Shown here in pieces: positions 1 through 64,000 of a DNA stretch of 64,000 nt; within the stretch, counting starts at the first letter, position 1; every line of letters starts with the position of its first letter. Made by a program: the position numbers and the translations under genes. A model generated the notes under the pieces. The model did no database searches. It was given only the letters and a program-made list of their open reading frames with translations, and was not told the origin of the DNA. This DNA comes from Treponema ruminis (GTDB lineage Bacteria; Spirochaetota; Spirochaetia; Treponematales; Treponemataceae). Location of the stretch: contig CP031518.1 of assembly GCA_017161305.1 (NCBI GenBank), positions 1,054,001 to 1,118,000 on the forward strand, given 5' to 3'.

Positions 1-183
1 AAGATGGTAGCCGGTTGCAAGACCTGTCGCGCTTCCTTCGTTTGCAGAAATTATGTGATTTGAGGCCGGCGCATTGTCTGTGACATAGGCACAAAAGTTT
101 TTGAGAAGAGAATCAGGCACTCCTGCAAAAAAGTCTGTGCCGTTTTTAATCAGTAAATCATAAAAAAAAGATGGTCTAATCAT
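1..183 (-). CDS. Phosphonopyruvate decarboxylase, N-terminal part (runs off the window)
   Basis: Only the first 61 codons are present, reading leftward from an ATG at 183. The translated start includes FAGVPDSLLKNF and later NEGSATGLATGYHL, which match the N-terminal thiamine-diphosphate enzyme pattern of phosphonopyruvate decarboxylase; the NEGSA element carries the Glu that contacts the cofactor. This enzyme converts phosphonopyruvate to phosphonoacetaldehyde, pulling the unfavourable PEP mutase reaction forward. It begins 9 nt after the stop of the PEP mutase gene and has a good ribosome site (AGAGGAAATT before ATG), so it belongs to the same operon. The rest of the gene lies outside the window. 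A related ThDP decarboxylase is possible from so short a fragment, but the neighbours make this reading strong. Confidence 0.85.
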   Translation of the reverse strand, partial: MIRPSFFYDLLIKNGTDFFAGVPDSLLKNFCAYVTDNAPASNHIISANEGSATGLATGYHL

Positions 184-192
184 AATTTCCTC

Positions 193-1494
193 TTATTTTG
201 TTCCAGGAATGAGTTCCAGAATTTCTTTGATCGGCATACACATGTCGTTTACTTCGAGAGAGCGCTCTGCCTCAAGAATCTTTTCCGCACATTTGTACAT
301 TGCAGGGTAGCTTGCGCGGAGCATGTGGTTTGCGTAAATGATGATGTTTGCGCCCCATTCACCGAGTTCCTTTTCAGTGAACTGGTTGTATGTTGTAGGA
401 ACAAGTACGATTGGAATGTTCTTGTATTCTGCACGGAATTTTGCACAGAATTCCTTGATGTCCATGCCGCTCTTGTCTTTTGAGTGAATCATAACGCCGT
501 CAGCGCCTGCTTTGACTGCCGCAAAAGCCTTTGCAATTGCCTCGTCAACGCTGTAGCCTGCGATGATTTCCTCGATGCGGGCGATAATCATGAAGTCTTT
601 TGTAACCTGGGCCTTTTTTCCTGCCGCGATTTTTTCGCAGAATTCTTCTTCTGTGGCGAGAACCTGTTTTGCCTCAGTTCCGAAGAGACTGTTCTTTTTA
701 AGGCCTTTTTTGTCCTCGATGATGACAGCAGAAACGCCGTTTCTCTCCAAAGTGCGGACTGTGAAAACGAAATGCTCAGGAATGTCGCCAGTATCACCGT
801 CATAGATGATTGGTTTTGTAGTACATTCAAGAATGTCTGTGAGTGACTGAAGGCGGGTAGTGAGGTCTACGGCTTCGATATCAGGCTTGCCCTTTGAAGT
901 TGAGTCTGTGAGGGATGAAGACCACATGCCGTCAAACTGATGGATTCCGTCTTCCTTTGTGACCTGTGCGTGTTCTGCGATAAGGCCTGAAAGACCTGAA
1001 TGAGCCTCAAGAATTCGGACTACCGGCTTTGCGGCGATGAGGCGGCGCAATGTTGCACGGCGGATGTCCGGAGTTGTTCCGATTGTAGATGCGTTTTCAG
1101 CAAGGGCTGTTGAATTGATTCCCTGTGTGTATGGAATCTCGACAATCTGACCGCCCCATTCTTTTACGACTTCGAAACATTCCTCGCGGATTTTTGAAAG
1201 GTAGTTTGTCTTCCAGTCATCGCCGTGAATCATAAAGTCAGGCTTGTATTTCTTGAGGTTTGGCACATAGCTCCAGTCTTCCTGTGGAACGACTTTTGCA
1301 ACGCCCTTGATGTTCTCAACAACCTGTTTTCTCTGGTCATATGTGAGGTAAGGAAGTCTTTTGTGGCTTACGATTGCACTGTCTGTGAGCAAACCGACTG
1401 TAAGGTCGCCGAGTTTTGCTCCTTCGTTGATAATATTGATGATTCCTGGGTGAATGATGTCACCTGTAATTCCAAGATAAACTGTTTTTGCCAT
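193..1494 (-). CDS. Bifunctional cytidylyltransferase-like / phosphoenolpyruvate mutase fusion (Fom1-like architecture)
   Basis: The protein has 433 aa. Residues 1-135 form a HIGH-type nucleotidyltransferase-like domain, with a degenerate HPGI at 15-18 where the family has HxGH, GDDW at 91-94 and INST at 126-129. Residues 145-433 are a PEP mutase of the isocitrate-lyase superfamily: WSS near 191, DGDTG at 232-236, EDKKGLKKNS at 260-269, R306 and H337. PEP mutase makes the C-P bond (PEP to phosphonopyruvate) and commits the cell to phosphonate synthesis. The same domain order is known in Fom1 of fosfomycin biosynthesis. The second catalytic His of the nucleotidyltransferase motif is Ile here, so that half may be inactive or altered. 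The gene follows a TagF-like gene and precedes the decarboxylase, and its ribosome site AGGAGAAAACT fixes the start. Confidence 0.9.
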   Translation of the reverse strand: MAKTVYLGITGDIIHPGIINIINEGAKLGDLTVGLLTDSAIVSHKRLPYLTYDQRKQVVENIKGVAKVVPQEDWSYVPNLKKYKPDFMIHGDDWKTNYLSKIREECFEVVKEWGGQIVEIPYTQGINSTALAENASTIGTTPDIRRATLRRLIAAKPVVRILEAHSGLSGLIAEHAQVTKEDGIHQFDGMWSSSLTDSTSKGKPDIEAVDLTTRLQSLTDILECTTKPIIYDGDTGDIPEHFVFTVRTLERNGVSAVIIEDKKGLKKNSLFGTEAKQVLATEEEFCEKIAAGKKAQVTKDFMIIARIEEIIAGYSVDEAIAKAFAAVKAGADGVMIHSKDKSGMDIKEFCAKFRAEYKNIPIVLVPTTYNQFTEKELGEWGANIIIYANHMLRASYPAMYKCAEKILEAERSLEVNDMCMPIKEILELIPGTK

Positions 1495-1507
1495 AGTTTT
1501 CTCCTAT

Positions 1508-2770
1508 TTATGCTGTCTTTTCTTCTTTTTTGCTCAGATTTTCAAGAGTCTGAATCATATAGTCAGCGATTCGCTTGCCGGCTTCGCCTTCGTGCATCCA
1601 TGCAGTTGCCTTTGCTTCGTGGCGGGCTTTCTCAAGCTCCTTTGAATCTCTCATTGTCTGAATTACTTCCTTTATATTTTCAAACTGCTCTTCCTTCAAT
1701 TCGGTACCGAATGTGCGGAGGACAGAATACTGCCATAATTCCTTGTCGCCCAAATCGTATGCATCGTAAGGACGGAGATCCATTCCGGCATTGACGTACA
1801 TTACAGGCTTATCACAGAGGAATGTGTAGTCAAAAATGATTCCTGAAAAGTCTGAAATCATGATGTCTGCCTTTTTGAGGGAGAAGATGTTCTGCCGCTC
1901 GTAATCCCAGACGATGTTCTGATTGTCCTTGTAGCGCTCGGTAAGCCGCTCAAGCATGTCGGCCTCGCTCTTTTTTGACTGAGGATGAGGGCGGACGATA
2001 ATGCGCCAGCCTGTTTTTGAAAGAGGATCAAGCAGTTTTTCACCGTACTTTTTGAGGATTCCGACGTCGCCCCAGCTTGGAGAGACAAGAACCGTGAAAG
2101 GATGATTTTCTTCGCCAGGAATAGATGCAATATTTTCTTTGTATACGTCAAGATAAGGACAGCCGACTGTGACCAGGTCTTTTTCCGGGATTCCCCGCTG
2201 ATTTTCAAGGAAGCGGATGTCTGTCTTTTGATAGTCGCCTGTGAGAAGGACTGAATCAAAGAAATCAAGACCGAAAAGACGGTAAGTTGTGGCATCGTTC
2301 GGCATGTGAAGGACATGGCTGTAATGAGCGACACGCTTGCTTCGTTTAAGCTGATATACCTGCAGGCCCGGAGTTGTCATGAGTACAAAGCCCGCTGAAA
2401 GCATGTTGAGTTTTGCAAAAGCGGCGTTTCCCTCACCGATGAATTCCGGCTTTACGAACTGATAGTTCTGCTCGAAAACAGGGTCAGTCTTTGATGAAGT
2501 GTAATAGGTGAGAGTGATTTTTCTTGCTTCAAATTCATCGCATACAGGTTTGAATGTATTCCAGTACTGATTGCCTTCGTTGTAAACGACATAAGGCTTG
2601 TATGAAGAATCAAGCTGGGCACCGCCATCTTTTTTGCCGGAGAAAAAGACTTTTAATTTGAGGAGGGCTGCTTTTCCCAAGAAAAAGAGGGTAGCTGCCG
2701 CACCAATCAAAATAGAAAAGAGCATCGAACCTGTACCCGGATCGATGTACAAAGGAAGAATAGTATTCAT
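1508..2770 (-). CDS. TagB/TagF-like CDP-glycerol glycerophosphotransferase family protein, copy 1
   Basis: The protein has 420 aa. Residues 1-45 contain an N-terminal membrane anchor preceded by YIDPGTGSM, a motif shared with the second copy at 9735-10970. The remainder is a GT-B-like fold of the CDP-glycerol:poly(glycerophosphate) transferase family, with RPHPQ at 260-264 and SDFSGIIFD at 306-314, the hallmark of the nucleotide-binding half. A conserved His-bearing segment (SHVLHMPND) lies near 151-159. Family members move glycerol-, ribitol- or other phosphates from CDP donors to lipid-linked glycans on the cytoplasmic face. In this operon the donor could instead be a CMP-activated phosphonate, which the sequence cannot decide. 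Its start lies 4 nt after the stop of the preceding YidC fusion, with an upstream AAGGAG. Confidence 0.8.
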   Translation of the reverse strand: MNTILPLYIDPGTGSMLFSILIGAAATLFFLGKAALLKLKVFFSGKKDGGAQLDSSYKPYVVYNEGNQYWNTFKPVCDEFEARKITLTYYTSSKTDPVFEQNYQFVKPEFIGEGNAAFAKLNMLSAGFVLMTTPGLQVYQLKRSKRVAHYSHVLHMPNDATTYRLFGLDFFDSVLLTGDYQKTDIRFLENQRGIPEKDLVTVGCPYLDVYKENIASIPGEENHPFTVLVSPSWGDVGILKKYGEKLLDPLSKTGWRIIVRPHPQSKKSEADMLERLTERYKDNQNIVWDYERQNIFSLKKADIMISDFSGIIFDYTFLCDKPVMYVNAGMDLRPYDAYDLGDKELWQYSVLRTFGTELKEEQFENIKEVIQTMRDSKELEKARHEAKATAWMHEGEAGKRIADYMIQTLENLSKKEEKTA

Positions 2771-2774
2771 GGCT

Positions 2775-5471
2775 TTATTTTACTCCTTTTTGCCAGTTTT
2801 TGCTATCGAAAATATTATTTGTGACTGTGTACCAGTCTGAATCAGGAACGCTGAATGTGTAAAGTCCGTTCATGCCTGGAAGGAAGTTGTGTGTAATGAC
2901 AACTCCGCTTGCCTTTTTCTCACTAGAAGGAATTTTTTTGATTTCCTTGCCGGTGAAGGGATTTTTGGGCTTTTCGACAAGTCCTTCAAGAAGAAGGCTC
3001 GGAACGTCGGCATTTGTCATAAAATCTTCGTTTGTGACAGGCTGGCCGCTTGCTCCGAAATCCTTGTACATAAGGAGAGGCCAGTTGTGGTCAGGATTGT
3101 AATCATCTTCCCAGTCGCCTGTGAAATATTTTTCTTTTTGAGCGTCCTTTCCGATTCCATGATCTGCGACAATTATGATTCTTGTATTGTCATAGCAGTC
3201 ATTTGCCTTAAGATAATCAATCCATGAAGCGACTTTTTTGAACATGGCGATATTACCGGAAATGCTTGAATATGGAATAGGGCCTGTATCTGTTATTGTG
3301 ATTGCAGGTTCGTAATCAGGGGCCTGCAAATCCTGAGTTGAGTGAGTTGTGTCGTTTACGATAGTGAAATATTGATTTCCGCTGCCTGTAAAATCGGTCA
3401 GGCGGGGAAGATAAGCAAGGGCTGTGTAAAAATCAAGGAATTCCATGACGTCACTTGTGTTTTCATCGCTTGACCACCAGGCTCCGTCATCATAAACACT
3501 GTCACGCATGAAGCATGGAACGAATTTGAAAAGTGAGTACCATACGAGATTGCGCTTGATTGATTCGCTTGTGATGTTTGCCTTAACTTTGTCAGGATTT
3601 TCCTTGACCCAGAGGCTGGTGTATTTTCGCTCGACATTGAAGCCTTTGATTTTTGGATACTGATTTGTAATCGACATATCTGGAATCCAGCTGTAATTTG
3701 CCCAGCTCAAATCTGTTACGGTTGCGTTAAAATCTGCCTGCTCCGTAAAAATTCTAGGCAGGAGAAGAAGGGCTTCATTTTGTTTGTCAACGAGTTTTTC
3801 TTTACTGCGCTGGTTGATTTCGTAAGGCGTGTATTCATAGCCGCCATAAAGGGCTGGAGCACCGAGAAGGGTTCCCTGATTGAAGGAAATTGTATTCTTG
3901 AAATATGTAAAACCGGAAAAACTTTCTTTGAGTTCCGGAAATTCTTCGAAAATAGGCTCGAAATATGCCCCTTCGGCACGGTCGCTCATAATAAGGACTA
4001 CATTCTTGCCATTCTTGGAAAGATGATAAACCGGCGAAATTGATTCTTCTTCCGTGATTTTTGAGGCAATTTCTTTTTTGTAGGCGGAATATTCAGAATT
4101 AATTGATACTGAATTGACCACTGTGATTCCAAGGGAAGCGATGAGAATTATTGAAAGCGCTGTCTGTAAGATTTTCTGCTTTTTGAATTTTAAAAGAATC
4201 AAAGGAAGTAAAAGTGCTGCAATAACTGAGACAGTATTTAAGAGAGCATATGGAAGCGTTACTGAAGTTACAAGAGAGTCAAAAGTGATGAGTCGGGAAA
4301 GGGTACCATAATCTCCTGCAAAACAGAAGGCATCAACCAGGCAGGCAAAGAGAATTGATGAAAAGAAAAGTGCCATTGCTGTTTGAACCCGCTTATTAAA
4401 GAGAAAATAGATACAAATCGGCCAGAAAACAAGGAGACCCAGCATCTGCACCGTGGAATTGTAAAGGAAATAAAGAGGATTTCCGTATGTGTCGATATTT
4501 GCAAATTCAACCGGAGAAGAATTTATTACAAGGGATGGAAGGACGAAGCCCGCAAAGAAAGCAAGGGCAAGAGAAGATGTGAGGAAGATGCTGAATCTTG
4601 TCTTTTTGTGCTCTGTAAGCGGAGAGAAAACTGTGTCCAAAAGATAGGTCATGAATTTGACGGCAAGAGGAGTCAATAGCAAAATGCTTGCCGCAAAAAC
4701 AAGAATCAGGCGCTTGTGCAGCATTCCGTGGTGGTGGAAAAGCGCATAGTAATCTACGAAAAGAACTGCTGCCGCAAGAATAAAGTAAAGAACCTTTTTT
4801 GGATTTTTGATTTTATAGAAAACATTCTTTACGAGCGAGAAAACATTGTTCATAGTCCAGTAAAGGACGAGACCGCTTGGAGAATTGTAAAGTATTACAA
4901 GAAAAACAAGGGCCATTCCGTAAATTGTGAGTTTATCCTTGAATTTGAAGCCCTTTGTATAAATTGCACCTGCAATGATGTTGATTAAGGTCATCGCAAT
5001 CGGGAGGACATTTACCTTGAAGGAGCCGATTGAAAAAAGTGCGTCCTCAGCTCCCATATCGCGGATAAAGCCGAAAGAATATCCCCGCAAAACAGGAAGG
5101 TTTGAAAGGAATGAATAGGCGGCCATAAAGAAGGGCACTTGAATCAAAAGACCGAAAGAAGAACGCAAGGCCATAAGTGGATGGTAATGATTCTCTTTGT
5201 AAAAAGCCGAAAGAATCATATATTGCTCATCGCCTTTGAAAGTTTCCTTGATTCGCTTGATTCCCTTGTCGAGCCGTTTTTCCGTGTCGCGCTGAACCTG
5301 CTGCCAGCCTTCTGCTACGATGTAAAGAGGAAGACAGAGCACGGATACTGCGATACTTACTCCGATTACGGAAATACCTTCTTCCTTAAAAACGCTGTTG
5401 AAAAGAGAAAAAGAAAACTCAATTACCTGAATTAACGGATAAATTATTATTGTGTAAAGAAAATTTGCCAT
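2775..5471 (-). CDS. YidC/Oxa1-domain fused to alkaline-phosphatase-superfamily phosphotransferase (fusion copy 1)
   Basis: The protein has 898 aa. Residues 1-225 are a YidC/Oxa1-type insertase core, including LLIQVPFFMAAY at 108-119 and NSPSGLVLYW near 196-205. Residues 226-455 hold several further membrane segments. Residues 480-898 form a sulfatase/LTA-synthase-like ectodomain with D497, a candidate nucleophile T534, H710 and the VADHG ligands D770 and H771. The groove arginine of YidC is Ser here (S43). The ectodomain would face the periplasm and transfer or hydrolyse a phospho-type group; the YidC part may be a scaffold. It lies in the phosphonate operon, one base from fusion copy 2 upstream and 4 nt from the TagF-like gene downstream. 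This is not a normal YidC: the N-terminal periplasmic domain is missing and the C-terminal enzyme has been added. Confidence 0.85.
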   Translation of the reverse strand: MANFLYTIIIYPLIQVIEFSFSLFNSVFKEEGISVIGVSIAVSVLCLPLYIVAEGWQQVQRDTEKRLDKGIKRIKETFKGDEQYMILSAFYKENHYHPLMALRSSFGLLIQVPFFMAAYSFLSNLPVLRGYSFGFIRDMGAEDALFSIGSFKVNVLPIAMTLINIIAGAIYTKGFKFKDKLTIYGMALVFLVILYNSPSGLVLYWTMNNVFSLVKNVFYKIKNPKKVLYFILAAAVLFVDYYALFHHHGMLHKRLILVFAASILLLTPLAVKFMTYLLDTVFSPLTEHKKTRFSIFLTSSLALAFFAGFVLPSLVINSSPVEFANIDTYGNPLYFLYNSTVQMLGLLVFWPICIYFLFNKRVQTAMALFFSSILFACLVDAFCFAGDYGTLSRLITFDSLVTSVTLPYALLNTVSVIAALLLPLILLKFKKQKILQTALSIILIASLGITVVNSVSINSEYSAYKKEIASKITEEESISPVYHLSKNGKNVVLIMSDRAEGAYFEPIFEEFPELKESFSGFTYFKNTISFNQGTLLGAPALYGGYEYTPYEINQRSKEKLVDKQNEALLLLPRIFTEQADFNATVTDLSWANYSWIPDMSITNQYPKIKGFNVERKYTSLWVKENPDKVKANITSESIKRNLVWYSLFKFVPCFMRDSVYDDGAWWSSDENTSDVMEFLDFYTALAYLPRLTDFTGSGNQYFTIVNDTTHSTQDLQAPDYEPAITITDTGPIPYSSISGNIAMFKKVASWIDYLKANDCYDNTRIIIVADHGIGKDAQKEKYFTGDWEDDYNPDHNWPLLMYKDFGASGQPVTNEDFMTNADVPSLLLEGLVEKPKNPFTGKEIKKIPSSEKKASGVVITHNFLPGMNGLYTFSVPDSDWYTVTNNIFDSKNWQKGVK

Positions 5472-5472
5472 T

Positions 5473-8178
5473 TTAATCCTGTTTTGTATATTTTTCCCAG
5501 TTTGAATCGATAAAAATGTTGTCTTTTATATGAATCCAATCGTCATCGCTGAGAGTAAATTCATATTCACTCTTTGAATGGTACGGCATAAATATATCAC
5601 CTTTTGTGGCAATTATTCCACCGTTTTTATAATTTTCATCAATCGGATTTTTTGTGAATGGGTTTACTGGATTTTCAACAATTCCCTTGAGCGCAAGATA
5701 GGGGACATCCGCATTTGTCATAAATCTATCATCGATTTTTACAATCCCATTTGTATCAGAATTGAAATCCTTTACCAGAAGCACTGGATTTAAATGGTCT
5801 TTTTGATAGCCGTTGAATGACGGACTTTCAAATTTATCGATATCCCGGCCTATGCCGTGGTCAGAAACCACAATGATTTTAGTATTGTCGTAGATTCCCT
5901 GAGAGCGGAGATAATCTGCAAATTCAGCGATTTGAATCAAGGTGACTGTGTTTACCTTGTAACCGTCATCATTTATTGAATATGGATATTCTGGTTCGAT
6001 TGAGTACATTGAAATGTCTTCAAAGGCATGGGTACATTCATTCGTGAGGATTGATAATGTCGGTTTTGCAGAATTGACCTGCATGATTTCCGGCAAATAG
6101 TAAAGAATTGAATACCAGTTTACAAAGTCGCCGGCATTTTCCTGGACGCCATTTTCCCACCAGGTACCCTTGTAGTAGACGACAGCCCGTAAAATAGCTG
6201 GAACTTGGCGGAAAATACTAACCCAGAACAAATTTCGGTTGAGGACATGGCTCAAAGATGCCAAATCAAATCCAGCCTTAAGCTTTTCCCTTTTGAAATC
6301 GCCCGTGTAGTGGCCGAAAAGTGAAATTGCCTTTAAATTTTCCAGACCTGGATTTTCTGAAGCCGGGAAATTCTTTATAAAATTCATGTCGGCAATGTAA
6401 TTGTAATTTGCCCATGACAAATCTGATACAGTCGCAGAAAAACCCTGCTGGCACAAGAGTTTTGGGAGCAAAATCAGGGCTTCGTTGTGCTTGTCCTTGA
6501 GCTTGATGGAATTCCTTTTGTTCATTTCCATAGGCGTGTAATCAAAACCGCCGTACAGGCCTGGAGAACCCATGAGGGTATGACCGTTGAAACTCAAACA
6601 GTTAGGGTAAAATGTAAAGCCGTTGAGTTTTTGTGAAAGATTTTTCTGATCTTTAAGAATTGGCTCGATAAATGCAGATTCAAAACGGTCAAGCATAAAT
6701 ATAACTATGTTTGGCTGGGTTTTTGAAAGGGAGAATTTTGCAGTCTGGCTTGTACTTTGCGTGTGACTAGCGGCAAAAGCCTTGTATTCACTTGATATTT
6801 TGCTGGTGTTGATGAATGAAAGCACTATGAGGACTGAAAGAGTTGCAAGCAGGGCAAAATTCATGAATCTTGTTAATTTGATTTTTATGACGAAAATGAC
6901 CAGGACCAAAATTGCCGCAAGGGAGAGGATGTTAAGAAGCATGAAAATCTTTGACGGATTTACGAAGCCGTCAATAAAGCGGAGGGTTACATCCATTGAG
7001 CCGTAATTTCCGTTAAAAATGTAGGAATTTACGATTGCCCCCAAAAATGCTGCTGAGAAGAAATATGCAATCAGGGTTTGAAGTCTTTTCTGGAAAAGAA
7101 AATAAATACAGGCCGGCCAAAATACGAAAAAGCCGAAACTCATCCAGAATGATGAATGGAGAAAAGCGTTCGGACTTGTGTAATTTTCGATGTTTGAGAA
7201 TTCCTGTACTGAGCTTGTTATAAGCTGGGAAGGAAGTACAAGACCGGTTAAAATACAGAGGCCGAGTGAACTGAGTGCAAAAAGTGCAAAACGCAATTTT
7301 TTGTCGGTAAAAATAGAAGAAAAAGTCTTTTCAGAAAGATGTATAATAAGGCGGACATAATAGGGAAGAGGAATCCAGAAAAGAAGGAAGAATACTGCCG
7401 CAAGCCGTTTTTTGAGGTTGGCACCGCCATCATACAAAAAGAGGATGAAAAATGCCAGCAGGAGGATAGCCGAGACTGCGCAAAGATAAAGGATTTTGAG
7501 GGGATTTTTCATCTTGTAAAAGATGTTTTTTACGAGAGAAAAGATGTTGTTCATGGTCCAGTAAAGAACCAGGCCTGCCGGAGAATTATATAAAACTACG
7601 AGGAAAACAAGAGCCATTCCATAAATCTGGATTTTTTCTTTTATGGCATGTCCCCGCGAATAAATTGCACCAGAAATACAGTTTATCATGGTCATCAAAA
7701 TCGGAAGAATGTTTACGCTGAAGCTTCCGATTGTGAAAACTGAGTCAGCCTTTCCCATATCCTTTATGAAAAGAAAATCCCTTCCCTGTAAATCCGGCAG
7801 GGCAGAGAGTGTGTGGTATGCCGCAAGGAAAAATGGAATCTGAATCAAAATGCCAAAGCTTGAGCGCAGTGCCATAATGGGGTGGTAATGATTCTGACGG
7901 TAATAGGTGTTAAGCATCATGTACTGCTCGTCACCCTTGAAAGATTTTTTGATATGACTTACCCAGAAGCTCATTCTTTTTTGCATTGAGCGTTCTGTTT
8001 CCTGCCAGCTTTCTGCGATTATGTAGAGGGGGAGACAAAGTAATGTTACCGCAAGACTTACACCAAGAATCGCGATTCCAGTATTGTTGAACATTTTATT
8101 GAATACGCGGTAAGTGATTTCAATAATCTGTGTGATTGGAGAAAGAATTATGTCATAAAGAATTGTCGTAAAAGGCAT
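5473..8178 (-). CDS. YidC/Oxa1-domain fused to alkaline-phosphatase-superfamily phosphotransferase (fusion copy 2)
   Basis: The protein has 901 aa and is collinear with copy 1. The YidC-like core covers residues 1-228, with QNHYHPIMALRSS at 95-107 and LLYW-type ends near 205; the groove position is T45. Extra membrane helices occupy about 230-455. The ectodomain has D497 in FMLDRFES, candidate nucleophile T534 in SFNGHTLMG, the motif NECTH and VSDHGIG. All metal-site residues expected of an LtaS/EptA-like enzyme are therefore kept. It starts after a clear AGGGAAG ribosome site, 16 nt after the cytidylyltransferase stop, and abuts fusion copy 1, so the two paralogues are co-transcribed. Co-expression of two such enzymes suggests different substrates or positions, but neither substrate can be read from the sequence. 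Confidence 0.85.
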   Translation of the reverse strand: MPFTTILYDIILSPITQIIEITYRVFNKMFNNTGIAILGVSLAVTLLCLPLYIIAESWQETERSMQKRMSFWVSHIKKSFKGDEQYMMLNTYYRQNHYHPIMALRSSFGILIQIPFFLAAYHTLSALPDLQGRDFLFIKDMGKADSVFTIGSFSVNILPILMTMINCISGAIYSRGHAIKEKIQIYGMALVFLVVLYNSPAGLVLYWTMNNIFSLVKNIFYKMKNPLKILYLCAVSAILLLAFFILFLYDGGANLKKRLAAVFFLLFWIPLPYYVRLIIHLSEKTFSSIFTDKKLRFALFALSSLGLCILTGLVLPSQLITSSVQEFSNIENYTSPNAFLHSSFWMSFGFFVFWPACIYFLFQKRLQTLIAYFFSAAFLGAIVNSYIFNGNYGSMDVTLRFIDGFVNPSKIFMLLNILSLAAILVLVIFVIKIKLTRFMNFALLATLSVLIVLSFINTSKISSEYKAFAASHTQSTSQTAKFSLSKTQPNIVIFMLDRFESAFIEPILKDQKNLSQKLNGFTFYPNCLSFNGHTLMGSPGLYGGFDYTPMEMNKRNSIKLKDKHNEALILLPKLLCQQGFSATVSDLSWANYNYIADMNFIKNFPASENPGLENLKAISLFGHYTGDFKREKLKAGFDLASLSHVLNRNLFWVSIFRQVPAILRAVVYYKGTWWENGVQENAGDFVNWYSILYYLPEIMQVNSAKPTLSILTNECTHAFEDISMYSIEPEYPYSINDDGYKVNTVTLIQIAEFADYLRSQGIYDNTKIIVVSDHGIGRDIDKFESPSFNGYQKDHLNPVLLVKDFNSDTNGIVKIDDRFMTNADVPYLALKGIVENPVNPFTKNPIDENYKNGGIIATKGDIFMPYHSKSEYEFTLSDDDWIHIKDNIFIDSNWEKYTKQD

Positions 8179-8194
8179 TTTGCTTCCCTAAAAA

Positions 8195-8656
8195 TTATTT
8201 TCCTGTGTCTGCATCATTCGGAAAGTGGCTGTTGGCCTCCTGCTGCAACTTTTCGTAGCGCTCATATATGCGTTGCTTTAAATTGGTTGAGCTTATGCCG
8301 GCTCCGTAAGGGAAATAGACGACGTCAACGCCCTGTTCCTTTAGGTAGTCGTATTTTCCGGCCCAGTCATCTCCAACGACAAAAACGTCAAAGTTCAGCT
8401 TTTTTACCTTGTCCGCATGATTAAGTGAGTGCTGTGGAATAACTATGTCCGGGTACTTAAGGGCTTTTACAAGCGCGATTCTCTCATCGAAAGGAATAAT
8501 CGGCTGGCTCTTATAGCTTTCGACAAGCTCGTCAGTGTTTACGCCAACGATAAGAATGTCACCGAGGGAGCGGGCATACTCAATCATTTTTATGTGGTTT
8601 GCGTGGAGCATGTCAAATGTTCCGCTTGTATAGACTACTGTTTTACCTGCTATCAT
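8195..8656 (-). CDS. TagD-like CTP-dependent cytidylyltransferase
   Basis: The protein has 153 aa, the typical size of small cytidylyltransferases such as glycerol-3-phosphate cytidylyltransferase. It has GTFDMLHANH at 12-21 (the HxGH-type motif with both His residues kept), GDDW at 95-98 and GISSTNLKQRI at 120-130, the ISTT-like C-terminal signature. It would activate a phosphate or phosphonate with CTP in the cytoplasm. Candidate substrates are glycerol-3-phosphate (giving CDP-glycerol for the TagF-like enzymes) and AEP (giving CMP-AEP). It overlaps the transaminase stop in an ATGA junction, implying translational coupling, and has a GGGGG ribosome site. Because the cytidylyltransferase half of the PEP mutase fusion is degenerate, this may be the operon's working one. 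Confidence 0.85.
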   Translation of the reverse strand: MIAGKTVVYTSGTFDMLHANHIKMIEYARSLGDILIVGVNTDELVESYKSQPIIPFDERIALVKALKYPDIVIPQHSLNHADKVKKLNFDVFVVGDDWAGKYDYLKEQGVDVVYFPYGAGISSTNLKQRIYERYEKLQQEANSHFPNDADTGK

Positions 8657-9738
8657 AGGAGCCCCCTTTTGACTAAATCCCTGAATGCTGCTGTGAGAGT
8701 GTCAATCTCTTCGTTTGAAATTGAGCCGATATGTCCGACACGGAATACCTTTTCTGCCATGTCTCCGCCGTTCGGACAAATCCAGATTTTGTATTCGTCC
8801 TTTATGATTTCAAAAATTCTGTGTGCGTTTACGCCCTCTTTTGTTGGGCAGAGGGCCGTAACACAGTTTGATGAATCCTTTTCGTCTGAAAAAAGCTTGA
8901 ATGGAAGGTCTTTTATTGAAGATCTGAAATACTTAGCTCTTTCCCGGGCAAGTTTGTTCTGATTTTTGATTCCGCCGCCTGCTTCGATGCGCTTGAGTTT
9001 TTCGTTGAGCTGTAAAAGCGTGCCGACAGCTGGCGTAAATGGAGTCTGACCGCGCTGGCCATCTTTTAAATAAGCAGGATAGTTAAAATAGAGGCTCTTT
9101 ACATTTATTTTCTGGCAGCGTTCAATCGCCTTTTTGTCAAGGACTGTAAAGCTCATTGATGGCGGAAGGGCAAGTGCTTTTTGGCTTCCTGTTATTGCTG
9201 CGTTTACATGCATTTCCTTCATGGAAAAATAGTCCGCCATGAAGCCGCTTACAGCATCCACAAAAAGGAAGATGTCGTTGCGCTGGCAGAAATCGCCGAT
9301 CATATTCATATCGTAGAGAACACCGGTTGAAGTCTCGCACAGCTGGACTAAAAATCCTGTGTAGCCCTTTCCTTCAAATTGAGCTAGATGCTCCTTTGTT
9401 AAAGGCTTTCCGTAGTCTAACTTTATTTCTGTAAATGGAATCTCATGAATTTGGCAAAGTTCAACAAGGCGATGACCGAAACTTCCGCCATTTACGACGA
9501 GAACTTTGTCATCCTTGCTGAAGAAGTTCATCACACCGCCTTCCATTGAAGCTGTTCCCGAGCCGGTCATAAATACAAGGCGTGAACCTTCAGGTGCGTC
9601 AAAGAATTTACACAAAAGACTTTCATTTTCTTTCATTATGGAAGAAAATTCTGGAGTGCGAAAATATGGTATCTGTTCTTTTCCGAGTTCTCTGGTTTCT
9701 TCGTCCATCTGAACCGGGCCAACTGTGAAATTTATCAT
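8653..9738 (-). CDS. phnW: 2-aminoethylphosphonate-pyruvate transaminase
   Basis: The protein has 361 aa and is a fold-type I class V aminotransferase. VGPVQ near the N-terminus, MTGSGTASMEG at 57-67, the ETSTG element at 135-139, D161 in FVDAVSG and the PLP lysine K187 in GSQKALALPP all fit the AEP transaminase family. In a biosynthetic setting it aminates phosphonoacetaldehyde to AEP. The companion PEP mutase and phosphonopyruvate decarboxylase genes are in the same operon, which argues for synthesis rather than degradation. It overlaps the upstream TagF-like gene and the downstream cytidylyltransferase by ATGA-type junctions. Related alanine-glyoxylate transaminases are an alternative by fold, but the pathway context favours AEP. 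Confidence 0.88.
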   Translation of the reverse strand: MINFTVGPVQMDEETRELGKEQIPYFRTPEFSSIMKENESLLCKFFDAPEGSRLVFMTGSGTASMEGGVMNFFSKDDKVLVVNGGSFGHRLVELCQIHEIPFTEIKLDYGKPLTKEHLAQFEGKGYTGFLVQLCETSTGVLYDMNMIGDFCQRNDIFLFVDAVSGFMADYFSMKEMHVNAAITGSQKALALPPSMSFTVLDKKAIERCQKINVKSLYFNYPAYLKDGQRGQTPFTPAVGTLLQLNEKLKRIEAGGGIKNQNKLARERAKYFRSSIKDLPFKLFSDEKDSSNCVTALCPTKEGVNAHRIFEIIKDEYKIWICPNGGDMAEKVFRVGHIGSISNEEIDTLTAAFRDLVKRGLL

Positions 9739-10970
9739 TTTGAAGCCTCTGCCAAAGATTTTTCTTTTTCAATCAAATAGTCAGCGATTAATTTTGCGCT
9801 TTCGCCCGGGTGCATCCATGCCTCTTTTCTTGCCTGGTCACGGCCTGCCTTGAGCGAAGAGTCCTTTAATGCCTCTTTAATTACAGATTTCATTTGATCA
9901 AACTGATCTTCTTTTAAAGGAAGACCGATTTTTTCAAGAACTTTGAAGCGCCAGAGTTTTTCGTCTTTGAACCAGGCTGCATCGTAAATTCCAGGATCAA
10001 ATTTTGTATCTGCGTAAATTAGAGGCTTGTCAAAAAGAAGGGCAAAGTCAAAAATAATTCCTGAGAAATCAGTAATCAAAATTGAAGCCTTGTTCATGCA
10101 GTCAAAATTGTCGTTGTCAAAATTCCAGTTGAAATTTTCACTTTCCGGGAATTCCTTCATCAGGGAATCCAGCATTTCTTTTTCACTAGTCCTGGTCTGC
10201 GGATGAGGGCGGACAATTATTTTCCAGCCAGTCTTTTGAATGGCTTTAAGAAAATCTGAACCGAATTTGGAAAGAATTGCCTCTTTTCCCCAGCTTGGAG
10301 CAACGAGAATTGTGATTTCAGAATCTTCTGTCTTTTGCAAGGAAGTCAAGCGATTTTTCTGCTCGTCCATTGGCGGATAACCGACCGTGACGAGTTCTTT
10401 AGCTGGAAGATTGCGCATTTCTTCAAGCCTTCGTATATATTCTCCCTGAAAATCACCTGTCAGAAGAACAGAGTCGTAGTAATCAAGTCCGAACATGCGG
10501 TAGCCCATCATCTCATCCAGTGAGTGTGGAATGTGTACGTAATATTTGCAGGCCTTGCTGCGCTTCCATTGGAGGACTGAAAGCCCGGGCGTGGTGGAAA
10601 GACAGATGTCCGCGTTTAGGAAATTAAGCTTTGCAAAAGCTCGGTTTCCTTCGCCGATGAATTCTGTCTTTACATATTCAAACTTCTCTGACAGGGCCGG
10701 ATCGTCTTCGCTTTGAGTGTAATAGGTAAGCGGAAACCTGCGTTTTTCAAATTCACGGGCAATTGGAGCAAATACATTCCAGTAGCGTTTTGAATCAGAA
10801 TAAATGACAATTCCGAGTTTTGATTTGTCGAGTTCTGTTCGCTTTCCAAAACTTATTGTGGTTTTGATTTTTATGACAAGTGCACGAATTGCGAATACGG
10901 AAGTCATGGCAAGTCCGATAAGGATTGAGAACAACATGCTTCCTGTTCCTGGATCAATATACAAAAGCAT
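9735..10970 (-). CDS. TagB/TagF-like CDP-glycerol glycerophosphotransferase family protein, copy 2
   Basis: The protein has 411 aa and parallels copy 1 at 1508-2770. It begins with YIDPGTGSMLFSILIG and a membrane helix, followed by a GT-B-like domain with RPHPQ and TDFSGIIFDFALLFDKP. It should transfer a phospho-alditol or phosphono group from a CDP/CMP donor at the inner face of the membrane. It is the first gene of the long minus-strand operon ending beyond base 1, and its last codons overlap the transaminase start. The ATG at 10970 was chosen because it aligns with the N-terminal motif of copy 1. There is no clear ribosome site before it. The retention of two diverged TagF-like genes suggests a priming and an extending enzyme, or two different substituents. 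Confidence 0.8.
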   Translation of the reverse strand: MLLYIDPGTGSMLFSILIGLAMTSVFAIRALVIKIKTTISFGKRTELDKSKLGIVIYSDSKRYWNVFAPIAREFEKRRFPLTYYTQSEDDPALSEKFEYVKTEFIGEGNRAFAKLNFLNADICLSTTPGLSVLQWKRSKACKYYVHIPHSLDEMMGYRMFGLDYYDSVLLTGDFQGEYIRRLEEMRNLPAKELVTVGYPPMDEQKNRLTSLQKTEDSEITILVAPSWGKEAILSKFGSDFLKAIQKTGWKIIVRPHPQTRTSEKEMLDSLMKEFPESENFNWNFDNDNFDCMNKASILITDFSGIIFDFALLFDKPLIYADTKFDPGIYDAAWFKDEKLWRFKVLEKIGLPLKEDQFDQMKSVIKEALKDSSLKAGRDQARKEAWMHPGESAKLIADYLIEKEKSLAEASK

Positions 10971-10987
10971 AATAAATTGCTTTCAAA

Positions 10988-11014
10988 TTTATACTTATAT
11001 TAAAAAAAATTCAA
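10988..11014 (-). promoter_or_regulatory. Possible promoter of the phosphonate/TagF operon
   Basis: Read on the minus strand, TTGAAT (11009-11014) and TATAAA (10988-10993) are separated by 15 nt, shorter than ideal. The -10 box lies 17 nt before the ATG at 10970. This is the only reasonable sigma70-like candidate in the 128-nt divergent gap and is offered with low certainty. Confidence 0.35.
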
Positions 11015-11059
11015 TACTCAGCTTTTTCACTTTGTTTCTATAATATTGTTACTGACTCT

Positions 11060-11088
11060 TTGCACATTTATCTGATTTACGATATTCT
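11060..11088 (+). promoter_or_regulatory. Sigma70-like promoter, nearly leaderless, for fusion copy 3
   Basis: TTGCAC (11060-11065), a 17-nt spacer and TATTCT (11083-11088) precede the ATG at 11099 by only 10 nt, and no Shine-Dalgarno sequence is present. A transcript would begin about 4 nt before the start codon. A perfect TATAAT at 11039-11044 has no good -35 partner. Confidence 0.5.
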
Positions 11089-11098
11089 TATTAATGTT

Positions 11099-13810
11099 AT
11101 GGGCACATTCTTGTATGATTTGATTATCAGTCCGATTGAGACTGTCGTTGAGTGGTCTTTCCTTTTTGTTACCGATAAAATGCCTTTCATAGGTGTTCTT
11201 GGAGCCGTTGTAGGTGTGAGCCTGATTATAAATTTTCTTGCGCTTCCCCTTTATATAGTTGCGGATTCAATCAAGGATAGGGAACGGGGAGTGCAGCTCA
11301 AGCTTCAGAAGCAGGCCGACAGAATCAAATCTGCTTTCAAAGGTGACGAACGCTTCATGATGATGCAGGCGATGTATGCCGAAAATCACTATCATCCCGT
11401 CTATTCCTTGAGAAGTTCGCTTTCAATCCTAATTGAGATTCCTTTCTTTATCGCAGCTTACCGTTATCTTTCTCACAACGAAATCTTGCAGTCAGCAAAC
11501 CTTAATCTTGGATTTTTAACCCTTAATCTTGGTCAGCCTGATCATGTCTTTAAGATTGGCTCATTTTTCATCAATATCCTTCCGATTACAATGACCCTTA
11601 TAAATGTCGTTTCATCAATGATTTATTCTCGGGGGGCTCCTCGCAAGGAACTTGTACAGCTTTACGGACTTTCCCTTGTTTTTCTTGCCTTGCTCTATAA
11701 CTCTCCCAGCGGTCTTGTAATTTACTGGATCTGCAATAATCTTTTTTCACTTGCAAAGAATATTTTCCAAAAGTCAGGATATGGCTCAAAAGTCGTCTAT
11801 GGAATTTTCGCATTAATGCTTTTGCTTGTTTGCCTTGCAATTTCATTCCAGAAACGTGTCGCTGCTGTAAATATCATGGTTGTCTGGTCTGCCCTGATTC
11901 TTTTTCTGCTTGTGCCTCTTCTCTGCAAGACTGTCCTTAAAAAACAATTTCTTGCTTTGTCCAATAAAATTGACGAGTGTGCGCGAAAATCATATTGGTC
12001 TATTTTTATTACTTCGGCTCTGGCTCTCGCACTTTTCATGGGATTCCTTCTTCCTTCAAGCGTAATTGCTACCAGCCCTATTGAGTTTTCATGCCTGGGA
12101 CAGACGGATTCTCCTTTCAACTATGTTTCCGGCTGTCTTGCCTTTTTCCTCGGTTTCTGTGTTTTCTGGCCTGCTGCAATTTACAAGATGTTTGGTAACA
12201 GGGTAAAGTATTTCCTTTCGCTAATACTTTTCATTCTTTTTGTTTCCGCCCTGGCAAATGTCTACCTTTTCGAATACGAGTACGGCAATATTTCTCAGAT
12301 TTTCGCCTTTGAGAATGACGGAATCTTTAGAAATAAAAGCATTCTCTACGCTATACTCCCACTTTTGCTGGCTCTTTTCTGTGCAGGCCTCTTTTTCTTA
12401 TTGAAAAATCAGCGGTTACGTTCATTTGTCGTCTCTGCCATTGTTATTGTCTGCATTGCTGAAGGTGCACTTGGACTCTACAAATCAAAAATCATAATTT
12501 CAACATACAATGCCAATAAAGAAAATCTTCTTGCGGCGAAAAATGACGGAAAGCCAAAAAAACTTGAGCCGGTCTTCCATCTTGCAAAAGAAGATTCCGG
12601 TAAAAAGAACGTCGTCGTTATTTTCCTTGACAGGGGAATCAACAGCTTCATTCCTAAAATCTTGACACAGTATTCTGACTTGCAGAAATCTTTTGAAGGC
12701 TTCACATGGTTTAAAAATTCCCTCAGTTTTGGTGATTTTACCACGACCGGAGGTCCTGCAATGCTCGGTGGTTATGAGTATAGCCCGGAAGAAATCAATG
12801 CAAGAAAAGACGAGCTGCTTCGCGAAAAGCACAATGAGGCAAGTCTTGTAATGCCGAAACTCTTTTTGGATGCCGGTTGGAAAGTTACGATAACTGACCC
12901 GCCGCTTCCAAATTATTCAGACAAAACTGATTTAAGTGCTTTTAAAAAATACCCGGAAATGAATGTTTCTGAGCTTGCAGGAAAGTATTCTGCAAATTAC
13001 ATTGCGGCCATGAACATAAAGGGGCGTGAAATCGATAGAATCTGCAAAAAACAGTCACGAAATTTCTGCATAATTCAGGCAATGTACCCAAAAGCAAGGA
13101 TGTATTTCTATAATGTCGTAAAGGATCCGGTCAACGAAACGACTTTTGAGAATCACTATGCATCCCTCTACTTTTTCAATGAGCTTACGGATTTTGATAG
13201 TGCTGACAATAATTATCTTTTTATTGAAAATGACGGCACTCATCCTGACGCGGATTCTCCTGACTGGGGCGAAAATTGTTTCATTTCAGAAGAAGAAATT
13301 AAACCCCTCTATGACTATAAGGATTCAAAAGACCTGGTTCACTACAGGGTAAATGCCCTTTGTATAAAAGCAATTGGCAAGTGGCTTGATTACCTGAAGG
13401 ATAACCATGCATACGATAACACAAGAATCATTGTCGTTTCAGATCACGGTCGTGGAATTCACCTTGAAGAATTCAAGAATTTTGCTGATTATGAGGCTCC
13501 TGCTTTCTTTTCGGCAATGCTTATGTTCAAGGATTTTGACCAGCGCGGAAGCGTAAAGACTGACGAAAACTTCATGATGAATGCCGATACAATTTTCCTC
13601 GCAAAGAAAGGCTTGGATTTAAGCAATATAAATCCATTTACAGGCAGGGAATTCACTCAGAAAAAAGATGGAGAAGTCCATGCCTATTACTCCGTACAGC
13701 ACAATCAGACAAAAATCTACAATAACAAGACCTTTGACCTTGATTCAAAGGGAGGCTGGGCTGTAAAAGAAAACATCTTTGATGAGAATAACTGGAGAAG
13801 GCTGAAATAG
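11099..13810 (+). CDS. YidC/Oxa1-domain fused to alkaline-phosphatase-superfamily phosphotransferase (fusion copy 3)
   Basis: The protein has 903 aa from the ATG at 11099. A longer reading from a TTG at 11060 was rejected because the homologous start is MGTFLYD. The YidC-like core covers residues 1-225, with N45 at the groove-arginine position and LLIEIPFF-type wording (Glu where other copies have Gln). Further membrane helices follow to about 460. The ectodomain has D511 in IFLDRG, candidate nucleophile T548 in SFGDFTTTGG, the motif NDGTH, and VSDHGRG. It groups with copy 5 (53749-56559) by the Asn, Glu and SLRSS features. It lies alone on the plus strand between two minus-strand units and converges with copy 4. 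A short-leader promoter sits just upstream. Confidence 0.83.
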   Translation: MGTFLYDLIISPIETVVEWSFLFVTDKMPFIGVLGAVVGVSLIINFLALPLYIVADSIKDRERGVQLKLQKQADRIKSAFKGDERFMMMQAMYAENHYHPVYSLRSSLSILIEIPFFIAAYRYLSHNEILQSANLNLGFLTLNLGQPDHVFKIGSFFINILPITMTLINVVSSMIYSRGAPRKELVQLYGLSLVFLALLYNSPSGLVIYWICNNLFSLAKNIFQKSGYGSKVVYGIFALMLLLVCLAISFQKRVAAVNIMVVWSALILFLLVPLLCKTVLKKQFLALSNKIDECARKSYWSIFITSALALALFMGFLLPSSVIATSPIEFSCLGQTDSPFNYVSGCLAFFLGFCVFWPAAIYKMFGNRVKYFLSLILFILFVSALANVYLFEYEYGNISQIFAFENDGIFRNKSILYAILPLLLALFCAGLFFLLKNQRLRSFVVSAIVIVCIAEGALGLYKSKIIISTYNANKENLLAAKNDGKPKKLEPVFHLAKEDSGKKNVVVIFLDRGINSFIPKILTQYSDLQKSFEGFTWFKNSLSFGDFTTTGGPAMLGGYEYSPEEINARKDELLREKHNEASLVMPKLFLDAGWKVTITDPPLPNYSDKTDLSAFKKYPEMNVSELAGKYSANYIAAMNIKGREIDRICKKQSRNFCIIQAMYPKARMYFYNVVKDPVNETTFENHYASLYFFNELTDFDSADNNYLFIENDGTHPDADSPDWGENCFISEEEIKPLYDYKDSKDLVHYRVNALCIKAIGKWLDYLKDNHAYDNTRIIVVSDHGRGIHLEEFKNFADYEAPAFFSAMLMFKDFDQRGSVKTDENFMMNADTIFLAKKGLDLSNINPFTGREFTQKKDGEVHAYYSVQHNQTKIYNNKTFDLDSKGGWAVKENIFDENNWRRLK

Positions 13811-13878
13811 CATGCTACGTATTTTTAGTATAACTGATTGCAAAAAAAAGTGGAATTATATTTTATGCCAATTTCTGC

Positions 13879-16575
13879 TTATTTGCTTTCCTTTATATTT
13901 AATCTTCCCCAGTTCTTCTTTTCATAGATATTGTCTTTTACGGTATACCATTCGTCATCAGCAACTGTGAATTGAGTATGATGTCTGATCCGGGTACTTT
14001 CTGCCGGTGCTGTTGCAATCTTCATATAACTGTTTTTGTCAGTTACCTCAAAAGGACTGTTTGTGAACGGATTTTTTGCTCCGTCAATTACATCTTTTGT
14101 TGCAAGATATGGAGTGTCAGCGTTTGTCATGAAAGTATAATCTGTTTTGAGTGAACCACGGGAATTAAAATCCTTTACCATTAAGGTTGCAGTGTAATTG
14201 TCTTTGCAGATCATAACATCCGGAGTGTCTTCAAAAACGCCTGTGTAAAATCCCTTGCCGTGATCAGAAACTATGATGATCTTTGTGTTGTCGTAAACAT
14301 CATTTTCTTTTAAATAATCAAAGAAGTCTGGCAACCGTTTAAAGACTCCTGCAATTGTGTGGTACTGGTCGTAATCTGCGTATTTTCCGCTTCCATAATT
14401 TGTAATGTCCTGAACAGGAACGTAATCAGGTGCCTGAAGGAACATCGGCTCATGCGTAGCTTCGTTATCCAGAAGAAGAAAGGCGTTTTTGTCAGAAGTA
14501 AAATCCGTAAGCTCAGGAAGATAATCAATTTCTGAGTAATTGTCTATGAATTTTGCCGTGTCATCAAATTCATTCCATGAAAGCCAGTATTCACCATGAT
14601 AGACAACCTGTCGGAGAACAGGCGGCACCATTTTGAATATACTGAACCATACGAAGTTTCGTTTTATCTGAGTGCTAAGGAAGGGGGCCTTTGTCATGTT
14701 GTGCTGTTTATACCATAAATCAGAGTAGGTTCCGTGTGTTATAACGCGGTTTACAAAAGGGTAGCCCTCATACATTTTTTCAACCGGTTGTTCCAGGTAA
14801 TTTTCGTAGGGCATGTCTGCAACGGTTGTGTTCCAGCCGTTTTCATTAAAGACAATCGGCATGGAAAGAATTGCTTCATTGTGTTTTTGCTGTAAGCTTT
14901 TGTCTGTGCGCTGATTTACTTCCCATGGAGTATAGTCATAACCGCCAAAAATTCCCGGAGTTCCAAGCATGGTAAAGCGTGCGTGTGACATTGTGTTGGC
15001 GTAGAAGGTGAATCCGTCAAATTCCTTTAAATACTCAGGGTTTTCTTCAAAAAAGACATTAACAAAAGGAAGAAAACATCTGTCCTGCATAAGAACAATT
15101 ACGTTTTTCCCTGTTTTAGAAAGATGGAAAACAGGCTCAATTGTCTCTTTTACAATGGGAGCCTCCATTTTTGAATATGCGGTTTGAATTGAAAATATAT
15201 TCTTTACAGAAACGGCTGCAAGTGAGAGTAAGAGAATTGTGCAGAAAGACTGAATGATTTTTGTATGCTTGAAAAGCAAAATAAAAATAAGCGCTGTAGA
15301 GGCAATCATAATGACGCCGTTAAAGAGAACCTTCTTGAAAGAAACGGCAAGAGACTGAGGCTGCATAAAAAGCAGTTCCGGGCTTAAAGGTCCGTAATCT
15401 CCGGAAAAGGCAAAACAGTTGATGATGCCGAGTATTGCAATGCATGGAAAGATAAGTGCAAATGCGGTTTTTACTTTTTTTGAAAAGAGGGCATAAAAAC
15501 AGGCCGGCCAGAAGACAAAAAGTCCCAGTGCCTGACAGAAGACTGTAAAAATAAAAACGAATGGTGATTTATAAGAGTCTACAAAACAGTATTGCTCCGG
15601 TTCGCTTTCCATAATTATTGTTGGAATTACAAGACCTGCAAGAAGGACAATTGAAATAGCCGAAATAATAAAAAGCAAAAGCCTTGTTTTATCCTGGATG
15701 TTTGCAAAAATAAATTTTCCAGATTTTTCTCCCTCTTCAATAATATGATTCAGCTTTTTGAGTAAAGGTGGAAGAAGAGGAATGAAAATTGCAAAAAGAA
15801 CAAGTGCAAGCCGGAAAATCTTTTTTGTATCTTTTAAAATAAAGATGGAACTTATAAGACATACTCCCGCAAAAATACATGCAATGACGTAAAGTACGCG
15901 GCGGGGATTTTTTAATTTATAGAAGATATTCTTTACAAGGGAAAGAATATTATTCATTGTCCAGTAAACGACAAGTCCTGCCGGAGAATCATAAAGCAGA
16001 ACAAGAAATACAAGGGCACAGACATAAATCTGGATTTTTTCGGATAGTGGATGTCCCTTTGAGTATATCGCACCTGCAAGGCAGTTGATTATTGTCATTG
16101 CAATTGGAAGAACGTTGATTGCAAATCCTGCCAGCTGAAAAGTTGCATCGGGATGACCGAAACTTTTTATAAACAGAAAAGAGTATTCTTTTAATGGTTC
16201 CAGATGAGACAGGAAATTATAGGCTGCCATAAAAAATGGAATCTGGATTAAAAGACTGAAAGATGAGCGCAGCGCCATAATAGGGTGGTAATGATTTTCC
16301 CTGTAATAGGCATTCATTATCATGTACTGCTCGTCACCCTTGAAGGTTGATTTTATACGCTCAATTCCGTTTTTTAATTTGGACTGAATATTTCTTTCCT
16401 TTTCCTGCCATTCTTCGGCAACCATGTAAAGAGGCAGGGTAAAAATCGTAACTACAAAACTTAAACCGATAACCGCGATGCCTTCATTGTTTGTAAATTC
16501 GTAGATAAGTTCGTAAAAAAATTCTGTAAGAAGAACTAATGGCTGGATTATAATCTGGTACAATGCGGTAAACAT
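13879..16575 (-). CDS. YidC/Oxa1-domain fused to alkaline-phosphatase-superfamily phosphotransferase (fusion copy 4)
   Basis: The protein has 898 aa. The YidC-like core covers residues 1-225, with T43 at the groove-arginine position, ENHYHPIMALRSS and LLIQIPFFMAAY. A middle block of membrane helices reaches about 455. The ectodomain keeps the Asp of LMQDRC, the candidate Thr of HARFTMLGTPG, the His of NEATHEP and the VSDHGKG ligands. It is transcribed as a single gene from a strong promoter at 16582-16610 whose -10 box is 6 nt before the ATG, divergent from the DltD-like gene. This shared 97-bp control region suggests coordinated expression of this enzyme with the dlt-like set. No clear terminator is visible in the 68 bp that separate it from copy 3. 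Confidence 0.85.
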   Translation of the reverse strand: MFTALYQIIIQPLVLLTEFFYELIYEFTNNEGIAVIGLSFVVTIFTLPLYMVAEEWQEKERNIQSKLKNGIERIKSTFKGDEQYMIMNAYYRENHYHPIMALRSSFSLLIQIPFFMAAYNFLSHLEPLKEYSFLFIKSFGHPDATFQLAGFAINVLPIAMTIINCLAGAIYSKGHPLSEKIQIYVCALVFLVLLYDSPAGLVVYWTMNNILSLVKNIFYKLKNPRRVLYVIACIFAGVCLISSIFILKDTKKIFRLALVLFAIFIPLLPPLLKKLNHIIEEGEKSGKFIFANIQDKTRLLLFIISAISIVLLAGLVIPTIIMESEPEQYCFVDSYKSPFVFIFTVFCQALGLFVFWPACFYALFSKKVKTAFALIFPCIAILGIINCFAFSGDYGPLSPELLFMQPQSLAVSFKKVLFNGVIMIASTALIFILLFKHTKIIQSFCTILLLSLAAVSVKNIFSIQTAYSKMEAPIVKETIEPVFHLSKTGKNVIVLMQDRCFLPFVNVFFEENPEYLKEFDGFTFYANTMSHARFTMLGTPGIFGGYDYTPWEVNQRTDKSLQQKHNEAILSMPIVFNENGWNTTVADMPYENYLEQPVEKMYEGYPFVNRVITHGTYSDLWYKQHNMTKAPFLSTQIKRNFVWFSIFKMVPPVLRQVVYHGEYWLSWNEFDDTAKFIDNYSEIDYLPELTDFTSDKNAFLLLDNEATHEPMFLQAPDYVPVQDITNYGSGKYADYDQYHTIAGVFKRLPDFFDYLKENDVYDNTKIIIVSDHGKGFYTGVFEDTPDVMICKDNYTATLMVKDFNSRGSLKTDYTFMTNADTPYLATKDVIDGAKNPFTNSPFEVTDKNSYMKIATAPAESTRIRHHTQFTVADDEWYTVKDNIYEKKNWGRLNIKESK

Positions 16576-16581
16576 GCAAAA

Positions 16582-16610
16582 ATTATAATCGTGTTGCAGA
16601 TTTTATTCAA
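16582..16610 (-). promoter_or_regulatory. Strong sigma70-like promoter giving a leaderless mRNA for fusion copy 4
   Basis: On the minus strand TTGAAT (16605-16610), a 17-nt spacer and a perfect TATAAT (16582-16587) end 6 nt before the ATG at 16575. The expected transcription start therefore coincides with the A of the start codon. No ribosome site is present. Confidence 0.7.
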
Positions 16611-16634
16611 TTGCGCGTGCTTCCCTGTGATTCC

Positions 16635-16663
16635 TTGCAAGTAAAAGCTTTTTCTTCTATTAT
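16635..16663 (+). promoter_or_regulatory. Sigma70-like promoter, nearly leaderless, for the DltD-like/MBOAT pair
   Basis: TTGCAA (16635-16640), a 17-nt spacer and TATTAT (16658-16663) lie 9 nt before the ATG at 16673. An earlier ATG at 16667 would lie upstream of the expected transcription start, which favours 16673 as the true start. There is no Shine-Dalgarno sequence. Confidence 0.65.
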
Positions 16664-16672
16664 GTAATGAGT

Positions 16673-17992
16673 ATGAAAAAAATTCATGTTCTGCTCAAGA
16701 TTATTGCTTTTACGGTGATTTTCTTCCTTCTTACGATTCCACTGGCTTTTTTGCTAAAAGATGATGCGAATTCCTATGCCCGCTCGCTTTTTTATGAATT
16801 CTATAGGCAGGAAAAAATTGATTATCTTATTTGTGGTGCTTCTCATGTTTCCCATGGAGTTGAGGCAAACATAGCTTCTCAAAAATTTGGAAAGAGCGTT
16901 TTCAATACAGGGACGCCTTCTCAAAAAATTGACGGAACTTATGCGATTCTCAAGCAGGCTGTGAAACTTTATAAAATAGAAAAAGTCTTTTTAGAACTGG
17001 ATTTTGCCATTACTTGTGCACCAGCTTTTTTTGAAAGAACTGGATTGACTTCTGAATATATTGTTGCAAGCCGTATTAAGGATTTTTCTATCAAAATTGA
17101 TTATCTACTAAACTGTTCTTCTCCAAAACATTATTTCAATTCTTTTTTGCCTATTGGAAAAGACAAGTTGATAACATTAAATCCATCTTTACTGGCAGAA
17201 AAAATAATATCTCTTATTGCCGGTGAATATTTTAAGGGAACATATCACTCTGATGACGCTGAATATTCGGGTAAAGGGTGTCTTCTTGATCTGGATGAGG
17301 TGATAAATGGTGGTTTTTCAAATTATTCTAAGGAAGGAATAATACAAGTTTCTAAAATTACCGACGACTGGAAAAACACTGTTGATAAAATCATAGAGCT
17401 TTGCCGGGAAAATGACATCGAACTGATTCTTTATTCAATGCCCTGTTCTGATTTTTACCTGAATGAGCGCGGAAACTACGATGAATATTATTCTTTCTGC
17501 AGGAATTTTACTTCTGAGCGTGGTTTTACATATTATGACTTTAACCTTGCACGGCCGGATTTATTTTCTGCTCTTGATTCAGACTATTATGACGACAATC
17601 ATTTTAACAAAAAAGGCGTGTATAAGTGGACTGATTGTTTCTGTGACTTTTTCTCCGCCAAATATATTGAAGAAAACAACCTTGAAAAGTATTTCTATTC
17701 TTCTTATGCCGAAAAAATGGCGGCTCAGCTTGACAGAATCTTCGGCCTTTACATGATTACAAGCGACGACAAAAAATCAATGGAAATCATTCCCCTGGCA
17801 AATCATGTAGCCTCAAATCGCATTACTTACGATGTTTACGCAGTCTGTGGAAGCGAGAAAATGCTCCTTGCAAAGAATTCAAGTCAAACTACTGTTGAGC
17901 TTCCTGCTGGAAAATCTGGAAAAATCCGAGTGATCAGCTACATGGACGGTATTAAACAGAACGACTGTTCGGAAAATTTCGCTTCATTCTAG
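16673..17992 (+). CDS. DltD/AlgX-like SGNH-fold membrane-anchored protein
   Basis: The protein has 439 aa from the ATG at 16673; the ATG at 16667 fits the promoter less well. Residues 5-28 are a membrane anchor. An SGNH-hydrolase-like domain follows, with the nucleophile motif GASHVSHG (Ser near 57) and a C-terminal DDNHFNKKG matching the catalytic Asp-x-x-His block. About 110 residues follow that block, ending in a possible small beta domain. Proteins of this kind partner MBOAT acyltransferases, as DltD and AlgJ/AlgX do, and handle acyl or aminoacyl esters on extracytoplasmic polymers. The MBOAT gene begins 14 nt downstream, so the two form a pair. The family is inferred from motifs and context; overall similarity to Gram-positive DltD cannot be judged here. 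Confidence 0.7.
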   Translation: MKKIHVLLKIIAFTVIFFLLTIPLAFLLKDDANSYARSLFYEFYRQEKIDYLICGASHVSHGVEANIASQKFGKSVFNTGTPSQKIDGTYAILKQAVKLYKIEKVFLELDFAITCAPAFFERTGLTSEYIVASRIKDFSIKIDYLLNCSSPKHYFNSFLPIGKDKLITLNPSLLAEKIISLIAGEYFKGTYHSDDAEYSGKGCLLDLDEVINGGFSNYSKEGIIQVSKITDDWKNTVDKIIELCRENDIELILYSMPCSDFYLNERGNYDEYYSFCRNFTSERGFTYYDFNLARPDLFSALDSDYYDDNHFNKKGVYKWTDCFCDFFSAKYIEENNLEKYFYSSYAEKMAAQLDRIFGLYMITSDDKKSMEIIPLANHVASNRITYDVYAVCGSEKMLLAKNSSQTTVELPAGKSGKIRVISYMDGIKQNDCSENFASF

Positions 17993-18006
17993 TTTTGGAG
18001 AATAAT

Positions 18007-19560
18007 ATGACTTTCTTTTCGTTTACATTTGCAATTTTCCTTTTGATTTCTCTTTTTGTTTATTATCTCGTGCCTAAAAAATTCCAGTGGTGCATTCTTC
18101 TTCTGGCAAACACTGTTTTTTATGCATACAGCGGAATCGGCAACATAATTTTTATCCTTGCAAGCTCCCTTATCACCTTCTTTGGCGCCAAAATTGTGTC
18201 TGACATGAATGCTGCCCTCAAGGCGAAAAAGGCGGACCTTTCAAAAGATGACTTCAAAATCGAGAAAAAGCGGGTTCAGTCAAAAAAGCGTCTGGTGCTT
18301 GTAGCAATGCTCGTCCTCAATCTTGGAATCCTTCTTTACCTCAAATACTGGCGAATTTTAGCCGGATCAAAGACTCTTTTGCTTCCGCTCGGAATTTCAT
18401 ACTACACGCTTTCCACAATCGGCTACTTCATGGACATTTACAACTCAAAGTACGAGCGTGAGCATAATTTCCTCAAGTATTTTGTATTCGTCTCTTTCTT
18501 CCCGCAGCTTATTCTCGGACCAATTTGCCGCTACAATCAGAGTGGCTTCCAGTTCCGTGAAGAAAGGAATTTCGATTTTGAGAACATAAAGCACGGTTTC
18601 ATGATGATTCTCTACGGCTCGCTCAAAAAATATCTTGTCGCAGACCTTCTCGTCAAACATGTCGGCACGATTTTTGACGGCGTTTACACAAATTATCCGG
18701 GCTGCGTTCTTGTCCTCGGAATCCTCATGTATTCCGTTTACCAGTATGCGGATTTTTCTGGCGGAACTGACTTGGTTTTGGGTATTGCAGAGCTTTTCGG
18801 AATCAAGCTGCCGCAGAACTTTAAGCAGCCGTATTTTTCAACAAGCCTTGCGAATTTCTGGCAGAGATGGCATATTACCCTTGGCGGCTGGATGCGCGAC
18901 TATATTTTCTATCCTTTTGCCCTCACTAAAATCATGCAGAATCTAAGCAAATGGGCTACAAATCACCTGGGAAAGCATTTCGGACGGACTTTGCCTGCCT
19001 GTGTCGCAAACATCATTGTATTCATTCTTGTCGGCGTCTGGCACGGCCCGGAATTCCATTTCTTTGTCTGGGGCCTGTATAACGGTCTTGTAATCGCCAT
19101 GAGCGACATTTTAAGTCCTGTTTTTGAAAAGATAAATGAAAAGCTTCATGTAAACGATAAGAGCAGGGGATGGCACATTTTCCAGATTGTCCGCACTTTC
19201 ATAATCGTGAACATCGGCTGGTACTTTGACCGGATTGTTGATGTGCCTAAGGCATTTGCATATTTGAGAAACACTTTCACTCATTTCGGAAATCCGCTGA
19301 TGCTTGCCTCAAAGGATTATGTAAATCAGATTCTTGGAAACATTTCGGATTTTCAGAGCCATATCGTGCTGATAACTCTGGGCTCCCTGATTATTTTTAT
19401 AGTGAGCCTGCTGAAGGAAAATAAAATCGATGTTTATGAGTCGATTCAGAAAAAGAACATAGCCTTCCGCTGGGCGGCCTACTATGTTCCTCTGATTCTG
19501 ATAATCCTGTCGCTCAGCTTCAGTTCCGGCGACACAGGATTTATGTACGCGCAGTATTAA
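18007..19560 (+). CDS. MBOAT family O-acyltransferase (DltB/AlgI-like)
   Basis: The protein has 517 aa from the ATG at 18007, which has GGAG six nt upstream; the in-frame TTG at 17995 was rejected. It is a multi-spanning membrane protein with the MBOAT signatures FWQRWHITLGGWMRDY (His near 289) and LVGVWHGPEFHF, the latter carrying the invariant catalytic His near 346. DltB-type enzymes take an aminoacyl group from a carrier protein on the inner face and pass it across the membrane to teichoic acid; AlgI-type enzymes do so with acetyl groups. The nearby carrier protein and adenylation enzyme favour the DltB role. It ends 10 bp from the convergent DltC-like gene. Confidence 0.85.
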   Translation: MTFFSFTFAIFLLISLFVYYLVPKKFQWCILLLANTVFYAYSGIGNIIFILASSLITFFGAKIVSDMNAALKAKKADLSKDDFKIEKKRVQSKKRLVLVAMLVLNLGILLYLKYWRILAGSKTLLLPLGISYYTLSTIGYFMDIYNSKYEREHNFLKYFVFVSFFPQLILGPICRYNQSGFQFREERNFDFENIKHGFMMILYGSLKKYLVADLLVKHVGTIFDGVYTNYPGCVLVLGILMYSVYQYADFSGGTDLVLGIAELFGIKLPQNFKQPYFSTSLANFWQRWHITLGGWMRDYIFYPFALTKIMQNLSKWATNHLGKHFGRTLPACVANIIVFILVGVWHGPEFHFFVWGLYNGLVIAMSDILSPVFEKINEKLHVNDKSRGWHIFQIVRTFIIVNIGWYFDRIVDVPKAFAYLRNTFTHFGNPLMLASKDYVNQILGNISDFQSHIVLITLGSLIIFIVSLLKENKIDVYESIQKKNIAFRWAAYYVPLILIILSLSFSSGDTGFMYAQY

Positions 19561-19570
19561 ACGACATGAT

Positions 19571-19792
19571 TTACTGAAGGCGTTCAATCATTGCCCAGAT
19601 TGAGTCGGCGGAGTTGAAGTTTTCCGGAGTGATTTCTTCTGCGCCGATTTCAATGTCGAATTCTTCGTTAAGTTTCATTACGAGCTGAACGACATCAAAT
19701 GAGTCGAGCACACCGTTGTCAATCAATGCCTTTTCTGTAGAAAAATCAACTTCCGGCTTTGCTTCCTTTAAGATTTCTAATAATTCATCCAT
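19571..19792 (-). CDS. Acyl/aminoacyl carrier protein (DltC-like)
   Basis: The protein has 73 aa and is acidic and helical, with the phosphopantetheine attachment motif GVLDSFDVVQL (Ser31). The LDSF context is typical of D-alanyl carrier proteins and of small stand-alone carrier proteins. It should carry an aminoacyl thioester from the adenylating enzyme encoded just upstream to the MBOAT. It starts 15 nt after the adenylation gene stop with a GGAGA site spaced 6-7 nt from the ATG. Its 3' end faces the MBOAT gene 10 bp away, so the four dlt-like genes are adjacent but on opposite strands. The amino acid carried is assumed, not shown. Confidence 0.85.
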   Translation of the reverse strand: MDELLEILKEAKPEVDFSTEKALIDNGVLDSFDVVQLVMKLNEEFDIEIGAEEITPENFNSADSIWAMIERLQ

Positions 19793-19807
19793 TTTTTTCT
19801 CCTGTAT

Positions 19808-21319
19808 TTAAAGCATTTTTTTGAGTTCAACCCGGTCAATTTTGCCGTTCAGGTTGATCGGCATTTTATCGAGCTTAACTTTTTTATTTGGAATCATGTA
19901 GTCAGGAACGGATTCTTTAATCGCGTCGACTACGGACTGAGCTTCTATCGAACCTGTGTAGAACATTACGATTTTGCTTTTTTCTGTGTCATAAAGACAG
20001 CAGTTCTGTTCAACGCCTTCAACTGCACTGATTGCGGTTTCGATTTCTCCAAGTTCGATCCTGTGCCCCATGTGCTTAATCTGGAAATCCTTGCGGCAGT
20101 CATACATGATTTCACCGCGCTCATTGTAGTGAACTACATCGCCGGTGCGGTATATGATTTCGCTGTAAACCTTATTCAGAGGATTCTGAACGAAGGCCGC
20201 CTTTGTTTTCTCTGGATTATTGTAGTAGCCGAGTGAATTGCATGTGCCTCGGACACAGAGCTCGCCCTTTACGTCTGCAAGAGTCGGCGGAACGAGCTTG
20301 TCTGATTCATCAAGAACGATGATGTCTGTATTTTTGCATGGGAATCCGATCGGGAGGCTTTCATCGTCGGAAAATTTGCGGTCAACGATGTAATATGCAC
20401 ATACATCGGTGATTTCCGTCGGTCCATAAAGGTTTGCATAAAGTGCATCAGGATAGCTTTTTCGCCATACGTTGAGCTGCTTGTTAGGCATGACTTCGCC
20501 GCAGAAAAGAATCTTTTTCAGAGTAGGAACAGGGAATTTGTCTACAGCCTTGAGGTTTGCCATGATGCAGAGAGCCGAAGGAACCCAGAAAATCGTGTTG
20601 ACCTTTTTTTCGTTAAGGAAGCCGAAAAGATTTTTAGGCAGCATGAAGAATTTCTGAGGAATGATATAGCATGTAGCGGCATTTTTGAGCGTCTGATAGA
20701 TGTCAAGAATTGAATTGTCAAAGTAGAATGGAGCCTGCTCGCCGAAAACTGTTTCGCTTGAAATGTCAAAGGTTTCAGTTACCCATTCGGCATAGTCAAT
20801 TACAGCCTTCTGGTTGATGATGACGCCTTTTGGAGTTCCCGTAGAACCAGAGGTAAAAAGAATATAGAGGACATCGGTATCGACAATACGCGAAAGTGTT
20901 TTTGCAATTGCTTCGTCAGAACTGTTTCCTTTCTGAATCTCTTCGTAAAGCAGGACTTCTGTGTTTCCGGCAAAAGCCTTTGCTGCATCCTGATGAGCTG
21001 AATCAGTAATGATAAGAGAAGGCGCAAGCGTTTCCATAATTTTTGAGACACGGCTTTCCGGCATTGTGACGTCAATCGGAGTGTAGAAATTGCCTGAATA
21101 AGCCGCACCCATAAAGCATGAAATTACTTCAACGGATTTTTCAAGGTAAACAACGACAGGAGACTTGAAGACATTGCGGTCAATAAGCACCTGTGCGATT
21201 TTACGGCTTTCAGTATAAAGTTGATTAAATGTAAGTTCGCGTTTTTCATCTGCGAATGCAATTTTGTTTGGAAAGTTTTTTACGGAGTTGTCAAGATAAT
21301 CAGTTACTAAGCGTGTCAT
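19808..21319 (-). CDS. Amino acid adenylation enzyme, DltA-like (D-alanine-carrier protein ligase family)
   Basis: The protein has 503 aa, the normal size of DltA. It belongs to the ANL superfamily, with FTSGSTGTPKG at 155-165, NLYGPTE in the middle, YRTGD and a C-terminal NLNGKIDR carrying the catalytic Lys near residue 494. It adenylates an amino acid and loads it on the carrier protein encoded 15 nt downstream. D-alanine is the default for this family and fits the DltB- and DltD-like neighbours, but substrate specificity cannot be read with confidence. It has its own promoter, with the -10 box 8 nt before the ATG. An AAGGAGA lies about 20 nt upstream, too far to serve as a ribosome site. 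Confidence 0.85.
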   Translation of the reverse strand: MTRLVTDYLDNSVKNFPNKIAFADEKRELTFNQLYTESRKIAQVLIDRNVFKSPVVVYLEKSVEVISCFMGAAYSGNFYTPIDVTMPESRVSKIMETLAPSLIITDSAHQDAAKAFAGNTEVLLYEEIQKGNSSDEAIAKTLSRIVDTDVLYILFTSGSTGTPKGVIINQKAVIDYAEWVTETFDISSETVFGEQAPFYFDNSILDIYQTLKNAATCYIIPQKFFMLPKNLFGFLNEKKVNTIFWVPSALCIMANLKAVDKFPVPTLKKILFCGEVMPNKQLNVWRKSYPDALYANLYGPTEITDVCAYYIVDRKFSDDESLPIGFPCKNTDIIVLDESDKLVPPTLADVKGELCVRGTCNSLGYYNNPEKTKAAFVQNPLNKVYSEIIYRTGDVVHYNERGEIMYDCRKDFQIKHMGHRIELGEIETAISAVEGVEQNCCLYDTEKSKIVMFYTGSIEAQSVVDAIKESVPDYMIPNKKVKLDKMPINLNGKIDRVELKKML

Positions 21320-21327
21320 ATATATGT

Positions 21328-21356
21328 ATTTTAGTGAATCTCCTTTATTGCTTCAA
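21328..21356 (-). promoter_or_regulatory. Sigma70-like promoter, nearly leaderless, for the DltA/DltC-like pair
   Basis: On the minus strand TTGAAG (21351-21356), a 17-nt spacer and TAAAAT (21328-21333) end 8 nt before the ATG at 21319. It lies in the 42-nt gap after the GT8-like gene, so the adenylation/carrier pair can be transcribed independently of the sugar genes upstream. Confidence 0.6.
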
Positions 21357-21361
21357 TCAAA

Positions 21362-22375
21362 TTAAAAAAATTTGACTTTTTTCGCAAGTCCCCTCAGTCC
21401 GCCAACAATGGCTTCCATGCAATTGAACAATGGCGGGCAGTGAGACTTGATGTCTGCGAGGGTGAAGGTGAGCGGTGACTGCATTATGCTTACAATCCGC
21501 GAGTCGTTGATTAAATGTACCGGATTGAACTGGAATTTCGGCTGGTCAATCATTGCTTTTATGTCTTCGGGGATGTCGCCGGCTTCCTTGATGCGGGCCT
21601 GAAGGGCTTTGTCGGCAAGCTTATAATATGGAATGTAGTTTTTGCCAGAGAACTCACTTGAATAGTAGTGAATGATTTTTGCATCCTTTAAAAAAGCAAG
21701 TCCGCCGTGGCTTGGCTGGCAGTTCCATTTTCCGTCCAGGAATTTCATCTTTAAGCCGGTGCGGTAATTTGCTTCGTTGAGGGCGCTCTGGTCGTGCTTG
21801 TCGTGCTTTTTATAGGCTGAGTATTTCCAGATTTCGTTCCATTGCTTGAAAAGTTCCTTTGTCTCGGCTTTCTGCTCTTCGGTTTCGGCTTTTGCGAGAA
21901 TCAGGCCGCCGTTGATGTTGGCGCCAAGTTTTTTTGTGCCTGAAAAGCCGAGTTTTTTGTCGCGGGCGAGAAAATATTTTTTGTGGATGTGTTCGTCGAG
22001 CATGCAGTGACCGTCAAGAACACCGCCGCTTGTAGCTTCTTCTTTTTCAATCTCGCTTAAATCGCCGCAGATAATCGTGTCGCAGTCAATATAAAGGAAG
22101 GAACCTGAAACGTATTCCGGAATTGCCGTCTTGATGAGGCGGGAACGGTCTACATTCGGCACGTCGTCTGCAAAATCAATGCTGATGATCTGGCTGGTGT
22201 ATTTTTTGAGGGCGGTCCTCTTGTTTTCTTCGGTAAAGCTTGCGTTGGTCTTGTTGTCGACAAGAACGATAATCTGAGCCGTAGGATTTGTCTTTCTGAG
22301 TGAGTAAGCGGACATCAAAGCCTGCTCGTAGTACAAATCTTTTGGTGTGGATGTTAAAACATAAACATATTTCAT
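21362..22375 (-). CDS. Glycosyltransferase, GT8-like / nucleotide-diphospho-sugar transferase fold
   Basis: The protein has 337 aa. The N-terminus (MKYVYVLTSTPKDLYYEQAL) opens a GT-A Rossmann-like fold, and YIDCDTIICGDL gives the DxD metal motif at D97-D99. NGGLILAK and a later segment with paired His residues agree with GT8-type transferases, which use UDP-sugars. It should act in the cytoplasm on an envelope glycan; the sugar is unknown. UDP-glucose dehydrogenase lies 22 nt upstream and the ribosome site AGGTG is present, so the two are co-transcribed and a uronic acid donor is conceivable. The C-terminal 60 residues are amphipathic and basic and may contact the membrane. Confidence 0.75.
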   Translation of the reverse strand: MKYVYVLTSTPKDLYYEQALMSAYSLRKTNPTAQIIVLVDNKTNASFTEENKRTALKKYTSQIISIDFADDVPNVDRSRLIKTAIPEYVSGSFLYIDCDTIICGDLSEIEKEEATSGGVLDGHCMLDEHIHKKYFLARDKKLGFSGTKKLGANINGGLILAKAETEEQKAETKELFKQWNEIWKYSAYKKHDKHDQSALNEANYRTGLKMKFLDGKWNCQPSHGGLAFLKDAKIIHYYSSEFSGKNYIPYYKLADKALQARIKEAGDIPEDIKAMIDQPKFQFNPVHLINDSRIVSIMQSPLTFTLADIKSHCPPLFNCMEAIVGGLRGLAKKVKFF

Positions 22376-22397
22376 TCAGTTTTCACCTTTTTTATTT

Positions 22398-23582
22398 TTA
22401 ATCTCTAGAGAAGAGGTCTCGTGTGAAGATTTTTTCTTTTACATCGGCAAGTTCTTCGCTGTAGCGGTTTGCGATGATGACATCACATTCCTTTTTGAAT
22501 GATTCCAGGTCTTTTGTGACTTTTGAGTTGAAGAAATCTTCGCCTTTGTAGGTGGGCTCGTATACGATGACCGGAATTCCCTTGGCCTTGATGCGCTTCA
22601 TTACACCCTGAATGGAACTCTGGCGGAAATTGTCGCTGTTTGCCTTCATTGTGAGTCGGTAGACGCCTACGGCTTTAGGATGCTTTGCGATGATTGTGTC
22701 GGCGATAAAATCTTTGCGGGTTGTGTTTGACTCGACGATAGCCTGAATCAAATTTTGAGGAACGTCCCGGTAGTTTGCCAGAAGCTGCTTGGTGTCCTTT
22801 GGAAGACAGTAGCCGCCGTATCCGAAGGAAGGATTGTTGTAGAAGTCGCCGATTCGAGGGTCAAGGCAGATTCCCTGGATTATTGATTTTGTTGAAAGCC
22901 CGCGGACTTCGGCATAGGTGTCAAGTTCGTTGAAGAAGGCTACGCGCAGGGCGAGGTAAGTGTTTGCAAAGAGCTTGATTGCCTCGGCTTCAGTGCAGTT
23001 GGGGTAGAGAACTTCGATTTCCTTTTTGATGGCACCTTCTTTTAAAAGCGATGCGAACTTTTCTGCCTTGGACTTGAGCTCTGGTGAATCCTTTGGCCAG
23101 CTTACAACGATACGGCTGGGATAAAGGTTATCGTAGAGGGCATGGCCTTCGCGCAAAAATTCCGGCGAGAAGAGCATGTTTTTATAGCCTGTTTCGGCAC
23201 GGAGTTTTTCTGTATAGCCGACCGGAACTGTTGATTTTACGATAACTGTTGCATTTGAGCCTGTCTTTTTTACGATTTCAACTACGGCCTCAACGCTTGA
23301 AGTGTCGAAATAGTTTTTTTCCGGGTCGTAGTTGGTCGGAGTCGATATGATGATGAAATCAGCGTCCTTGTATGCGGACTCTGCATCTGTGGTTGCCGTG
23401 AGGTTGAGTTTTTTAGTGGCGAGATATTCTTCGATTTCCTTGTCGATGATTGGAGACTTTTTGCTGTTGATTAAATCAACCTTTTCCTGAATGATGTCAA
23501 CGGCATAAACTTCATTGTTTTGTGCAAGAAGAATGGCGTTTGAAAGACCTACATATCCGGTTCCTGCGACTGCAATTTTCAT
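22398..23582 (-). CDS. ugd: UDP-glucose 6-dehydrogenase
   Basis: The protein has 394 aa, the short bacterial form. [10 protein letters not shown] at 7-16 is the NAD-binding loop, FSPEFLREG at 138-146 is the family signature, and the catalytic Cys259 lies in [12 protein letters not shown]. The enzyme oxidises UDP-glucose to UDP-glucuronate in the cytoplasm in two NAD-dependent steps. The divergent gene to the right encodes the matching UDP-glucuronate epimerase, so the pair can supply UDP-GlcA and UDP-GalA to nearby glycosyltransferases. The C-terminal domain is complete. A promoter lies in the 132-bp divergent gap and a GGAGA precedes the ATG by about 11 nt. Confidence 0.93.
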
Positions 23583-23618
23583 GATGATTTAATTCTCCAC
23601 AAGAGTTAAGTTTTTTCT

Positions 23619-23647
23619 ATTTTACTGTCAATTCCAACAATCAGCAA
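23619..23647 (-). promoter_or_regulatory. Probable promoter for ugd
   Basis: On the minus strand TTGCTG, a 17-nt spacer and TAAAAT (23619-23624) give a plausible sigma70 promoter with a leader of about 30 nt. A consensus TTGACA (23626-23631) with a weaker TAACTC box nearer the gene is an alternative. Unlike several neighbours, this gene has a normal leader and a ribosome site. Confidence 0.45.
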
Positions 23648-23677
23648 TATGTTAAATTTAAAAGAAAAAGATGAAAA

Positions 23678-23706
23678 TTGAAAGAGATTCCTTTTTATGC
23701 TATAAT
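23678..23706 (+). promoter_or_regulatory. Near-consensus sigma70 promoter, nearly leaderless, for the UDP-glucuronate epimerase
   Basis: TTGAAA (23678-23683), a 17-nt spacer and a perfect TATAAT (23701-23706) end 8 nt before the ATG at 23715. Transcription should begin about two bases before the start codon, and no Shine-Dalgarno sequence is present. Confidence 0.75.
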
Positions 23707-23714
23707 GTGCGGAT

Positions 23715-24743
23715 ATGAAGAACATTGATTTGGAAAACAAGACCTTGCTTGTCACTGGTGCGGCAGGCTTTATCGGTAGCTTTCTCACAAAACGAATCCT
23801 TGAGTCCGTAAAGAACTGTCGTGTCATCGGCGTTGACTGCATAACTGACTATTACGACATTTCCCTCAAAGAAGAGCGTCTTTCAATGCTTTCTTCCTTT
23901 GGGGAGCGTTTTGCTTTCATCAAGGCCGATATAGCCGACAGAAGCGCGATGGAAAAAATCTTCTCAGAAAATAAAATCTCCGTCGTGGTGAACCTTGCGG
24001 CTCAGGCTGGCGTCCGCTATTCAATCGACAATCCTGACGCCTACATCCATTCAAATATGCTGGGCTTTTACACGATTCTGGAACTCTGCCGGCATTATCC
24101 TGTAGAGCACCTGGTCTATGCATCTTCTTCAAGCGTTTACGGCACCAACAAAAAAGTTCCGTATTCAACCGAGGATAAGGTCGATAATCCTGTTTCCCTC
24201 TATGCTGCGACCAAAAAATCAAATGAGCTTTTTGCCCATGCCTATGCCAAACTCTACAAAATTCCATGCACCGGACTGCGCTTCTTTACCGTTTACGGAC
24301 CAATGGGCCGGCCGGACATGGCATATTTTAAATTTACCAACAAACTGGTAAAAGGCGAGGCGATTCAGATTTACAACATGGGAGACATGTACCGCGATTT
24401 TACTTACATTGACGACATCGTAACAGGTATCCTCAATGTAATGCAGAAAACTCCAGCTGAAACCGAGGACGGAGCGCCTTACAAAGTCTACAACATCGGA
24501 AACAACAATCCGGAGAGCCTCATGTACTTCGTTGAGACCCTCGAAAAATGCCTCTTAAAAGAGGAAATCATCACTGAGCCTGCCAAAAAAGAACTCTTGC
24601 CAATGCAGCCGGGTGACGTTTATCAGACCTATGCTGATGTCGCTGACCTGCAGCGTGATTTCGGCTTCAAGCCTGCCACCCCGTTATCCGACGGCCTTGC
24701 AAAATTTGCAGCGTGGTACAAGGGCTATTATAACAAACATTAA
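23715..24743 (+). CDS. UDP-glucuronate 4-epimerase (NAD-dependent epimerase/dehydratase)
   Basis: The protein has 342 aa and is an extended short-chain dehydrogenase. It has GAAGFIG at 15-21 (NAD loop), SSSSVYG at 137-143 and the catalytic Y163-x3-K167 in YAATKKS. YGPMGRPDMAYF is typical of UDP-glucuronate/galacturonate epimerases rather than GalE. It would interconvert UDP-GlcA and UDP-GalA, using the product of the divergent ugd gene. Other UDP-hexose epimerases remain possible. The start is fixed by homology to the beta-strand opening and by the promoter immediately upstream, which leaves almost no 5' leader. It is monocistronic here, with a 94-bp gap before the giant lipoprotein gene. Confidence 0.87.
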   Translation: MKNIDLENKTLLVTGAAGFIGSFLTKRILESVKNCRVIGVDCITDYYDISLKEERLSMLSSFGERFAFIKADIADRSAMEKIFSENKISVVVNLAAQAGVRYSIDNPDAYIHSNMLGFYTILELCRHYPVEHLVYASSSSVYGTNKKVPYSTEDKVDNPVSLYAATKKSNELFAHAYAKLYKIPCTGLRFFTVYGPMGRPDMAYFKFTNKLVKGEAIQIYNMGDMYRDFTYIDDIVTGILNVMQKTPAETEDGAPYKVYNIGNNNPESLMYFVETLEKCLLKEEIITEPAKKELLPMQPGDVYQTYADVADLQRDFGFKPATPLSDGLAKFAAWYKGYYNKH

Positions 24744-24837
24744 AGTAATCATAACAAAAAGTCTACAAAATTAAAAAAGTGCCGATAATATAAAGATAAA
24801 GTTTTTTCTCTTTAAATCATGGAATATGGAGTGCGAC

Positions 24838-27800
24838 ATGAAAAGATTTACTGAAATTTTTGCTGCTGGTTTTATTGCATTTGTTTTGCTCGCCCTTGCT
24901 TCTTGTGGCGAGAGTGCCGGTCTCGGTTCTACTGTAGATACTGAGGCTCCTAAACTTTCTATTGAATATCCTCCTGCAGCTGCGGCTGTTAAGGGCACTT
25001 TTGTCTTTGCGGGAACATGTTCCGACGATAAAGGTATTTCCCGTGTCGAGGTGTCAATAAAGAACCTTGATACAGGTGTGAGTTACGGAAAATCTCTTGC
25101 CAACGTAAACAATTCACTCACATGGGAACTTTCCGTCAACAAGGAAAATGATTCCGGATTTGATCTCCCGGACGGTAAATATCAGTTTGAGGCGATTGCC
25201 TACGATAAGAGCGGCAGGTCTTCCGGCGTAAGTTCACGCCAGTTTGACATCGACAATACTCCGCCTGTCTTCGTAATCACAAAGCCGGGCGTCGATCGAA
25301 AAGCTTTTGTTTCAAACGGTTCCCTTTCTAAATACGGTTCTCTTTTCACAATTGACGGTACTATTGCCGATGACCACAGCATTGCTACCATGGATGTCAC
25401 AGTCTATGATAAAAATGGAAATCTTGTTTCAACCGATCCATATTCTGAGCAGGAAATTTCTACAACAGGCGGAACAAGCGTTACAATTGCCCGCTATATT
25501 GCCGACGGTCAGGACGAAGTTAACAAACGCTACAAAGAAATCTACGATTACAGCGAGGATGCTGATTCTTCAGGCAACAAAATCTATTCCTGCACAATCA
25601 CAATTGCTGATTCTACAAAGGAATACAAAAATCCCGGTGACAGCGGAAGCGAAGGCGGCAACTCAACTTCTGTCGTCTATCTTTATGATGATGTTTATGA
25701 AGACTACATGAGTGCCAAGAAGGGTGCCGGCCTTTCTGTAAATGACTTCCGCTCAGTTCTTAACGGTACTGCAAGCGATGATTCAATCAAGGGTAAGGGC
25801 CTTAAAGACTTTTCTGTAAATCAGGTCCGCACGGCTCTTGCAAATTTCGCAAAAGATACAACTAAAATAGAAGACAACTCTCTTTCATTCTCACTCAATC
25901 CAAATGCTGACCCGACTTACGCTATTTCGGGCTTCAACCTTAATTACAACGAAGCTGGCACTGCAATCGCTGCCGGCACCAACAAGGCTATGGGCGAGCA
26001 GCCTCTTACAATTATCGTAAATGCAGGTCTTGACCAGGTTAACATCGATCCAAAGAGCCTTAAAGTCTACATCAAAAAGATTATTGATGCCGATAAGGCC
26101 CACATCACAAAAAAAGCCCTCAACAATAGCATTGCAGATCTCGTTACAAAAGTCAGCGAGCTTGAAATTAATTTGTCAAATGCAGTCGAATCTTCAAATT
26201 CAGATGCTCAAAAAGAAGCTGAGGCCCAGCTTAGCGTAATTGACGGCTGGAAGCTCCTTCTCGACAATTCTAAGGACACGAGTTCATCAGATAAAACGGT
26301 AACTCTTTCAACAAGTCTTCCTGCCAGCAACTACATCGAAGCCAACGCCTACTATGCAATCGTTGTTACTGGCTGTGATAAGGACGGTGTAAAACTTTCT
26401 CAGACAAAGAATTATGGTTTCATGGGTACGGTTTCTGCCGTTCCGCCAAGCGCAAACTTCACTTCACCAAAAGAACTTTCATATTTCGCAAATTCAAAAT
26501 ACAGCGAAGGCTCAGAGACTGACAAGCTTGTATTTACAGGTACGGCTACAGAAAACAATGCCGGAATGACCTTGCGTGAAATCACGGCTACACTCACAGT
26601 TTCTGATGAAAGCACTGGCCAGAAAGTCCCTGGCTCAATTCAGATTACAATAACAGGTGATTCAGATAATCAATGGACAGAAGCCGGCGGCCTGAGCTGT
26701 GTTTATGATGAGCAGACTCATACAAACCTCTGGACTTTCATTCCGTCACTTTGCGGTGAAGCCTATCAGAAAATCATGGCAGAAGCAGAAGGCCTCATGT
26801 ACATGTATACCGTTAATATCAAGGTAACAGGTACTTCAGCCCTTACATATGAAATGACCCGCAGTGTTCATATTGATACCACAAAACCGGTCGTAAGAAT
26901 CACTTCTGTTACTCCAGTCGTTTCTGGTGCTGAATATTTCGGTGCAGGGGACGAAAATACCTATATCAACGGAAGCGTTTCACTCAAGGGAAGCATCGAA
27001 GAGCCTAACCTTACTGAAGTCAAATACGACATCTGGGCAAGCACTGACCTTGAAAAGACTCTGACTGCCGAAGACTCAATCCTCAATGAATTGAAGACCT
27101 TTACGGAAGGCAAAATTAACGGTTCACTCGGAAGAATCTACACGATTAACCAGGAAATCGACACTGAACTGATTACAAAATTCTTCATCTCAAAAGAAAA
27201 AATCGAAAAAGATCAGCCTATCCAGGCTAAAATCGTAGTAACGGCAATCGATACCGTCGGAAATGAAGGAAATTATTCTTCAAGCGACAGCAATGACGGT
27301 AAAGACTTGATAATTTACCAGGAAACCAACAGACCGAAGATTACTCTTGGAAACGCCGACTCAAAAATTACTGCAAAATCAGGCATCAATGTAAATTCAA
27401 ACCTCTTCGGAACTACAAACAACAACAAGCTTTCAATTTCCGTCAGCGATGATGATTATATTGCAAGCTATGAAATTTTCATCTGCAAGGAGGACGATGA
27501 ATTCGCCGCTGAAGCAAACAGGATTGAAACTCCGAAAAAGACTTCGGCAGCCCTTAACTATGTCCTCCCTGAGGAAGAAGGGGGCTACAAGGTAAAAGTC
27601 GTTGCCCGCGACTTCATTGCCTCTGAAATCAACACTGACCAGAACAATCCTACAGGCATCATGACTGTGGGGCCATTCCTTATTGCCGTAGACTCTGGTG
27701 CTCCAACCCTCAATCTTTCAAATCCACAGAACGGAACATTTGTTTCCCGCGCCAACGGAATTGACGGCGGCGTAAAGGGAACGGTCTCAAAACGCGAAGG

Positions 27801-30800
27801 AACGACAATCACAGGCTTTGTTTATAAGTCTGGCGACAAGGAGAAGAAGCCACTGGTTAATCTTGAAACCGTCGTTATAAATAAAGAAGCCGTAAACGAA
27901 GTGTACGACTGGAGCGGCATAATCAACAAAATGCCGGAAAAAGAACAGGGCGAAAGCTTTAAGCTTGAAATCACTGCAACAGATATTTACGGTCAGTATT
28001 CAATCGTTACAGTAAACCTTGGAATCGATGAAACGGCACCGACAATCACTCTTAACGCTGATGGAGAAATCGTTGACGGAGAAGAAAAGGTCAAGACTGG
28101 TGCAAGAATCATTGAGACAAATCCAAACTACAGTGTAAAGGATGGGGTAAACCGCTATCTCGTAAGCGGAACCTGGTGTGACGAATACAAAGAGGGTACA
28201 GGTGATGAGGCTCGCACCGTTCAGGGAACAGGAACAAGCGAACTCTACTGTGCTTACGCAACGGAACTTGAAAATAACCAGCCAAAATGGATTTATTTGA
28301 ACGGAACAGAAACTGTTACAATTGGTGAAACAACAAAAGAAGTGCCACTTCCAATTTCTGGAACCGCAAAATCAACAGCTGAAACATCATTCAATATCTA
28401 TATTCCTCTCACAGAATGCGGCAATTTCGCATACAAAATCTGGGGTAAAGACGTCGCTGGAAACGTGACTGATCCAGTCGTATACTCTGGAATTTCAGTC
28501 GATTTGGGCGCTCCGAAAATCACAAAAACTTCGGGCGACCTTCCAAAATATGTCAAGAAGGGCGAGACTCTTACAATTGCCGGAAGCTACGAAGATTCTT
28601 ACGGCATAAAGACACTTGCAGTAAAAGCTCTCTTCAAACCATTCGGCGAGACGGACTTTGCTGAGGTAACAACAGGCCAGCACGGTTATACACTTGCAGA
28701 TACCTGCACAGAAGACGGAAAATCAGGAAGTTTCTCGATTACAGTAAATCCTGCTTCACTCAAAAGCGAAGGTGAATGGAAATTTGACCTGACTGTTACT
28801 GATTTGGCTGACAGAACTGCTTCGATTACAAATCTTTCTACTATTGTAGACACTGTTGCACCGAAAGGTCTGCACGCAATGGACAAGTCAAACAAGGATT
28901 TGTATTTCCGAGTAGGCTCAAACAACAATGATGACATTTCTTCTTCTGATTCAAGCTGGGTTCCTGCGAAAGATGAAGATGTCGGCGGAAAATATTCTGA
29001 GAACACTTACGGAAACGCAAACACAATCAAAATCCGCGGCAACTTCAAGGATGACGGAACCGGCCTTGCAATGATTTACTACAAGGTCATCAGCAGTAAT
29101 TCTGCATTGGATTACGATACGCTCAAAGGACATGCAAACTCATTCCTTGCAAATTACAGTCAAAGCAATGATTTGGGCTATACAGGCTATTTCGCACCTC
29201 TGGCTGCAGACAAAATCGAGACAAAGCGGGTATTCTTCACATCTGATAACGGAAAAATCGGTGAGCGAACTCTTGATGCGGACGGAAATGGAAAAGACCT
29301 GACAGATGAAGCCGGAAACAAAGTCTATTTCCTCGAAAGCTCGGAATCTATCGTAAATTCTAAGGGTGAAACAAAATACTACACTGAAATCGAAAGTAAC
29401 TATGATTCAGTCCTTTCCGGATTTACTGAAGGCATCAACTATCTTATTCTCGTTGCAGTCGATAATGCCGGAAATGCTGCTCTTGATTCAGTAATTGCAG
29501 ACAAAGAATATCTCAATGCATCAATCAATGTCGATACTCAGGTTCCTGAGGCAAGTGGCGATGATTTGGGAATAAAATATACAAACGGAAAAGCCAACTC
29601 TACAACCGAAATCAAAGGAAAGGCAACGGACGCGGCTGCCGGAGTAAGGGATATCGTCATTTCTGTAAACAACAAGAAAATCAATATTGGCGATACTCTC
29701 GAAAATACGGAAACATATGGTTCCCTCACAATAGATTCAAAGACTGTTGTAAACGGCGTATCGACTTGGACTTGGACTGCAGTCCTCAAAAATGACAAGA
29801 TTTTTGCTGGCCTTGCTGCAAACACAGCATCACAGACATTCTCTGTAACTGCCACCGTAACAGATAACGCCGGAGCCGGTAACTCACAGTCTTACGGAGT
29901 AGCAAGCATCATTGCCGACAACAAAGTTCCAACGGTAGAACTTAAGACACCGACAGACAGGGATACTGACATCCCAGGATGCCAAATCAACGGCAAGATT
30001 TCACTTGAAGGTACAATCAATGATGAAAACGTCCTGCCGGAAACAGCAATCGCAGGAATCCAGTACAGAAAGTCTGATGGCGAATCAGCATGGGCTGAAG
30101 TTCCTGGAATCAATCTTTCCGGAAACTACACATTCAAAGTTAAAGATTTCGACACAACAACACTTGAAGACGGAACATACGAGCTCAGAGCCGTTGCTGT
30201 CGATAAGTCAGGCAATACAGGCTATTCAGACGCACAGACCGTAATCATCTCTCAGGATTCGGACAGACCGAAGGTACAGATTAATAATCTTTCAAATGTT
30301 GGAACAGCGTCAGCTCCGGTTTATATCCTCAAATTTGGTACAAAGGCCCAGATTAGCGGTACAATTAAAGATGATGATGCTTCTTCAACTGCTGTTGTAA
30401 AGGAATTTATCGTATCTGATTCTCCGATTACTCTTGCTGAAGATGGAACTGTCTCTGGAAATACTGGTTCATTTAAAGTATGGACTGTTTCAAGCGGTGA
30501 CTGGACTTTTGAACCTAGTGATACAGTCGACGGAGAAAAAAAGATTTATTTCTATGTAAAAGATAATTTTGATAAAGTCTTCTATACTGGAAATGCAACA
30601 TTAGTCAGTGAAAAATCAACTGCTCTTGCTCAGCCTTACTTCCAGTTCAAGACAGAGGATAAGGTTTCAAATGCCTCATACATTACTTATAAGTCAGACG
30701 GAACGGCTCCGACCGTTTCTTCTACAAAGGTAAGAGTATTCTCTGATGCGGCTGGAAATAATGTTCTTACGGATGCATCCGGAACAGCTGTTGCCGACGA

Positions 30801-33800
30801 GTCACTTTCCGGTTCTGTTTATCTCGGTGGAAGCAAGAAACAGTATGTAAGGTTTATAGTTCAGGCATTTGATGAAAACGGAATTGCAAGCATGCAATTT
30901 AAGATTAGTGGAATCAATAAAGCAGATTCAACTAAAAAAGAAATTGAACTTTCAACACCTTCAAATTGGAATGGAAAGGATGGTAAAAGCAAAGATTCTC
31001 CTGCAGAATGGATTTCTGATGTAGTTGATATTTCACAGTTTGCTACAGGAAGCGTTTCTTGTACAGCTGTTGCAATGGATACGTCTGACTTGCCTGGAAA
31101 TACAACACCGACATTCAATGTTGACAACACACCGCCAAACATTAACATATCTTCTCCTAAATCAACTGATGAACTGACCGGAAAAATCAGTTTCTCTGGA
31201 ACTTCTATTGATTTAGAAAGTGGAACTGAAAAAACAGCATGGCTTATTCCATCTACAGATCAGGCTGGATCGAGTGATACCGCTCTTGCACTTCTCGTAG
31301 ATGATTCTGGAAAGTCTCTCTGGAACAACACTTATGATGCAGGTAAATCTGAAAGTACATGGCAGTTTACTCTCTCAAATGAACTTATTGCTTATGATAA
31401 TTCAAATTATGCCGGCTCAAACATTGCTGACGGAGTGTACACTTTACCGTTCTATGTAATGGCGGAGGATAAGCTTGGAAATATCGCTATTAAAAAAGAC
31501 TTCACGTTTATGCATAATCCAGATGGAGACAGACCGAAGACTGAAGTCATCTATCCGAATGAAACAAGTTATGGTAAAAATGCGGCTGGTAAAACAGAAA
31601 ATCATGTAACTCTCTCTGGCTCAATTAGAATTTCTGGAAGTGCAATCATTCCTTCTGGCACGACAACTGTGGCCGCTGTTTACCTTCAGATTGATAAAGG
31701 AAGTGCTACAACAAGTGGCTCAACAACGACAATAAACTACACGACTGGAAAAGACTATATTGAGAGCCTCACGAAGAACGGACAGAAAGTTTATACAGTT
31801 TATAAAAAAACTGCTGCTGAGACGAATTTAGGAAAAACTTTCCAGTTTGCTGATTCTTCAAGCGTAGCAGACTGGTGGGGAATTAAGGCTGAAAAGACTG
31901 CCGCATGGAGCTGTACAATTAACGCCAAGGAGGAAATGAAGCCTGCTAATAATGAATTGACATATATCAGATTCCGTGCCTGTGCTGTAAATGAAGAGGG
32001 AAAGGTTGGTACATGGACTCCTTGGTACAATATCAACATTGATAATGATGCTCCAAGCCAGACTGCAACAATGTATCAGTTTGAGACGACTCAGCCGAGT
32101 TCAGGTTGTGTTGCTTCTACAATTCTTGCGGAAAATAACATAAAGGCAAGAAATGTTTATGAAGGCGATATGTATCTCAAAGGCGACTGGTACCTTGCAA
32201 TCAAGGTAAGGGATAACAGTTCCATTGATACAACAAAAACGACTGTAACAGGAAAGAATTCAAGTCCGACTTATTATGCTTCAACTGTTACTGGCGACAC
32301 AAATGAGGCAAAAGAACAGTATCTTTTCATTAAAGTTGAACGTTCAGAAACATATACAGTTTCTGTTTCAGATGGCGAGAATACTGTCAAAAATGTCTAC
32401 TATCTCAACCGGGACGATACAGCCCCAACAATAGAATCTGTCTACAAAGGCTCAGATTCGACGGCAACCGCAAATCATCTTGCTGAGTATAAAGCAGAAG
32501 ATGTAAAGATTAATGCTGTTGAAGATAACGACTATATTTATGCACTCGGTGGAAGGGCTACTGAAAGCGGTTCTGGATTCAAGCGGCTCGTATTCTACTA
32601 TGTACGTGCAAACGCTACAGACGGAAGATCTTATACAAAACCTGTAGTACTTGATCCTATGATTACGACTGGAGAGGCTGATTCAAAAGAGGCTATTTCA
32701 GGACTTACAGACCGAACCTTTACTCAGGAAAGTACCGAATATCATCTTTATTCAAAAGAGGTTGCTGGTAAACTTTGTGCAGACGGATATACCTTCACTC
32801 CGACAGCTGCTGCAGACATTACTGGTAACAGCCATATCCGAAAAGGCGGTTTAATCGAAGCTGGCGGTGTACTCCGCAGAATTGATGATATTGACACTAC
32901 TAATGGAAAAGTCACATTCGATACGGACACAGGTGTTAGAACTGAAACCAGCACGACAGTCTACTTCCCATATGCTCAGGTTGTTGACAATACTGTCGGC
33001 GAGGGTGTTCAGAACAGCACTGGAAAAGATTTCACATTCAAATCTGATTCTCCTGACGACGGCGACGGAATGCCTGAAGCTGTTAAAGGTAACTCTTCAA
33101 GCGGCTATTCTTGGGAAGCCACAGTCCATTCAAGCAACATGCCTGACGGTCCTTGTGCCCTTGTTGTCCTCGCATTTGATGCGGCAGGAAATGTAAGCGG
33201 AAAAACTTACTCAATGAACATTCAAAACAGGGCTCCTCGTCTTGCAAAAGTCTTCCTTGGAACAGACTTGAACTCAAATAATGTCTGGGCTGCCGATGAA
33301 TTTGTGGGCTACAACCTTTATAACGCATACTCTGTTGGAACTGGTGTCCAGACTAGAAGTGTCATAGCAACCACCGAAGTTAAAGAAAAACAGAGCATTA
33401 AAACTGCGGATTTCGGCTCTGCTTTCCAGATTAAGGATAAACTTGCCGTAATCTCAGAATTCGTAGGTGGAAATGGTGACATCTCAATGGTCTACAAAAA
33501 AGATGCGGCTACGACAGATTCTGTTCCTGCTTCTGGTACAGGTGCGGGAACTCTGGCAGCAGCAGACGCAAAAGTCAGCGCAACAACTGCCGCTCTTATT
33601 ACATCTTTGATTGGAGCTGGTGATAAGATTGGAACGGTCTCATATCATAGCAGCAATACTTCTACAAGTCTTAAAGGCTTTACTTTGACAAGTGAAGAAG
33701 TAGCAGGCCTTGCTTCTACAGAAACACTTTCTGCTGAAAACGGAAACTTAACAGGTGTAAATGCTTCGTTCACATTCTGGGACTCAACTGATGAAGGTGC

Positions 33801-36477
33801 AAGCCAGAGCTGTGTACTCCATATTTCTGACCTTACGCTTGCTTTGGTGGATGCAACTCCGCCAAATGTTGTAATCAATCCGTTCTACTGGGATTCTGCT
33901 GAAAATAACAGTCTTTACAATAACAGCAAGACGAACGGTCACATCGAACTTGAAAGCGACTGGATGACAACTAGTACTTACTCTACAAATAATACCGCTG
34001 CCAATAAAAACGCAGAATATGACCGTGACCCGAAAGTCTCAGGAAAAATCATATTCACAGGTACGGCTTATGATGACCACACACTCCAAAACCTTAAGTT
34101 CACTCTTTCAAGACCGGTAACAACAAATGGCAATACAACTGAAACCGCATTCACAGGTTTTGCAAATGTTCCAATGGCAACTTACAACCCGAATTCAACG
34201 GATGCGACATATGTTGCTAATGAAGGCTGGTCTGCTTTGAGCGGTAACTCTGGAAGTGCAGTATCTGCGGGTGGTAAGTATGAATGGACTATCAGCCGGA
34301 CAAGCACAACCGAAGAAATTAATGCACGCAAATACGGTGACACCTGCTATCTCAGCCAGAAAGGACACAAAATCTACTGGACGATTACAATCGACACCGA
34401 GCAGATAAATGGTGTAGCCGCAAAAGATGTAAAACTCACCGTAACTGCAACAGACTTGAGCAACCTTACTTCTGCAAATGCTACATCGACAAACTCTTAT
34501 CCGGCTTCTGGTATGACAGATGCAAAGACGAACCATGTCCCGGTTTATCAGATGGATGTCGTGCCATATATTACGAAGCTGTACACAAGACTTTCTCATA
34601 ACGCCGGTGAAGAATTCGCCCGCTCTGCAACAGGACGCTATTCGGTGAACAAGGCAGAGACTTTCAGATTGTTCGGCTTCAATTTGGATAAGTCTGAAAC
34701 AGGTGTTGGTAATAACAAAACTGTAAAAACAACGGTTACATTCACACCTGATGGTGCAACAACAGGAACAGCCCTTGATGTTTCTATACCAGTAGAAACT
34801 GATACAGAAGACAAGGAGATTCTTGATAAGTCTGAACTTGGCTCACACATCAAAGTTGCTGCGGCAAATGCAACGACAAAAGGTTCTCTAAAAGTAACTG
34901 TAAATGGTGTTGTCAGCCTGAACAATGACAATGTTGACCCAAGTTTTACAGACAATGATACAAAGGCATACAACTCACAGGCAAACGGCATCACAAACAA
35001 TCTCTTGAATGATGATGTAAAGATTTACTTGTGGACGACAGGTGTGTTCGATACAATAATGAGCGGACACGGTGCAAATGTAACCAGCCCGATGATGAAG
35101 TTTGACCCAAGCGGAAATTACTACATCAGCTACGGCCAGGGAGCAAACTTGTTTGCAATTAATAAGTATTATAAAGATTCAACAAATACTTATAAGAATG
35201 ATGATAGGACATTGGATATGTGTTACAATAAATATCATAATACGAATGTTGCTTATGACACAGACGGAAACATTTATGGAGTCGCAACTAATACAGACCG
35301 AATAAATACAAGTAGTGGTAGCGCAACAAGTTTTACATTTTTCTCAAGGGCGTTAGGTAAGCTCATTGATGGAAATACGGATAATAATAGCTATAAAGCG
35401 GGCAATTATTATAATGGTTCTAATAAGCGTCGTCTTGAACTAAGTCATTATGGTGGTATCTCAAACACCGATGATGATACAGGTACATACAACATCAATC
35501 GTGTTCAGCGACCAAAATTAACTGTCTCGGGAAATACAAGTTCTGCAAAAGTCTATATGGCTTACTACGATGCCAGTGCAAACAATGTGAAATTCCGTTA
35601 TGGTACAGTAACTGGAACAGAATACTATACTCGTGATTATAATTATTATTCTCAGGAGTACACATATACTCGTAATGACAAAATGACCGGTGGTATTGCA
35701 AACGATCTGTCTGGCAACGGTACTGACTCAGGCACAAATGCCTCTTCTGCTTCAGGTTATCACCTCATCGCAACCAGCAGCACAACCTATAAAGGTGGTG
35801 CTTACACGGCTGTCGGTTACGCAAGTAATGGAGATGCTGTAGTTGCCTGGTACGATGCAAGTAATCGTCAGCTTGTGTTCTCTTACAATACGGCAGCAAA
35901 CATCGCTAAAACAACATTCAATAATGGCTCCCCTAATGCTGAAACAACTGCCGCTCAGACTGCATGGCAGACAAACGCTGTAGTAATTGATTCAGATTAT
36001 GCAGGCTGGTATGTTGACCTCGCAGTTGACGGCGATGGCGGTGTTCATATTGCATACTATAAGAGTTCTACCGGCGACTTGAAATATGCGTATATCGAAA
36101 AATATGATGAAGCTAAAAGGAATGGCAAACTTAATACAAGCAAAGTTAAGGTCGTAACAGTAGATTCATATCTTTCTGTCGGTACCAACATCACAATCAA
36201 TGTAAAGGGAAGCGTTCCGTATATCTACTATTACAACACGTCTGCCAACCAGACCACAAACTCAATCAAGGTTGCTTGGCAGGAAAAGTCAACCTTGGGT
36301 AACGGTGCCGTCAACGACAAGTTCACCGGTAACTGGGAATGTATGACAATCCCAACCGCCAACATCCCGAACGATGCAACCGTTTCCGGTGGTGTCCCAA
36401 CAGCCGGCACATTCGCCAACAAGGTCATCCTCGGCTACATGACCGATCAATACTTCGAAAAGGCCGAGTTGCAGTAA
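24838..36477 (+). CDS. Giant Ig-like repeat lipoprotein, 3879 aa (paralogue A)
   Basis: The start at 24838 rather than 24826 is supported by GGAG six nt upstream, the same arrangement as paralogue B. Residues 1-23 are a lipoprotein signal with lipobox LASC (Cys23). Much of the protein is a chain of bacterial Ig-like modules, seen as recurring VDTxxP or DTTKP strand starts and phrases of the type 'xDxAGN' at module ends. Modules such as PKGLHAMDKSNKDLYF and DRPKVQINNLSNVG recur in paralogue B. The last 450 residues change to a different repeat (FDPSGNYYISYG, VAWYDASNRQLVFSY, LAVDGDGGVHIAYY) that looks like beta-propeller blades. It is probably a long surface-anchored adhesin or stalk. No catalytic motif was seen. 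A cluster of hairpins ending in a terminator follows the stop. Confidence 0.85.
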   Translation: MKRFTEIFAAGFIAFVLLALASCGESAGLGSTVDTEAPKLSIEYPPAAAAVKGTFVFAGTCSDDKGISRVEVSIKNLDTGVSYGKSLANVNNSLTWELSVNKENDSGFDLPDGKYQFEAIAYDKSGRSSGVSSRQFDIDNTPPVFVITKPGVDRKAFVSNGSLSKYGSLFTIDGTIADDHSIATMDVTVYDKNGNLVSTDPYSEQEISTTGGTSVTIARYIADGQDEVNKRYKEIYDYSEDADSSGNKIYSCTITIADSTKEYKNPGDSGSEGGNSTSVVYLYDDVYEDYMSAKKGAGLSVNDFRSVLNGTASDDSIKGKGLKDFSVNQVRTALANFAKDTTKIEDNSLSFSLNPNADPTYAISGFNLNYNEAGTAIAAGTNKAMGEQPLTIIVNAGLDQVNIDPKSLKVYIKKIIDADKAHITKKALNNSIADLVTKVSELEINLSNAVESSNSDAQKEAEAQLSVIDGWKLLLDNSKDTSSSDKTVTLSTSLPASNYIEANAYYAIVVTGCDKDGVKLSQTKNYGFMGTVSAVPPSANFTSPKELSYFANSKYSEGSETDKLVFTGTATENNAGMTLREITATLTVSDESTGQKVPGSIQITITGDSDNQWTEAGGLSCVYDEQTHTNLWTFIPSLCGEAYQKIMAEAEGLMYMYTVNIKVTGTSALTYEMTRSVHIDTTKPVVRITSVTPVVSGAEYFGAGDENTYINGSVSLKGSIEEPNLTEVKYDIWASTDLEKTLTAEDSILNELKTFTEGKINGSLGRIYTINQEIDTELITKFFISKEKIEKDQPIQAKIVVTAIDTVGNEGNYSSSDSNDGKDLIIYQETNRPKITLGNADSKITAKSGINVNSNLFGTTNNNKLSISVSDDDYIASYEIFICKEDDEFAAEANRIETPKKTSAALNYVLPEEEGGYKVKVVARDFIASEINTDQNNPTGIMTVGPFLIAVDSGAPTLNLSNPQNGTFVSRANGIDGGVKGTVSKREGTTITGFVYKSGDKEKKPLVNLETVVINKEAVNEVYDWSGIINKMPEKEQGESFKLEITATDIYGQYSIVTVNLGIDETAPTITLNADGEIVDGEEKVKTGARIIETNPNYSVKDGVNRYLVSGTWCDEYKEGTGDEARTVQGTGTSELYCAYATELENNQPKWIYLNGTETVTIGETTKEVPLPISGTAKSTAETSFNIYIPLTECGNFAYKIWGKDVAGNVTDPVVYSGISVDLGAPKITKTSGDLPKYVKKGETLTIAGSYEDSYGIKTLAVKALFKPFGETDFAEVTTGQHGYTLADTCTEDGKSGSFSITVNPASLKSEGEWKFDLTVTDLADRTASITNLSTIVDTVAPKGLHAMDKSNKDLYFRVGSNNNDDISSSDSSWVPAKDEDVGGKYSENTYGNANTIKIRGNFKDDGTGLAMIYYKVISSNSALDYDTLKGHANSFLANYSQSNDLGYTGYFAPLAADKIETKRVFFTSDNGKIGERTLDADGNGKDLTDEAGNKVYFLESSESIVNSKGETKYYTEIESNYDSVLSGFTEGINYLILVAVDNAGNAALDSVIADKEYLNASINVDTQVPEASGDDLGIKYTNGKANSTTEIKGKATDAAAGVRDIVISVNNKKINIGDTLENTETYGSLTIDSKTVVNGVSTWTWTAVLKNDKIFAGLAANTASQTFSVTATVTDNAGAGNSQSYGVASIIADNKVPTVELKTPTDRDTDIPGCQINGKISLEGTINDENVLPETAIAGIQYRKSDGESAWAEVPGINLSGNYTFKVKDFDTTTLEDGTYELRAVAVDKSGNTGYSDAQTVIISQDSDRPKVQINNLSNVGTASAPVYILKFGTKAQISGTIKDDDASSTAVVKEFIVSDSPITLAEDGTVSGNTGSFKVWTVSSGDWTFEPSDTVDGEKKIYFYVKDNFDKVFYTGNATLVSEKSTALAQPYFQFKTEDKVSNASYITYKSDGTAPTVSSTKVRVFSDAAGNNVLTDASGTAVADESLSGSVYLGGSKKQYVRFIVQAFDENGIASMQFKISGINKADSTKKEIELSTPSNWNGKDGKSKDSPAEWISDVVDISQFATGSVSCTAVAMDTSDLPGNTTPTFNVDNTPPNINISSPKSTDELTGKISFSGTSIDLESGTEKTAWLIPSTDQAGSSDTALALLVDDSGKSLWNNTYDAGKSESTWQFTLSNELIAYDNSNYAGSNIADGVYTLPFYVMAEDKLGNIAIKKDFTFMHNPDGDRPKTEVIYPNETSYGKNAAGKTENHVTLSGSIRISGSAIIPSGTTTVAAVYLQIDKGSATTSGSTTTINYTTGKDYIESLTKNGQKVYTVYKKTAAETNLGKTFQFADSSSVADWWGIKAEKTAAWSCTINAKEEMKPANNELTYIRFRACAVNEEGKVGTWTPWYNINIDNDAPSQTATMYQFETTQPSSGCVASTILAENNIKARNVYEGDMYLKGDWYLAIKVRDNSSIDTTKTTVTGKNSSPTYYASTVTGDTNEAKEQYLFIKVERSETYTVSVSDGENTVKNVYYLNRDDTAPTIESVYKGSDSTATANHLAEYKAEDVKINAVEDNDYIYALGGRATESGSGFKRLVFYYVRANATDGRSYTKPVVLDPMITTGEADSKEAISGLTDRTFTQESTEYHLYSKEVAGKLCADGYTFTPTAAADITGNSHIRKGGLIEAGGVLRRIDDIDTTNGKVTFDTDTGVRTETSTTVYFPYAQVVDNTVGEGVQNSTGKDFTFKSDSPDDGDGMPEAVKGNSSSGYSWEATVHSSNMPDGPCALVVLAFDAAGNVSGKTYSMNIQNRAPRLAKVFLGTDLNSNNVWAADEFVGYNLYNAYSVGTGVQTRSVIATTEVKEKQSIKTADFGSAFQIKDKLAVISEFVGGNGDISMVYKKDAATTDSVPASGTGAGTLAAADAKVSATTAALITSLIGAGDKIGTVSYHSSNTSTSLKGFTLTSEEVAGLASTETLSAENGNLTGVNASFTFWDSTDEGASQSCVLHISDLTLALVDATPPNVVINPFYWDSAENNSLYNNSKTNGHIELESDWMTTSTYSTNNTAANKNAEYDRDPKVSGKIIFTGTAYDDHTLQNLKFTLSRPVTTNGNTTETAFTGFANVPMATYNPNSTDATYVANEGWSALSGNSGSAVSAGGKYEWTISRTSTTEEINARKYGDTCYLSQKGHKIYWTITIDTEQINGVAAKDVKLTVTATDLSNLTSANATSTNSYPASGMTDAKTNHVPVYQMDVVPYITKLYTRLSHNAGEEFARSATGRYSVNKAETFRLFGFNLDKSETGVGNNKTVKTTVTFTPDGATTGTALDVSIPVETDTEDKEILDKSELGSHIKVAAANATTKGSLKVTVNGVVSLNNDNVDPSFTDNDTKAYNSQANGITNNLLNDDVKIYLWTTGVFDTIMSGHGANVTSPMMKFDPSGNYYISYGQGANLFAINKYYKDSTNTYKNDDRTLDMCYNKYHNTNVAYDTDGNIYGVATNTDRINTSSGSATSFTFFSRALGKLIDGNTDNNSYKAGNYYNGSNKRRLELSHYGGISNTDDDTGTYNINRVQRPKLTVSGNTSSAKVYMAYYDASANNVKFRYGTVTGTEYYTRDYNYYSQEYTYTRNDKMTGGIANDLSGNGTDSGTNASSASGYHLIATSSTTYKGGAYTAVGYASNGDAVVAWYDASNRQLVFSYNTAANIAKTTFNNGSPNAETTAAQTAWQTNAVVIDSDYAGWYVDLAVDGDGGVHIAYYKSSTGDLKYAYIEKYDEAKRNGKLNTSKVKVVTVDSYLSVGTNITINVKGSVPYIYYYNTSANQTTNSIKVAWQEKSTLGNGAVNDKFTGNWECMTIPTANIPNDATVSGGVPTAGTFANKVILGYMTDQYFEKAELQ

Positions 36478-36486
36478 AAAAAATCC

Positions 36487-36579
36487 CCCTTGCCAACCCC
36501 GGCAGGGAGGATATATAAAAGAAAAGGCAACACGCAGTCCAGCGTCTTGCCTCCATTGTGGGTGCCTGATTATTCAGGC
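36487..36579 (+). other. Cluster of three hairpins in the 3' region of giant gene A
   Basis: Three potential stem-loops follow the stop codon. They are 36487-36507 (CCCTTGCC with GGCAGGG), 36526-36551 (GGCAACACGC with GCGTCTTGCC, one mismatch) and 36564-36579 (GCCTGA-TTAT-TCAGGC). They lead directly into the terminator hairpin. The density of pairing is unusual for this AT-rich window and could represent a structured 3' UTR or small RNA; function is unknown. Confidence 0.5.
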
Positions 36580-36585
36580 GTTAGG

Positions 36586-36629
36586 CCCGTCACAAAGGTT
36601 CGAAACATTTTGTGGCGGGTTTTCTTTTT
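36586..36629 (+). terminator. Rho-independent terminator of giant gene A
   Basis: An 11-bp stem (36586-36596 with 36609-36619, including one G-T wobble) is followed by a T-rich tract at 36620-36629. It lies 109 bp after the giant gene stop. Confidence 0.8.
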
Positions 36630-36671
36630 ATTCGCCGTCTTTTCGGCGACAGACATTAATTGCGTAGTTGA

Positions 36672-37652
36672 TTATTGTGCAGAAGACACGGTTTCCCGAG
36701 AAAGTTCATCTTTTAGAACAAGAATCTGATCCAACGGCAATGAGCAGCATAATGCGATTTCTTCGGCTGAAAGTTTGTTTAATTTAAGTAAATTTTTTGC
36801 ATTAGAAATTGCATTTATGCGTTCACCTTGTTGTAATCCCTGTTGAATCCCTTGCTTTTCGCCCTGCATGAAGGCGTATTTCTCGCGGGAAATGCAGTCA
36901 TGGACAAATCTCTCGTAGCCGATCTGGTTTTCCCATTCCTGCTGGTCCCGGCTCATTGAGTTTAAAAGCGCTTCTGCCATGTCCATTTCCTCCTGCATCT
37001 TGGTAAGTTTATTGAGCAGAAGCCTTGCTTTCTCGTTTTCTCCTGCCATTATCAGAATAGACCAAAATTCGAGTTCTGACAACTCTGAGGCCGGCTTGCT
37101 AAAAAGCTCTTTGATTTTTGGAAGCTCAATATAGTGAATCTGCACGATGTCGCTCAGCTCGGTGTTGTCTTTCCTTTCACGAAATGTGTACGTATGATGC
37201 AATCTTTTGTCCTCGACGGTCTTAAAGTCCATGAACATTATCTGGTAGATGTGGGCTAGAGAACTGTAAGGCTCGCCAGAACTTAAGGAATTGTGCGTGA
37301 GGGTAGCCGCATAGTAGATTGACCGCTTGATTTGGTCGTCCTGATACATTGAATTCTGTATCTCCACATCCACCTCGCTACCATCCTCCAGCTTGCAGTG
37401 GATGTCCAGTCGCGGGAACTTTCCGTCGGTACGGCTAGGCAAGAGTTCTGGATTCAGGACTTTTGTTTCTCTGACTTTGCGGCCAATCACCGCGGAAAGC
37501 ATTTTGTTTCTGCAGTAGGTTGATTCCTTACATTCTTTTGAAAAAAAGGATTTGAATACGATATCGTTCTTAAGGTTAAGCAATCTGCCCTGAGCGACGG
37601 CCTGGGCTGCTTCTTTTTTGATTTCGTCACCGACAATAATCTGGTAGGTCAT
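36672..37652 (-). CDS. Rpn family recombination-promoting nuclease / PD-(D/E)XK nuclease family transposase, copy 1
   Basis: The protein has 326 aa from the ATG at 37652, which has AGAGGTG seven nt upstream and aligns with copy 2. A reading from 37751 adds 33 residues encoded by the upstream palindrome and was rejected. The N-terminus KNDIVFKSFF and the catalytic core LDIHCKLEDGSEVDVEIQN (Asp83, Glu97, Gln99) match the Rpn/transposase_31 PD-(D/E)XK family. The C-terminal region carries QG-rich repeats (GIQQGLQQGERI), common in this family. Known Rpn proteins are DNA endonucleases that promote RecA-independent recombination. It is a tandem paralogue of copy 2, nearly identical through the core but divergent in the last 45 residues. 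Confidence 0.85.
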   Translation of the reverse strand: MTYQIIVGDEIKKEAAQAVAQGRLLNLKNDIVFKSFFSKECKESTYCRNKMLSAVIGRKVRETKVLNPELLPSRTDGKFPRLDIHCKLEDGSEVDVEIQNSMYQDDQIKRSIYYAATLTHNSLSSGEPYSSLAHIYQIMFMDFKTVEDKRLHHTYTFRERKDNTELSDIVQIHYIELPKIKELFSKPASELSELEFWSILIMAGENEKARLLLNKLTKMQEEMDMAEALLNSMSRDQQEWENQIGYERFVHDCISREKYAFMQGEKQGIQQGLQQGERINAISNAKNLLKLNKLSAEEIALCCSLPLDQILVLKDELSRETVSSAQ

Positions 37653-37663
37653 ATTTTCACCTC

Positions 37664-37753
37664 TTTTGGAAATAAATTTTTCGCAGGAGAAAGATTGTAG
37701 TGTTGTAGTGGAACACGAATCTCTCTTTTTCCTACACATATTTATTTCCAAAA
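37664..37753. repeat. Long imperfect palindrome before Rpn copy 1
   Basis: The outer arms TTTTGGAAATAAAT (37664-37677) and ATTTATTTCCAAAA (37740-37753) are perfect 14-nt inverted repeats. Inside, AGGAGAAAGATT and AATCTCTCTTTTTCCT, then GTGTT and AACAC, can extend the pairing toward a small loop. The left arm abuts the Shine-Dalgarno of Rpn copy 1, so it may regulate translation or bind the nuclease or a regulator. Confidence 0.8.
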
Positions 37754-37876
37754 AAAATGCATTTTCGGCAATGCGGAGTGAAAAAAGTCAGAAAATTACA
37801 AAAGATTTTTTGTGGGTTAGAGGAGTTTTTGTTTACGACGTGGATTTTATATAGTAGCCGTACCTTTTGCAAACAA

Positions 37877-38030
37877 AAAGACGGCAATAGAAGAAAATCT
37901 TTATTGCCGTATATAAAGTCGTTTATTGCAATAAAAGTAATCGTTTACGGCAATGAACAATCTCCTTTATTGAAATAAAAGAGATAATTTACAGCAATAA
38001 AAGAATTCATTCATTGCAATAAAATTGTGT
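37877..38030. repeat. Seven degenerate 22-bp tandem repeats
   Basis: Seven head-to-tail units of exactly 22 bp start at 37877, 37899, 37921, 37943, 37965, 37987 and 38009. The shared pattern is roughly TTTA(T/C)(T/G)GCAATAAAA followed by a variable end, and many units contain the self-complementary core TTATTGCAATAA. An eighth, degraded unit runs into the 3' end of Rpn copy 2. There are no spacers, so this is not a CRISPR. The 124 bp to the left (37753-37876) hold only the end of the duplicated segment and no gene. Confidence 0.7.
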
Positions 38031-38032
38031 AT

Positions 38033-38989
38033 TTACAGTAATTCTTTTGAAAGTTCATCTTTTAGCGCCAGCACCTGTTCCAGCGGCAGGGAAACTGCCT
38101 TTGCAATTTGTTCTGGAGTTCCAAGATTCATACAAAGCAGATTCTTTGCATTAGCAAGTGCATTTATGCGTTCACCTTGTTGGATTCCTTGCTTTTCGCC
38201 CTGCATGAAAGCGTACTTTTCTCTTGATATGCAGTCATGGACAAATCTCTCGTAGCCGATCTGGTTTTCCCATTCCTGCTGGTCCCGGCTCATTTGATTC
38301 AAAAGTGCTTCCGCCATGTCCATTTCCTCCTGCATTTTGGTAAGCTTATTGAGCAGAAGCCTTGCTTTCTCGTTTTCTCCTGCCATTATCAGAATAGACC
38401 AAAATTCGAGTTCTGACAACTCTGAGGCCGCCTTGTCAAAAAGCTCTTTGATTTTAGGAAGCTCTATGTAATGAATCTGTACGATGTCGCTCAACTCGGT
38501 GTGGTCGTCCCGCTCCTTGAATGTGTAGGCGTGATGGAGCTTTTTGTCCTCGATTGTCTTAAAATCCATGAACATTATCTGGTAGATGTGGGCTAGGGAA
38601 CTGTAAGGCTCGCCTGAACTTAAGGAATTGTGCGTGAGTGTAGCCGCATAGTAGATTGACCGCTTGATCTGATCGTCCTGATACATTGAATTCTGTATCT
38701 CCACATCCACCTCGCTACCATCCTCCAGCTTGCAGTGGATGTCCAGTCGCGGGAACTTTCCGTCTGTTCTGCTCGGAAGCAGTTCTGGATTCAGGACTTT
38801 TGTTTCTCTGACTTTTCGACCAATCACAGAAGAAAGCATCTTGTTCCTGCAGTAGGTTGACTCCTTGCACTCTTTCGAGAAAAAGGACTTGAACACGATG
38901 TCGTTCTTAAGGTTAAGCAGTCGTCCCTGGGCGACGGCCTGGGCTGCTTCTTTTTTGATTTCGTCACCGACAATAATCTGGTAGGTCAT
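38033..38989 (-). CDS. Rpn family recombination-promoting nuclease / PD-(D/E)XK nuclease family transposase, copy 2
   Basis: The protein has 318 aa, starting at an ATG with AGAGGT seven nt upstream. It has the same PD-(D/E)XK core as copy 1 (LDIHCKLEDGSEVDVEIQN, with Asp83, Glu97 and Gln99 conserved) and the same GEKQGIQQGERI tail, one repeat shorter. After about residue 275 the two proteins diverge (LLCMNLGTPEQIAKAVSLPLEQVL here, LLKLNKLSAEEIALCCSLPLDQIL in copy 1). Both copies read as intact. This one lies 420 bp from giant gene B on the opposite strand, and its stop lies at the edge of the 22-bp repeat array. Confidence 0.85.
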   Translation of the reverse strand: MTYQIIVGDEIKKEAAQAVAQGRLLNLKNDIVFKSFFSKECKESTYCRNKMLSSVIGRKVRETKVLNPELLPSRTDGKFPRLDIHCKLEDGSEVDVEIQNSMYQDDQIKRSIYYAATLTHNSLSSGEPYSSLAHIYQIMFMDFKTIEDKKLHHAYTFKERDDHTELSDIVQIHYIELPKIKELFDKAASELSELEFWSILIMAGENEKARLLLNKLTKMQEEMDMAEALLNQMSRDQQEWENQIGYERFVHDCISREKYAFMQGEKQGIQQGERINALANAKNLLCMNLGTPEQIAKAVSLPLEQVLALKDELSKELL

Positions 38990-38999
38990 ATTTTACCTC

Positions 39000-39089
39000 T
39001 TTTGGAAATAAATTTTTCGCAGGAGAAAGATTGTAGTGTTGTAGCGGAACACGAATCTCTCTTTTTCCTACACATATTTATTTCCAAAA
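39000..39089. repeat. Long imperfect palindrome before Rpn copy 2
   Basis: The outer arms 39000-39013 and 39076-39089 are the same perfect 14-nt inverted repeat as before copy 1, and the interior differs by a single base in the loop (T to C). The arm again abuts the ribosome site of the nuclease gene. Confidence 0.8.
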
Positions 39090-39139
39090 AAAATCGATTT
39101 TCGGCAATGCGGAGTGAAAAAAGTCAGAAAATTACAAAA

Positions 39140-39409
39140 AAATCTGCCACATCCTTATGGATGTCGATGATTGCTGGCCCATTCGCACCTTATGACCTTT
39201 AAATTAAAAATAACTTAAATTTACATTGATTTTTTTTAAGGTAGGGTTTATACTTAATTTAAGAATAACTATAATTTTCAAAAAGTATCTTAAAAGCTCT
39301 AAAATCTCTTATTTTTTGGGGATTTGAAGGCTATTAAATTGTAAATATAGGCAAGGCAAAATCTATTTTTGTCTTAATAAATATAAAAATATATTTATCG
39401 GAGTATTAC
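39140..39409. other. AT-rich gap upstream of giant gene B
   Basis: No gene or RNA is recognised in these 270 bp. The segment is very AT-rich with long T and A runs. It should contain the promoter of giant gene B, but no convincing -35/-10 pair stands out. The ribosome site GGAG lies six nt before the ATG at 39410. Confidence 0.4.
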
Positions 39410-42400
39410 ATGAAAAGATTCTTTTTTGAAAAACTTTTTGCAGGTGTATTGGCAAGTCTTTCTTTATTCGCTTTTATTTCCTGCGGTGAAGACGCTGGTC
39501 TTGGTTCCACCGTTGATACACTTCCTCCGGAGCTCTCCATCTCATATCCTCCTGATGATGCTTACGTCAAAGGCTCTTTTGTCTTTGCGGGAACTTGTTC
39601 CGATGATAAAGGCGTTACCCGTATTGAGGTTTCTGTCAAAAAACTTGAAAAAGATGGCAGTACCAAGGATTACGGCACATCGCTGGCTGATATTAAAGAT
39701 TCCCTCACATGGAGCATGGAAGTCAATAAATCCACTGATTCCGGTTTTGAGCTTCCTGATGGTATTTATAAGCTCGAAGTAACTGCCTGGGATAGGAGCG
39801 GCCGAAAATCCGGCACAATTCCTCGTCAGTTCCAGATTGACAACACGCCTCCTGTTTTTGTAATCACTAAACCTGGCGTCAACCGCAAAACTTTCCTCTC
39901 AGAAAATTCCATTTCAAAATACGGTTCTCTCTTTGCCATTGAAGGTACAATCGCCGACGACCACAGCATTGCTTCTATGGACATTACAATTTACGACAAA
40001 GATGGAAATCTCGTTGCTGAGCCATATTCTGAAAAGGATATTTCCACAACTGGCGGTACAAGCGTCACCATCGCCCGCTATATTGAGGGCGGCATCGATG
40101 AGTTAAATACCCGTTACAATGATATTTATAATGTCGGTGATGCAGATGCTTCCGGCAACAAAATCTATTCCTGCACAATCACAATTGCTGATTCTACAAA
40201 GGAATACAAAAATCCTGGCGACGGAGGCGTAGAAGGCGGCAACTCAACTTCTGTCGTTTATCTTTATGATGATATTTATGAGGACTACATGAGTGCCAAG
40301 AAGGGTGCCGGTCTTTCTGCAAACGACTTCCGCTCAGTCTTGAATGGAACTGCTACCGACGCATCATTGGCGGGTAAGGGTATCGCTACTGACGTTACCG
40401 TAGAAAAAGTCCGGGCTGCGCTCAATAAATTCGCAAAAGACACCACTAATATGGAAGATGATTCTCTTTCATTCTCCCTTAATCCAAATGCTGACCCGAC
40501 TTACAATATTTCGGGCTTTAACCTCAATTACAACGAAGCTGGCACTGCAATCGCAACCGGCACCAACAAGGCCATGGGTGAGCAGCCACTTACAATTATC
40601 GTAAGTGCCGGTCTTGACCAGGTTAACATCGATCCAAAGAGCCTCAAAGTTTACATCAAAAAGATTATTGATGCCGATAAAGCCCACATCACGAAAGATA
40701 CCCTCAACAAGAGCATTGCAAATCTCGTTACAAAAGTCAGCGAGCTTGAAATTGACCTTGCAAATGCAAATGAATCTTCTGATTCTTCCGCTCAAAAAGA
40801 AGCCGAGGCCCAGCTTAGCGTAATCGACGGCTGGAACCTCCTTCTCGACAATTCTCAGGATCCAACTCCGTCTGACAAAACCGTAACCCTTTCAACAGAA
40901 CTTCCTGCCAGCAACTACATTGAAGCCAACGCTTACTATGCAATCGTTGTAACAGGCTGTGATAAGGACGGAATCAAGCTTTCTCAGACAAAGAATTATG
41001 GTTTCATCGGTACGGTTTCTGCCGTTCCGCCAAGCGCTAGCTTCACTTCACCAAAAGACCTTGCATATTTCGCAAATTCAAAATATATCGAAGGCTCAGA
41101 GACTGACAAACTCGTATTTACGGGTACGGCTACAGAGAACAATGCCGGAATGACTTTGCGGGAAATCACTGCCACACTCACAGTTTCTGATGAAAGTTCT
41201 GGAAAGGAACTTCCTGACTCAATTCAGGTTACAATCAAGGGCGATGCAAATAATAAGTGGACAAAAGATGGCGGCTTGAGCTGTGTTTATGACGAAGAAA
41301 GTCATACAAATATCTGGACTTTCATCCCATCACTTTGCGGTGAAGCCTATCAGAAAATCATGGCGGTAAGTGAAGGCCTCATGTACCTCTACAACGTCAA
41401 CATCAAGGTAACAGGCACTTCAGCCCTTTCTTATGAAATGTCACGCAGCGTTCATATTGATACTACAAAGCCGGTCGTACAAATCACTTCAGTTTCTCCG
41501 CTTGTTTACGGCAAGGAATACTTCGGCGAGGATTCAGAATATAAGAATTACACATTCATCAACTCTTCAATCTTAATTCAGGGAAGCATCAACGAAGTCA
41601 ATCTTGAAAATGTAACATACGACGTCCGCGCAAGTGAAGATTTGACTGCCGATCTTTCTGATGAAAAATACTCAGTCCTCGGGGAAATTAAGGAATTCTA
41701 TACAAAACTCGGCGTAGAAAATTCAATTGACGGTGAATTGGGCAAAATCCGTACTCTCGACAAAAAAATCCGCACTGATCTTGTCACAAATTACTTCCTT
41801 GCTACAGGAAAAATTACAAAAGATCAGCCGATAAAAGCCCGTGTCGTCTTCCGCGCAATCGATAATGTCGGTAACGTTGGCGAATATAATTCAATCGAAA
41901 GCAATGACGGCGAAGATTTCTACATTTATCAGGAAACAAACCGCCCGAAAGTCACACTCGGAAACGCAGAACTTTCTTACAAAGATGGAGAAACTCAAAA
42001 ATCTCTGAGCGTTGATACCGAAGGCCTGAACAAAAATAACCTCACCTATGAGCACAACCTTTTCGGAACGACAAACAACAACAAGCTCTCTGTTTCATTC
42101 AGTGATGATGATTCTGTAGTTGAATATGAAATTTTCATCGCAGAAGATGGAAAAGACTTCAAAAAAGACGAAAACGGCAGGGAAATCCCATTCTATACGG
42201 CCACACCGAATAAAACTTCGGCTTCAGTCAACTGCACTCTCCCGGAAAACGAAGGCGTTTACAAGGTAAAAATCCTCGCACGAGACTTCATCCGCTCAGA
42301 TGCAATGACAGACGCAAGCGAACCGTATGGAGTCAAGGAAATCGGCCCCTTCTATATTGCGGTGGATTCCGGTGCTCCAAGCCTCAGCCTCTCTAATCCT

Positions 42401-45400
42401 CAGAACGGAGCCTTTGTCTCAAGAAGCAATGGCGTTGACGGCGGAGTCAAGGGAACTGTCTCAAAGAAGGGAACAAAAATTTCCGGCTTTATCTACCAGC
42501 TCGGTGACAAAAAGAAAACACCTCTCGTTGAACTCACAGATGCTGTAATTGACGAAGAAACACCTGTAAACGAAGTCTACAACTGGACTGGTAAAATTGC
42601 CACCATGCCGGAAGAAGGCACTAACTTCAAGCTTGAAATTACATCAATTGACGCCTACGGACAAAGCTCTACAATCATCGCAAACCTCGGAATCGATGAA
42701 GAGGCTCCGACAATCAAACTTAATCCAGATGAAGACGAAAACTTCACCGGTAGCAAAAAGATTCTTGAATCAAATTCAAACTACAACGTAAAGGAAATTG
42801 AAGGCGTAAAGGTAAACCGCTATCTTGTAAGCGGAAGCTGGTGTGATGAAAAGACAGTTGTCAATGGCGAAACTACTGAACTTATTCAGGGCACAGGAAC
42901 AAGCGAACTTTACTACGCTTATGCAACAGAAGTTGAAAACGGTGAGCCAAAGTGGTGCGCAACTCAGACTGTAGCGGGCACTGCAAAATCAACCGCCGAA
43001 ACAACATTCAACATTTATATTCCTCTCACGGAAGGTGCAAACTTCGCATACAAAGTCTGGGGTAAAGATGCCGCAGGCAACACTACAACTCCAAGCGAAG
43101 AAGCCGGTACACTGGTCAAAGGAATTATGGTTGACCTCGGCAAACCGGCAATCGAAAAAACAGCTCCTGCAAGCGTACCTCAGTACGTCAAGAATGGGGA
43201 GACACTCACAATCACAGGCAAAGCCGAAGATTCTTACGGACTCAATGAAATCATTGCCAAGGTAAAACTTGACGGTGCAGACATCGCAAGTGGAAACAAG
43301 GGCTACACATTCACAAAAACAATTGCCGAAGACAAAAAATCCGGCACATTCACAATCCAAATTGAATCAGGAGACACAAACAACGGCGCATGGACATTCG
43401 AAATCCACGCAACAGACCTTGCTGGCCGTGAATCAGGCACACTGAACTACAATACTGTGGTGGATACAAAGAAACCTGTATGGGATGCAGATTCCTTCCA
43501 GGTAAATAAAGCTCCATATGCATCTGGAACTAACCACACATGGTACAAGGCAAGTTCTCTTCCATTTGCAGGAATGTATAAAGAAGAAGGAAGTGGAATC
43601 GATCACGTCGATTATACTGTTATCAAAGCTGGTGAAACAAACGGAACTACAGAAACATTCGGAACAACAAAGGTAACTGACGAGGACGGCAATTTCACAG
43701 GTGAGGAAAGCTTCTCTGCAAACCTCGGTGAATTTGAACGAAAAGTAAACGAATCTGGAACAGTAGCAAATATCGTAAAATTCACTGCAGTTGATAAGGC
43801 TGGTAACAAGAGCGAAGAAACAACTGTTGAAATTTACATTGATACAGAAGCTCCGGCTCTTGAATCTGACATTACTGGCTCACAGTTCTCAAATACAGAA
43901 ACACCGATTGATGTAACTGGAACTTCTACGGATGATTCATCTGGAATCGCAAGTGTTGAACTTGAATTGTATGAAGACGGAAACACAAATAGAAAGGGCG
44001 AGGCAATTCCTGCAACTTCAACTGCTACGGCAGAGCAGGGGGCCTATGCTAAATGGCAAGCCTCAATCCCGGCTGCAAGATTGACAGGTCTCGAAAGTAA
44101 GCCTCACTCTGTAAAGGCAATAGTTATTGATGGCGCTGGAAATAAGACAACATTGACTATTTTCAAAATCAATGTTGATAAAGATTACCCTGTAATCACT
44201 AATATCAGCCTTACGAATACAAGCGAAAAATACAGTGTTTATCAAACAAAGGAAAAGGAAGCCGACTCTACTACTGAAATTGATACATATTATGTTCATA
44301 ACAACGATGCCAATAAATTCTCTATTTATGGCTCAATTATGGATCAGACTTCCGGTATCAAAACAATCGGATTGTATGAAGGCTCGTCTACAACACCGCT
44401 TAAGGAAGTTACATCTCTGCCGATTACAGACATTGACTTCACTGGCCGTACAGGCCTAGCAAACCTCAAGATTAAGGCTACGGATAATGCCCAAAACGTA
44501 ACAGAATTCCCTCTCGTCGTTAAATTTGACAACACTCCACCAAAGGGAATCCACGCAATTGACAAGAGCAATAAGGATATTTTCTTCCGTATCAGTGATT
44601 TGAACAACTGGAAAGTTGCAGAAATTGAACCCGGTGTATTTGAAGGCGAAATCCCGGCAAATCTTTGGGATACTGCCCTTGATGAAGACATTGGCGGTAA
44701 GTATTCTCCGACCTCATATGGCAAAAATCAGACTGTCCGCGTACGAGGCCATATTTCCGACAGAGAAAGTGGCGTTGACATGATTTATTATAAGGTCATC
44801 TCTGCCGGTACGGAAGAAATCCTTCAGGAAGATACAACCGTAACAGGAGAAACTACTGTAAAAGGTCTTAACCGTATTGCCACAGAATTCCTTGAAAATT
44901 ACAAGGATGACAATAACGGTTACTTCCGTGCAAATAAAATAGAAGAAAAGCGCATTGCATATACTTCCATCGGTGATAAAGACATGGTTTATGATACTGA
45001 TGGTAATTTAGTAGCTTTGCTTGGAAATGACGAAAGCAAGAAAAATGGTTCAGGAACAATCTTTGAAAATTATGTAAAAGATTTTGGTACCTGCTATGGT
45101 CAGGATGGTGTTACAGATTCTCTGAAGCGCTATGCCACAGTTACTACAAACTACGATAATTCGTTCACAGGCTTTAAGGACGGACACAACTACCTCATTC
45201 TTGTTGCTGTTGATAATGTCGGAAACGCAAGCATTGATTCTGTAAATGTCGTTTATGGCGGCTCAATAACAGAATACAGCAACTTCACGCTCAATGTTGA
45301 TACTGAAACACCTGAACTTCAGTCAGCGAAGTCTGGTCAGCTGCTTACAAATGGCTCTGATGATCTTAACCTTAACGGAACATTCTCTGATAATTTCTCA

Positions 45401-48400
45401 GGAGTTAAGACTATTGTTCTTGATCTCGTAAATAATAATACGAAAAAAACAGTAAAATCTTTCTCTCTTAATTCAAATTCTCCGTCTCCTAACGCAGGCT
45501 TTTTGACAACATCGGGAACATGGGATGTAACAATCAGTTCGAGTGACCTGACTGAGCTTGGTACTGCAGTCTATTCTGTAAAAGCAACCGTAACAGACCG
45601 GGCTGGCAATCAGTGGCCTCAGAGCATATTCACTATTCAGAAGGATGCTACGCCACCTGAAATCCCAAGTGTCAAGATTACACATAATTCTTCTACATAT
45701 AAGATTTACAAACCTAATGAAAACGAAGATAAATACTTTGTAAATCCAAGTGAAGGAACATTTAAAATCGAAGGTGTCGCAACGGACAATTACGGCATAG
45801 CTAAGGTAGAACTTGAAATTCCTGGCTATAGTGGTGATATCGAGCCTGTTGAGAACACTGGAACTTTCTCATTTGACGGCCTTGACCTTTCAGAATTCAC
45901 TGGAACTGGCGTAACAGTATCTTTGAAAGTTACCGATACGGCAGGCAATCCTTTCGTCGTTAAAGATTCTGACGGCAACATTCTTAAAAATTCTAAGGAA
46001 ATTGAAATTATATTCGATAAAAATTTCCCTGCTTGGAGTGATGCTGATTTCAAAATCAATGATAAGCCTTATGCTTATACAGATTCCTCAACTCACACCT
46101 GGTATAAAGATTCCCTTCTTCCATTCTCTGGCGTATTGACTGAAAATGGATGTGGAATCGAAAAAATTGATTACAAAATCATTCAGGCTGGAAAAGCTGC
46201 AAGTGATGCGTCAACAGGCTCATTCTCAACGACGGTTCTTACAGGAACTGATGCCGGAAAAGAAAAATTCCTTGTAAATCTCAGTGAATTTATTTCACGG
46301 GAAGGAACAGTCAATAATGAGTATAATGAAGTTATACTCACGGCTTATGATAGGGTTGGTAACCAAAAAGCCTATACGCCAGTCTATATTTATATCGATA
46401 CAACTCCACCAGTTGTTACAAAACAGACAACAGAAACCCTTTACTCAAATGGAGAAGGAACCCTTCCTAAGCTCACTGGAACAGCCCAGGATATCCATGC
46501 CGGATTGTCAAGCATTGTAATTTCAGTAAATGGTAAGGAAATAAAAGAAGGGGACACAACTTACGGAAGCCTCACTGTTACCAAGACAGGAGAAGAAACG
46601 ATTACAAATGATGGCGGAGAGTCTACAATTACTTATGACGAAAAATTGTGGAAGTGGGAAGTTGAAGTTAATAACGCTGCCGTATTTAACGGTGTAAGTG
46701 CCGGAAACTTCTCAGTCTCTGCAATTGTAACAGATGCAACAGGTTCGGAAAGCAAGGCTGGCAATAAAACAACAGAGTCAATCGCAACTGTTATTATGGA
46801 TGGAATTTCTCCTAAAGTGACACTCACAGCCCCAACTGATGCAAGCACTGATGACGACGGTACTCAGATTAACGGAACAATTTCTTTGACCGGTACAATT
46901 TCCGACGAAAACGTACTCCCAGAAATCGCTGTTACCGGCATTCAGTATGTTAAGGCTCCGCTTAACACTAATGGCAAAGCTAAAGAGTTTGAGAATTTGA
47001 CTGATGCTGAGAAGAATGCCCTTTCATGGACAAGTCTCACTAAAGATTCAAAAGGATCAATGGAAAATCTTGCTTTCACTGGAAACTACACCTTCACAAT
47101 AAGCGGATTTGACACAAGCAAACTCGACGACGAATCAACATATTATCTCAAGGCTGTGGCCAAGGACAGGGCCGGTAATCCAGGCTATTCTTCTGTACAG
47201 ACAGTAATAGTTTCTCAGGATTCAGACAGACCAATCCTCAAAATCACGAACATCACAGACTTGGGAGAAGCTTCAGAGCCACGCTTCGCACTTAAGTATG
47301 GAACGAAATCTCAACTTAACGCAACGGTAAGTGATGATGATGGAATTGCAGAAGTTGTTATTTCTGAAACTCCTTATACAGGTGCGTCAGGAGAAACTGC
47401 AAAAGGAGTTACGGATGCAAATCAGCTTCCAACTGTAAAATTCACTCCGGAAGAAGATAATAATAAGGGTAAAAACGTAGATGGTGAAAAGAAAATCTAT
47501 GTCTATATTAAGGATACGGCTGGAAATAAATTCTATACGACTTACACAAATACAACTGATTCGACTAAAACATATCTCGGTTTACCGAAAATCCGTGTAG
47601 GCGAAGATACACTATTCTATACAGCACCGAATAATGCCGGTAATACTGCCTGTGCAAAAGAATTCTCTTACAACTCAGACTCAAATTCTCCGACTGTAGG
47701 TGATATTCTGGCTCTGGCATATGAGGCTGATGGAATAACCGCGAACGGTGGACTTAAGGTAGATGACAATGGTAATCCAATAAAATTAAATGGCACGGAT
47801 GTTTATGACCAGTTAGAAACTGTCAGTGCCAGCTACACAGTTGGCGGAACTAAAAAGCAGAAAGTTAAATTTGAAATCACTGCAAATGACGCTAGCGGTA
47901 TCGCTGGAATCACGCTTGAAGTAAGCTACAAGAAGGATGGAACTTCCGTAACGGATAAATACCGTCCGACTGCACCTGCAAGTGGAACAGATGCACTTGC
48001 AACAATTTTGGGAAATACAGAACTTGTTAATTACACACAAAGTGGAACTTCAGTTGTCGAGGACTTCACGGTTAACGGAGTTACTGTTCCGGGACTGCGA
48101 TGGACAACAGAACTTATTTCTCTCGCTGGCATTGATACTGGAAGTATAACTCTCAAGGTGATTCCTTATGATAAACTCAGTCTCGTTGGTAACGGAAACA
48201 TTACGTTTACGGTTGATAATTCTGGACCTGAAATCAAAATACCAAGCCCAGATCCTATGGAAGAAGTTACTGGAACTGTAACTGTTTCAAGTACATCTAC
48301 TGATGTTGGTGGCTCTAAAACACATTCGACAATGTGGCTCATTCCTACAATTGAGCAGCAAGGTACATCAGAATCAACACTCTGTACTACGGCAGCCTGG

Positions 48401-51400
48401 CTTGATACAGGTTACACCTCAAAATCAACGGCATCTTCATGGGCATTCGAACTTGCTTCTGATATAATCGGAAAATATGATTCCAATAGCTATGCAAAAA
48501 GCATTAATGATGGAGTTTACACTCTGCCATTCTATATTCGTTCCGAGGATGAGCTTGGAAATTACACAATAAAAACTGATTACACAATCAAGCATAATCC
48601 TGATGCAGACAGACCTAGAACTTCAATCAGTTACCCGGATAAAACAGGAACTTCCTCTGCAGGAACTGTTTTGGGTGGAACAATTCGTGTTACAGGAAGC
48701 TCAATAATTGATGCGTCTGCAGAAGCTTCTGTAAAAGCCGTTTATCTTCAGATTGCAACAGCTGATTCGGATGGAATTTTCAAATTCGACAGTAGTGACA
48801 AAACAACAGTCTCTAATGCTGTAAATAAAGAAGGTGAAATAAACGTAGGCGGCTATGGCTACACAGTTTATGATAAAGATTCTGCAAAAACAGATTTGGG
48901 ATTCGACGCAGATCATAACCTGTTGTTTGTAGATTCAACTGCAGCATCTGACTGGTGGGGCGTAAAAGCAAACAAAACAACTTCATGGAATATTTCTCTT
49001 AACGAAAACAGCGAAATGGATCCAGCTTCTGGAAAAACGAGAAGAATTGCCATCAGAGCCTGTGCAATCAACTCAAACGGAAAAGTTGGTGCCTGGTCAG
49101 AGGTATACTATATAGACGTTGATGCGACTGCACCAACACAGACTGCAACATTGCGCCAGTTTGCAAGTGGATCAGATATTTCGACAGATTTGACAAATGC
49201 CAGTGCAATAAGAAAGTACGAAAGTGAAATGTATCTCAAAGGCGACTGGTATCTTACGGTTGAGCTTAATGATGAAAGTTCAATTCATGGATATACGGTT
49301 AAGAAGGGCGGCGTGCTTCTTGAAGAAGGGGAATATACTGAGTCCGTAAAGACCTACAGGTATAAAGATGATTCAATCGATACTACTGGAACTGCAGCCT
49401 CTGAATCAAATCCGATTGTAAATGTTTCTAAGACTCTCTTTATTCCTGTCGACATAAGTGCTTCGAACGTTAAGTATACTGTAAGTGTTACTGATACCGA
49501 AACAAACGGACACACAATCAACGCAACTTACAACCTTAATATTGACAATAAGGCTCCTGAAATTAAGAAAGTCTTCAACGGCTCTGACAGTGAAAAATCG
49601 CCGGAAATTACTGCAAATTATAATATTGCAGATTCCGACTACACATTTATCCTCGGCGGCAAAGTTGATGAAGACGGCTCTGGATTTGAAAGTGCTGTAT
49701 TCTATTTTGTCAGGGAAGGTGCTTCTTATGGAAGACAGACGGTTCTCGATCCTTTGTGGGTAAAATCATCAAGTGATACAGGTACTGCCGGCTCAAAGGC
49801 TTATTTGTATGAAACGAAAACTGTATCTGGAAAAGACCTTGATGATTCTACTAAGCCGATTCTCACAAAGCGTACATTCACTCAGGATGATACACATTCT
49901 TACTGTCTCTGGGCTCTTGCAGTTTCTGGAACAATGAAAGCTGACGGTTACACATTTGAAGCCTCATCTTCTCTTGCCTCAAACAAACATATTCGTGCAG
50001 GCGGATTGATAGAAGTCGGCGGTATTTTGCGAAAGATTGATTCTGTAAATGGAACGACCGTAAAATTTGAGACAAGCACAGGTGTCACATCTGACACTAG
50101 TACAATAGCTTATTTCCCTTATGCACAGGTCGTTGACAACACAGGAAAAGAAAAAAATGCTTCTGTTTCTTTAAATCCTTTCACAGTTAATAGTGACGAT
50201 GGGGATGGAATGCCAGAAGAAGTAAGTGGCTCTAAGACAAACGGCTTTACATGGAACGCAACAATTCACTCAACAAATATGCCTGACGGTCCTGCAAAAC
50301 TTGTAGTTCTTGCATTCGATAAGGCTGGCAATGTTAGCGGAACTTCATATGAAGTCAATGTCGTGAACTCAGCTCCTAGACTTGCAAAAGTATTCCTCGG
50401 AACAGACTTGAACTCAAACAATATCTGGGCAAAAGATGAATTTGTAGCTTATAACCTCTACAATGCAAACGCTTCTCATGGAATTGATAACACTGAAGTG
50501 AAAGCTACCGTTTCAATCGAAACTTCAAAATACGAAAGTAAAGCTGCCTTCCAGGTTAAGGATAAACTTGCTGTAATCCCAGAAATTGTAGGTGGAAATG
50601 GAGACATTATTCTTATTTATAAGAATGGGGCAACCACGACTGACGCCGTTCCAAGCAGTGGAACAGGAGCAGGAATCAGAGCAAGCTCAAATGCTAAAGT
50701 AAGTTCTGAGGAAGGTGCAGATTTCATTACGAAATTGATTACTTCAACAAATCGAATCGGAACCGTAATTTACAACAATAAAGAGACAGATACTAGTCTT
50801 TTGGGATTTACTCTTACAAGCAAGCAGGTTGCAGGTCTTGAGGATACAGGAAATCTTTCTGCGACAAACGGAAATAAAACAGGCGTAAATGCTTCGTTCA
50901 CATTCTGGGACAGCACGGAAGAAAAAGAGGCTGGCATAGACAGCCAGAACTGTGTTCTCCATATCTCTGACCTTACCCTTGCCCTTGTGGATAATGTAAG
51001 ACCAGAAGCAAAAATCAGACCGTTCTATTGGAACAGTGAAAGCAACAACAGCCTGTACCAAAACAAACATGAAAACGGACACATTGAGCTTGAAAAAGAC
51101 CTGTCGGATTCTATATTCAATGGAACTGGTGAATTTGATAAGGATCCGAAAGTCTCCGGAAAAGTTGTTCTTACCGGTACTTTGTATGACAACAAGATGC
51201 TCAAATCCGTACAGGTAAAAATGAGCGGATTTAAATTCGGCTCAACTGCTGGTGCTTATAAAACTCTTGCAACGTATACGGCGGGAACAGGCTGGTCGGC
51301 AAAAGAAACTAAAAAGAATGGCTCTCTTGGAACAGACGGCTATGAATTCTACATTGATTCAGACTCTCTTGATCAGGGCGGTCACACGGCAAACTGGGTT

Positions 51401-53629
51401 TTGACTTTGGATACAGAAAATACTGAAGCATTTGCCAGCGTGGCAGCAGCAGACTGTGAACTTATCGTACAGGCTGTGGATGCAAGCGGAAGCTCAGAAA
51501 CACAGAACTCTTCGGTAGGCACATCTAACACAGAATACGCATACGAAGCAGACGGAATTACCCTCAAAATGGACGGCGATAAACCTAGTGATGAACTCTA
51601 TACATCGTACTACCGCATGGATGTCGTTCCTTATATCACGGGAATTGAGACAGAAATTCGTACTGCAAGTGGCTTGAAGAACAGCAATATCCGTTCGGCT
51701 AGTGGAAAGTACAGTATTCTCGCAAACAATTCCAGCAATACGATTACGGTCAAGGGATTTAACTTCAAGAATGGCTCGATAAAAGCAATGATTGCAAATA
51801 AAAAATCAACTGAGGGAACTGTGGCATATGACACTTCCCTCACTTCTGGTGCCTCAGCGACATCAACATCAGCCGCGACTGTTAAACTACTCGGATCTGG
51901 CACTGTTACAGGTACGACAAGTTTCACTATTACAAACACCAACATTGATAAGTCCGGTTATCTTGAGGTATTCTCAAACAATGTACGTGCGCTCAACAAC
52001 ATCAACAACAACGATGCACACGGAGAATTCGCATTAACTGGAAATGAAAATTCTAGTGGAAATAAAACTCCTGCAATCAATGATTACAAGTCAATGCCGA
52101 ACCGCGTAAACGAAGCTGACTTCTACACGACAAAGAACGTTACACTCACGGACGACAGATATCTCAGGTTCTTTGACATGAAGGATACGGAAAAGAAAAA
52201 TGCGTACTATCCAAATATGATTATGGAAGGAAACGATCCTGTATTCGGATTTGTTGATTTGAACGGTACGGAAGAGTCTTCAATTGATACTTATGGTGGT
52301 AGTCAAATTGCTTCTGGATATCAACCGCAAAGAGCAAAGTATTCTGGAACTACAGGCAACCAAAGTAGTATTGAATACTTAATTGGCGGTATGAGCTGGG
52401 ACCAGATGGCTATGGCTAAAGATTCTGTTGGTAAATATATTCATGCTACATCATTCAATTATGCTGATGCAACCATGACGATTGTTTATGATAAATTCGC
52501 TTCTAAATATACTTGGCATCCAAATGGAAACGAGCTTTATACTTATACAGGTGCATGGGGTAATGGTACTGGATGGTCCAACATGAGTTATAAAGAAAAC
52601 AACAAAACATATTACTACATCGAAAGGGCAGAAAAAACTGGTAATAATGCTGTTTCACTTGAGGCTATAAGTTATGGTGGAAAAAATTTGATTGGTCGTT
52701 ATCAGAATATCAAGATGGTTGCCAAGGCAAATTCTACTACTACCGCTGATACAAGTGTTTATATGGCGTATTATGATGATAATACGGAAACAAAAGATGT
52801 TATTTTCAGAACATTCCAGATAAAATCGACAAATACTAATACTGATTGGTATTCTCTGGGTGAAACAGGTATCAAAACAAATCTGAAGGAAAAAAATACT
52901 AACGGTCGTATAGTTGCTAGACCATCAGGTACGACTTATGCATCATGGAAAGGCTCAAAATATCTTGATATTGGTGTAACACCTGGAACTTCAAGTGTAG
53001 TTATAATCGTTTATTACGATATGGAAGAGGGAAGACTCAGAATGATTTATTCTGGCAATGCAATCAACGGATCATCAATTACGCCAACTCCAAACTGGCG
53101 TACTGCCAACGTAACTTTCCCAAGTTATGTTGGAACCGATGTTTCAATGGTAATTGATGGTTTAGGTGGAATCCATATTACGGCTTCTGATGCAACCGAC
53201 TCTGACTTGGTATATATGTACATGCCAAGTTATAGTAGCAATACTTTGAAAACGATTAAAGTAGATCAGGCATTCTCTGTCGGTACATGGACATCAATTA
53301 AAGTAAAGGGCAATAATACTGATGGTTATGTGCCTTATATTGCATACTATAATGCAACAGAAACAGGAAGCAGGGATTCTATCAAACTTGCATATCTTGC
53401 AGATTCTGAAAATACAGTTGCAGCTGCAGATGAGAAAGATATTCAGGGTGTTGATTCTAACGGTTATACAACAGGCAAATGGGAATACATGACGGTTCCT
53501 GCCATCACACCTCCGCAAGGTGGAGACAGCAAGTTCAGGGCTGTCTGTCTCGACTTCGACTCGAGCGGCAAGCCTGTAGTCGGCTACCTCGGTACAAACC
53601 TCGAGTTCGGTAAATGGCTCGACGAGTAA
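39410..53629 (+). CDS. Giant Ig-like repeat lipoprotein, 4739 aa (paralogue B)
   Basis: This is a lipoprotein with signal and lipobox FISC (Cys25), followed by GEDAGLGSTVDTLPP, near-identical to paralogue A. The first 1,350 residues align closely with A. Two extra blocks of Ig-like modules (about nt 43457-44520 and 45292-46395) account for most of the 860 added residues. Downstream modules (DRPILKITNITDLG, LAKVFLGTDLNSNN) again follow A. The last 500 residues carry propeller-like repeats (YMAYYDDNTETKD, VIDGLGGIHITASD, VPYIAYYNATETGS). It is likely a large surface protein anchored in a lipid membrane. The gene is uninterrupted over 14.2 kb and followed by a strong terminator. No enzymatic motif is visible. 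Confidence 0.85.
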   Translation: MKRFFFEKLFAGVLASLSLFAFISCGEDAGLGSTVDTLPPELSISYPPDDAYVKGSFVFAGTCSDDKGVTRIEVSVKKLEKDGSTKDYGTSLADIKDSLTWSMEVNKSTDSGFELPDGIYKLEVTAWDRSGRKSGTIPRQFQIDNTPPVFVITKPGVNRKTFLSENSISKYGSLFAIEGTIADDHSIASMDITIYDKDGNLVAEPYSEKDISTTGGTSVTIARYIEGGIDELNTRYNDIYNVGDADASGNKIYSCTITIADSTKEYKNPGDGGVEGGNSTSVVYLYDDIYEDYMSAKKGAGLSANDFRSVLNGTATDASLAGKGIATDVTVEKVRAALNKFAKDTTNMEDDSLSFSLNPNADPTYNISGFNLNYNEAGTAIATGTNKAMGEQPLTIIVSAGLDQVNIDPKSLKVYIKKIIDADKAHITKDTLNKSIANLVTKVSELEIDLANANESSDSSAQKEAEAQLSVIDGWNLLLDNSQDPTPSDKTVTLSTELPASNYIEANAYYAIVVTGCDKDGIKLSQTKNYGFIGTVSAVPPSASFTSPKDLAYFANSKYIEGSETDKLVFTGTATENNAGMTLREITATLTVSDESSGKELPDSIQVTIKGDANNKWTKDGGLSCVYDEESHTNIWTFIPSLCGEAYQKIMAVSEGLMYLYNVNIKVTGTSALSYEMSRSVHIDTTKPVVQITSVSPLVYGKEYFGEDSEYKNYTFINSSILIQGSINEVNLENVTYDVRASEDLTADLSDEKYSVLGEIKEFYTKLGVENSIDGELGKIRTLDKKIRTDLVTNYFLATGKITKDQPIKARVVFRAIDNVGNVGEYNSIESNDGEDFYIYQETNRPKVTLGNAELSYKDGETQKSLSVDTEGLNKNNLTYEHNLFGTTNNNKLSVSFSDDDSVVEYEIFIAEDGKDFKKDENGREIPFYTATPNKTSASVNCTLPENEGVYKVKILARDFIRSDAMTDASEPYGVKEIGPFYIAVDSGAPSLSLSNPQNGAFVSRSNGVDGGVKGTVSKKGTKISGFIYQLGDKKKTPLVELTDAVIDEETPVNEVYNWTGKIATMPEEGTNFKLEITSIDAYGQSSTIIANLGIDEEAPTIKLNPDEDENFTGSKKILESNSNYNVKEIEGVKVNRYLVSGSWCDEKTVVNGETTELIQGTGTSELYYAYATEVENGEPKWCATQTVAGTAKSTAETTFNIYIPLTEGANFAYKVWGKDAAGNTTTPSEEAGTLVKGIMVDLGKPAIEKTAPASVPQYVKNGETLTITGKAEDSYGLNEIIAKVKLDGADIASGNKGYTFTKTIAEDKKSGTFTIQIESGDTNNGAWTFEIHATDLAGRESGTLNYNTVVDTKKPVWDADSFQVNKAPYASGTNHTWYKASSLPFAGMYKEEGSGIDHVDYTVIKAGETNGTTETFGTTKVTDEDGNFTGEESFSANLGEFERKVNESGTVANIVKFTAVDKAGNKSEETTVEIYIDTEAPALESDITGSQFSNTETPIDVTGTSTDDSSGIASVELELYEDGNTNRKGEAIPATSTATAEQGAYAKWQASIPAARLTGLESKPHSVKAIVIDGAGNKTTLTIFKINVDKDYPVITNISLTNTSEKYSVYQTKEKEADSTTEIDTYYVHNNDANKFSIYGSIMDQTSGIKTIGLYEGSSTTPLKEVTSLPITDIDFTGRTGLANLKIKATDNAQNVTEFPLVVKFDNTPPKGIHAIDKSNKDIFFRISDLNNWKVAEIEPGVFEGEIPANLWDTALDEDIGGKYSPTSYGKNQTVRVRGHISDRESGVDMIYYKVISAGTEEILQEDTTVTGETTVKGLNRIATEFLENYKDDNNGYFRANKIEEKRIAYTSIGDKDMVYDTDGNLVALLGNDESKKNGSGTIFENYVKDFGTCYGQDGVTDSLKRYATVTTNYDNSFTGFKDGHNYLILVAVDNVGNASIDSVNVVYGGSITEYSNFTLNVDTETPELQSAKSGQLLTNGSDDLNLNGTFSDNFSGVKTIVLDLVNNNTKKTVKSFSLNSNSPSPNAGFLTTSGTWDVTISSSDLTELGTAVYSVKATVTDRAGNQWPQSIFTIQKDATPPEIPSVKITHNSSTYKIYKPNENEDKYFVNPSEGTFKIEGVATDNYGIAKVELEIPGYSGDIEPVENTGTFSFDGLDLSEFTGTGVTVSLKVTDTAGNPFVVKDSDGNILKNSKEIEIIFDKNFPAWSDADFKINDKPYAYTDSSTHTWYKDSLLPFSGVLTENGCGIEKIDYKIIQAGKAASDASTGSFSTTVLTGTDAGKEKFLVNLSEFISREGTVNNEYNEVILTAYDRVGNQKAYTPVYIYIDTTPPVVTKQTTETLYSNGEGTLPKLTGTAQDIHAGLSSIVISVNGKEIKEGDTTYGSLTVTKTGEETITNDGGESTITYDEKLWKWEVEVNNAAVFNGVSAGNFSVSAIVTDATGSESKAGNKTTESIATVIMDGISPKVTLTAPTDASTDDDGTQINGTISLTGTISDENVLPEIAVTGIQYVKAPLNTNGKAKEFENLTDAEKNALSWTSLTKDSKGSMENLAFTGNYTFTISGFDTSKLDDESTYYLKAVAKDRAGNPGYSSVQTVIVSQDSDRPILKITNITDLGEASEPRFALKYGTKSQLNATVSDDDGIAEVVISETPYTGASGETAKGVTDANQLPTVKFTPEEDNNKGKNVDGEKKIYVYIKDTAGNKFYTTYTNTTDSTKTYLGLPKIRVGEDTLFYTAPNNAGNTACAKEFSYNSDSNSPTVGDILALAYEADGITANGGLKVDDNGNPIKLNGTDVYDQLETVSASYTVGGTKKQKVKFEITANDASGIAGITLEVSYKKDGTSVTDKYRPTAPASGTDALATILGNTELVNYTQSGTSVVEDFTVNGVTVPGLRWTTELISLAGIDTGSITLKVIPYDKLSLVGNGNITFTVDNSGPEIKIPSPDPMEEVTGTVTVSSTSTDVGGSKTHSTMWLIPTIEQQGTSESTLCTTAAWLDTGYTSKSTASSWAFELASDIIGKYDSNSYAKSINDGVYTLPFYIRSEDELGNYTIKTDYTIKHNPDADRPRTSISYPDKTGTSSAGTVLGGTIRVTGSSIIDASAEASVKAVYLQIATADSDGIFKFDSSDKTTVSNAVNKEGEINVGGYGYTVYDKDSAKTDLGFDADHNLLFVDSTAASDWWGVKANKTTSWNISLNENSEMDPASGKTRRIAIRACAINSNGKVGAWSEVYYIDVDATAPTQTATLRQFASGSDISTDLTNASAIRKYESEMYLKGDWYLTVELNDESSIHGYTVKKGGVLLEEGEYTESVKTYRYKDDSIDTTGTAASESNPIVNVSKTLFIPVDISASNVKYTVSVTDTETNGHTINATYNLNIDNKAPEIKKVFNGSDSEKSPEITANYNIADSDYTFILGGKVDEDGSGFESAVFYFVREGASYGRQTVLDPLWVKSSSDTGTAGSKAYLYETKTVSGKDLDDSTKPILTKRTFTQDDTHSYCLWALAVSGTMKADGYTFEASSSLASNKHIRAGGLIEVGGILRKIDSVNGTTVKFETSTGVTSDTSTIAYFPYAQVVDNTGKEKNASVSLNPFTVNSDDGDGMPEEVSGSKTNGFTWNATIHSTNMPDGPAKLVVLAFDKAGNVSGTSYEVNVVNSAPRLAKVFLGTDLNSNNIWAKDEFVAYNLYNANASHGIDNTEVKATVSIETSKYESKAAFQVKDKLAVIPEIVGGNGDIILIYKNGATTTDAVPSSGTGAGIRASSNAKVSSEEGADFITKLITSTNRIGTVIYNNKETDTSLLGFTLTSKQVAGLEDTGNLSATNGNKTGVNASFTFWDSTEEKEAGIDSQNCVLHISDLTLALVDNVRPEAKIRPFYWNSESNNSLYQNKHENGHIELEKDLSDSIFNGTGEFDKDPKVSGKVVLTGTLYDNKMLKSVQVKMSGFKFGSTAGAYKTLATYTAGTGWSAKETKKNGSLGTDGYEFYIDSDSLDQGGHTANWVLTLDTENTEAFASVAAADCELIVQAVDASGSSETQNSSVGTSNTEYAYEADGITLKMDGDKPSDELYTSYYRMDVVPYITGIETEIRTASGLKNSNIRSASGKYSILANNSSNTITVKGFNFKNGSIKAMIANKKSTEGTVAYDTSLTSGASATSTSAATVKLLGSGTVTGTTSFTITNTNIDKSGYLEVFSNNVRALNNINNNDAHGEFALTGNENSSGNKTPAINDYKSMPNRVNEADFYTTKNVTLTDDRYLRFFDMKDTEKKNAYYPNMIMEGNDPVFGFVDLNGTEESSIDTYGGSQIASGYQPQRAKYSGTTGNQSSIEYLIGGMSWDQMAMAKDSVGKYIHATSFNYADATMTIVYDKFASKYTWHPNGNELYTYTGAWGNGTGWSNMSYKENNKTYYYIERAEKTGNNAVSLEAISYGGKNLIGRYQNIKMVAKANSTTTADTSVYMAYYDDNTETKDVIFRTFQIKSTNTNTDWYSLGETGIKTNLKEKNTNGRIVARPSGTTYASWKGSKYLDIGVTPGTSSVVIIVYYDMEEGRLRMIYSGNAINGSSITPTPNWRTANVTFPSYVGTDVSMVIDGLGGIHITASDATDSDLVYMYMPSYSSNTLKTIKVDQAFSVGTWTSIKVKGNNTDGYVPYIAYYNATETGSRDSIKLAYLADSENTVAAADEKDIQGVDSNGYTTGKWEYMTVPAITPPQGGDSKFRAVCLDFDSSGKPVVGYLGTNLEFGKWLDE
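43457..44520 (+). repeat. Inserted Ig-module block 1 in giant gene B
   Basis: This block of about 354 codons, from VVDTKKPVWDADSF to just before PPKGIHAIDKSNKD, has no counterpart at the same place in paralogue A. Its first module (HTWYKASSLPFAG) is closely related to a module in block 2, showing internal duplication. Confidence 0.6.
45292..46395 (+). repeat. Inserted Ig-module block 2 in giant gene B
   Basis: This block of about 368 codons, from VDTETPELQSAK to just before DTTPPVVTKQ, is also missing from paralogue A. It contains FPAWSDADFKINDKPYAY and HTWYKDSLLPFSG, matching block 1. The two blocks bracket the shared module that starts PPKGIHAIDKSNKD. Confidence 0.6.
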
Positions 53630-53648
53630 GCTTACCCTAAAAAACGCA

Positions 53649-53699
53649 AACAGGGGGAAACAGCATAAAAATCTTCATACTGCTTCCCCCTGTTTTTTT
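53649..53699 (+). terminator. Strong Rho-independent terminator of giant gene B, possibly bidirectional
   Basis: A 15-bp stem with one mismatch (53649-53663 with 53680-53694) is followed by a run of T at 53693-53699. On the other strand the stem is followed by TTTGCGTTTTTT, so it may also end the minus-strand transcript of fusion copy 5. Confidence 0.88.
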
Positions 53700-53748
53700 A
53701 AATTATCGAGATTTGCCTGATAAAAGCTATAGAATTTTTTTTATCTAC

Positions 53749-56559
53749 TTATTTTATAATTCTTGTCCAGTTTGATTCATCAAAAATATTGTCATGCACT
53801 GTATATGACGGTGTATGATTTTTTTCATCCTGTAAAACCCATGTTTTTTTATCACGAAGATAGTTTGGATTTATTTCATCAAAATCCGACAAACGTACAA
53901 TATGATGAATATTGACAATGTCTTTTTTGATGTAATCTGAATATTTCTGATTTGTAAAAGGATTATTTTCAGAAACAGGAAGATTTTTTGTTGCTAAAAA
54001 TATTGTATCAGCATTCGTCATAAAAGAGTCATCGGTTTTTATTTTGCCTTTCGCATAAAAATCCTTAAACATAAAAAGAGGGTTGTAACGAGCTATATCT
54101 TCTCCATATTCCATATTCCGAAACGGTGGCAATGATAAGGGGGCCCCATGATCAGCAACAATGATAATTCTTGTATTGTCGTATACGGAAAGTTCTTTTA
54201 ATTTATTAAGCCATTTTGCGACTTGAAGCATAGTTGCCGCATTTGAGTGATAGGCAGCTAAATCACTTGATTCTTCTGAAGAGGGAAGATATTTAAAATC
54301 ATAATATCCGCCAGTTGCTAAATTTTCATTAATATTTAGCGCTGGCTTATATGTTTTATTTTCAAGCAGTGCAAATTCGTGGGTTGCATCACTTTCTATA
54401 AAAATATATGATTCCTTTTTATTTTCAGAATCTGTAAGTTCATCTAAAAAGAATAAATGTGCGTAATTAGAGAGAAAGCCATCATTTGTGACACTGCTTA
54501 AAATTTTGGGAATTTCATCACGATAGTATTCTCCAAAATAATAAAATGTAAATCTTAGTAGCGGAGGCAAAAACTCAAGTATAGTAAACGACTGCAGATT
54601 AAATTTTACGCATTTATCAAGTTGTAAATTTTTTAACTCTGGATGTTGAGCCAGATATTTTTCTTTGTAATTGCTATGAACTTCGCTTACATGAATTTCT
54701 GGAAATCTTTGGAAAAATGAAAAATCTCCTTGCCATGAATAGTTTGGCATTGGCGGATCTGTTACAGTAACATCAAATCCAGCATCTAAAAACAATTTTG
54801 GTAGAAACAAAGATGCTTCATTGTGTTTATCTTTTAATAATTCGTCAGCCCGGAGATTTTCATTTTCTGGGGTGTATTCATATCCGCCCATAAGTGCAGG
54901 TGCTGCTTTTGCTGTATTTCCTGCAAATGATACTGTATTCGGATAATACACAAATCCTGAAAATTGGTCTTCCATTTCAGGAAACTCTTTTACTATATAT
55001 GGGAAAAAAGAAGATACTGCCTTATCAAGAAAAATAACAACTACATTCTTTTTATCTTTAGAAAGATGATAAATCGGTGTAATTGTATTATCCTTATTAG
55101 TTGCCAATTGTTCTCTTTCGGTGCGAGTTTTTGCATATTTTTCATATTCTCTTTTTATCGCCATGGTATTTTTTATTCCCATAGCAAATTCAGCAATGCA
55201 GAGAATAAAAAGAGAGTAGAAAATATATTTTTGAGCTTTAAAACGTTTTGAAATTCCGATTAAAACAAAAATCACAGAAAATACAAATATCGGTAGAACA
55301 GTAAAAAACGGTGTATATTTTTTAAGGCATTTTGTATCTTCAAGCTGGAAAAATATACTGAAATTTCCATAATTATACTTAAAGACAAAAACATTAAGTA
55401 GTGCTAGAAAAAAAACAGCAATATATATATATGATACAGTTTCCTTGACTTTTGAATCGAACAATTTATAAATAACAAGTGGCCAAAAGAAAAATAGGCC
55501 AATAAAAAAAGATAAACTTGAAAAAATATATACAAGAGGGGACTGAGTATTTCCTATAAAACTAAACTCAATCGGACTTGTATTAATAATTCCAGAGGGA
55601 ATTAAAAGACCTGTGAGCAATACAAGTCCGATTGTTGAAAGTATAAAACAATGGAACAGGGAATCTTTCTCAGGAAAGTTAGTTTTTACAAAACAGAATT
55701 TTCTCTTTTTTATGAAACTAAAACATATTGGACTCAAAAGAACTGCAAATGCAAGAAGTAAAACAGAAAGACGCTTTACAATGTTGTATCTAGGGTTTAA
55801 CAGAATAACACAGCTTGCTATCAGAAGAATTGCAGAAATAACTTTGTGAACAAGTTTTGCGGGATTTTTTACTTTTGAATTTACTAGATTTTTAAAAAGA
55901 GAGAACAAATTATTTAAAATCCAATAACAAACTAAACCTGAAGGTGAATTATAAAGAATATAAAGAAAGAGCAGTGCGAGTCCATATAATTGGATTTTTT
56001 CTTTTAAAGGCGCCTTTTTAAGATAGATTGCACCAGAAATAAAATTTATGAAAGTCATTACGACTGGGAGAATATTAAAACTATATGCTATTCCATTAAA
56101 TGAAATTTTTAACAGTCCATCAGGAGTTCCTAAATCGCCAAGAAAAGCAAAACTTGCCCCTTGCAGGGAACTTGAATGTGAAAGAAACTGGTATGCAGCA
56201 ATAAAAAATGGAATTTCGATAAGGATTGAAAGTGAACTTCGTAATGAATAAATTGGATGATAATGATTTTCAGCATAAAGAGCCTGAATCATCATGAATT
56301 TTTCATCCCCCTTGAAGGTATGCTTTATTCTTGCTAATTGTTTTTGCAATTTAAGCTGAAGATTTCGTTCTTTTTCCTGTAATCTGTCGGCAATATTGTA
56401 AAGTGGTAATGCCAGAAAATTTACAGCAAGACTTACTGCAAGAATAGCGCCGGCGATACCACCAACAGCAATTTTTGATTTATAGAAACAAAATACCCAT
56501 TCGATAATCAGTTCAATAGGAGCAATTATTATGTTGTAAATAAAACCAAAGAAAGTCAT
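53749..56559 (-). CDS. YidC/Oxa1-domain fused to alkaline-phosphatase-superfamily phosphotransferase (fusion copy 5)
   Basis: The protein has 936 aa, the longest of the six. The YidC-like core covers residues 1-235, with N47 at the groove-arginine position, ENHYHPIYSLRSS and LIEIPFF, all shared with copy 3. Extra membrane helices follow. The ectodomain has VVIFLDKAVSSFF (metal Asp), candidate nucleophile Thr in SFAGNTAKAAP, SDATHEF (His) and VADHGAP (Asp-His). Coding sequence here is more AT-rich than in the first operon. A -10-like TAAAAT lies exactly 6 nt before the ATG, with no ribosome site, so it may be expressed separately from the GT4 gene 49 bp upstream. The substrate is unknown. Confidence 0.85.
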   Translation of the reverse strand: MTFFGFIYNIIIAPIELIIEWVFCFYKSKIAVGGIAGAILAVSLAVNFLALPLYNIADRLQEKERNLQLKLQKQLARIKHTFKGDEKFMMIQALYAENHYHPIYSLRSSLSILIEIPFFIAAYQFLSHSSSLQGASFAFLGDLGTPDGLLKISFNGIAYSFNILPVVMTFINFISGAIYLKKAPLKEKIQLYGLALLFLYILYNSPSGLVCYWILNNLFSLFKNLVNSKVKNPAKLVHKVISAILLIASCVILLNPRYNIVKRLSVLLLAFAVLLSPICFSFIKKRKFCFVKTNFPEKDSLFHCFILSTIGLVLLTGLLIPSGIINTSPIEFSFIGNTQSPLVYIFSSLSFFIGLFFFWPLVIYKLFDSKVKETVSYIYIAVFFLALLNVFVFKYNYGNFSIFFQLEDTKCLKKYTPFFTVLPIFVFSVIFVLIGISKRFKAQKYIFYSLFILCIAEFAMGIKNTMAIKREYEKYAKTRTEREQLATNKDNTITPIYHLSKDKKNVVVIFLDKAVSSFFPYIVKEFPEMEDQFSGFVYYPNTVSFAGNTAKAAPALMGGYEYTPENENLRADELLKDKHNEASLFLPKLFLDAGFDVTVTDPPMPNYSWQGDFSFFQRFPEIHVSEVHSNYKEKYLAQHPELKNLQLDKCVKFNLQSFTILEFLPPLLRFTFYYFGEYYRDEIPKILSSVTNDGFLSNYAHLFFLDELTDSENKKESYIFIESDATHEFALLENKTYKPALNINENLATGGYYDFKYLPSSEESSDLAAYHSNAATMLQVAKWLNKLKELSVYDNTRIIIVADHGAPLSLPPFRNMEYGEDIARYNPLFMFKDFYAKGKIKTDDSFMTNADTIFLATKNLPVSENNPFTNQKYSDYIKKDIVNIHHIVRLSDFDEINPNYLRDKKTWVLQDEKNHTPSYTVHDNIFDESNWTRIIK

Positions 56560-56565
56560 ATTATG

Positions 56566-56594
56566 ATTTTACTGAAAAACGGAGAAAATGTCTT
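56566..56594 (-). promoter_or_regulatory. Possible leaderless promoter for fusion copy 5
   Basis: On the minus strand AAGACA (56589-56594), a 17-nt spacer and TAAAAT (56566-56571) end 6 nt before the ATG at 56559. The -35 box is only a partial match. Confidence 0.45.
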
Positions 56595-56608
56595 TATTAT
56601 GTGTTATT

Positions 56609-57799
56609 TTATCTAATTACATATTCTGCAAGTTTCTTCAAATCTTCTTTCTGCTTTTTAGCTACAATTTCATAACGAAGCTTTGCTTTATATACGAGTT
56701 CATCATAAATTTGTTGTTCCAAAAGCTGAACGAGACGATTTTTGATTTCTGAAACAGAATAGGGATCGAAATATAGTGCTGCATCACCACATACTTCTGG
56801 AATTGATGTTGAGCCACTTGCGGCAACCGGAACTCCGTATTTCATGGAATCAATCGGCGGGTACCCAAAACCTTCGTTTAAGGATGGGTAGATGAAAGCG
56901 TATGCCTGTTCTGTGAGCAAGTCAAGAAAATCACGCTCAACATATCCTAAGAAAACAAAACGGTCTGCATGCTTCAATTCTTTTGTAAAAATACTTTTGT
57001 TTGTAACGCCAGTGATGACTGCCTTAAAGTCTTGTGCAAATCCGTTTTCAAAGAGTTCGTCCAAAGCACGCACCGCACGGAGTGCATTTTTTGCCCAGCG
57101 GGCAGCACTCGTAATCAGAAAATATTTTTTTTCGCAGAGTTTTTCTTTGTGAAGCTCGTCGATAGAAAGTTTTTTGCTCTCTGCAACTGGATTATAATTA
57201 TCCAATTGATCAAAAGTAGGGGATGCAAAGACCGGAATATTTCGTCTTGCTGTCTCTGGATAAAAACTCTTGATTGAAGCTGCCGAATGGTTGGAAATCG
57301 TAATTACATTGATTCTTTCGTCTGTTACAAGACGTCCATTTATAGTATGCAGCTTTTTAAGGTAGTAATTTTTTGCTACCCCCATAAAAAGGCGATATTT
57401 GAGCTTTTCTTTGAAAGAAGAAGCATATTCCAGCATTATCGGATCAAATGGCATTTCCAGAGTGCGCAGTCCATGTACTGTCGTGTAAACTTCGATAGTT
57501 CCCAGCGGAATGTTCTGGTTCAAGTTGAGCATGGCAGAGTAGAGCCTGTCGATTTTTTCTTCTTCGATAATTTGAGTAATGGATTTTTCTGTGATGTCGT
57601 AAAGTTTAATTCCATGCGTCTTTATTCGCTCAAGGATATCCGGATTTATGTAATTTTTGCTGTCGTAATAACAAACAAGTCTAAAATCTTTGAGATATTC
57701 TAAAAGCTTGAAAAAAAGGACTTCGCCGTAAGCTCCGCCACCGTGAAAACGGCTTTCTGGAGAAGGTTGTGTTGCTGTGAGGTCGTAAAGTAAAGTCAT
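56609..57799 (-). CDS. Glycosyltransferase family 4 (group 1) protein
   Basis: The protein has 396 aa. The N-terminus has a glycine-rich acceptor loop (RFHGGGAYGE at 17-26). The C-terminal GT-B half has FLGYVERDFL followed by YPSLNEGFGYPPIDSMKYG and the E-x7-E pattern of GT4 enzymes, ending in AASGSTSIPEVCGDAALYFDP. It should add a sugar from an NDP-sugar to a lipid-linked glycan at the inner face of the membrane; donor and linkage are unknown. It is sandwiched between two YidC-transferase fusions on the same strand, 20 nt after copy 6, which ties the fusions to glycan assembly. A TAAAAT box (57806-57811) lies exactly 6 nt before the ATG with a poor -35. Confidence 0.85.
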   Translation of the reverse strand: MTLLYDLTATQPSPESRFHGGGAYGEVLFFKLLEYLKDFRLVCYYDSKNYINPDILERIKTHGIKLYDITEKSITQIIEEEKIDRLYSAMLNLNQNIPLGTIEVYTTVHGLRTLEMPFDPIMLEYASSFKEKLKYRLFMGVAKNYYLKKLHTINGRLVTDERINVITISNHSAASIKSFYPETARRNIPVFASPTFDQLDNYNPVAESKKLSIDELHKEKLCEKKYFLITSAARWAKNALRAVRALDELFENGFAQDFKAVITGVTNKSIFTKELKHADRFVFLGYVERDFLDLLTEQAYAFIYPSLNEGFGYPPIDSMKYGVPVAASGSTSIPEVCGDAALYFDPYSVSEIKNRLVQLLEQQIYDELVYKAKLRYEIVAKKQKEDLKKLAEYVIR

Positions 57800-57819
57800 T
57801 GTTTTATTTTACCATATAT

Positions 57820-60597
57820 TTATCGAATTTTTTTCCAGTTATCCTGATTAAAAATATTACCGCCTATTTCAAACGAAATATTATTTGATATATCGTATAT
57901 TTCAAATCCATCGGCTTTTGTTGTTACTTTATCAAAACTTACAAAGCGCTTTCCTCCCCAGCGGCCAGAATAATCATAAACATAATAAGGAAATACTCTG
58001 CTTGGATGTAGAGTTTCATTGCTATATGGATTTTTAGCTTGCTTTCCATCTGAAAAAAGATGTTGTGTTGCAATGTATGGAATATCTGCATTTGTCATAA
58101 AAGTATTGTCAGTTTGTATATCATAAAAAGCATTAAAGTCTTTAACTAAAAGAAGTGGATTAAACGCTCCTGCGATATTGTTCTCTTTAAAAGAAAAAGC
58201 TGAAAATGGCCCTTTTCTTGTATAACCGTGGTCTGCAACTATAATAATTTTTGTGTTATCATAAACCCCTTCTTTTCTAAGATAGTCAAAAAAACTTCCT
58301 AATTTTAGAATAGTTGCAGCATTCACTTGATAAGTTTGTATCTCTTCCGTACTTGAAACAGAAAAAGAACCTGTATCACCAGTTTTTGTACTGCTTGGAA
58401 TATCATAGTTTGGTGAAGAAAGAAAAGCTTCATGATGAGGGGTGCTGTTATATACCATGCAATAAGTTCCAGCATTATTATTTTCAATACTGAATAAATT
58501 CGGTAGATACTCTAGTTCTGCATATTCAGTCAGAAAATCGTCCATAGAACTTATTGGGGTTCGTGTTGCACAAAAATATTCGCCAGAATCATAAAATGGC
58601 ATTCTTATGTGTAAAGGAGCAATTAAAAAAAGTGAATATGATATAAAACGTGCGGGCATTGATGCATAAACGGCAGTTGATAGATGTCTATCATCAAAAA
58701 ATTTCTGTTTAAGTTGCTGTTTCAATTTTTCTCCGTTGAAGGCCATTGTATTTGGAATATCAGCAAATACTTTCGGATCACTTGAAACATCAGAAAAGGT
58801 TGGAGTGTCCAATAAATATGATTTTAAGCCTACATCGCTGAAAATCTTAGGGATAACTTTTGTTCCTTCATTCCAATATTCTTTAAAATTAGGAGATCTT
58901 TTTCTCTCAAAAATTGCTTTTGGTGTATATTCATAGCCACCGTAAATCGGCAAAATACCTCCGTTTGTGGAGCCTGAGAAACTTATTGTATTCGGAAAGT
59001 ATGTGAACCCTTTATATTGTTCCTCAAGTTTTGGAAATTGCTCTACTACGTACGGAAAATACCAGTTTATAGCCCTGTCGCACAAAATTAAAATTACATT
59101 CTGACCTGTTTTTGAAAGACATAGTTTGAATTGTTCTGCAGTATCAGTCTGGGAATTTTGAACTTTCTCCAATGCAGAATATGCTGTATTAATCGATTTG
59201 ATTTTTACAACTCCCATTCCTACAAGTGACAAGCAAATTATCGAATAAAAAACTGAGAGAAGTTTTAGCCGACTTTTTTTGAGCAATGTTAAAAATACAA
59301 CAAATAATACAACAACGGTAATAAAATAAGGAAACTGCATTTTTCTTACAAATGCGTTGTATGAGTCCTCAACTATATTAAAATCTACATATTCAAGCAT
59401 TGGCGTAAGAGTACCAATATAAGTGAAGAATACGAATGCATCTAAAAGTCCCATCGCAAAAATGAGAGCTGAAAAAATTGAAAGGATCCATCTTTTACTT
59501 TTTTCCAAAAGAAAATAGAAAAGTCCACACCATACACCAAAGAGTCCAGAAAAAAATAATAGAGAAGTAAAAACAAATTTTACAGGATTTTCAAAACCTT
59601 TCAATATATTTGAAAATTCCTGCGGACTTGAACTAATTACATTTGCCGGTAAAACCAGTCCCAAAAGAAGTGAAAGCCCAAATATACTTGTTAGAAAAAG
59701 AATAAAACTATGTTTTTGTCCAATAGATATATTTTCTAAAGTTTTTCTAAAAAATGTTTTGTTTTTTATCACAAAAAAGGGAATACCTGTTACTAGTAAG
59801 AATGTAAATAAACATATAAGTTTTTCAGGTAAATCTGAAATGTCAGTTATTGTTGAACGGATAAAAAGCACATACATTAGTGTTATAAAAAGTATCGTTG
59901 TACATAAAAAATAAAATGAGCGTAAGGGATTTTTTGTTTTATTTATGATGTTTTTTACAAGTGAATACACATTGTTCATAGTCCAGTAGATAACGAGTCC
60001 GCTAGGTGATGTGTACAAAAGAACAAGAAATATAATTGCTGTTATGTAAATCGGCATTTTTTCTTTAAGTGAAAATCCTTTTGTATATATAGAACTTGCA
60101 AAAATATTAATTACAGTCATCAATACTGGCAGGACATTCAGCTGTAATGTTCCGATTTTATATAAACTATCAGGTTTTGAAAAATCTTTTATCCAAAAAA
60201 ATCCTTGCCCATTCAAAGATTCGAGATTAGAAAGAAAATGATATGCCGCAATAAAAAATGGAATTTGAATTATGATTCCGATGGATGAACGCAGTGCCAT
60301 TATTGGGTGATAATGATTTTCACTGTAATATGCCATAAGCATCATATATTGTTCATCACCGGTGAATGTCTTTTTTATGCGGGCAATTTGGGCTTTCATT
60401 TTGTTTTGTATACTTCTTTCTTCCTGACTTTGCTTTTCTGCAAGGTTATATAAAGGCAGTGTAAGAAGTGTAATTAATGTTGAAACTCCAGCAAGTGCAA
60501 AAAATGGAGAATGAAAAAGGCGAAAGAAGAATTCATAAGAAATGTCAAATATAAATTCTAGAGGATAAATGAAAAACTGATAGAAATAATAAGACAT
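57820..60597 (-). CDS. YidC/Oxa1-domain fused to alkaline-phosphatase-superfamily phosphotransferase (fusion copy 6)
   Basis: The protein has 925 aa. The YidC-like core covers residues 1-225, with T43 at the groove-arginine position, ENHYHPIMALRSS, IIIQIPFF and TSPSGLVIYW. Middle membrane helices run to about 460. The ectodomain has ILILCDRAINWYF (metal Asp), candidate nucleophile Thr in SFSGSTNGGI, NSTPHHEAF (His) and VADHGYT (Asp-His). It is the most divergent copy around the nucleophile, where the usual APALYGG becomes ILPIYGG. A weak -10 (TATACT at 60608-60613) lies 10 nt before the ATG. The DUF6492-like gene ends 52 bp upstream, and the GT4 gene follows 20 nt downstream. Confidence 0.84.
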   Translation of the reverse strand: MSYYFYQFFIYPLEFIFDISYEFFFRLFHSPFFALAGVSTLITLLTLPLYNLAEKQSQEERSIQNKMKAQIARIKKTFTGDEQYMMLMAYYSENHYHPIMALRSSIGIIIQIPFFIAAYHFLSNLESLNGQGFFWIKDFSKPDSLYKIGTLQLNVLPVLMTVINIFASSIYTKGFSLKEKMPIYITAIIFLVLLYTSPSGLVIYWTMNNVYSLVKNIINKTKNPLRSFYFLCTTILFITLMYVLFIRSTITDISDLPEKLICLFTFLLVTGIPFFVIKNKTFFRKTLENISIGQKHSFILFLTSIFGLSLLLGLVLPANVISSSPQEFSNILKGFENPVKFVFTSLLFFSGLFGVWCGLFYFLLEKSKRWILSIFSALIFAMGLLDAFVFFTYIGTLTPMLEYVDFNIVEDSYNAFVRKMQFPYFITVVVLFVVFLTLLKKSRLKLLSVFYSIICLSLVGMGVVKIKSINTAYSALEKVQNSQTDTAEQFKLCLSKTGQNVILILCDRAINWYFPYVVEQFPKLEEQYKGFTYFPNTISFSGSTNGGILPIYGGYEYTPKAIFERKRSPNFKEYWNEGTKVIPKIFSDVGLKSYLLDTPTFSDVSSDPKVFADIPNTMAFNGEKLKQQLKQKFFDDRHLSTAVYASMPARFISYSLFLIAPLHIRMPFYDSGEYFCATRTPISSMDDFLTEYAELEYLPNLFSIENNNAGTYCMVYNSTPHHEAFLSSPNYDIPSSTKTGDTGSFSVSSTEEIQTYQVNAATILKLGSFFDYLRKEGVYDNTKIIIVADHGYTRKGPFSAFSFKENNIAGAFNPLLLVKDFNAFYDIQTDNTFMTNADIPYIATQHLFSDGKQAKNPYSNETLHPSRVFPYYVYDYSGRWGGKRFVSFDKVTTKADGFEIYDISNNISFEIGGNIFNQDNWKKIR

Positions 60598-60649
60598 AAC
60601 AAGAAATAGTATATAAAATTCTTAATATAATTAAAATAGCTATGAATTA

Positions 60650-61723
60650 TTAAATAAATAAATCAAAAAAAATATGCAGCTTTTTTAAGATCTTGATTTT
60701 ATTTTCAATCGGAGTAAAAAAACTGTATTTACATCTATTGGAAAAAATAAAATCCATCTCATAAATTATGTTTTGCTTGCGAAGTTTGTCGAGTTTTGAT
60801 TTTTTGTAGAAAACAAGAGCTTTTCTCAATTCTCTTTTATCCTTGCAGCTAGTTTTCTTTAAGAAAAATACGGCAGAATTCTCTTTTATATATTCATCAG
60901 ATAGTATATTTTTAATAGAAAAATCATCATGCTCATATTTTTCAAAACTCATGGTATCAAGTGTTTTTGCACACCATTCAAGAATATTGTCAGATGGAGT
61001 TTCTCCAAAAAAATCTGCACCATATCGTAATGTATTCAGTTTTCGTAAGGCATATCGGTCTTTATAAAATGATTCAATAAATGTTCCGTATGTTTCAAAT
61101 TCGCTAAAATTGCGTTCACTTTCGCTGATTTTACTAAAACTTGCTGCAAGAATCTTTTCCCAAAAAAAGTTTCCGCTAATTTTCTTCTGTTCAATAAGTT
61201 TGATGAGCTCGTTTGTAAGTTCTGAATCAAACATCATGTGTTCAGAAATAAAAGATGGTTTGATTTTCTTTTTTAAGCCAAGTAATTGCTTTATTGTTGT
61301 AAAATAGCGTGATTTATATTCTCTCTTTAAATTAAAGTATGGACGACCATTTTTATCAAAAAAGTCTAAGTTATGCAGAGGGATGGTGTCACAATCCCAG
61401 ACCAAATAATACTGATTTTTTGAGATTTTACTTAATGCAAGTTTTATAAACTGCTGAAAATACCATCCTGTATGCTTTGTATTTCCGCCTAGTTTCTGTA
61501 TTTTTTCTGCAACAGCCTTAAAAGTAAGTCCTTCGGTAATATTGTTTTCGTCTAAAAATATACATTCGTTAAGAATATCTTCCGCAGGCTGTTCTTTTGC
61601 TACGATAAAGATTCGTTCTGCAGGGATATTCTTTTTTATGTAGGGAATGTTTCTTTTTAGTACATCAAAATCAGAGACTGCGCTAATGATATATGCATCA
61701 AATTTGGGTTTATAGTTTTTCAT
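60650..61723 (-). CDS. DUF6492-like putative glycosyltransferase
   Basis: The protein has 357 aa. GWYFQQFIKLALSKI at 86-100, the DxD-type WDCDTIPL (D110, D112), FISEHMMF and FSEFETYGTF match the pattern I associate with the DUF6492 family, which sits in polysaccharide clusters and has GT-A features. It probably transfers a sugar in the cytoplasm; neither donor nor acceptor is known. It begins 9 nt after the stop of the GT2 gene with an AAGGA ribosome site, so the two are co-transcribed. The C-terminal region is Lys-rich and may associate with the membrane. The family name rests on memory of these motifs, so the function is less certain than the fold. Confidence 0.7.
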   Translation of the reverse strand: MKNYKPKFDAYIISAVSDFDVLKRNIPYIKKNIPAERIFIVAKEQPAEDILNECIFLDENNITEGLTFKAVAEKIQKLGGNTKHTGWYFQQFIKLALSKISKNQYYLVWDCDTIPLHNLDFFDKNGRPYFNLKREYKSRYFTTIKQLLGLKKKIKPSFISEHMMFDSELTNELIKLIEQKKISGNFFWEKILAASFSKISESERNFSEFETYGTFIESFYKDRYALRKLNTLRYGADFFGETPSDNILEWCAKTLDTMSFEKYEHDDFSIKNILSDEYIKENSAVFFLKKTSCKDKRELRKALVFYKKSKLDKLRKQNIIYEMDFIFSNRCKYSFFTPIENKIKILKKLHIFFDLFI

Positions 61724-61732
61724 AAGTTTTCC

Positions 61733-62674
61733 TTATATTTTTAGCATTGGAAATATATATTTTCTTGTTTTTGCGAAAATCAGCGGATTAAGCCAGATTA
61801 ACATAGTAATAAACTTAAGCCGGAGTATTTGAATTGTAGAGGCAAGCTTGTTCTTTTTGAGAAAGTATATGCTAGATTTGAAAAGATTTATTTTAGAGAA
61901 ACTTGCAAGGTCAAGAACTTCTAAAGATGTTTTTTTTTCACTTCCGCCTTCAAGATGTACTATTTTTGCATTGTCTATAAGAATACATTTATATCCAGCT
62001 TTTGTAAGTTGATATTCCAAATCTGTTTCTTCATAGTAAAGGAAAATATTTTCATCAAAACGTGCATGGTTATTATTTCGTAAGAAAAGGTCAGCACCTG
62101 TTATATAACCAACAGGTCCAAAATGCTTTGTAAATTTTTTGTGTGAAATAACTTCTTTCAACTTTCTTCTTAATACATAATGTCTGAACGCAGCTTTATA
62201 TGTACCAATAAGAAGTTTTTGTCTGTCGAAAATAAATTCTTTTGCAGAAGCAAATTCTCCACAAGCCGAACCATAGGATGAAACTATATTTCCATTTATA
62301 TCAGTCAAGTTTGTTCCTAAAGCTCCGATATTTTCTCTTTCTCCATTATCTTCAAAATAGTCAAAGAAAATTTTTACGGAATTATTAAGAAGTAGTGTGT
62401 CACTATTCAGATAGAAAATGTATTTACCTTTCGCAACTTCAAGACCTCGGTTATTCGCTGTACCAAAACCTAGATTTGCGTTGTTTTCAATAAGGATAAC
62501 GTGAGGAAAGTCTGCTTTCAACATTTCGATAGATCCGTCAATAGATCCGTTGTCACTTACGATTATTTCGAAATCAATGTTTTTGGTTTGCTCGTAAATT
62601 GATTTGAGACAATCGGAAAGAAGTTTTTTGGTATTGTAATTTACGATTATGATAGAAACGTCAATTTGTGACAT
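61733..62674 (-). CDS. Glycosyltransferase family 2 protein (rhamnosyltransferase-like)
   Basis: The protein has 313 aa from the ATG at 62674 (MSQIDVSIIIVNYN). A longer reading from 62761 would overlap the preceding gene by 35 nt and adds a non-homologous tail. GT-A features are VSDNGSIDGS, LNSDTLLLNN (the DxD region), GPVGYITGADLFLR and EETDLEYQLTKAGYK, the acceptor-side motif of WbbL-type transferases. It should extend a lipid-linked glycan at the inner membrane. A near-consensus promoter lies directly upstream, with its -10 box 6 nt before the ATG, so transcription can start here as well as from the gene above. DUF6492-like and YidC-fusion genes follow downstream. Confidence 0.88.
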   Translation of the reverse strand: MSQIDVSIIIVNYNTKKLLSDCLKSIYEQTKNIDFEIIVSDNGSIDGSIEMLKADFPHVILIENNANLGFGTANNRGLEVAKGKYIFYLNSDTLLLNNSVKIFFDYFEDNGERENIGALGTNLTDINGNIVSSYGSACGEFASAKEFIFDRQKLLIGTYKAAFRHYVLRRKLKEVISHKKFTKHFGPVGYITGADLFLRNNNHARFDENIFLYYEETDLEYQLTKAGYKCILIDNAKIVHLEGGSEKKTSLEVLDLASFSKINLFKSSIYFLKKNKLASTIQILRLKFITMLIWLNPLIFAKTRKYIFPMLKI

Positions 62675-62680
62675 TCCTAT

Positions 62681-62709
62681 ACTATAACGTCTCTTATCAT
62701 GGTTTTCAA
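62681..62709 (-). promoter_or_regulatory. Near-consensus promoter giving a leaderless mRNA for the GT2 gene
   Basis: On the minus strand TTGAAA (62704-62709), a 17-nt spacer and TATAGT (62681-62686) end 6 nt before the ATG at 62674. It sits just past the stop codon of the upstream GT4 gene and supports the shorter GT2 start. Confidence 0.65.
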
Positions 62710-62726
62710 TAATTAAAATTGGACCA

Positions 62727-63947
62727 CTAAATCCAGTTTTTAAAACATTCCTTGCAAACAATTTTTTTCATTAAAAAAGATTGATAAAATTCATCGCGTT
62801 CTTCAATAGCTGAATCTGTTTTGTCTGTTCCCGAAATAATACGGTTCAGTTTTTCCGTCAGCTTTTTTTTGATTAATTCTTCGTTCTGTTCATTCTGTTT
62901 ACTTTCTGGAAGAATATACCCAAAAGTTTCAGATGGTATTAAATCTCTTGCTGCTCCAACATCTGTAAGAATGAGATAGTCCATGAAAGCAGCTGCTTCG
63001 AGTGATGCTATTCCAAAACTTTCCCAACGAGACGGCAAAACAAAAACTTTTGCTCTGTCATAATAATTATCAAGAACTTTTTTATCTTTTATATTGCCTG
63101 TGAAAATAATTTTATCATTTAGATCTGGTCGCTTTGCAAAAAAATTGTTTATATAAGTTTCAAAATCTTGTTCTTGTTTTTCAATAGGTCCAATCAGATA
63201 TACTTTCCAATCTTTTAAGTCAACATTTTCCATTGAAGACAAAAGAAGCTCTGTATTTTTTTGATGAGAGCCAAAACGGGCAACAGAGATTATTAGGTTT
63301 TCTTTTTTGTTTTCATAAACTGGAAGAGTTTCCAGACCATTTGGAACCTTATGGACATTAAGGTGTGAAAAAAATGGATCTGATTTCAGTAAAGAATATG
63401 TTTCTTCCGTTTCTGTGGAAAGAAAATCAATTTTTCTGTAGATTTTTTTGTATGCAAAAGATTTTAATCTTGCTTTTAGACCGCCACAACGATGCATATC
63501 CGAGATTTTTCGCTCAAGATTAGTTTTATTTGCGTCCATTTTAAGCCATATTTTTGCCTTTTTATTGAAAAGTTTTATAAAGAACGCAAGTACAACTGTA
63601 TTATCATTATTATGGAAAAGAATATAATGTGAATTAGATTTTCTGTTTTTCCAAATATAATTTATGAAAGGCTTTATAAAAATACGCCAGTTCTTAAAAT
63701 CTTCAAAAGGATAAGGAATATAATCCGGTTGCTCTTTGCATCTTGTGGGAGAATTAATTCTACTAATTAAGCCATAATTATCTATATCTCGAATCTTTGT
63801 ACTTGATTCTGTATCTGCATCCATAAAGACAATTTCATACGGAAGTTGATATTCTTGTGAAAGATATTTGGGAAAAAGTCCAGGATCTTTCTTTAAGTGA
63901 ACATCCAGAAACGATTTCCATGGAAGTAATTCTACAATTTTAGGCAT
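62727..63947 (-). CDS. Glycosyltransferase family 4 (group 1) protein
   Basis: The protein has 406 aa. The C-terminal GT-B domain has IISVARFGSHQKN, FTGNIKDKKVL and VFVLPSRWESFGIASLEAAAF, with the E-x7-E pattern and a following DVGAARDLI. The N-terminal half is less conserved, with an early PWKSFLDVHLKKDPGLFP. It should add a sugar to the envelope glycan from an NDP-sugar in the cytoplasm. GGAGG lies about 8 nt before the ATG, and the start overlaps the stop of the partial gene at the window edge, showing an operon that continues to the right. The GT2 gene begins 52 bp after its stop from its own promoter. Confidence 0.87.
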   Translation of the reverse strand: MPKIVELLPWKSFLDVHLKKDPGLFPKYLSQEYQLPYEIVFMDADTESSTKIRDIDNYGLISRINSPTRCKEQPDYIPYPFEDFKNWRIFIKPFINYIWKNRKSNSHYILFHNNDNTVVLAFFIKLFNKKAKIWLKMDANKTNLERKISDMHRCGGLKARLKSFAYKKIYRKIDFLSTETEETYSLLKSDPFFSHLNVHKVPNGLETLPVYENKKENLIISVARFGSHQKNTELLLSSMENVDLKDWKVYLIGPIEKQEQDFETYINNFFAKRPDLNDKIIFTGNIKDKKVLDNYYDRAKVFVLPSRWESFGIASLEAAAFMDYLILTDVGAARDLIPSETFGYILPESKQNEQNEELIKKKLTEKLNRIISGTDKTDSAIEERDEFYQSFLMKKIVCKECFKNWI

Positions 63948-64000
63948 TGCGCTTTCCTCCGTAGATTTTTTCCAGTAGTTTTTTTAGGGTGTCACAGAAA
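63940..64000 (-). CDS. 3' end of an upstream gene, possibly another glycosyltransferase (runs off the window)
   Basis: An open frame entering from the right edge ends at a stop at 63940-63942, overlapping the start of the GT4 gene by 8 nt. The visible C-terminus is FCDTLKKLLEKIYGGKRNA, a basic amphipathic helix like those ending many group 1 glycosyltransferases. Only 19 codons are visible, so the identity is a guess from shape and context. Confidence 0.45.
   Translation of the reverse strand, partial: FCDTLKKLLEKIYGGKRNA

Follow-up and report, generated by a model that had tools for sequence, protein, structure and literature searches.

Treponema ruminis genes that join a YidC/Oxa1-type domain to an alkaline-phosphatase-superfamily ectodomain and are linked to TagF-like transferases

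The window analysed here (the whole stretch of 64,000 nucleotides from contig CP031518.1 of Treponema ruminis, positions 1,054,001 to 1,118,000) contains six genes whose predicted products join a YidC/Oxa1-type domain to a putative transferase. In coordinate order these are fusion 2 (P0002; 2775..5471, 898 aa), fusion 3 (P0003; 5473..8178, 901 aa), fusion 1 (P0001; 11099..13810, 903 aa), fusion 4 (P0004; 13879..16575, 898 aa), fusion 5 (P0005; 53749..56559, 936 aa) and fusion 6 (P0006; 57820..60597, 925 aa). Five lie on the minus strand; fusion 1, which is 44% identical to fusion 5, is on the plus strand, and its mechanically called ORF starts with TTG at position 11060. Open reading frames were present at all six places, confirming the genes and the 898-936 aa products proposed in a sequence-only reading of this DNA. 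All six assignments come from profile searches, complemented for fusion 2 by a structure model and a fold search. A PF02096 search of the whole genome (one contig, estimated to be 81% complete) returned these six proteins and a single ordinary YidC, encoded by a frame of 614 aa (201 bits; G000:C1:38927-39532).

At lower coordinates than the first fusions, on the minus strand, are a gene for a PEP mutase with a cytidylyltransferase-like domain (193..1494; TIGR02320, 388.7 bits, cut-off 319.55), i.e. the first step of phosphonate synthesis, and TagF-like (Glyphos_transf) transferase 1 (1508..2770; PF04464, 39.2 bits, cut-off 22.1), which lies 4 bases from fusion 2. At higher coordinates than fusion 3, on the same strand, are genes for a stand-alone GCT/TagD-like cytidylyltransferase (8195..8656; TIGR01518, 113.8 bits, below the cut-off of 165.4), a PhnW/AepZ-type class V aminotransferase (8653..9738; TIGR03301, 165.9 bits, below the cut-off of 360.8) and TagF-like transferase 2 (9735..10970; PF04464, 45 bits, cut-off 22.1). 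The activated-phosphonate pathway in the operon exceeded the curated cut-off at each step: TIGR02320 (PEP mutase), TIGR03297 (phosphonopyruvate decarboxylase) and TIGR03301 (AEP transaminase), the last in a protein fused to a nucleotidyltransferase. Aminoethylphosphonate is one among several head-group pathways found beside members of the fusion family.

Beyond fusion 4 lies a dlt-like group, comprising (i) a 441 aa protein (16667..17992, plus strand), assigned to the DltD place beside DltB from position only, (ii) a DltB-like MBOAT acyltransferase (17995..19560, plus strand; TIGR04091, 167.7 bits, below the cut-off of 375), (iii) a DltC-like acyl carrier protein of 73 aa (19571..19792, minus strand; PF00550 over its cut-off, NF003464 43.7 bits, below the cut-off of 68), and (iv) a DltA-like adenylation enzyme (19808..21319, minus strand; NF003417, 336 bits, below the cut-off of 476). 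Family and PDB searches gave no match for the 441 aa protein, relatives of which were found near fusions at 6 of 93 loci, a set that includes a few duplicates, and a PHROGs search gave none for this protein, fusion 2 or TagF-like 1. A GT4 glycosyltransferase gene (56609..57799, minus strand) separates fusions 5 and 6, and GT4/GT2 genes surround the copies at 53749-60597. The earlier suggestion that the fusions always occur near TagF-like, dlt-like or glycosyltransferase genes thus holds loosely, the TagF-like genes of the window being confined to its left cluster (1508-10970) and being the only two that PF04464 detects genome-wide.

In fusion 2 the YidC core (residues 1-220) is followed by seven transmembrane helices (224-471) and a periplasmic ectodomain (487-898). 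All six proteins matched PF02096 (60KD_IMP) over residues 32-226 with 70.5-83.7 bits (cut-off 35), and three of the six exceeded the cut-off of 25 for PF00884 (Sulfatase), the scores ranging from 19.4 to 31.0 bits. The doubt left by the three sub-threshold PF00884 scores is removed for the family by the fold search with the model of fusion 2, the one protein modelled (the first in a 64-sequence alignment; mean pLDDT 89.9, pTM 0.80), in which the N-terminus resembled YidC structures and the C-terminus PbgA, EptA, LtaS and sulfatase structures. Foldseek aligned the YidC half with 3wo7 (TMt 0.71) and 6al2 (3.7 A over 211 columns), and it superimposed on Bacillus halodurans YidC at 3.6 A over 219 alignment columns. 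Twelve transmembrane helices were predicted, with a Lys+Arg density of 0.17-0.34 for the six loops assigned to the inside versus 0.01-0.16 for the five outside; this charge distribution and the fold search place the alkaline-phosphatase-superfamily ectodomain outside. Both proposed domains are therefore real by profile and by fold, and the proposed order (YidC/Oxa1 core, extra membrane helices, alkaline-phosphatase-superfamily domain) is upheld. On these predictions, the YidC/Oxa1 fold, the seven-helix membrane segment and an enzymatic domain that faces outward are all combined in a single polypeptide.

Relatives were collected by a scan with two peptide patterns from the cytoplasmic loop of the YidC half, from which the best 80 of 528 relatives were taken; 118 of 130 fusion-like ORFs (870-980 aa) were kept, and the resulting set of 124 sequences comprises 121 distinct ones. 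Other queries yielded a second set of 25 sequences, 23 of them distinct and outside the first set. D497, T534, H710 and D770 occur in all 121 distinct fusions and H771 in 120, and all five active-site residues are present in 23/23 of the further copies. We take their roles (Thr nucleophile, D and D-H metal ligands) from the chemistry of LtaS. Since position 534 is Thr throughout both sets, and never the Cys/Ser of formylglycine sulfatases, assignment of the ectodomain to that class was rejected.

The YidC half is distinguished by its groove. According to an excerpt of PMC8920935, the positive groove residue is strictly conserved in YidC. In the HMMER alignment, E. coli R366 (3wvf) corresponds to fusion position 43, which is T, N or S in 121/121 distinct fusions, as well as in all 22 distinct copies found without the YidC-loop patterns that could be scored (the 23rd is truncated there), so that the positive residue is absent from every fusion examined. 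The equivalent residue is K or R in 30/30 housekeeping spirochaete YidCs (the best 30 among 57 matching genomes). The housekeeping YidC of T. ruminis itself has Lys. Loss of this charge is no proof of lost insertase activity, because the same excerpt reports that E. coli YidC R366A retains complementation; the Arg is essential in YidC2 of S. mutans, where the 517-equivalent residue is Trp (PMC8920935, same excerpt). The fusions retain the aromatic W205 at the 517-equivalent site.

Mean JS conservation is highest in the YidC half (0.60), compared with 0.46 in the ectodomain, 0.37 in TM8-12 and 0.29 in the linker. Within this half it reaches 0.69 in TM2, 0.70 in TM5 and 0.64 in the cytoplasmic loop 59-97, the last value being inflated because the scan patterns lie within the loop; N164 and N208 are invariant in 121/121 distinct fusions. 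When the tree was rooted with a single housekeeping YidC, the YidC halves of the fusions grouped into one clade whose branch was long (1.36, support 0.75). This separate grouping and the groove residue led us to reject ordinary extra YidC copies; a degenerate membrane anchor was rejected because the YidC half is the most conserved region, though L108, a sporadic relative, has the ectodomain behind a reduced N-terminus with no PF02096 match, which indicates that the ectodomain may work without the YidC half. Judged from its conserved signature and neutral groove, the YidC half appears not to be a housekeeping insertase placed before an enzyme. The view that YidC had become the N-terminal half of a multi-copy family is retained as regards the fold and the six copies, with this refinement.

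The fusion genes are genetically linked to the TagF-like transferase. Among 59 genomes, presence of the fusion and of PF04464 agrees in 55 (co-occurrence table 30/2/2/25; Fisher p 3.6e-12). Of 136 distinct full-length fusions, 103 have a TagF-like gene at a distance of up to 5 kb. The TagF-like gene is the immediate downstream neighbour on the same strand for 54 and the immediate upstream neighbour for 11; for 72 of the 136, some of which lie at contig ends, no TagF-like gene adjoins directly on the same strand. The 57 adjacent pairs have a median gap of -4 and overlap in 39 cases. The T. ruminis genome has six fusions versus two PF04464 genes, and fusions 5 and 6 have no adjoining PF04464 gene. 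Co-divergence was also apparent in a Mantel comparison (r 0.725, 48 pairs, 0/2000 shuffles), which ignores the species tree and covers only loci from the loop-pattern scan (best 80 of 528 relatives). TagF was tracked more closely by the YidC half (0.77) than by the ectodomain (0.61) or its rate-matched columns (0.60), again ignoring the species tree; the bootstrap difference was 0.07-0.25. The PF04464 profile has 367 positions, of which the matches of TagF-like 1 and 2 cover no more than 145-364 and 148-293, and TagF-like 1 had no match in a PDB search up to E 0.1. In Spirochaetota, strong fusion matches occurred in 49 of 247 sampled genomes (a count of genomes, not copies, as at most 4 candidates were scored per genome), and the family, sporadic elsewhere, is thus widespread in this phylum.

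TagF-like enzymes use CDP-activated groups. We tentatively propose, as a reading with a fair amount still against it, that the fusion family constitutes a fused flip-and-transfer machine for envelope-polymer head groups. At the inner leaflet, the TagF-like enzyme would charge a lipid carrier with a phospho- or phosphono-head group (in T. ruminis plausibly aminoethylphosphonate, supplied by CMP-AEP); the YidC half, its groove now neutral-polar, would move the lipid-linked group to the outer leaflet, where the ectodomain Thr would attack it and hand it to an outside polymer or glycolipid. The six copies might differ in their head groups or acceptors. Sequence and model establish the architecture and the genetic linkage; flipping, like the nature of donor and acceptor, is an inference. 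Lipid scrambling by YidC in vitro is described in an excerpt of PMC10491306. The notion of an envelope-polymer machine, already put forward in the sequence-only reading, gains from the presence of both domains and of the activated-phosphonate pathway in the operon, while delivery of phospho- or phosphono-groups to a polymer is suggested by the ectodomain chemistry and the gene neighbourhood.

The donors of LtaS/EptA-type enzymes are ordinary phospholipids, and the TagF-like enzyme therefore need not feed the ectodomain. It is conceivable, if unlikely, that the fusions are LtaS/EptA-like transferases using PG or PE, with the YidC half as a general scramblase or stabiliser and the TagF-like enzyme as a mere neighbour making another polymer part; such independence is at odds with the agreement in genomic presence, the mostly overlapping adjacent genes and the closer co-divergence of the TagF-like enzyme with the YidC half than with the ectodomain. 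That same tracking, together with the highly conserved cytoplasmic loop, would suit a docking platform in which the loop tethers the TagF-like enzyme at the membrane and couples the inner and outer steps. We regard this as rather improbable, since a dock alone would require neither the transmembrane helices conserved like the loop nor the invariant N164/N208, the loop signal was partly selected by the scan patterns, and the loop has been lost in one sporadic relative. A phosphodiesterase or phosphatase ectodomain, trimming phospho-groups off the polymer, seems very unlikely given the Thr at the nucleophile position in place of the formylglycine Cys/Ser and the head-group synthesis genes beside many copies, which suit building over removal. 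Least probable of all is that the YidC half still acts as an insertase or chaperone whose clients are its own transferase half or neighbouring membrane enzymes: the fold is kept and E. coli YidC still complements with a neutral residue in the groove, but the positive charge is missing from every copy examined, the genome has a separate housekeeping YidC with Lys, and the fusion halves form a single long-branched clade.

The proposed flip-and-transfer machine can be set beside several known systems. With the YidC/Oxa1 proteins, known as protein insertases, the fusions share, in the model, the five-helix core, a first helix along the membrane and a cytoplasmic helical hairpin, as well as positions P48, D143, W205 and N209; they differ in lacking the positive groove residue, in carrying seven more helices and an enzyme, in their linkage to TagF-like genes and in being multi-copy here. 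Like LtaS, LtaP, EptA and PbgA, the ectodomain is membrane-anchored and faces outward, with the same fold, Thr nucleophile position and metal-site D/H residues; unlike in these proteins a YidC domain and two extra helices come before it and there is a linkage to TagF-like genes, and the membrane part alone gave no clear match to their membrane domains. Glycosylation of the CsbB-GtcA-YfhO type, as presented in an excerpt of PMC8035078, resembles the proposed scheme in its inner loading of a lipid carrier, flippase and outer transferase, whereas here flippase and transferase would be one chain of YidC and alkaline phosphatase folds acting on a phosph(on)ate head group. In the papers retrieved, as far as their available text extends, none described such a fusion and 'yidc domain' had 0 occurrences, in agreement with the earlier statement that no such system was known to have been described.

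The relatives of these genes in other spirochaetes suggest that an insertion module has been rebuilt for a surface-polymer enzyme instead of protein insertion. If true, this would allow work on lipids or glycans by a member of the Oxa1 superfamily to be put to the test, and the family would offer a candidate answer to how a transferase on the outer face gets its donor. A bolder, more doubtful version is that this YidC/Oxa1 branch left protein insertion to become a conduit for lipid-linked phosph(on)ate head groups, fused to the enzyme using them, with the TagF-like loading enzyme docked onto it; the result would be a flippase-transferase in one chain that decorates spirochaete envelopes in a teichoic-acid-like manner. 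As in the Pnt clusters with PntC (PMC6697681), genes for PEP mutase-cytidylyltransferase, decarboxylase and nucleotidyltransferase-AEP transaminase adjoin; YidC and TagF have 0 occurrences in the available main text of that paper, in which CMP-AEP formation is established and the use of CMP-phosphonates left open. The fusion family is a candidate for these later steps after CMP-AEP in surface tailoring.

Outside the spirochaetes the taxonomic labels are those of MAGs, so that misbinning is possible; with each starting genome counted, fusions occurred in 2 of 57 genomes from the class of a Myxococcales-labelled genome and in 4 of 200 from the order to which a Clostridia-labelled one belongs, one of the latter being a contig-edge fragment.

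Judged from the aligned sequences, the YidC half of the fusions has a changed groove. By residue count in the HMMER alignment with 3wvf, position 43 of P0002 (fusion 2, 2775-5471, used here for numbering) corresponds to E. coli R366 and its W205 to Y517. At position 43, 46 of the 121 distinct fusions have T, 38 have N and 37 have S, and the residue is likewise N, S or T in all 22 distinct fusions found without the two biased peptide patterns of the YidC cytoplasmic loop that served for the genome_contigs scan (a 23rd sequence is cut off there). N164 and N208 are invariant (121/121), whereas housekeeping insertases carry mainly Q/S/T and Q/M, respectively. Among 30 housekeeping YidCs from this phylum, taken from the top-scoring 30 of 57 matching genomes (L086:864-2708 (-) and loci L112-L141), the groove residue is K in 28/30 and R in 2/30; the groove charge of these spirochaete proteins is mostly Lys rather than Arg. 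The tree places 54 fusion YidC halves (53 distinct) in one clade apart from the 30 housekeeping YidCs (support 0.75, branch 1.36). The YidC half is also better conserved than the ectodomain (mean JS column conservation 0.60 vs 0.46; 53% vs 25% of columns above 0.6). A neutral groove alone does not exclude insertion, because E. coli YidC R366A still complements, according to PMC8920935. We nevertheless do not file the fusions as YidC insertases, since one defining feature of that class, the positive groove charge that PMC8920935 calls strictly conserved, is absent. In an order outside the spirochaetes, one relative shows the YidC half naturally reduced (L108:1120-3444 (+)): it keeps the ectodomain, but its N-terminus is shortened, PF02096 (60KD_IMP) is not matched and, by eye, the cytoplasmic hairpin is missing.

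In the ectodomain, D497, T534, H710 and D770 are kept in 121/121 distinct fusions and H771 in 120/121, and 23/23 additional distinct copies, found in other genomes of spirochaetes, have all five. Residues 699-785 align (HMMER) with LtaS chain positions 188-272; in LtaS numbering, H710 would correspond to H416, and D770-H771 to D475-H476. Threonine serves as the nucleophile in LtaS and EptA, not in sulfatases. The likeness to LtaS-type enzymes is accepted for the ectodomain only. When folded by themselves, the seven middle helices yielded a confident model, yet a PDB search returned no clear relative for it, and therefore the label "LtaS-type" is not justified for the membrane part, where the only hint of it in P0002 was a structure-search match to PbgA over 283-897 at 14 A. 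In the predicted structure of P0002 the chain opens with one helix, followed by the five of the YidC part, two in the linker and another five ahead of the ectodomain; the placement of these model helices in the membrane is our own assignment. We put the ectodomain outside because Lys+Arg are richer in the predicted inside loops (0.17-0.34 per residue, vs 0.01-0.16 outside, in 121 distinct sequences), the two ranges almost touching at one short loop.

A genome survey of the fusion and its neighbours, as proposed in the sequence-only reading, showed the family to be widespread in Spirochaetota. The second-half model of the fusion matches 51/247 sampled Spirochaetota genomes; 49/247 is the safer count, because two weak partial matches (E 1e-17 to 1e-19) are probably other sulfatases. 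Most matched open frames are ~860-1030 aa long and thus fused, while a few are shorter or broken. In genome_contigs (one genome per species, 84,980 species) the scan found at least 528 relatives; the 77 loci retained from these come mostly from Treponema and Spirochaetia (named strains include Treponema bryantii, T. lecithinolyticum and Breznakiella homolactica); occurrence beyond Spirochaetota is sporadic. A relative belonging to the same family (L095:10708-20000 (+)) has several fusion genes in pieces (frames of 221, 664, 367, 578, 340 and 257 aa) beside intact ones, reflecting decay, assembly error or variation. Like the sequence-only reading, we are aware of no earlier description of such a protein, and searches of the open literature found none. 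As far as found, the parts are already known, and it is their combination and the charge-less YidC branch that are undescribed.

A TagF-like gene (PF04464) lies within 5 kb of 103 of the 136 distinct full-length fusions that the retrieved loci contain. It adjoins on the same strand directly downstream in 54 and directly upstream in 11 (64 in total), another fusion being downstream in 23/136. Adjacent fusion/TagF-like pairs have a median gap of -4 bases; 39/57 overlap and 53/57 lie within 20 bases. In 59 genomes, including that of T. ruminis, both genes occur in 30, the fusion only in 2, PF04464 only in 2 and neither in 25 (Fisher p 3.6e-12; fusion presence judged by eye). The two fusion-only genomes are 71% and 83% complete assemblies; of the two PF04464-only genomes, one has a full-profile TagF and the other a short frame close to the end of a contig. 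In T. ruminis the six fusions outnumber the two PF04464 genes (1508-2770 and 9735-10970), with no one-to-one match. An N-terminal IDPGTGS segment, RPHPQ and DFS each occur in at least 95% of 74 TagF-like sequences, and the N-terminus would be a membrane anchor. Fusion and TagF-like distances are correlated (Mantel r 0.725, 48 pairs from genome_contigs loci, 0/2000 shuffles), more strongly for the YidC half (0.77) than for the middle (0.65) or ectodomain (0.61); common ancestry of the genomes inflates all these values, though it ought to act alike on both halves of a protein. Ectodomain columns rate-matched to the YidC half still gave 0.60 (bootstrap interval of the difference 0.07-0.25). This stronger co-divergence is the strongest hint that the TagF-like protein works with the YidC half.

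The account that fits best, which we advance tentatively, has three steps: the TagF-like protein would load a group inside, the YidC half would pass it through the membrane, and the ectodomain would transfer it outside. The second step is chemically credible, since a preprint (PMC10491306) describes in vitro lipid scrambling by YidC and by other insertases. Multi-component transmembrane glycosylation systems, as outlined in PMC8035078, share this working logic but use different parts.

From 10970 the minus strand carries TagF-like 2, a PhnW-like aminotransferase, a cytidylyltransferase, fusions 3 (5473-8178) and 2, TagF-like 1 and a PEP mutase-cytidylyltransferase; past the window edge the same run continues with a phosphonopyruvate decarboxylase (TIGR03297, 432 bits), a MobA-type nucleotidyltransferase fused to an AEP transaminase (TIGR03301, 379 bits), a WbaP-type sugar-phosphate transferase (TIGR03022, 413 bits) and glycosyltransferases. 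PMC6697681 connects genes of this kind with CMP-AEP, whose formation it establishes and whose use it leaves open, calling the tailoring after C-P bond formation enigmatic. AEP is one option and not the rule, because fusions at other loci adjoin class I aminotransferases joined to nucleotidyltransferases, as well as genes of the heptose-nucleotide type. PEP mutase relatives account for 14 members in the clusters of neighbouring genes from 93 loci. With scores far under the curated cut-offs for AEP and glycerol-phosphate, the pair of aminotransferase and cytidylyltransferase genes next to TagF-like 2 (8195-9738 (-)) may produce another activated amino head group. DltA-, DltB- and DltC-like genes, every one below its NCBIfam cut-off, adjoin fusion 4 (13879-16575) and suggest additional aminoacylation of the polymer. 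SIS isomerase and nucleotidyltransferase-HAD genes (L043:5326-7217 (+)) lie directly upstream of fusions, and a GHMP kinase gene is similarly placed in locus L066; together these resemble a GDP-heptose set.

Between the two groups of fusions, giant ORFs of 3883 and 4739 aa (24826-36477 (+) and 39410-53629 (+)) bear traces of bacterial Ig-like domains and are likely surface proteins; an adjacent pair of PDDEXK_2 transposase-family ORFs (36672-37751 (-) and 38033-38989 (-)) separates them. The segment 52001-64000, with fusions 5 (53749-56559) and 6 (57820-60597) and glycosyltransferase genes, has a G+C content of 0.30-0.34 vs 0.39-0.44 elsewhere in the window, and from this lower G+C it may be of separate origin.
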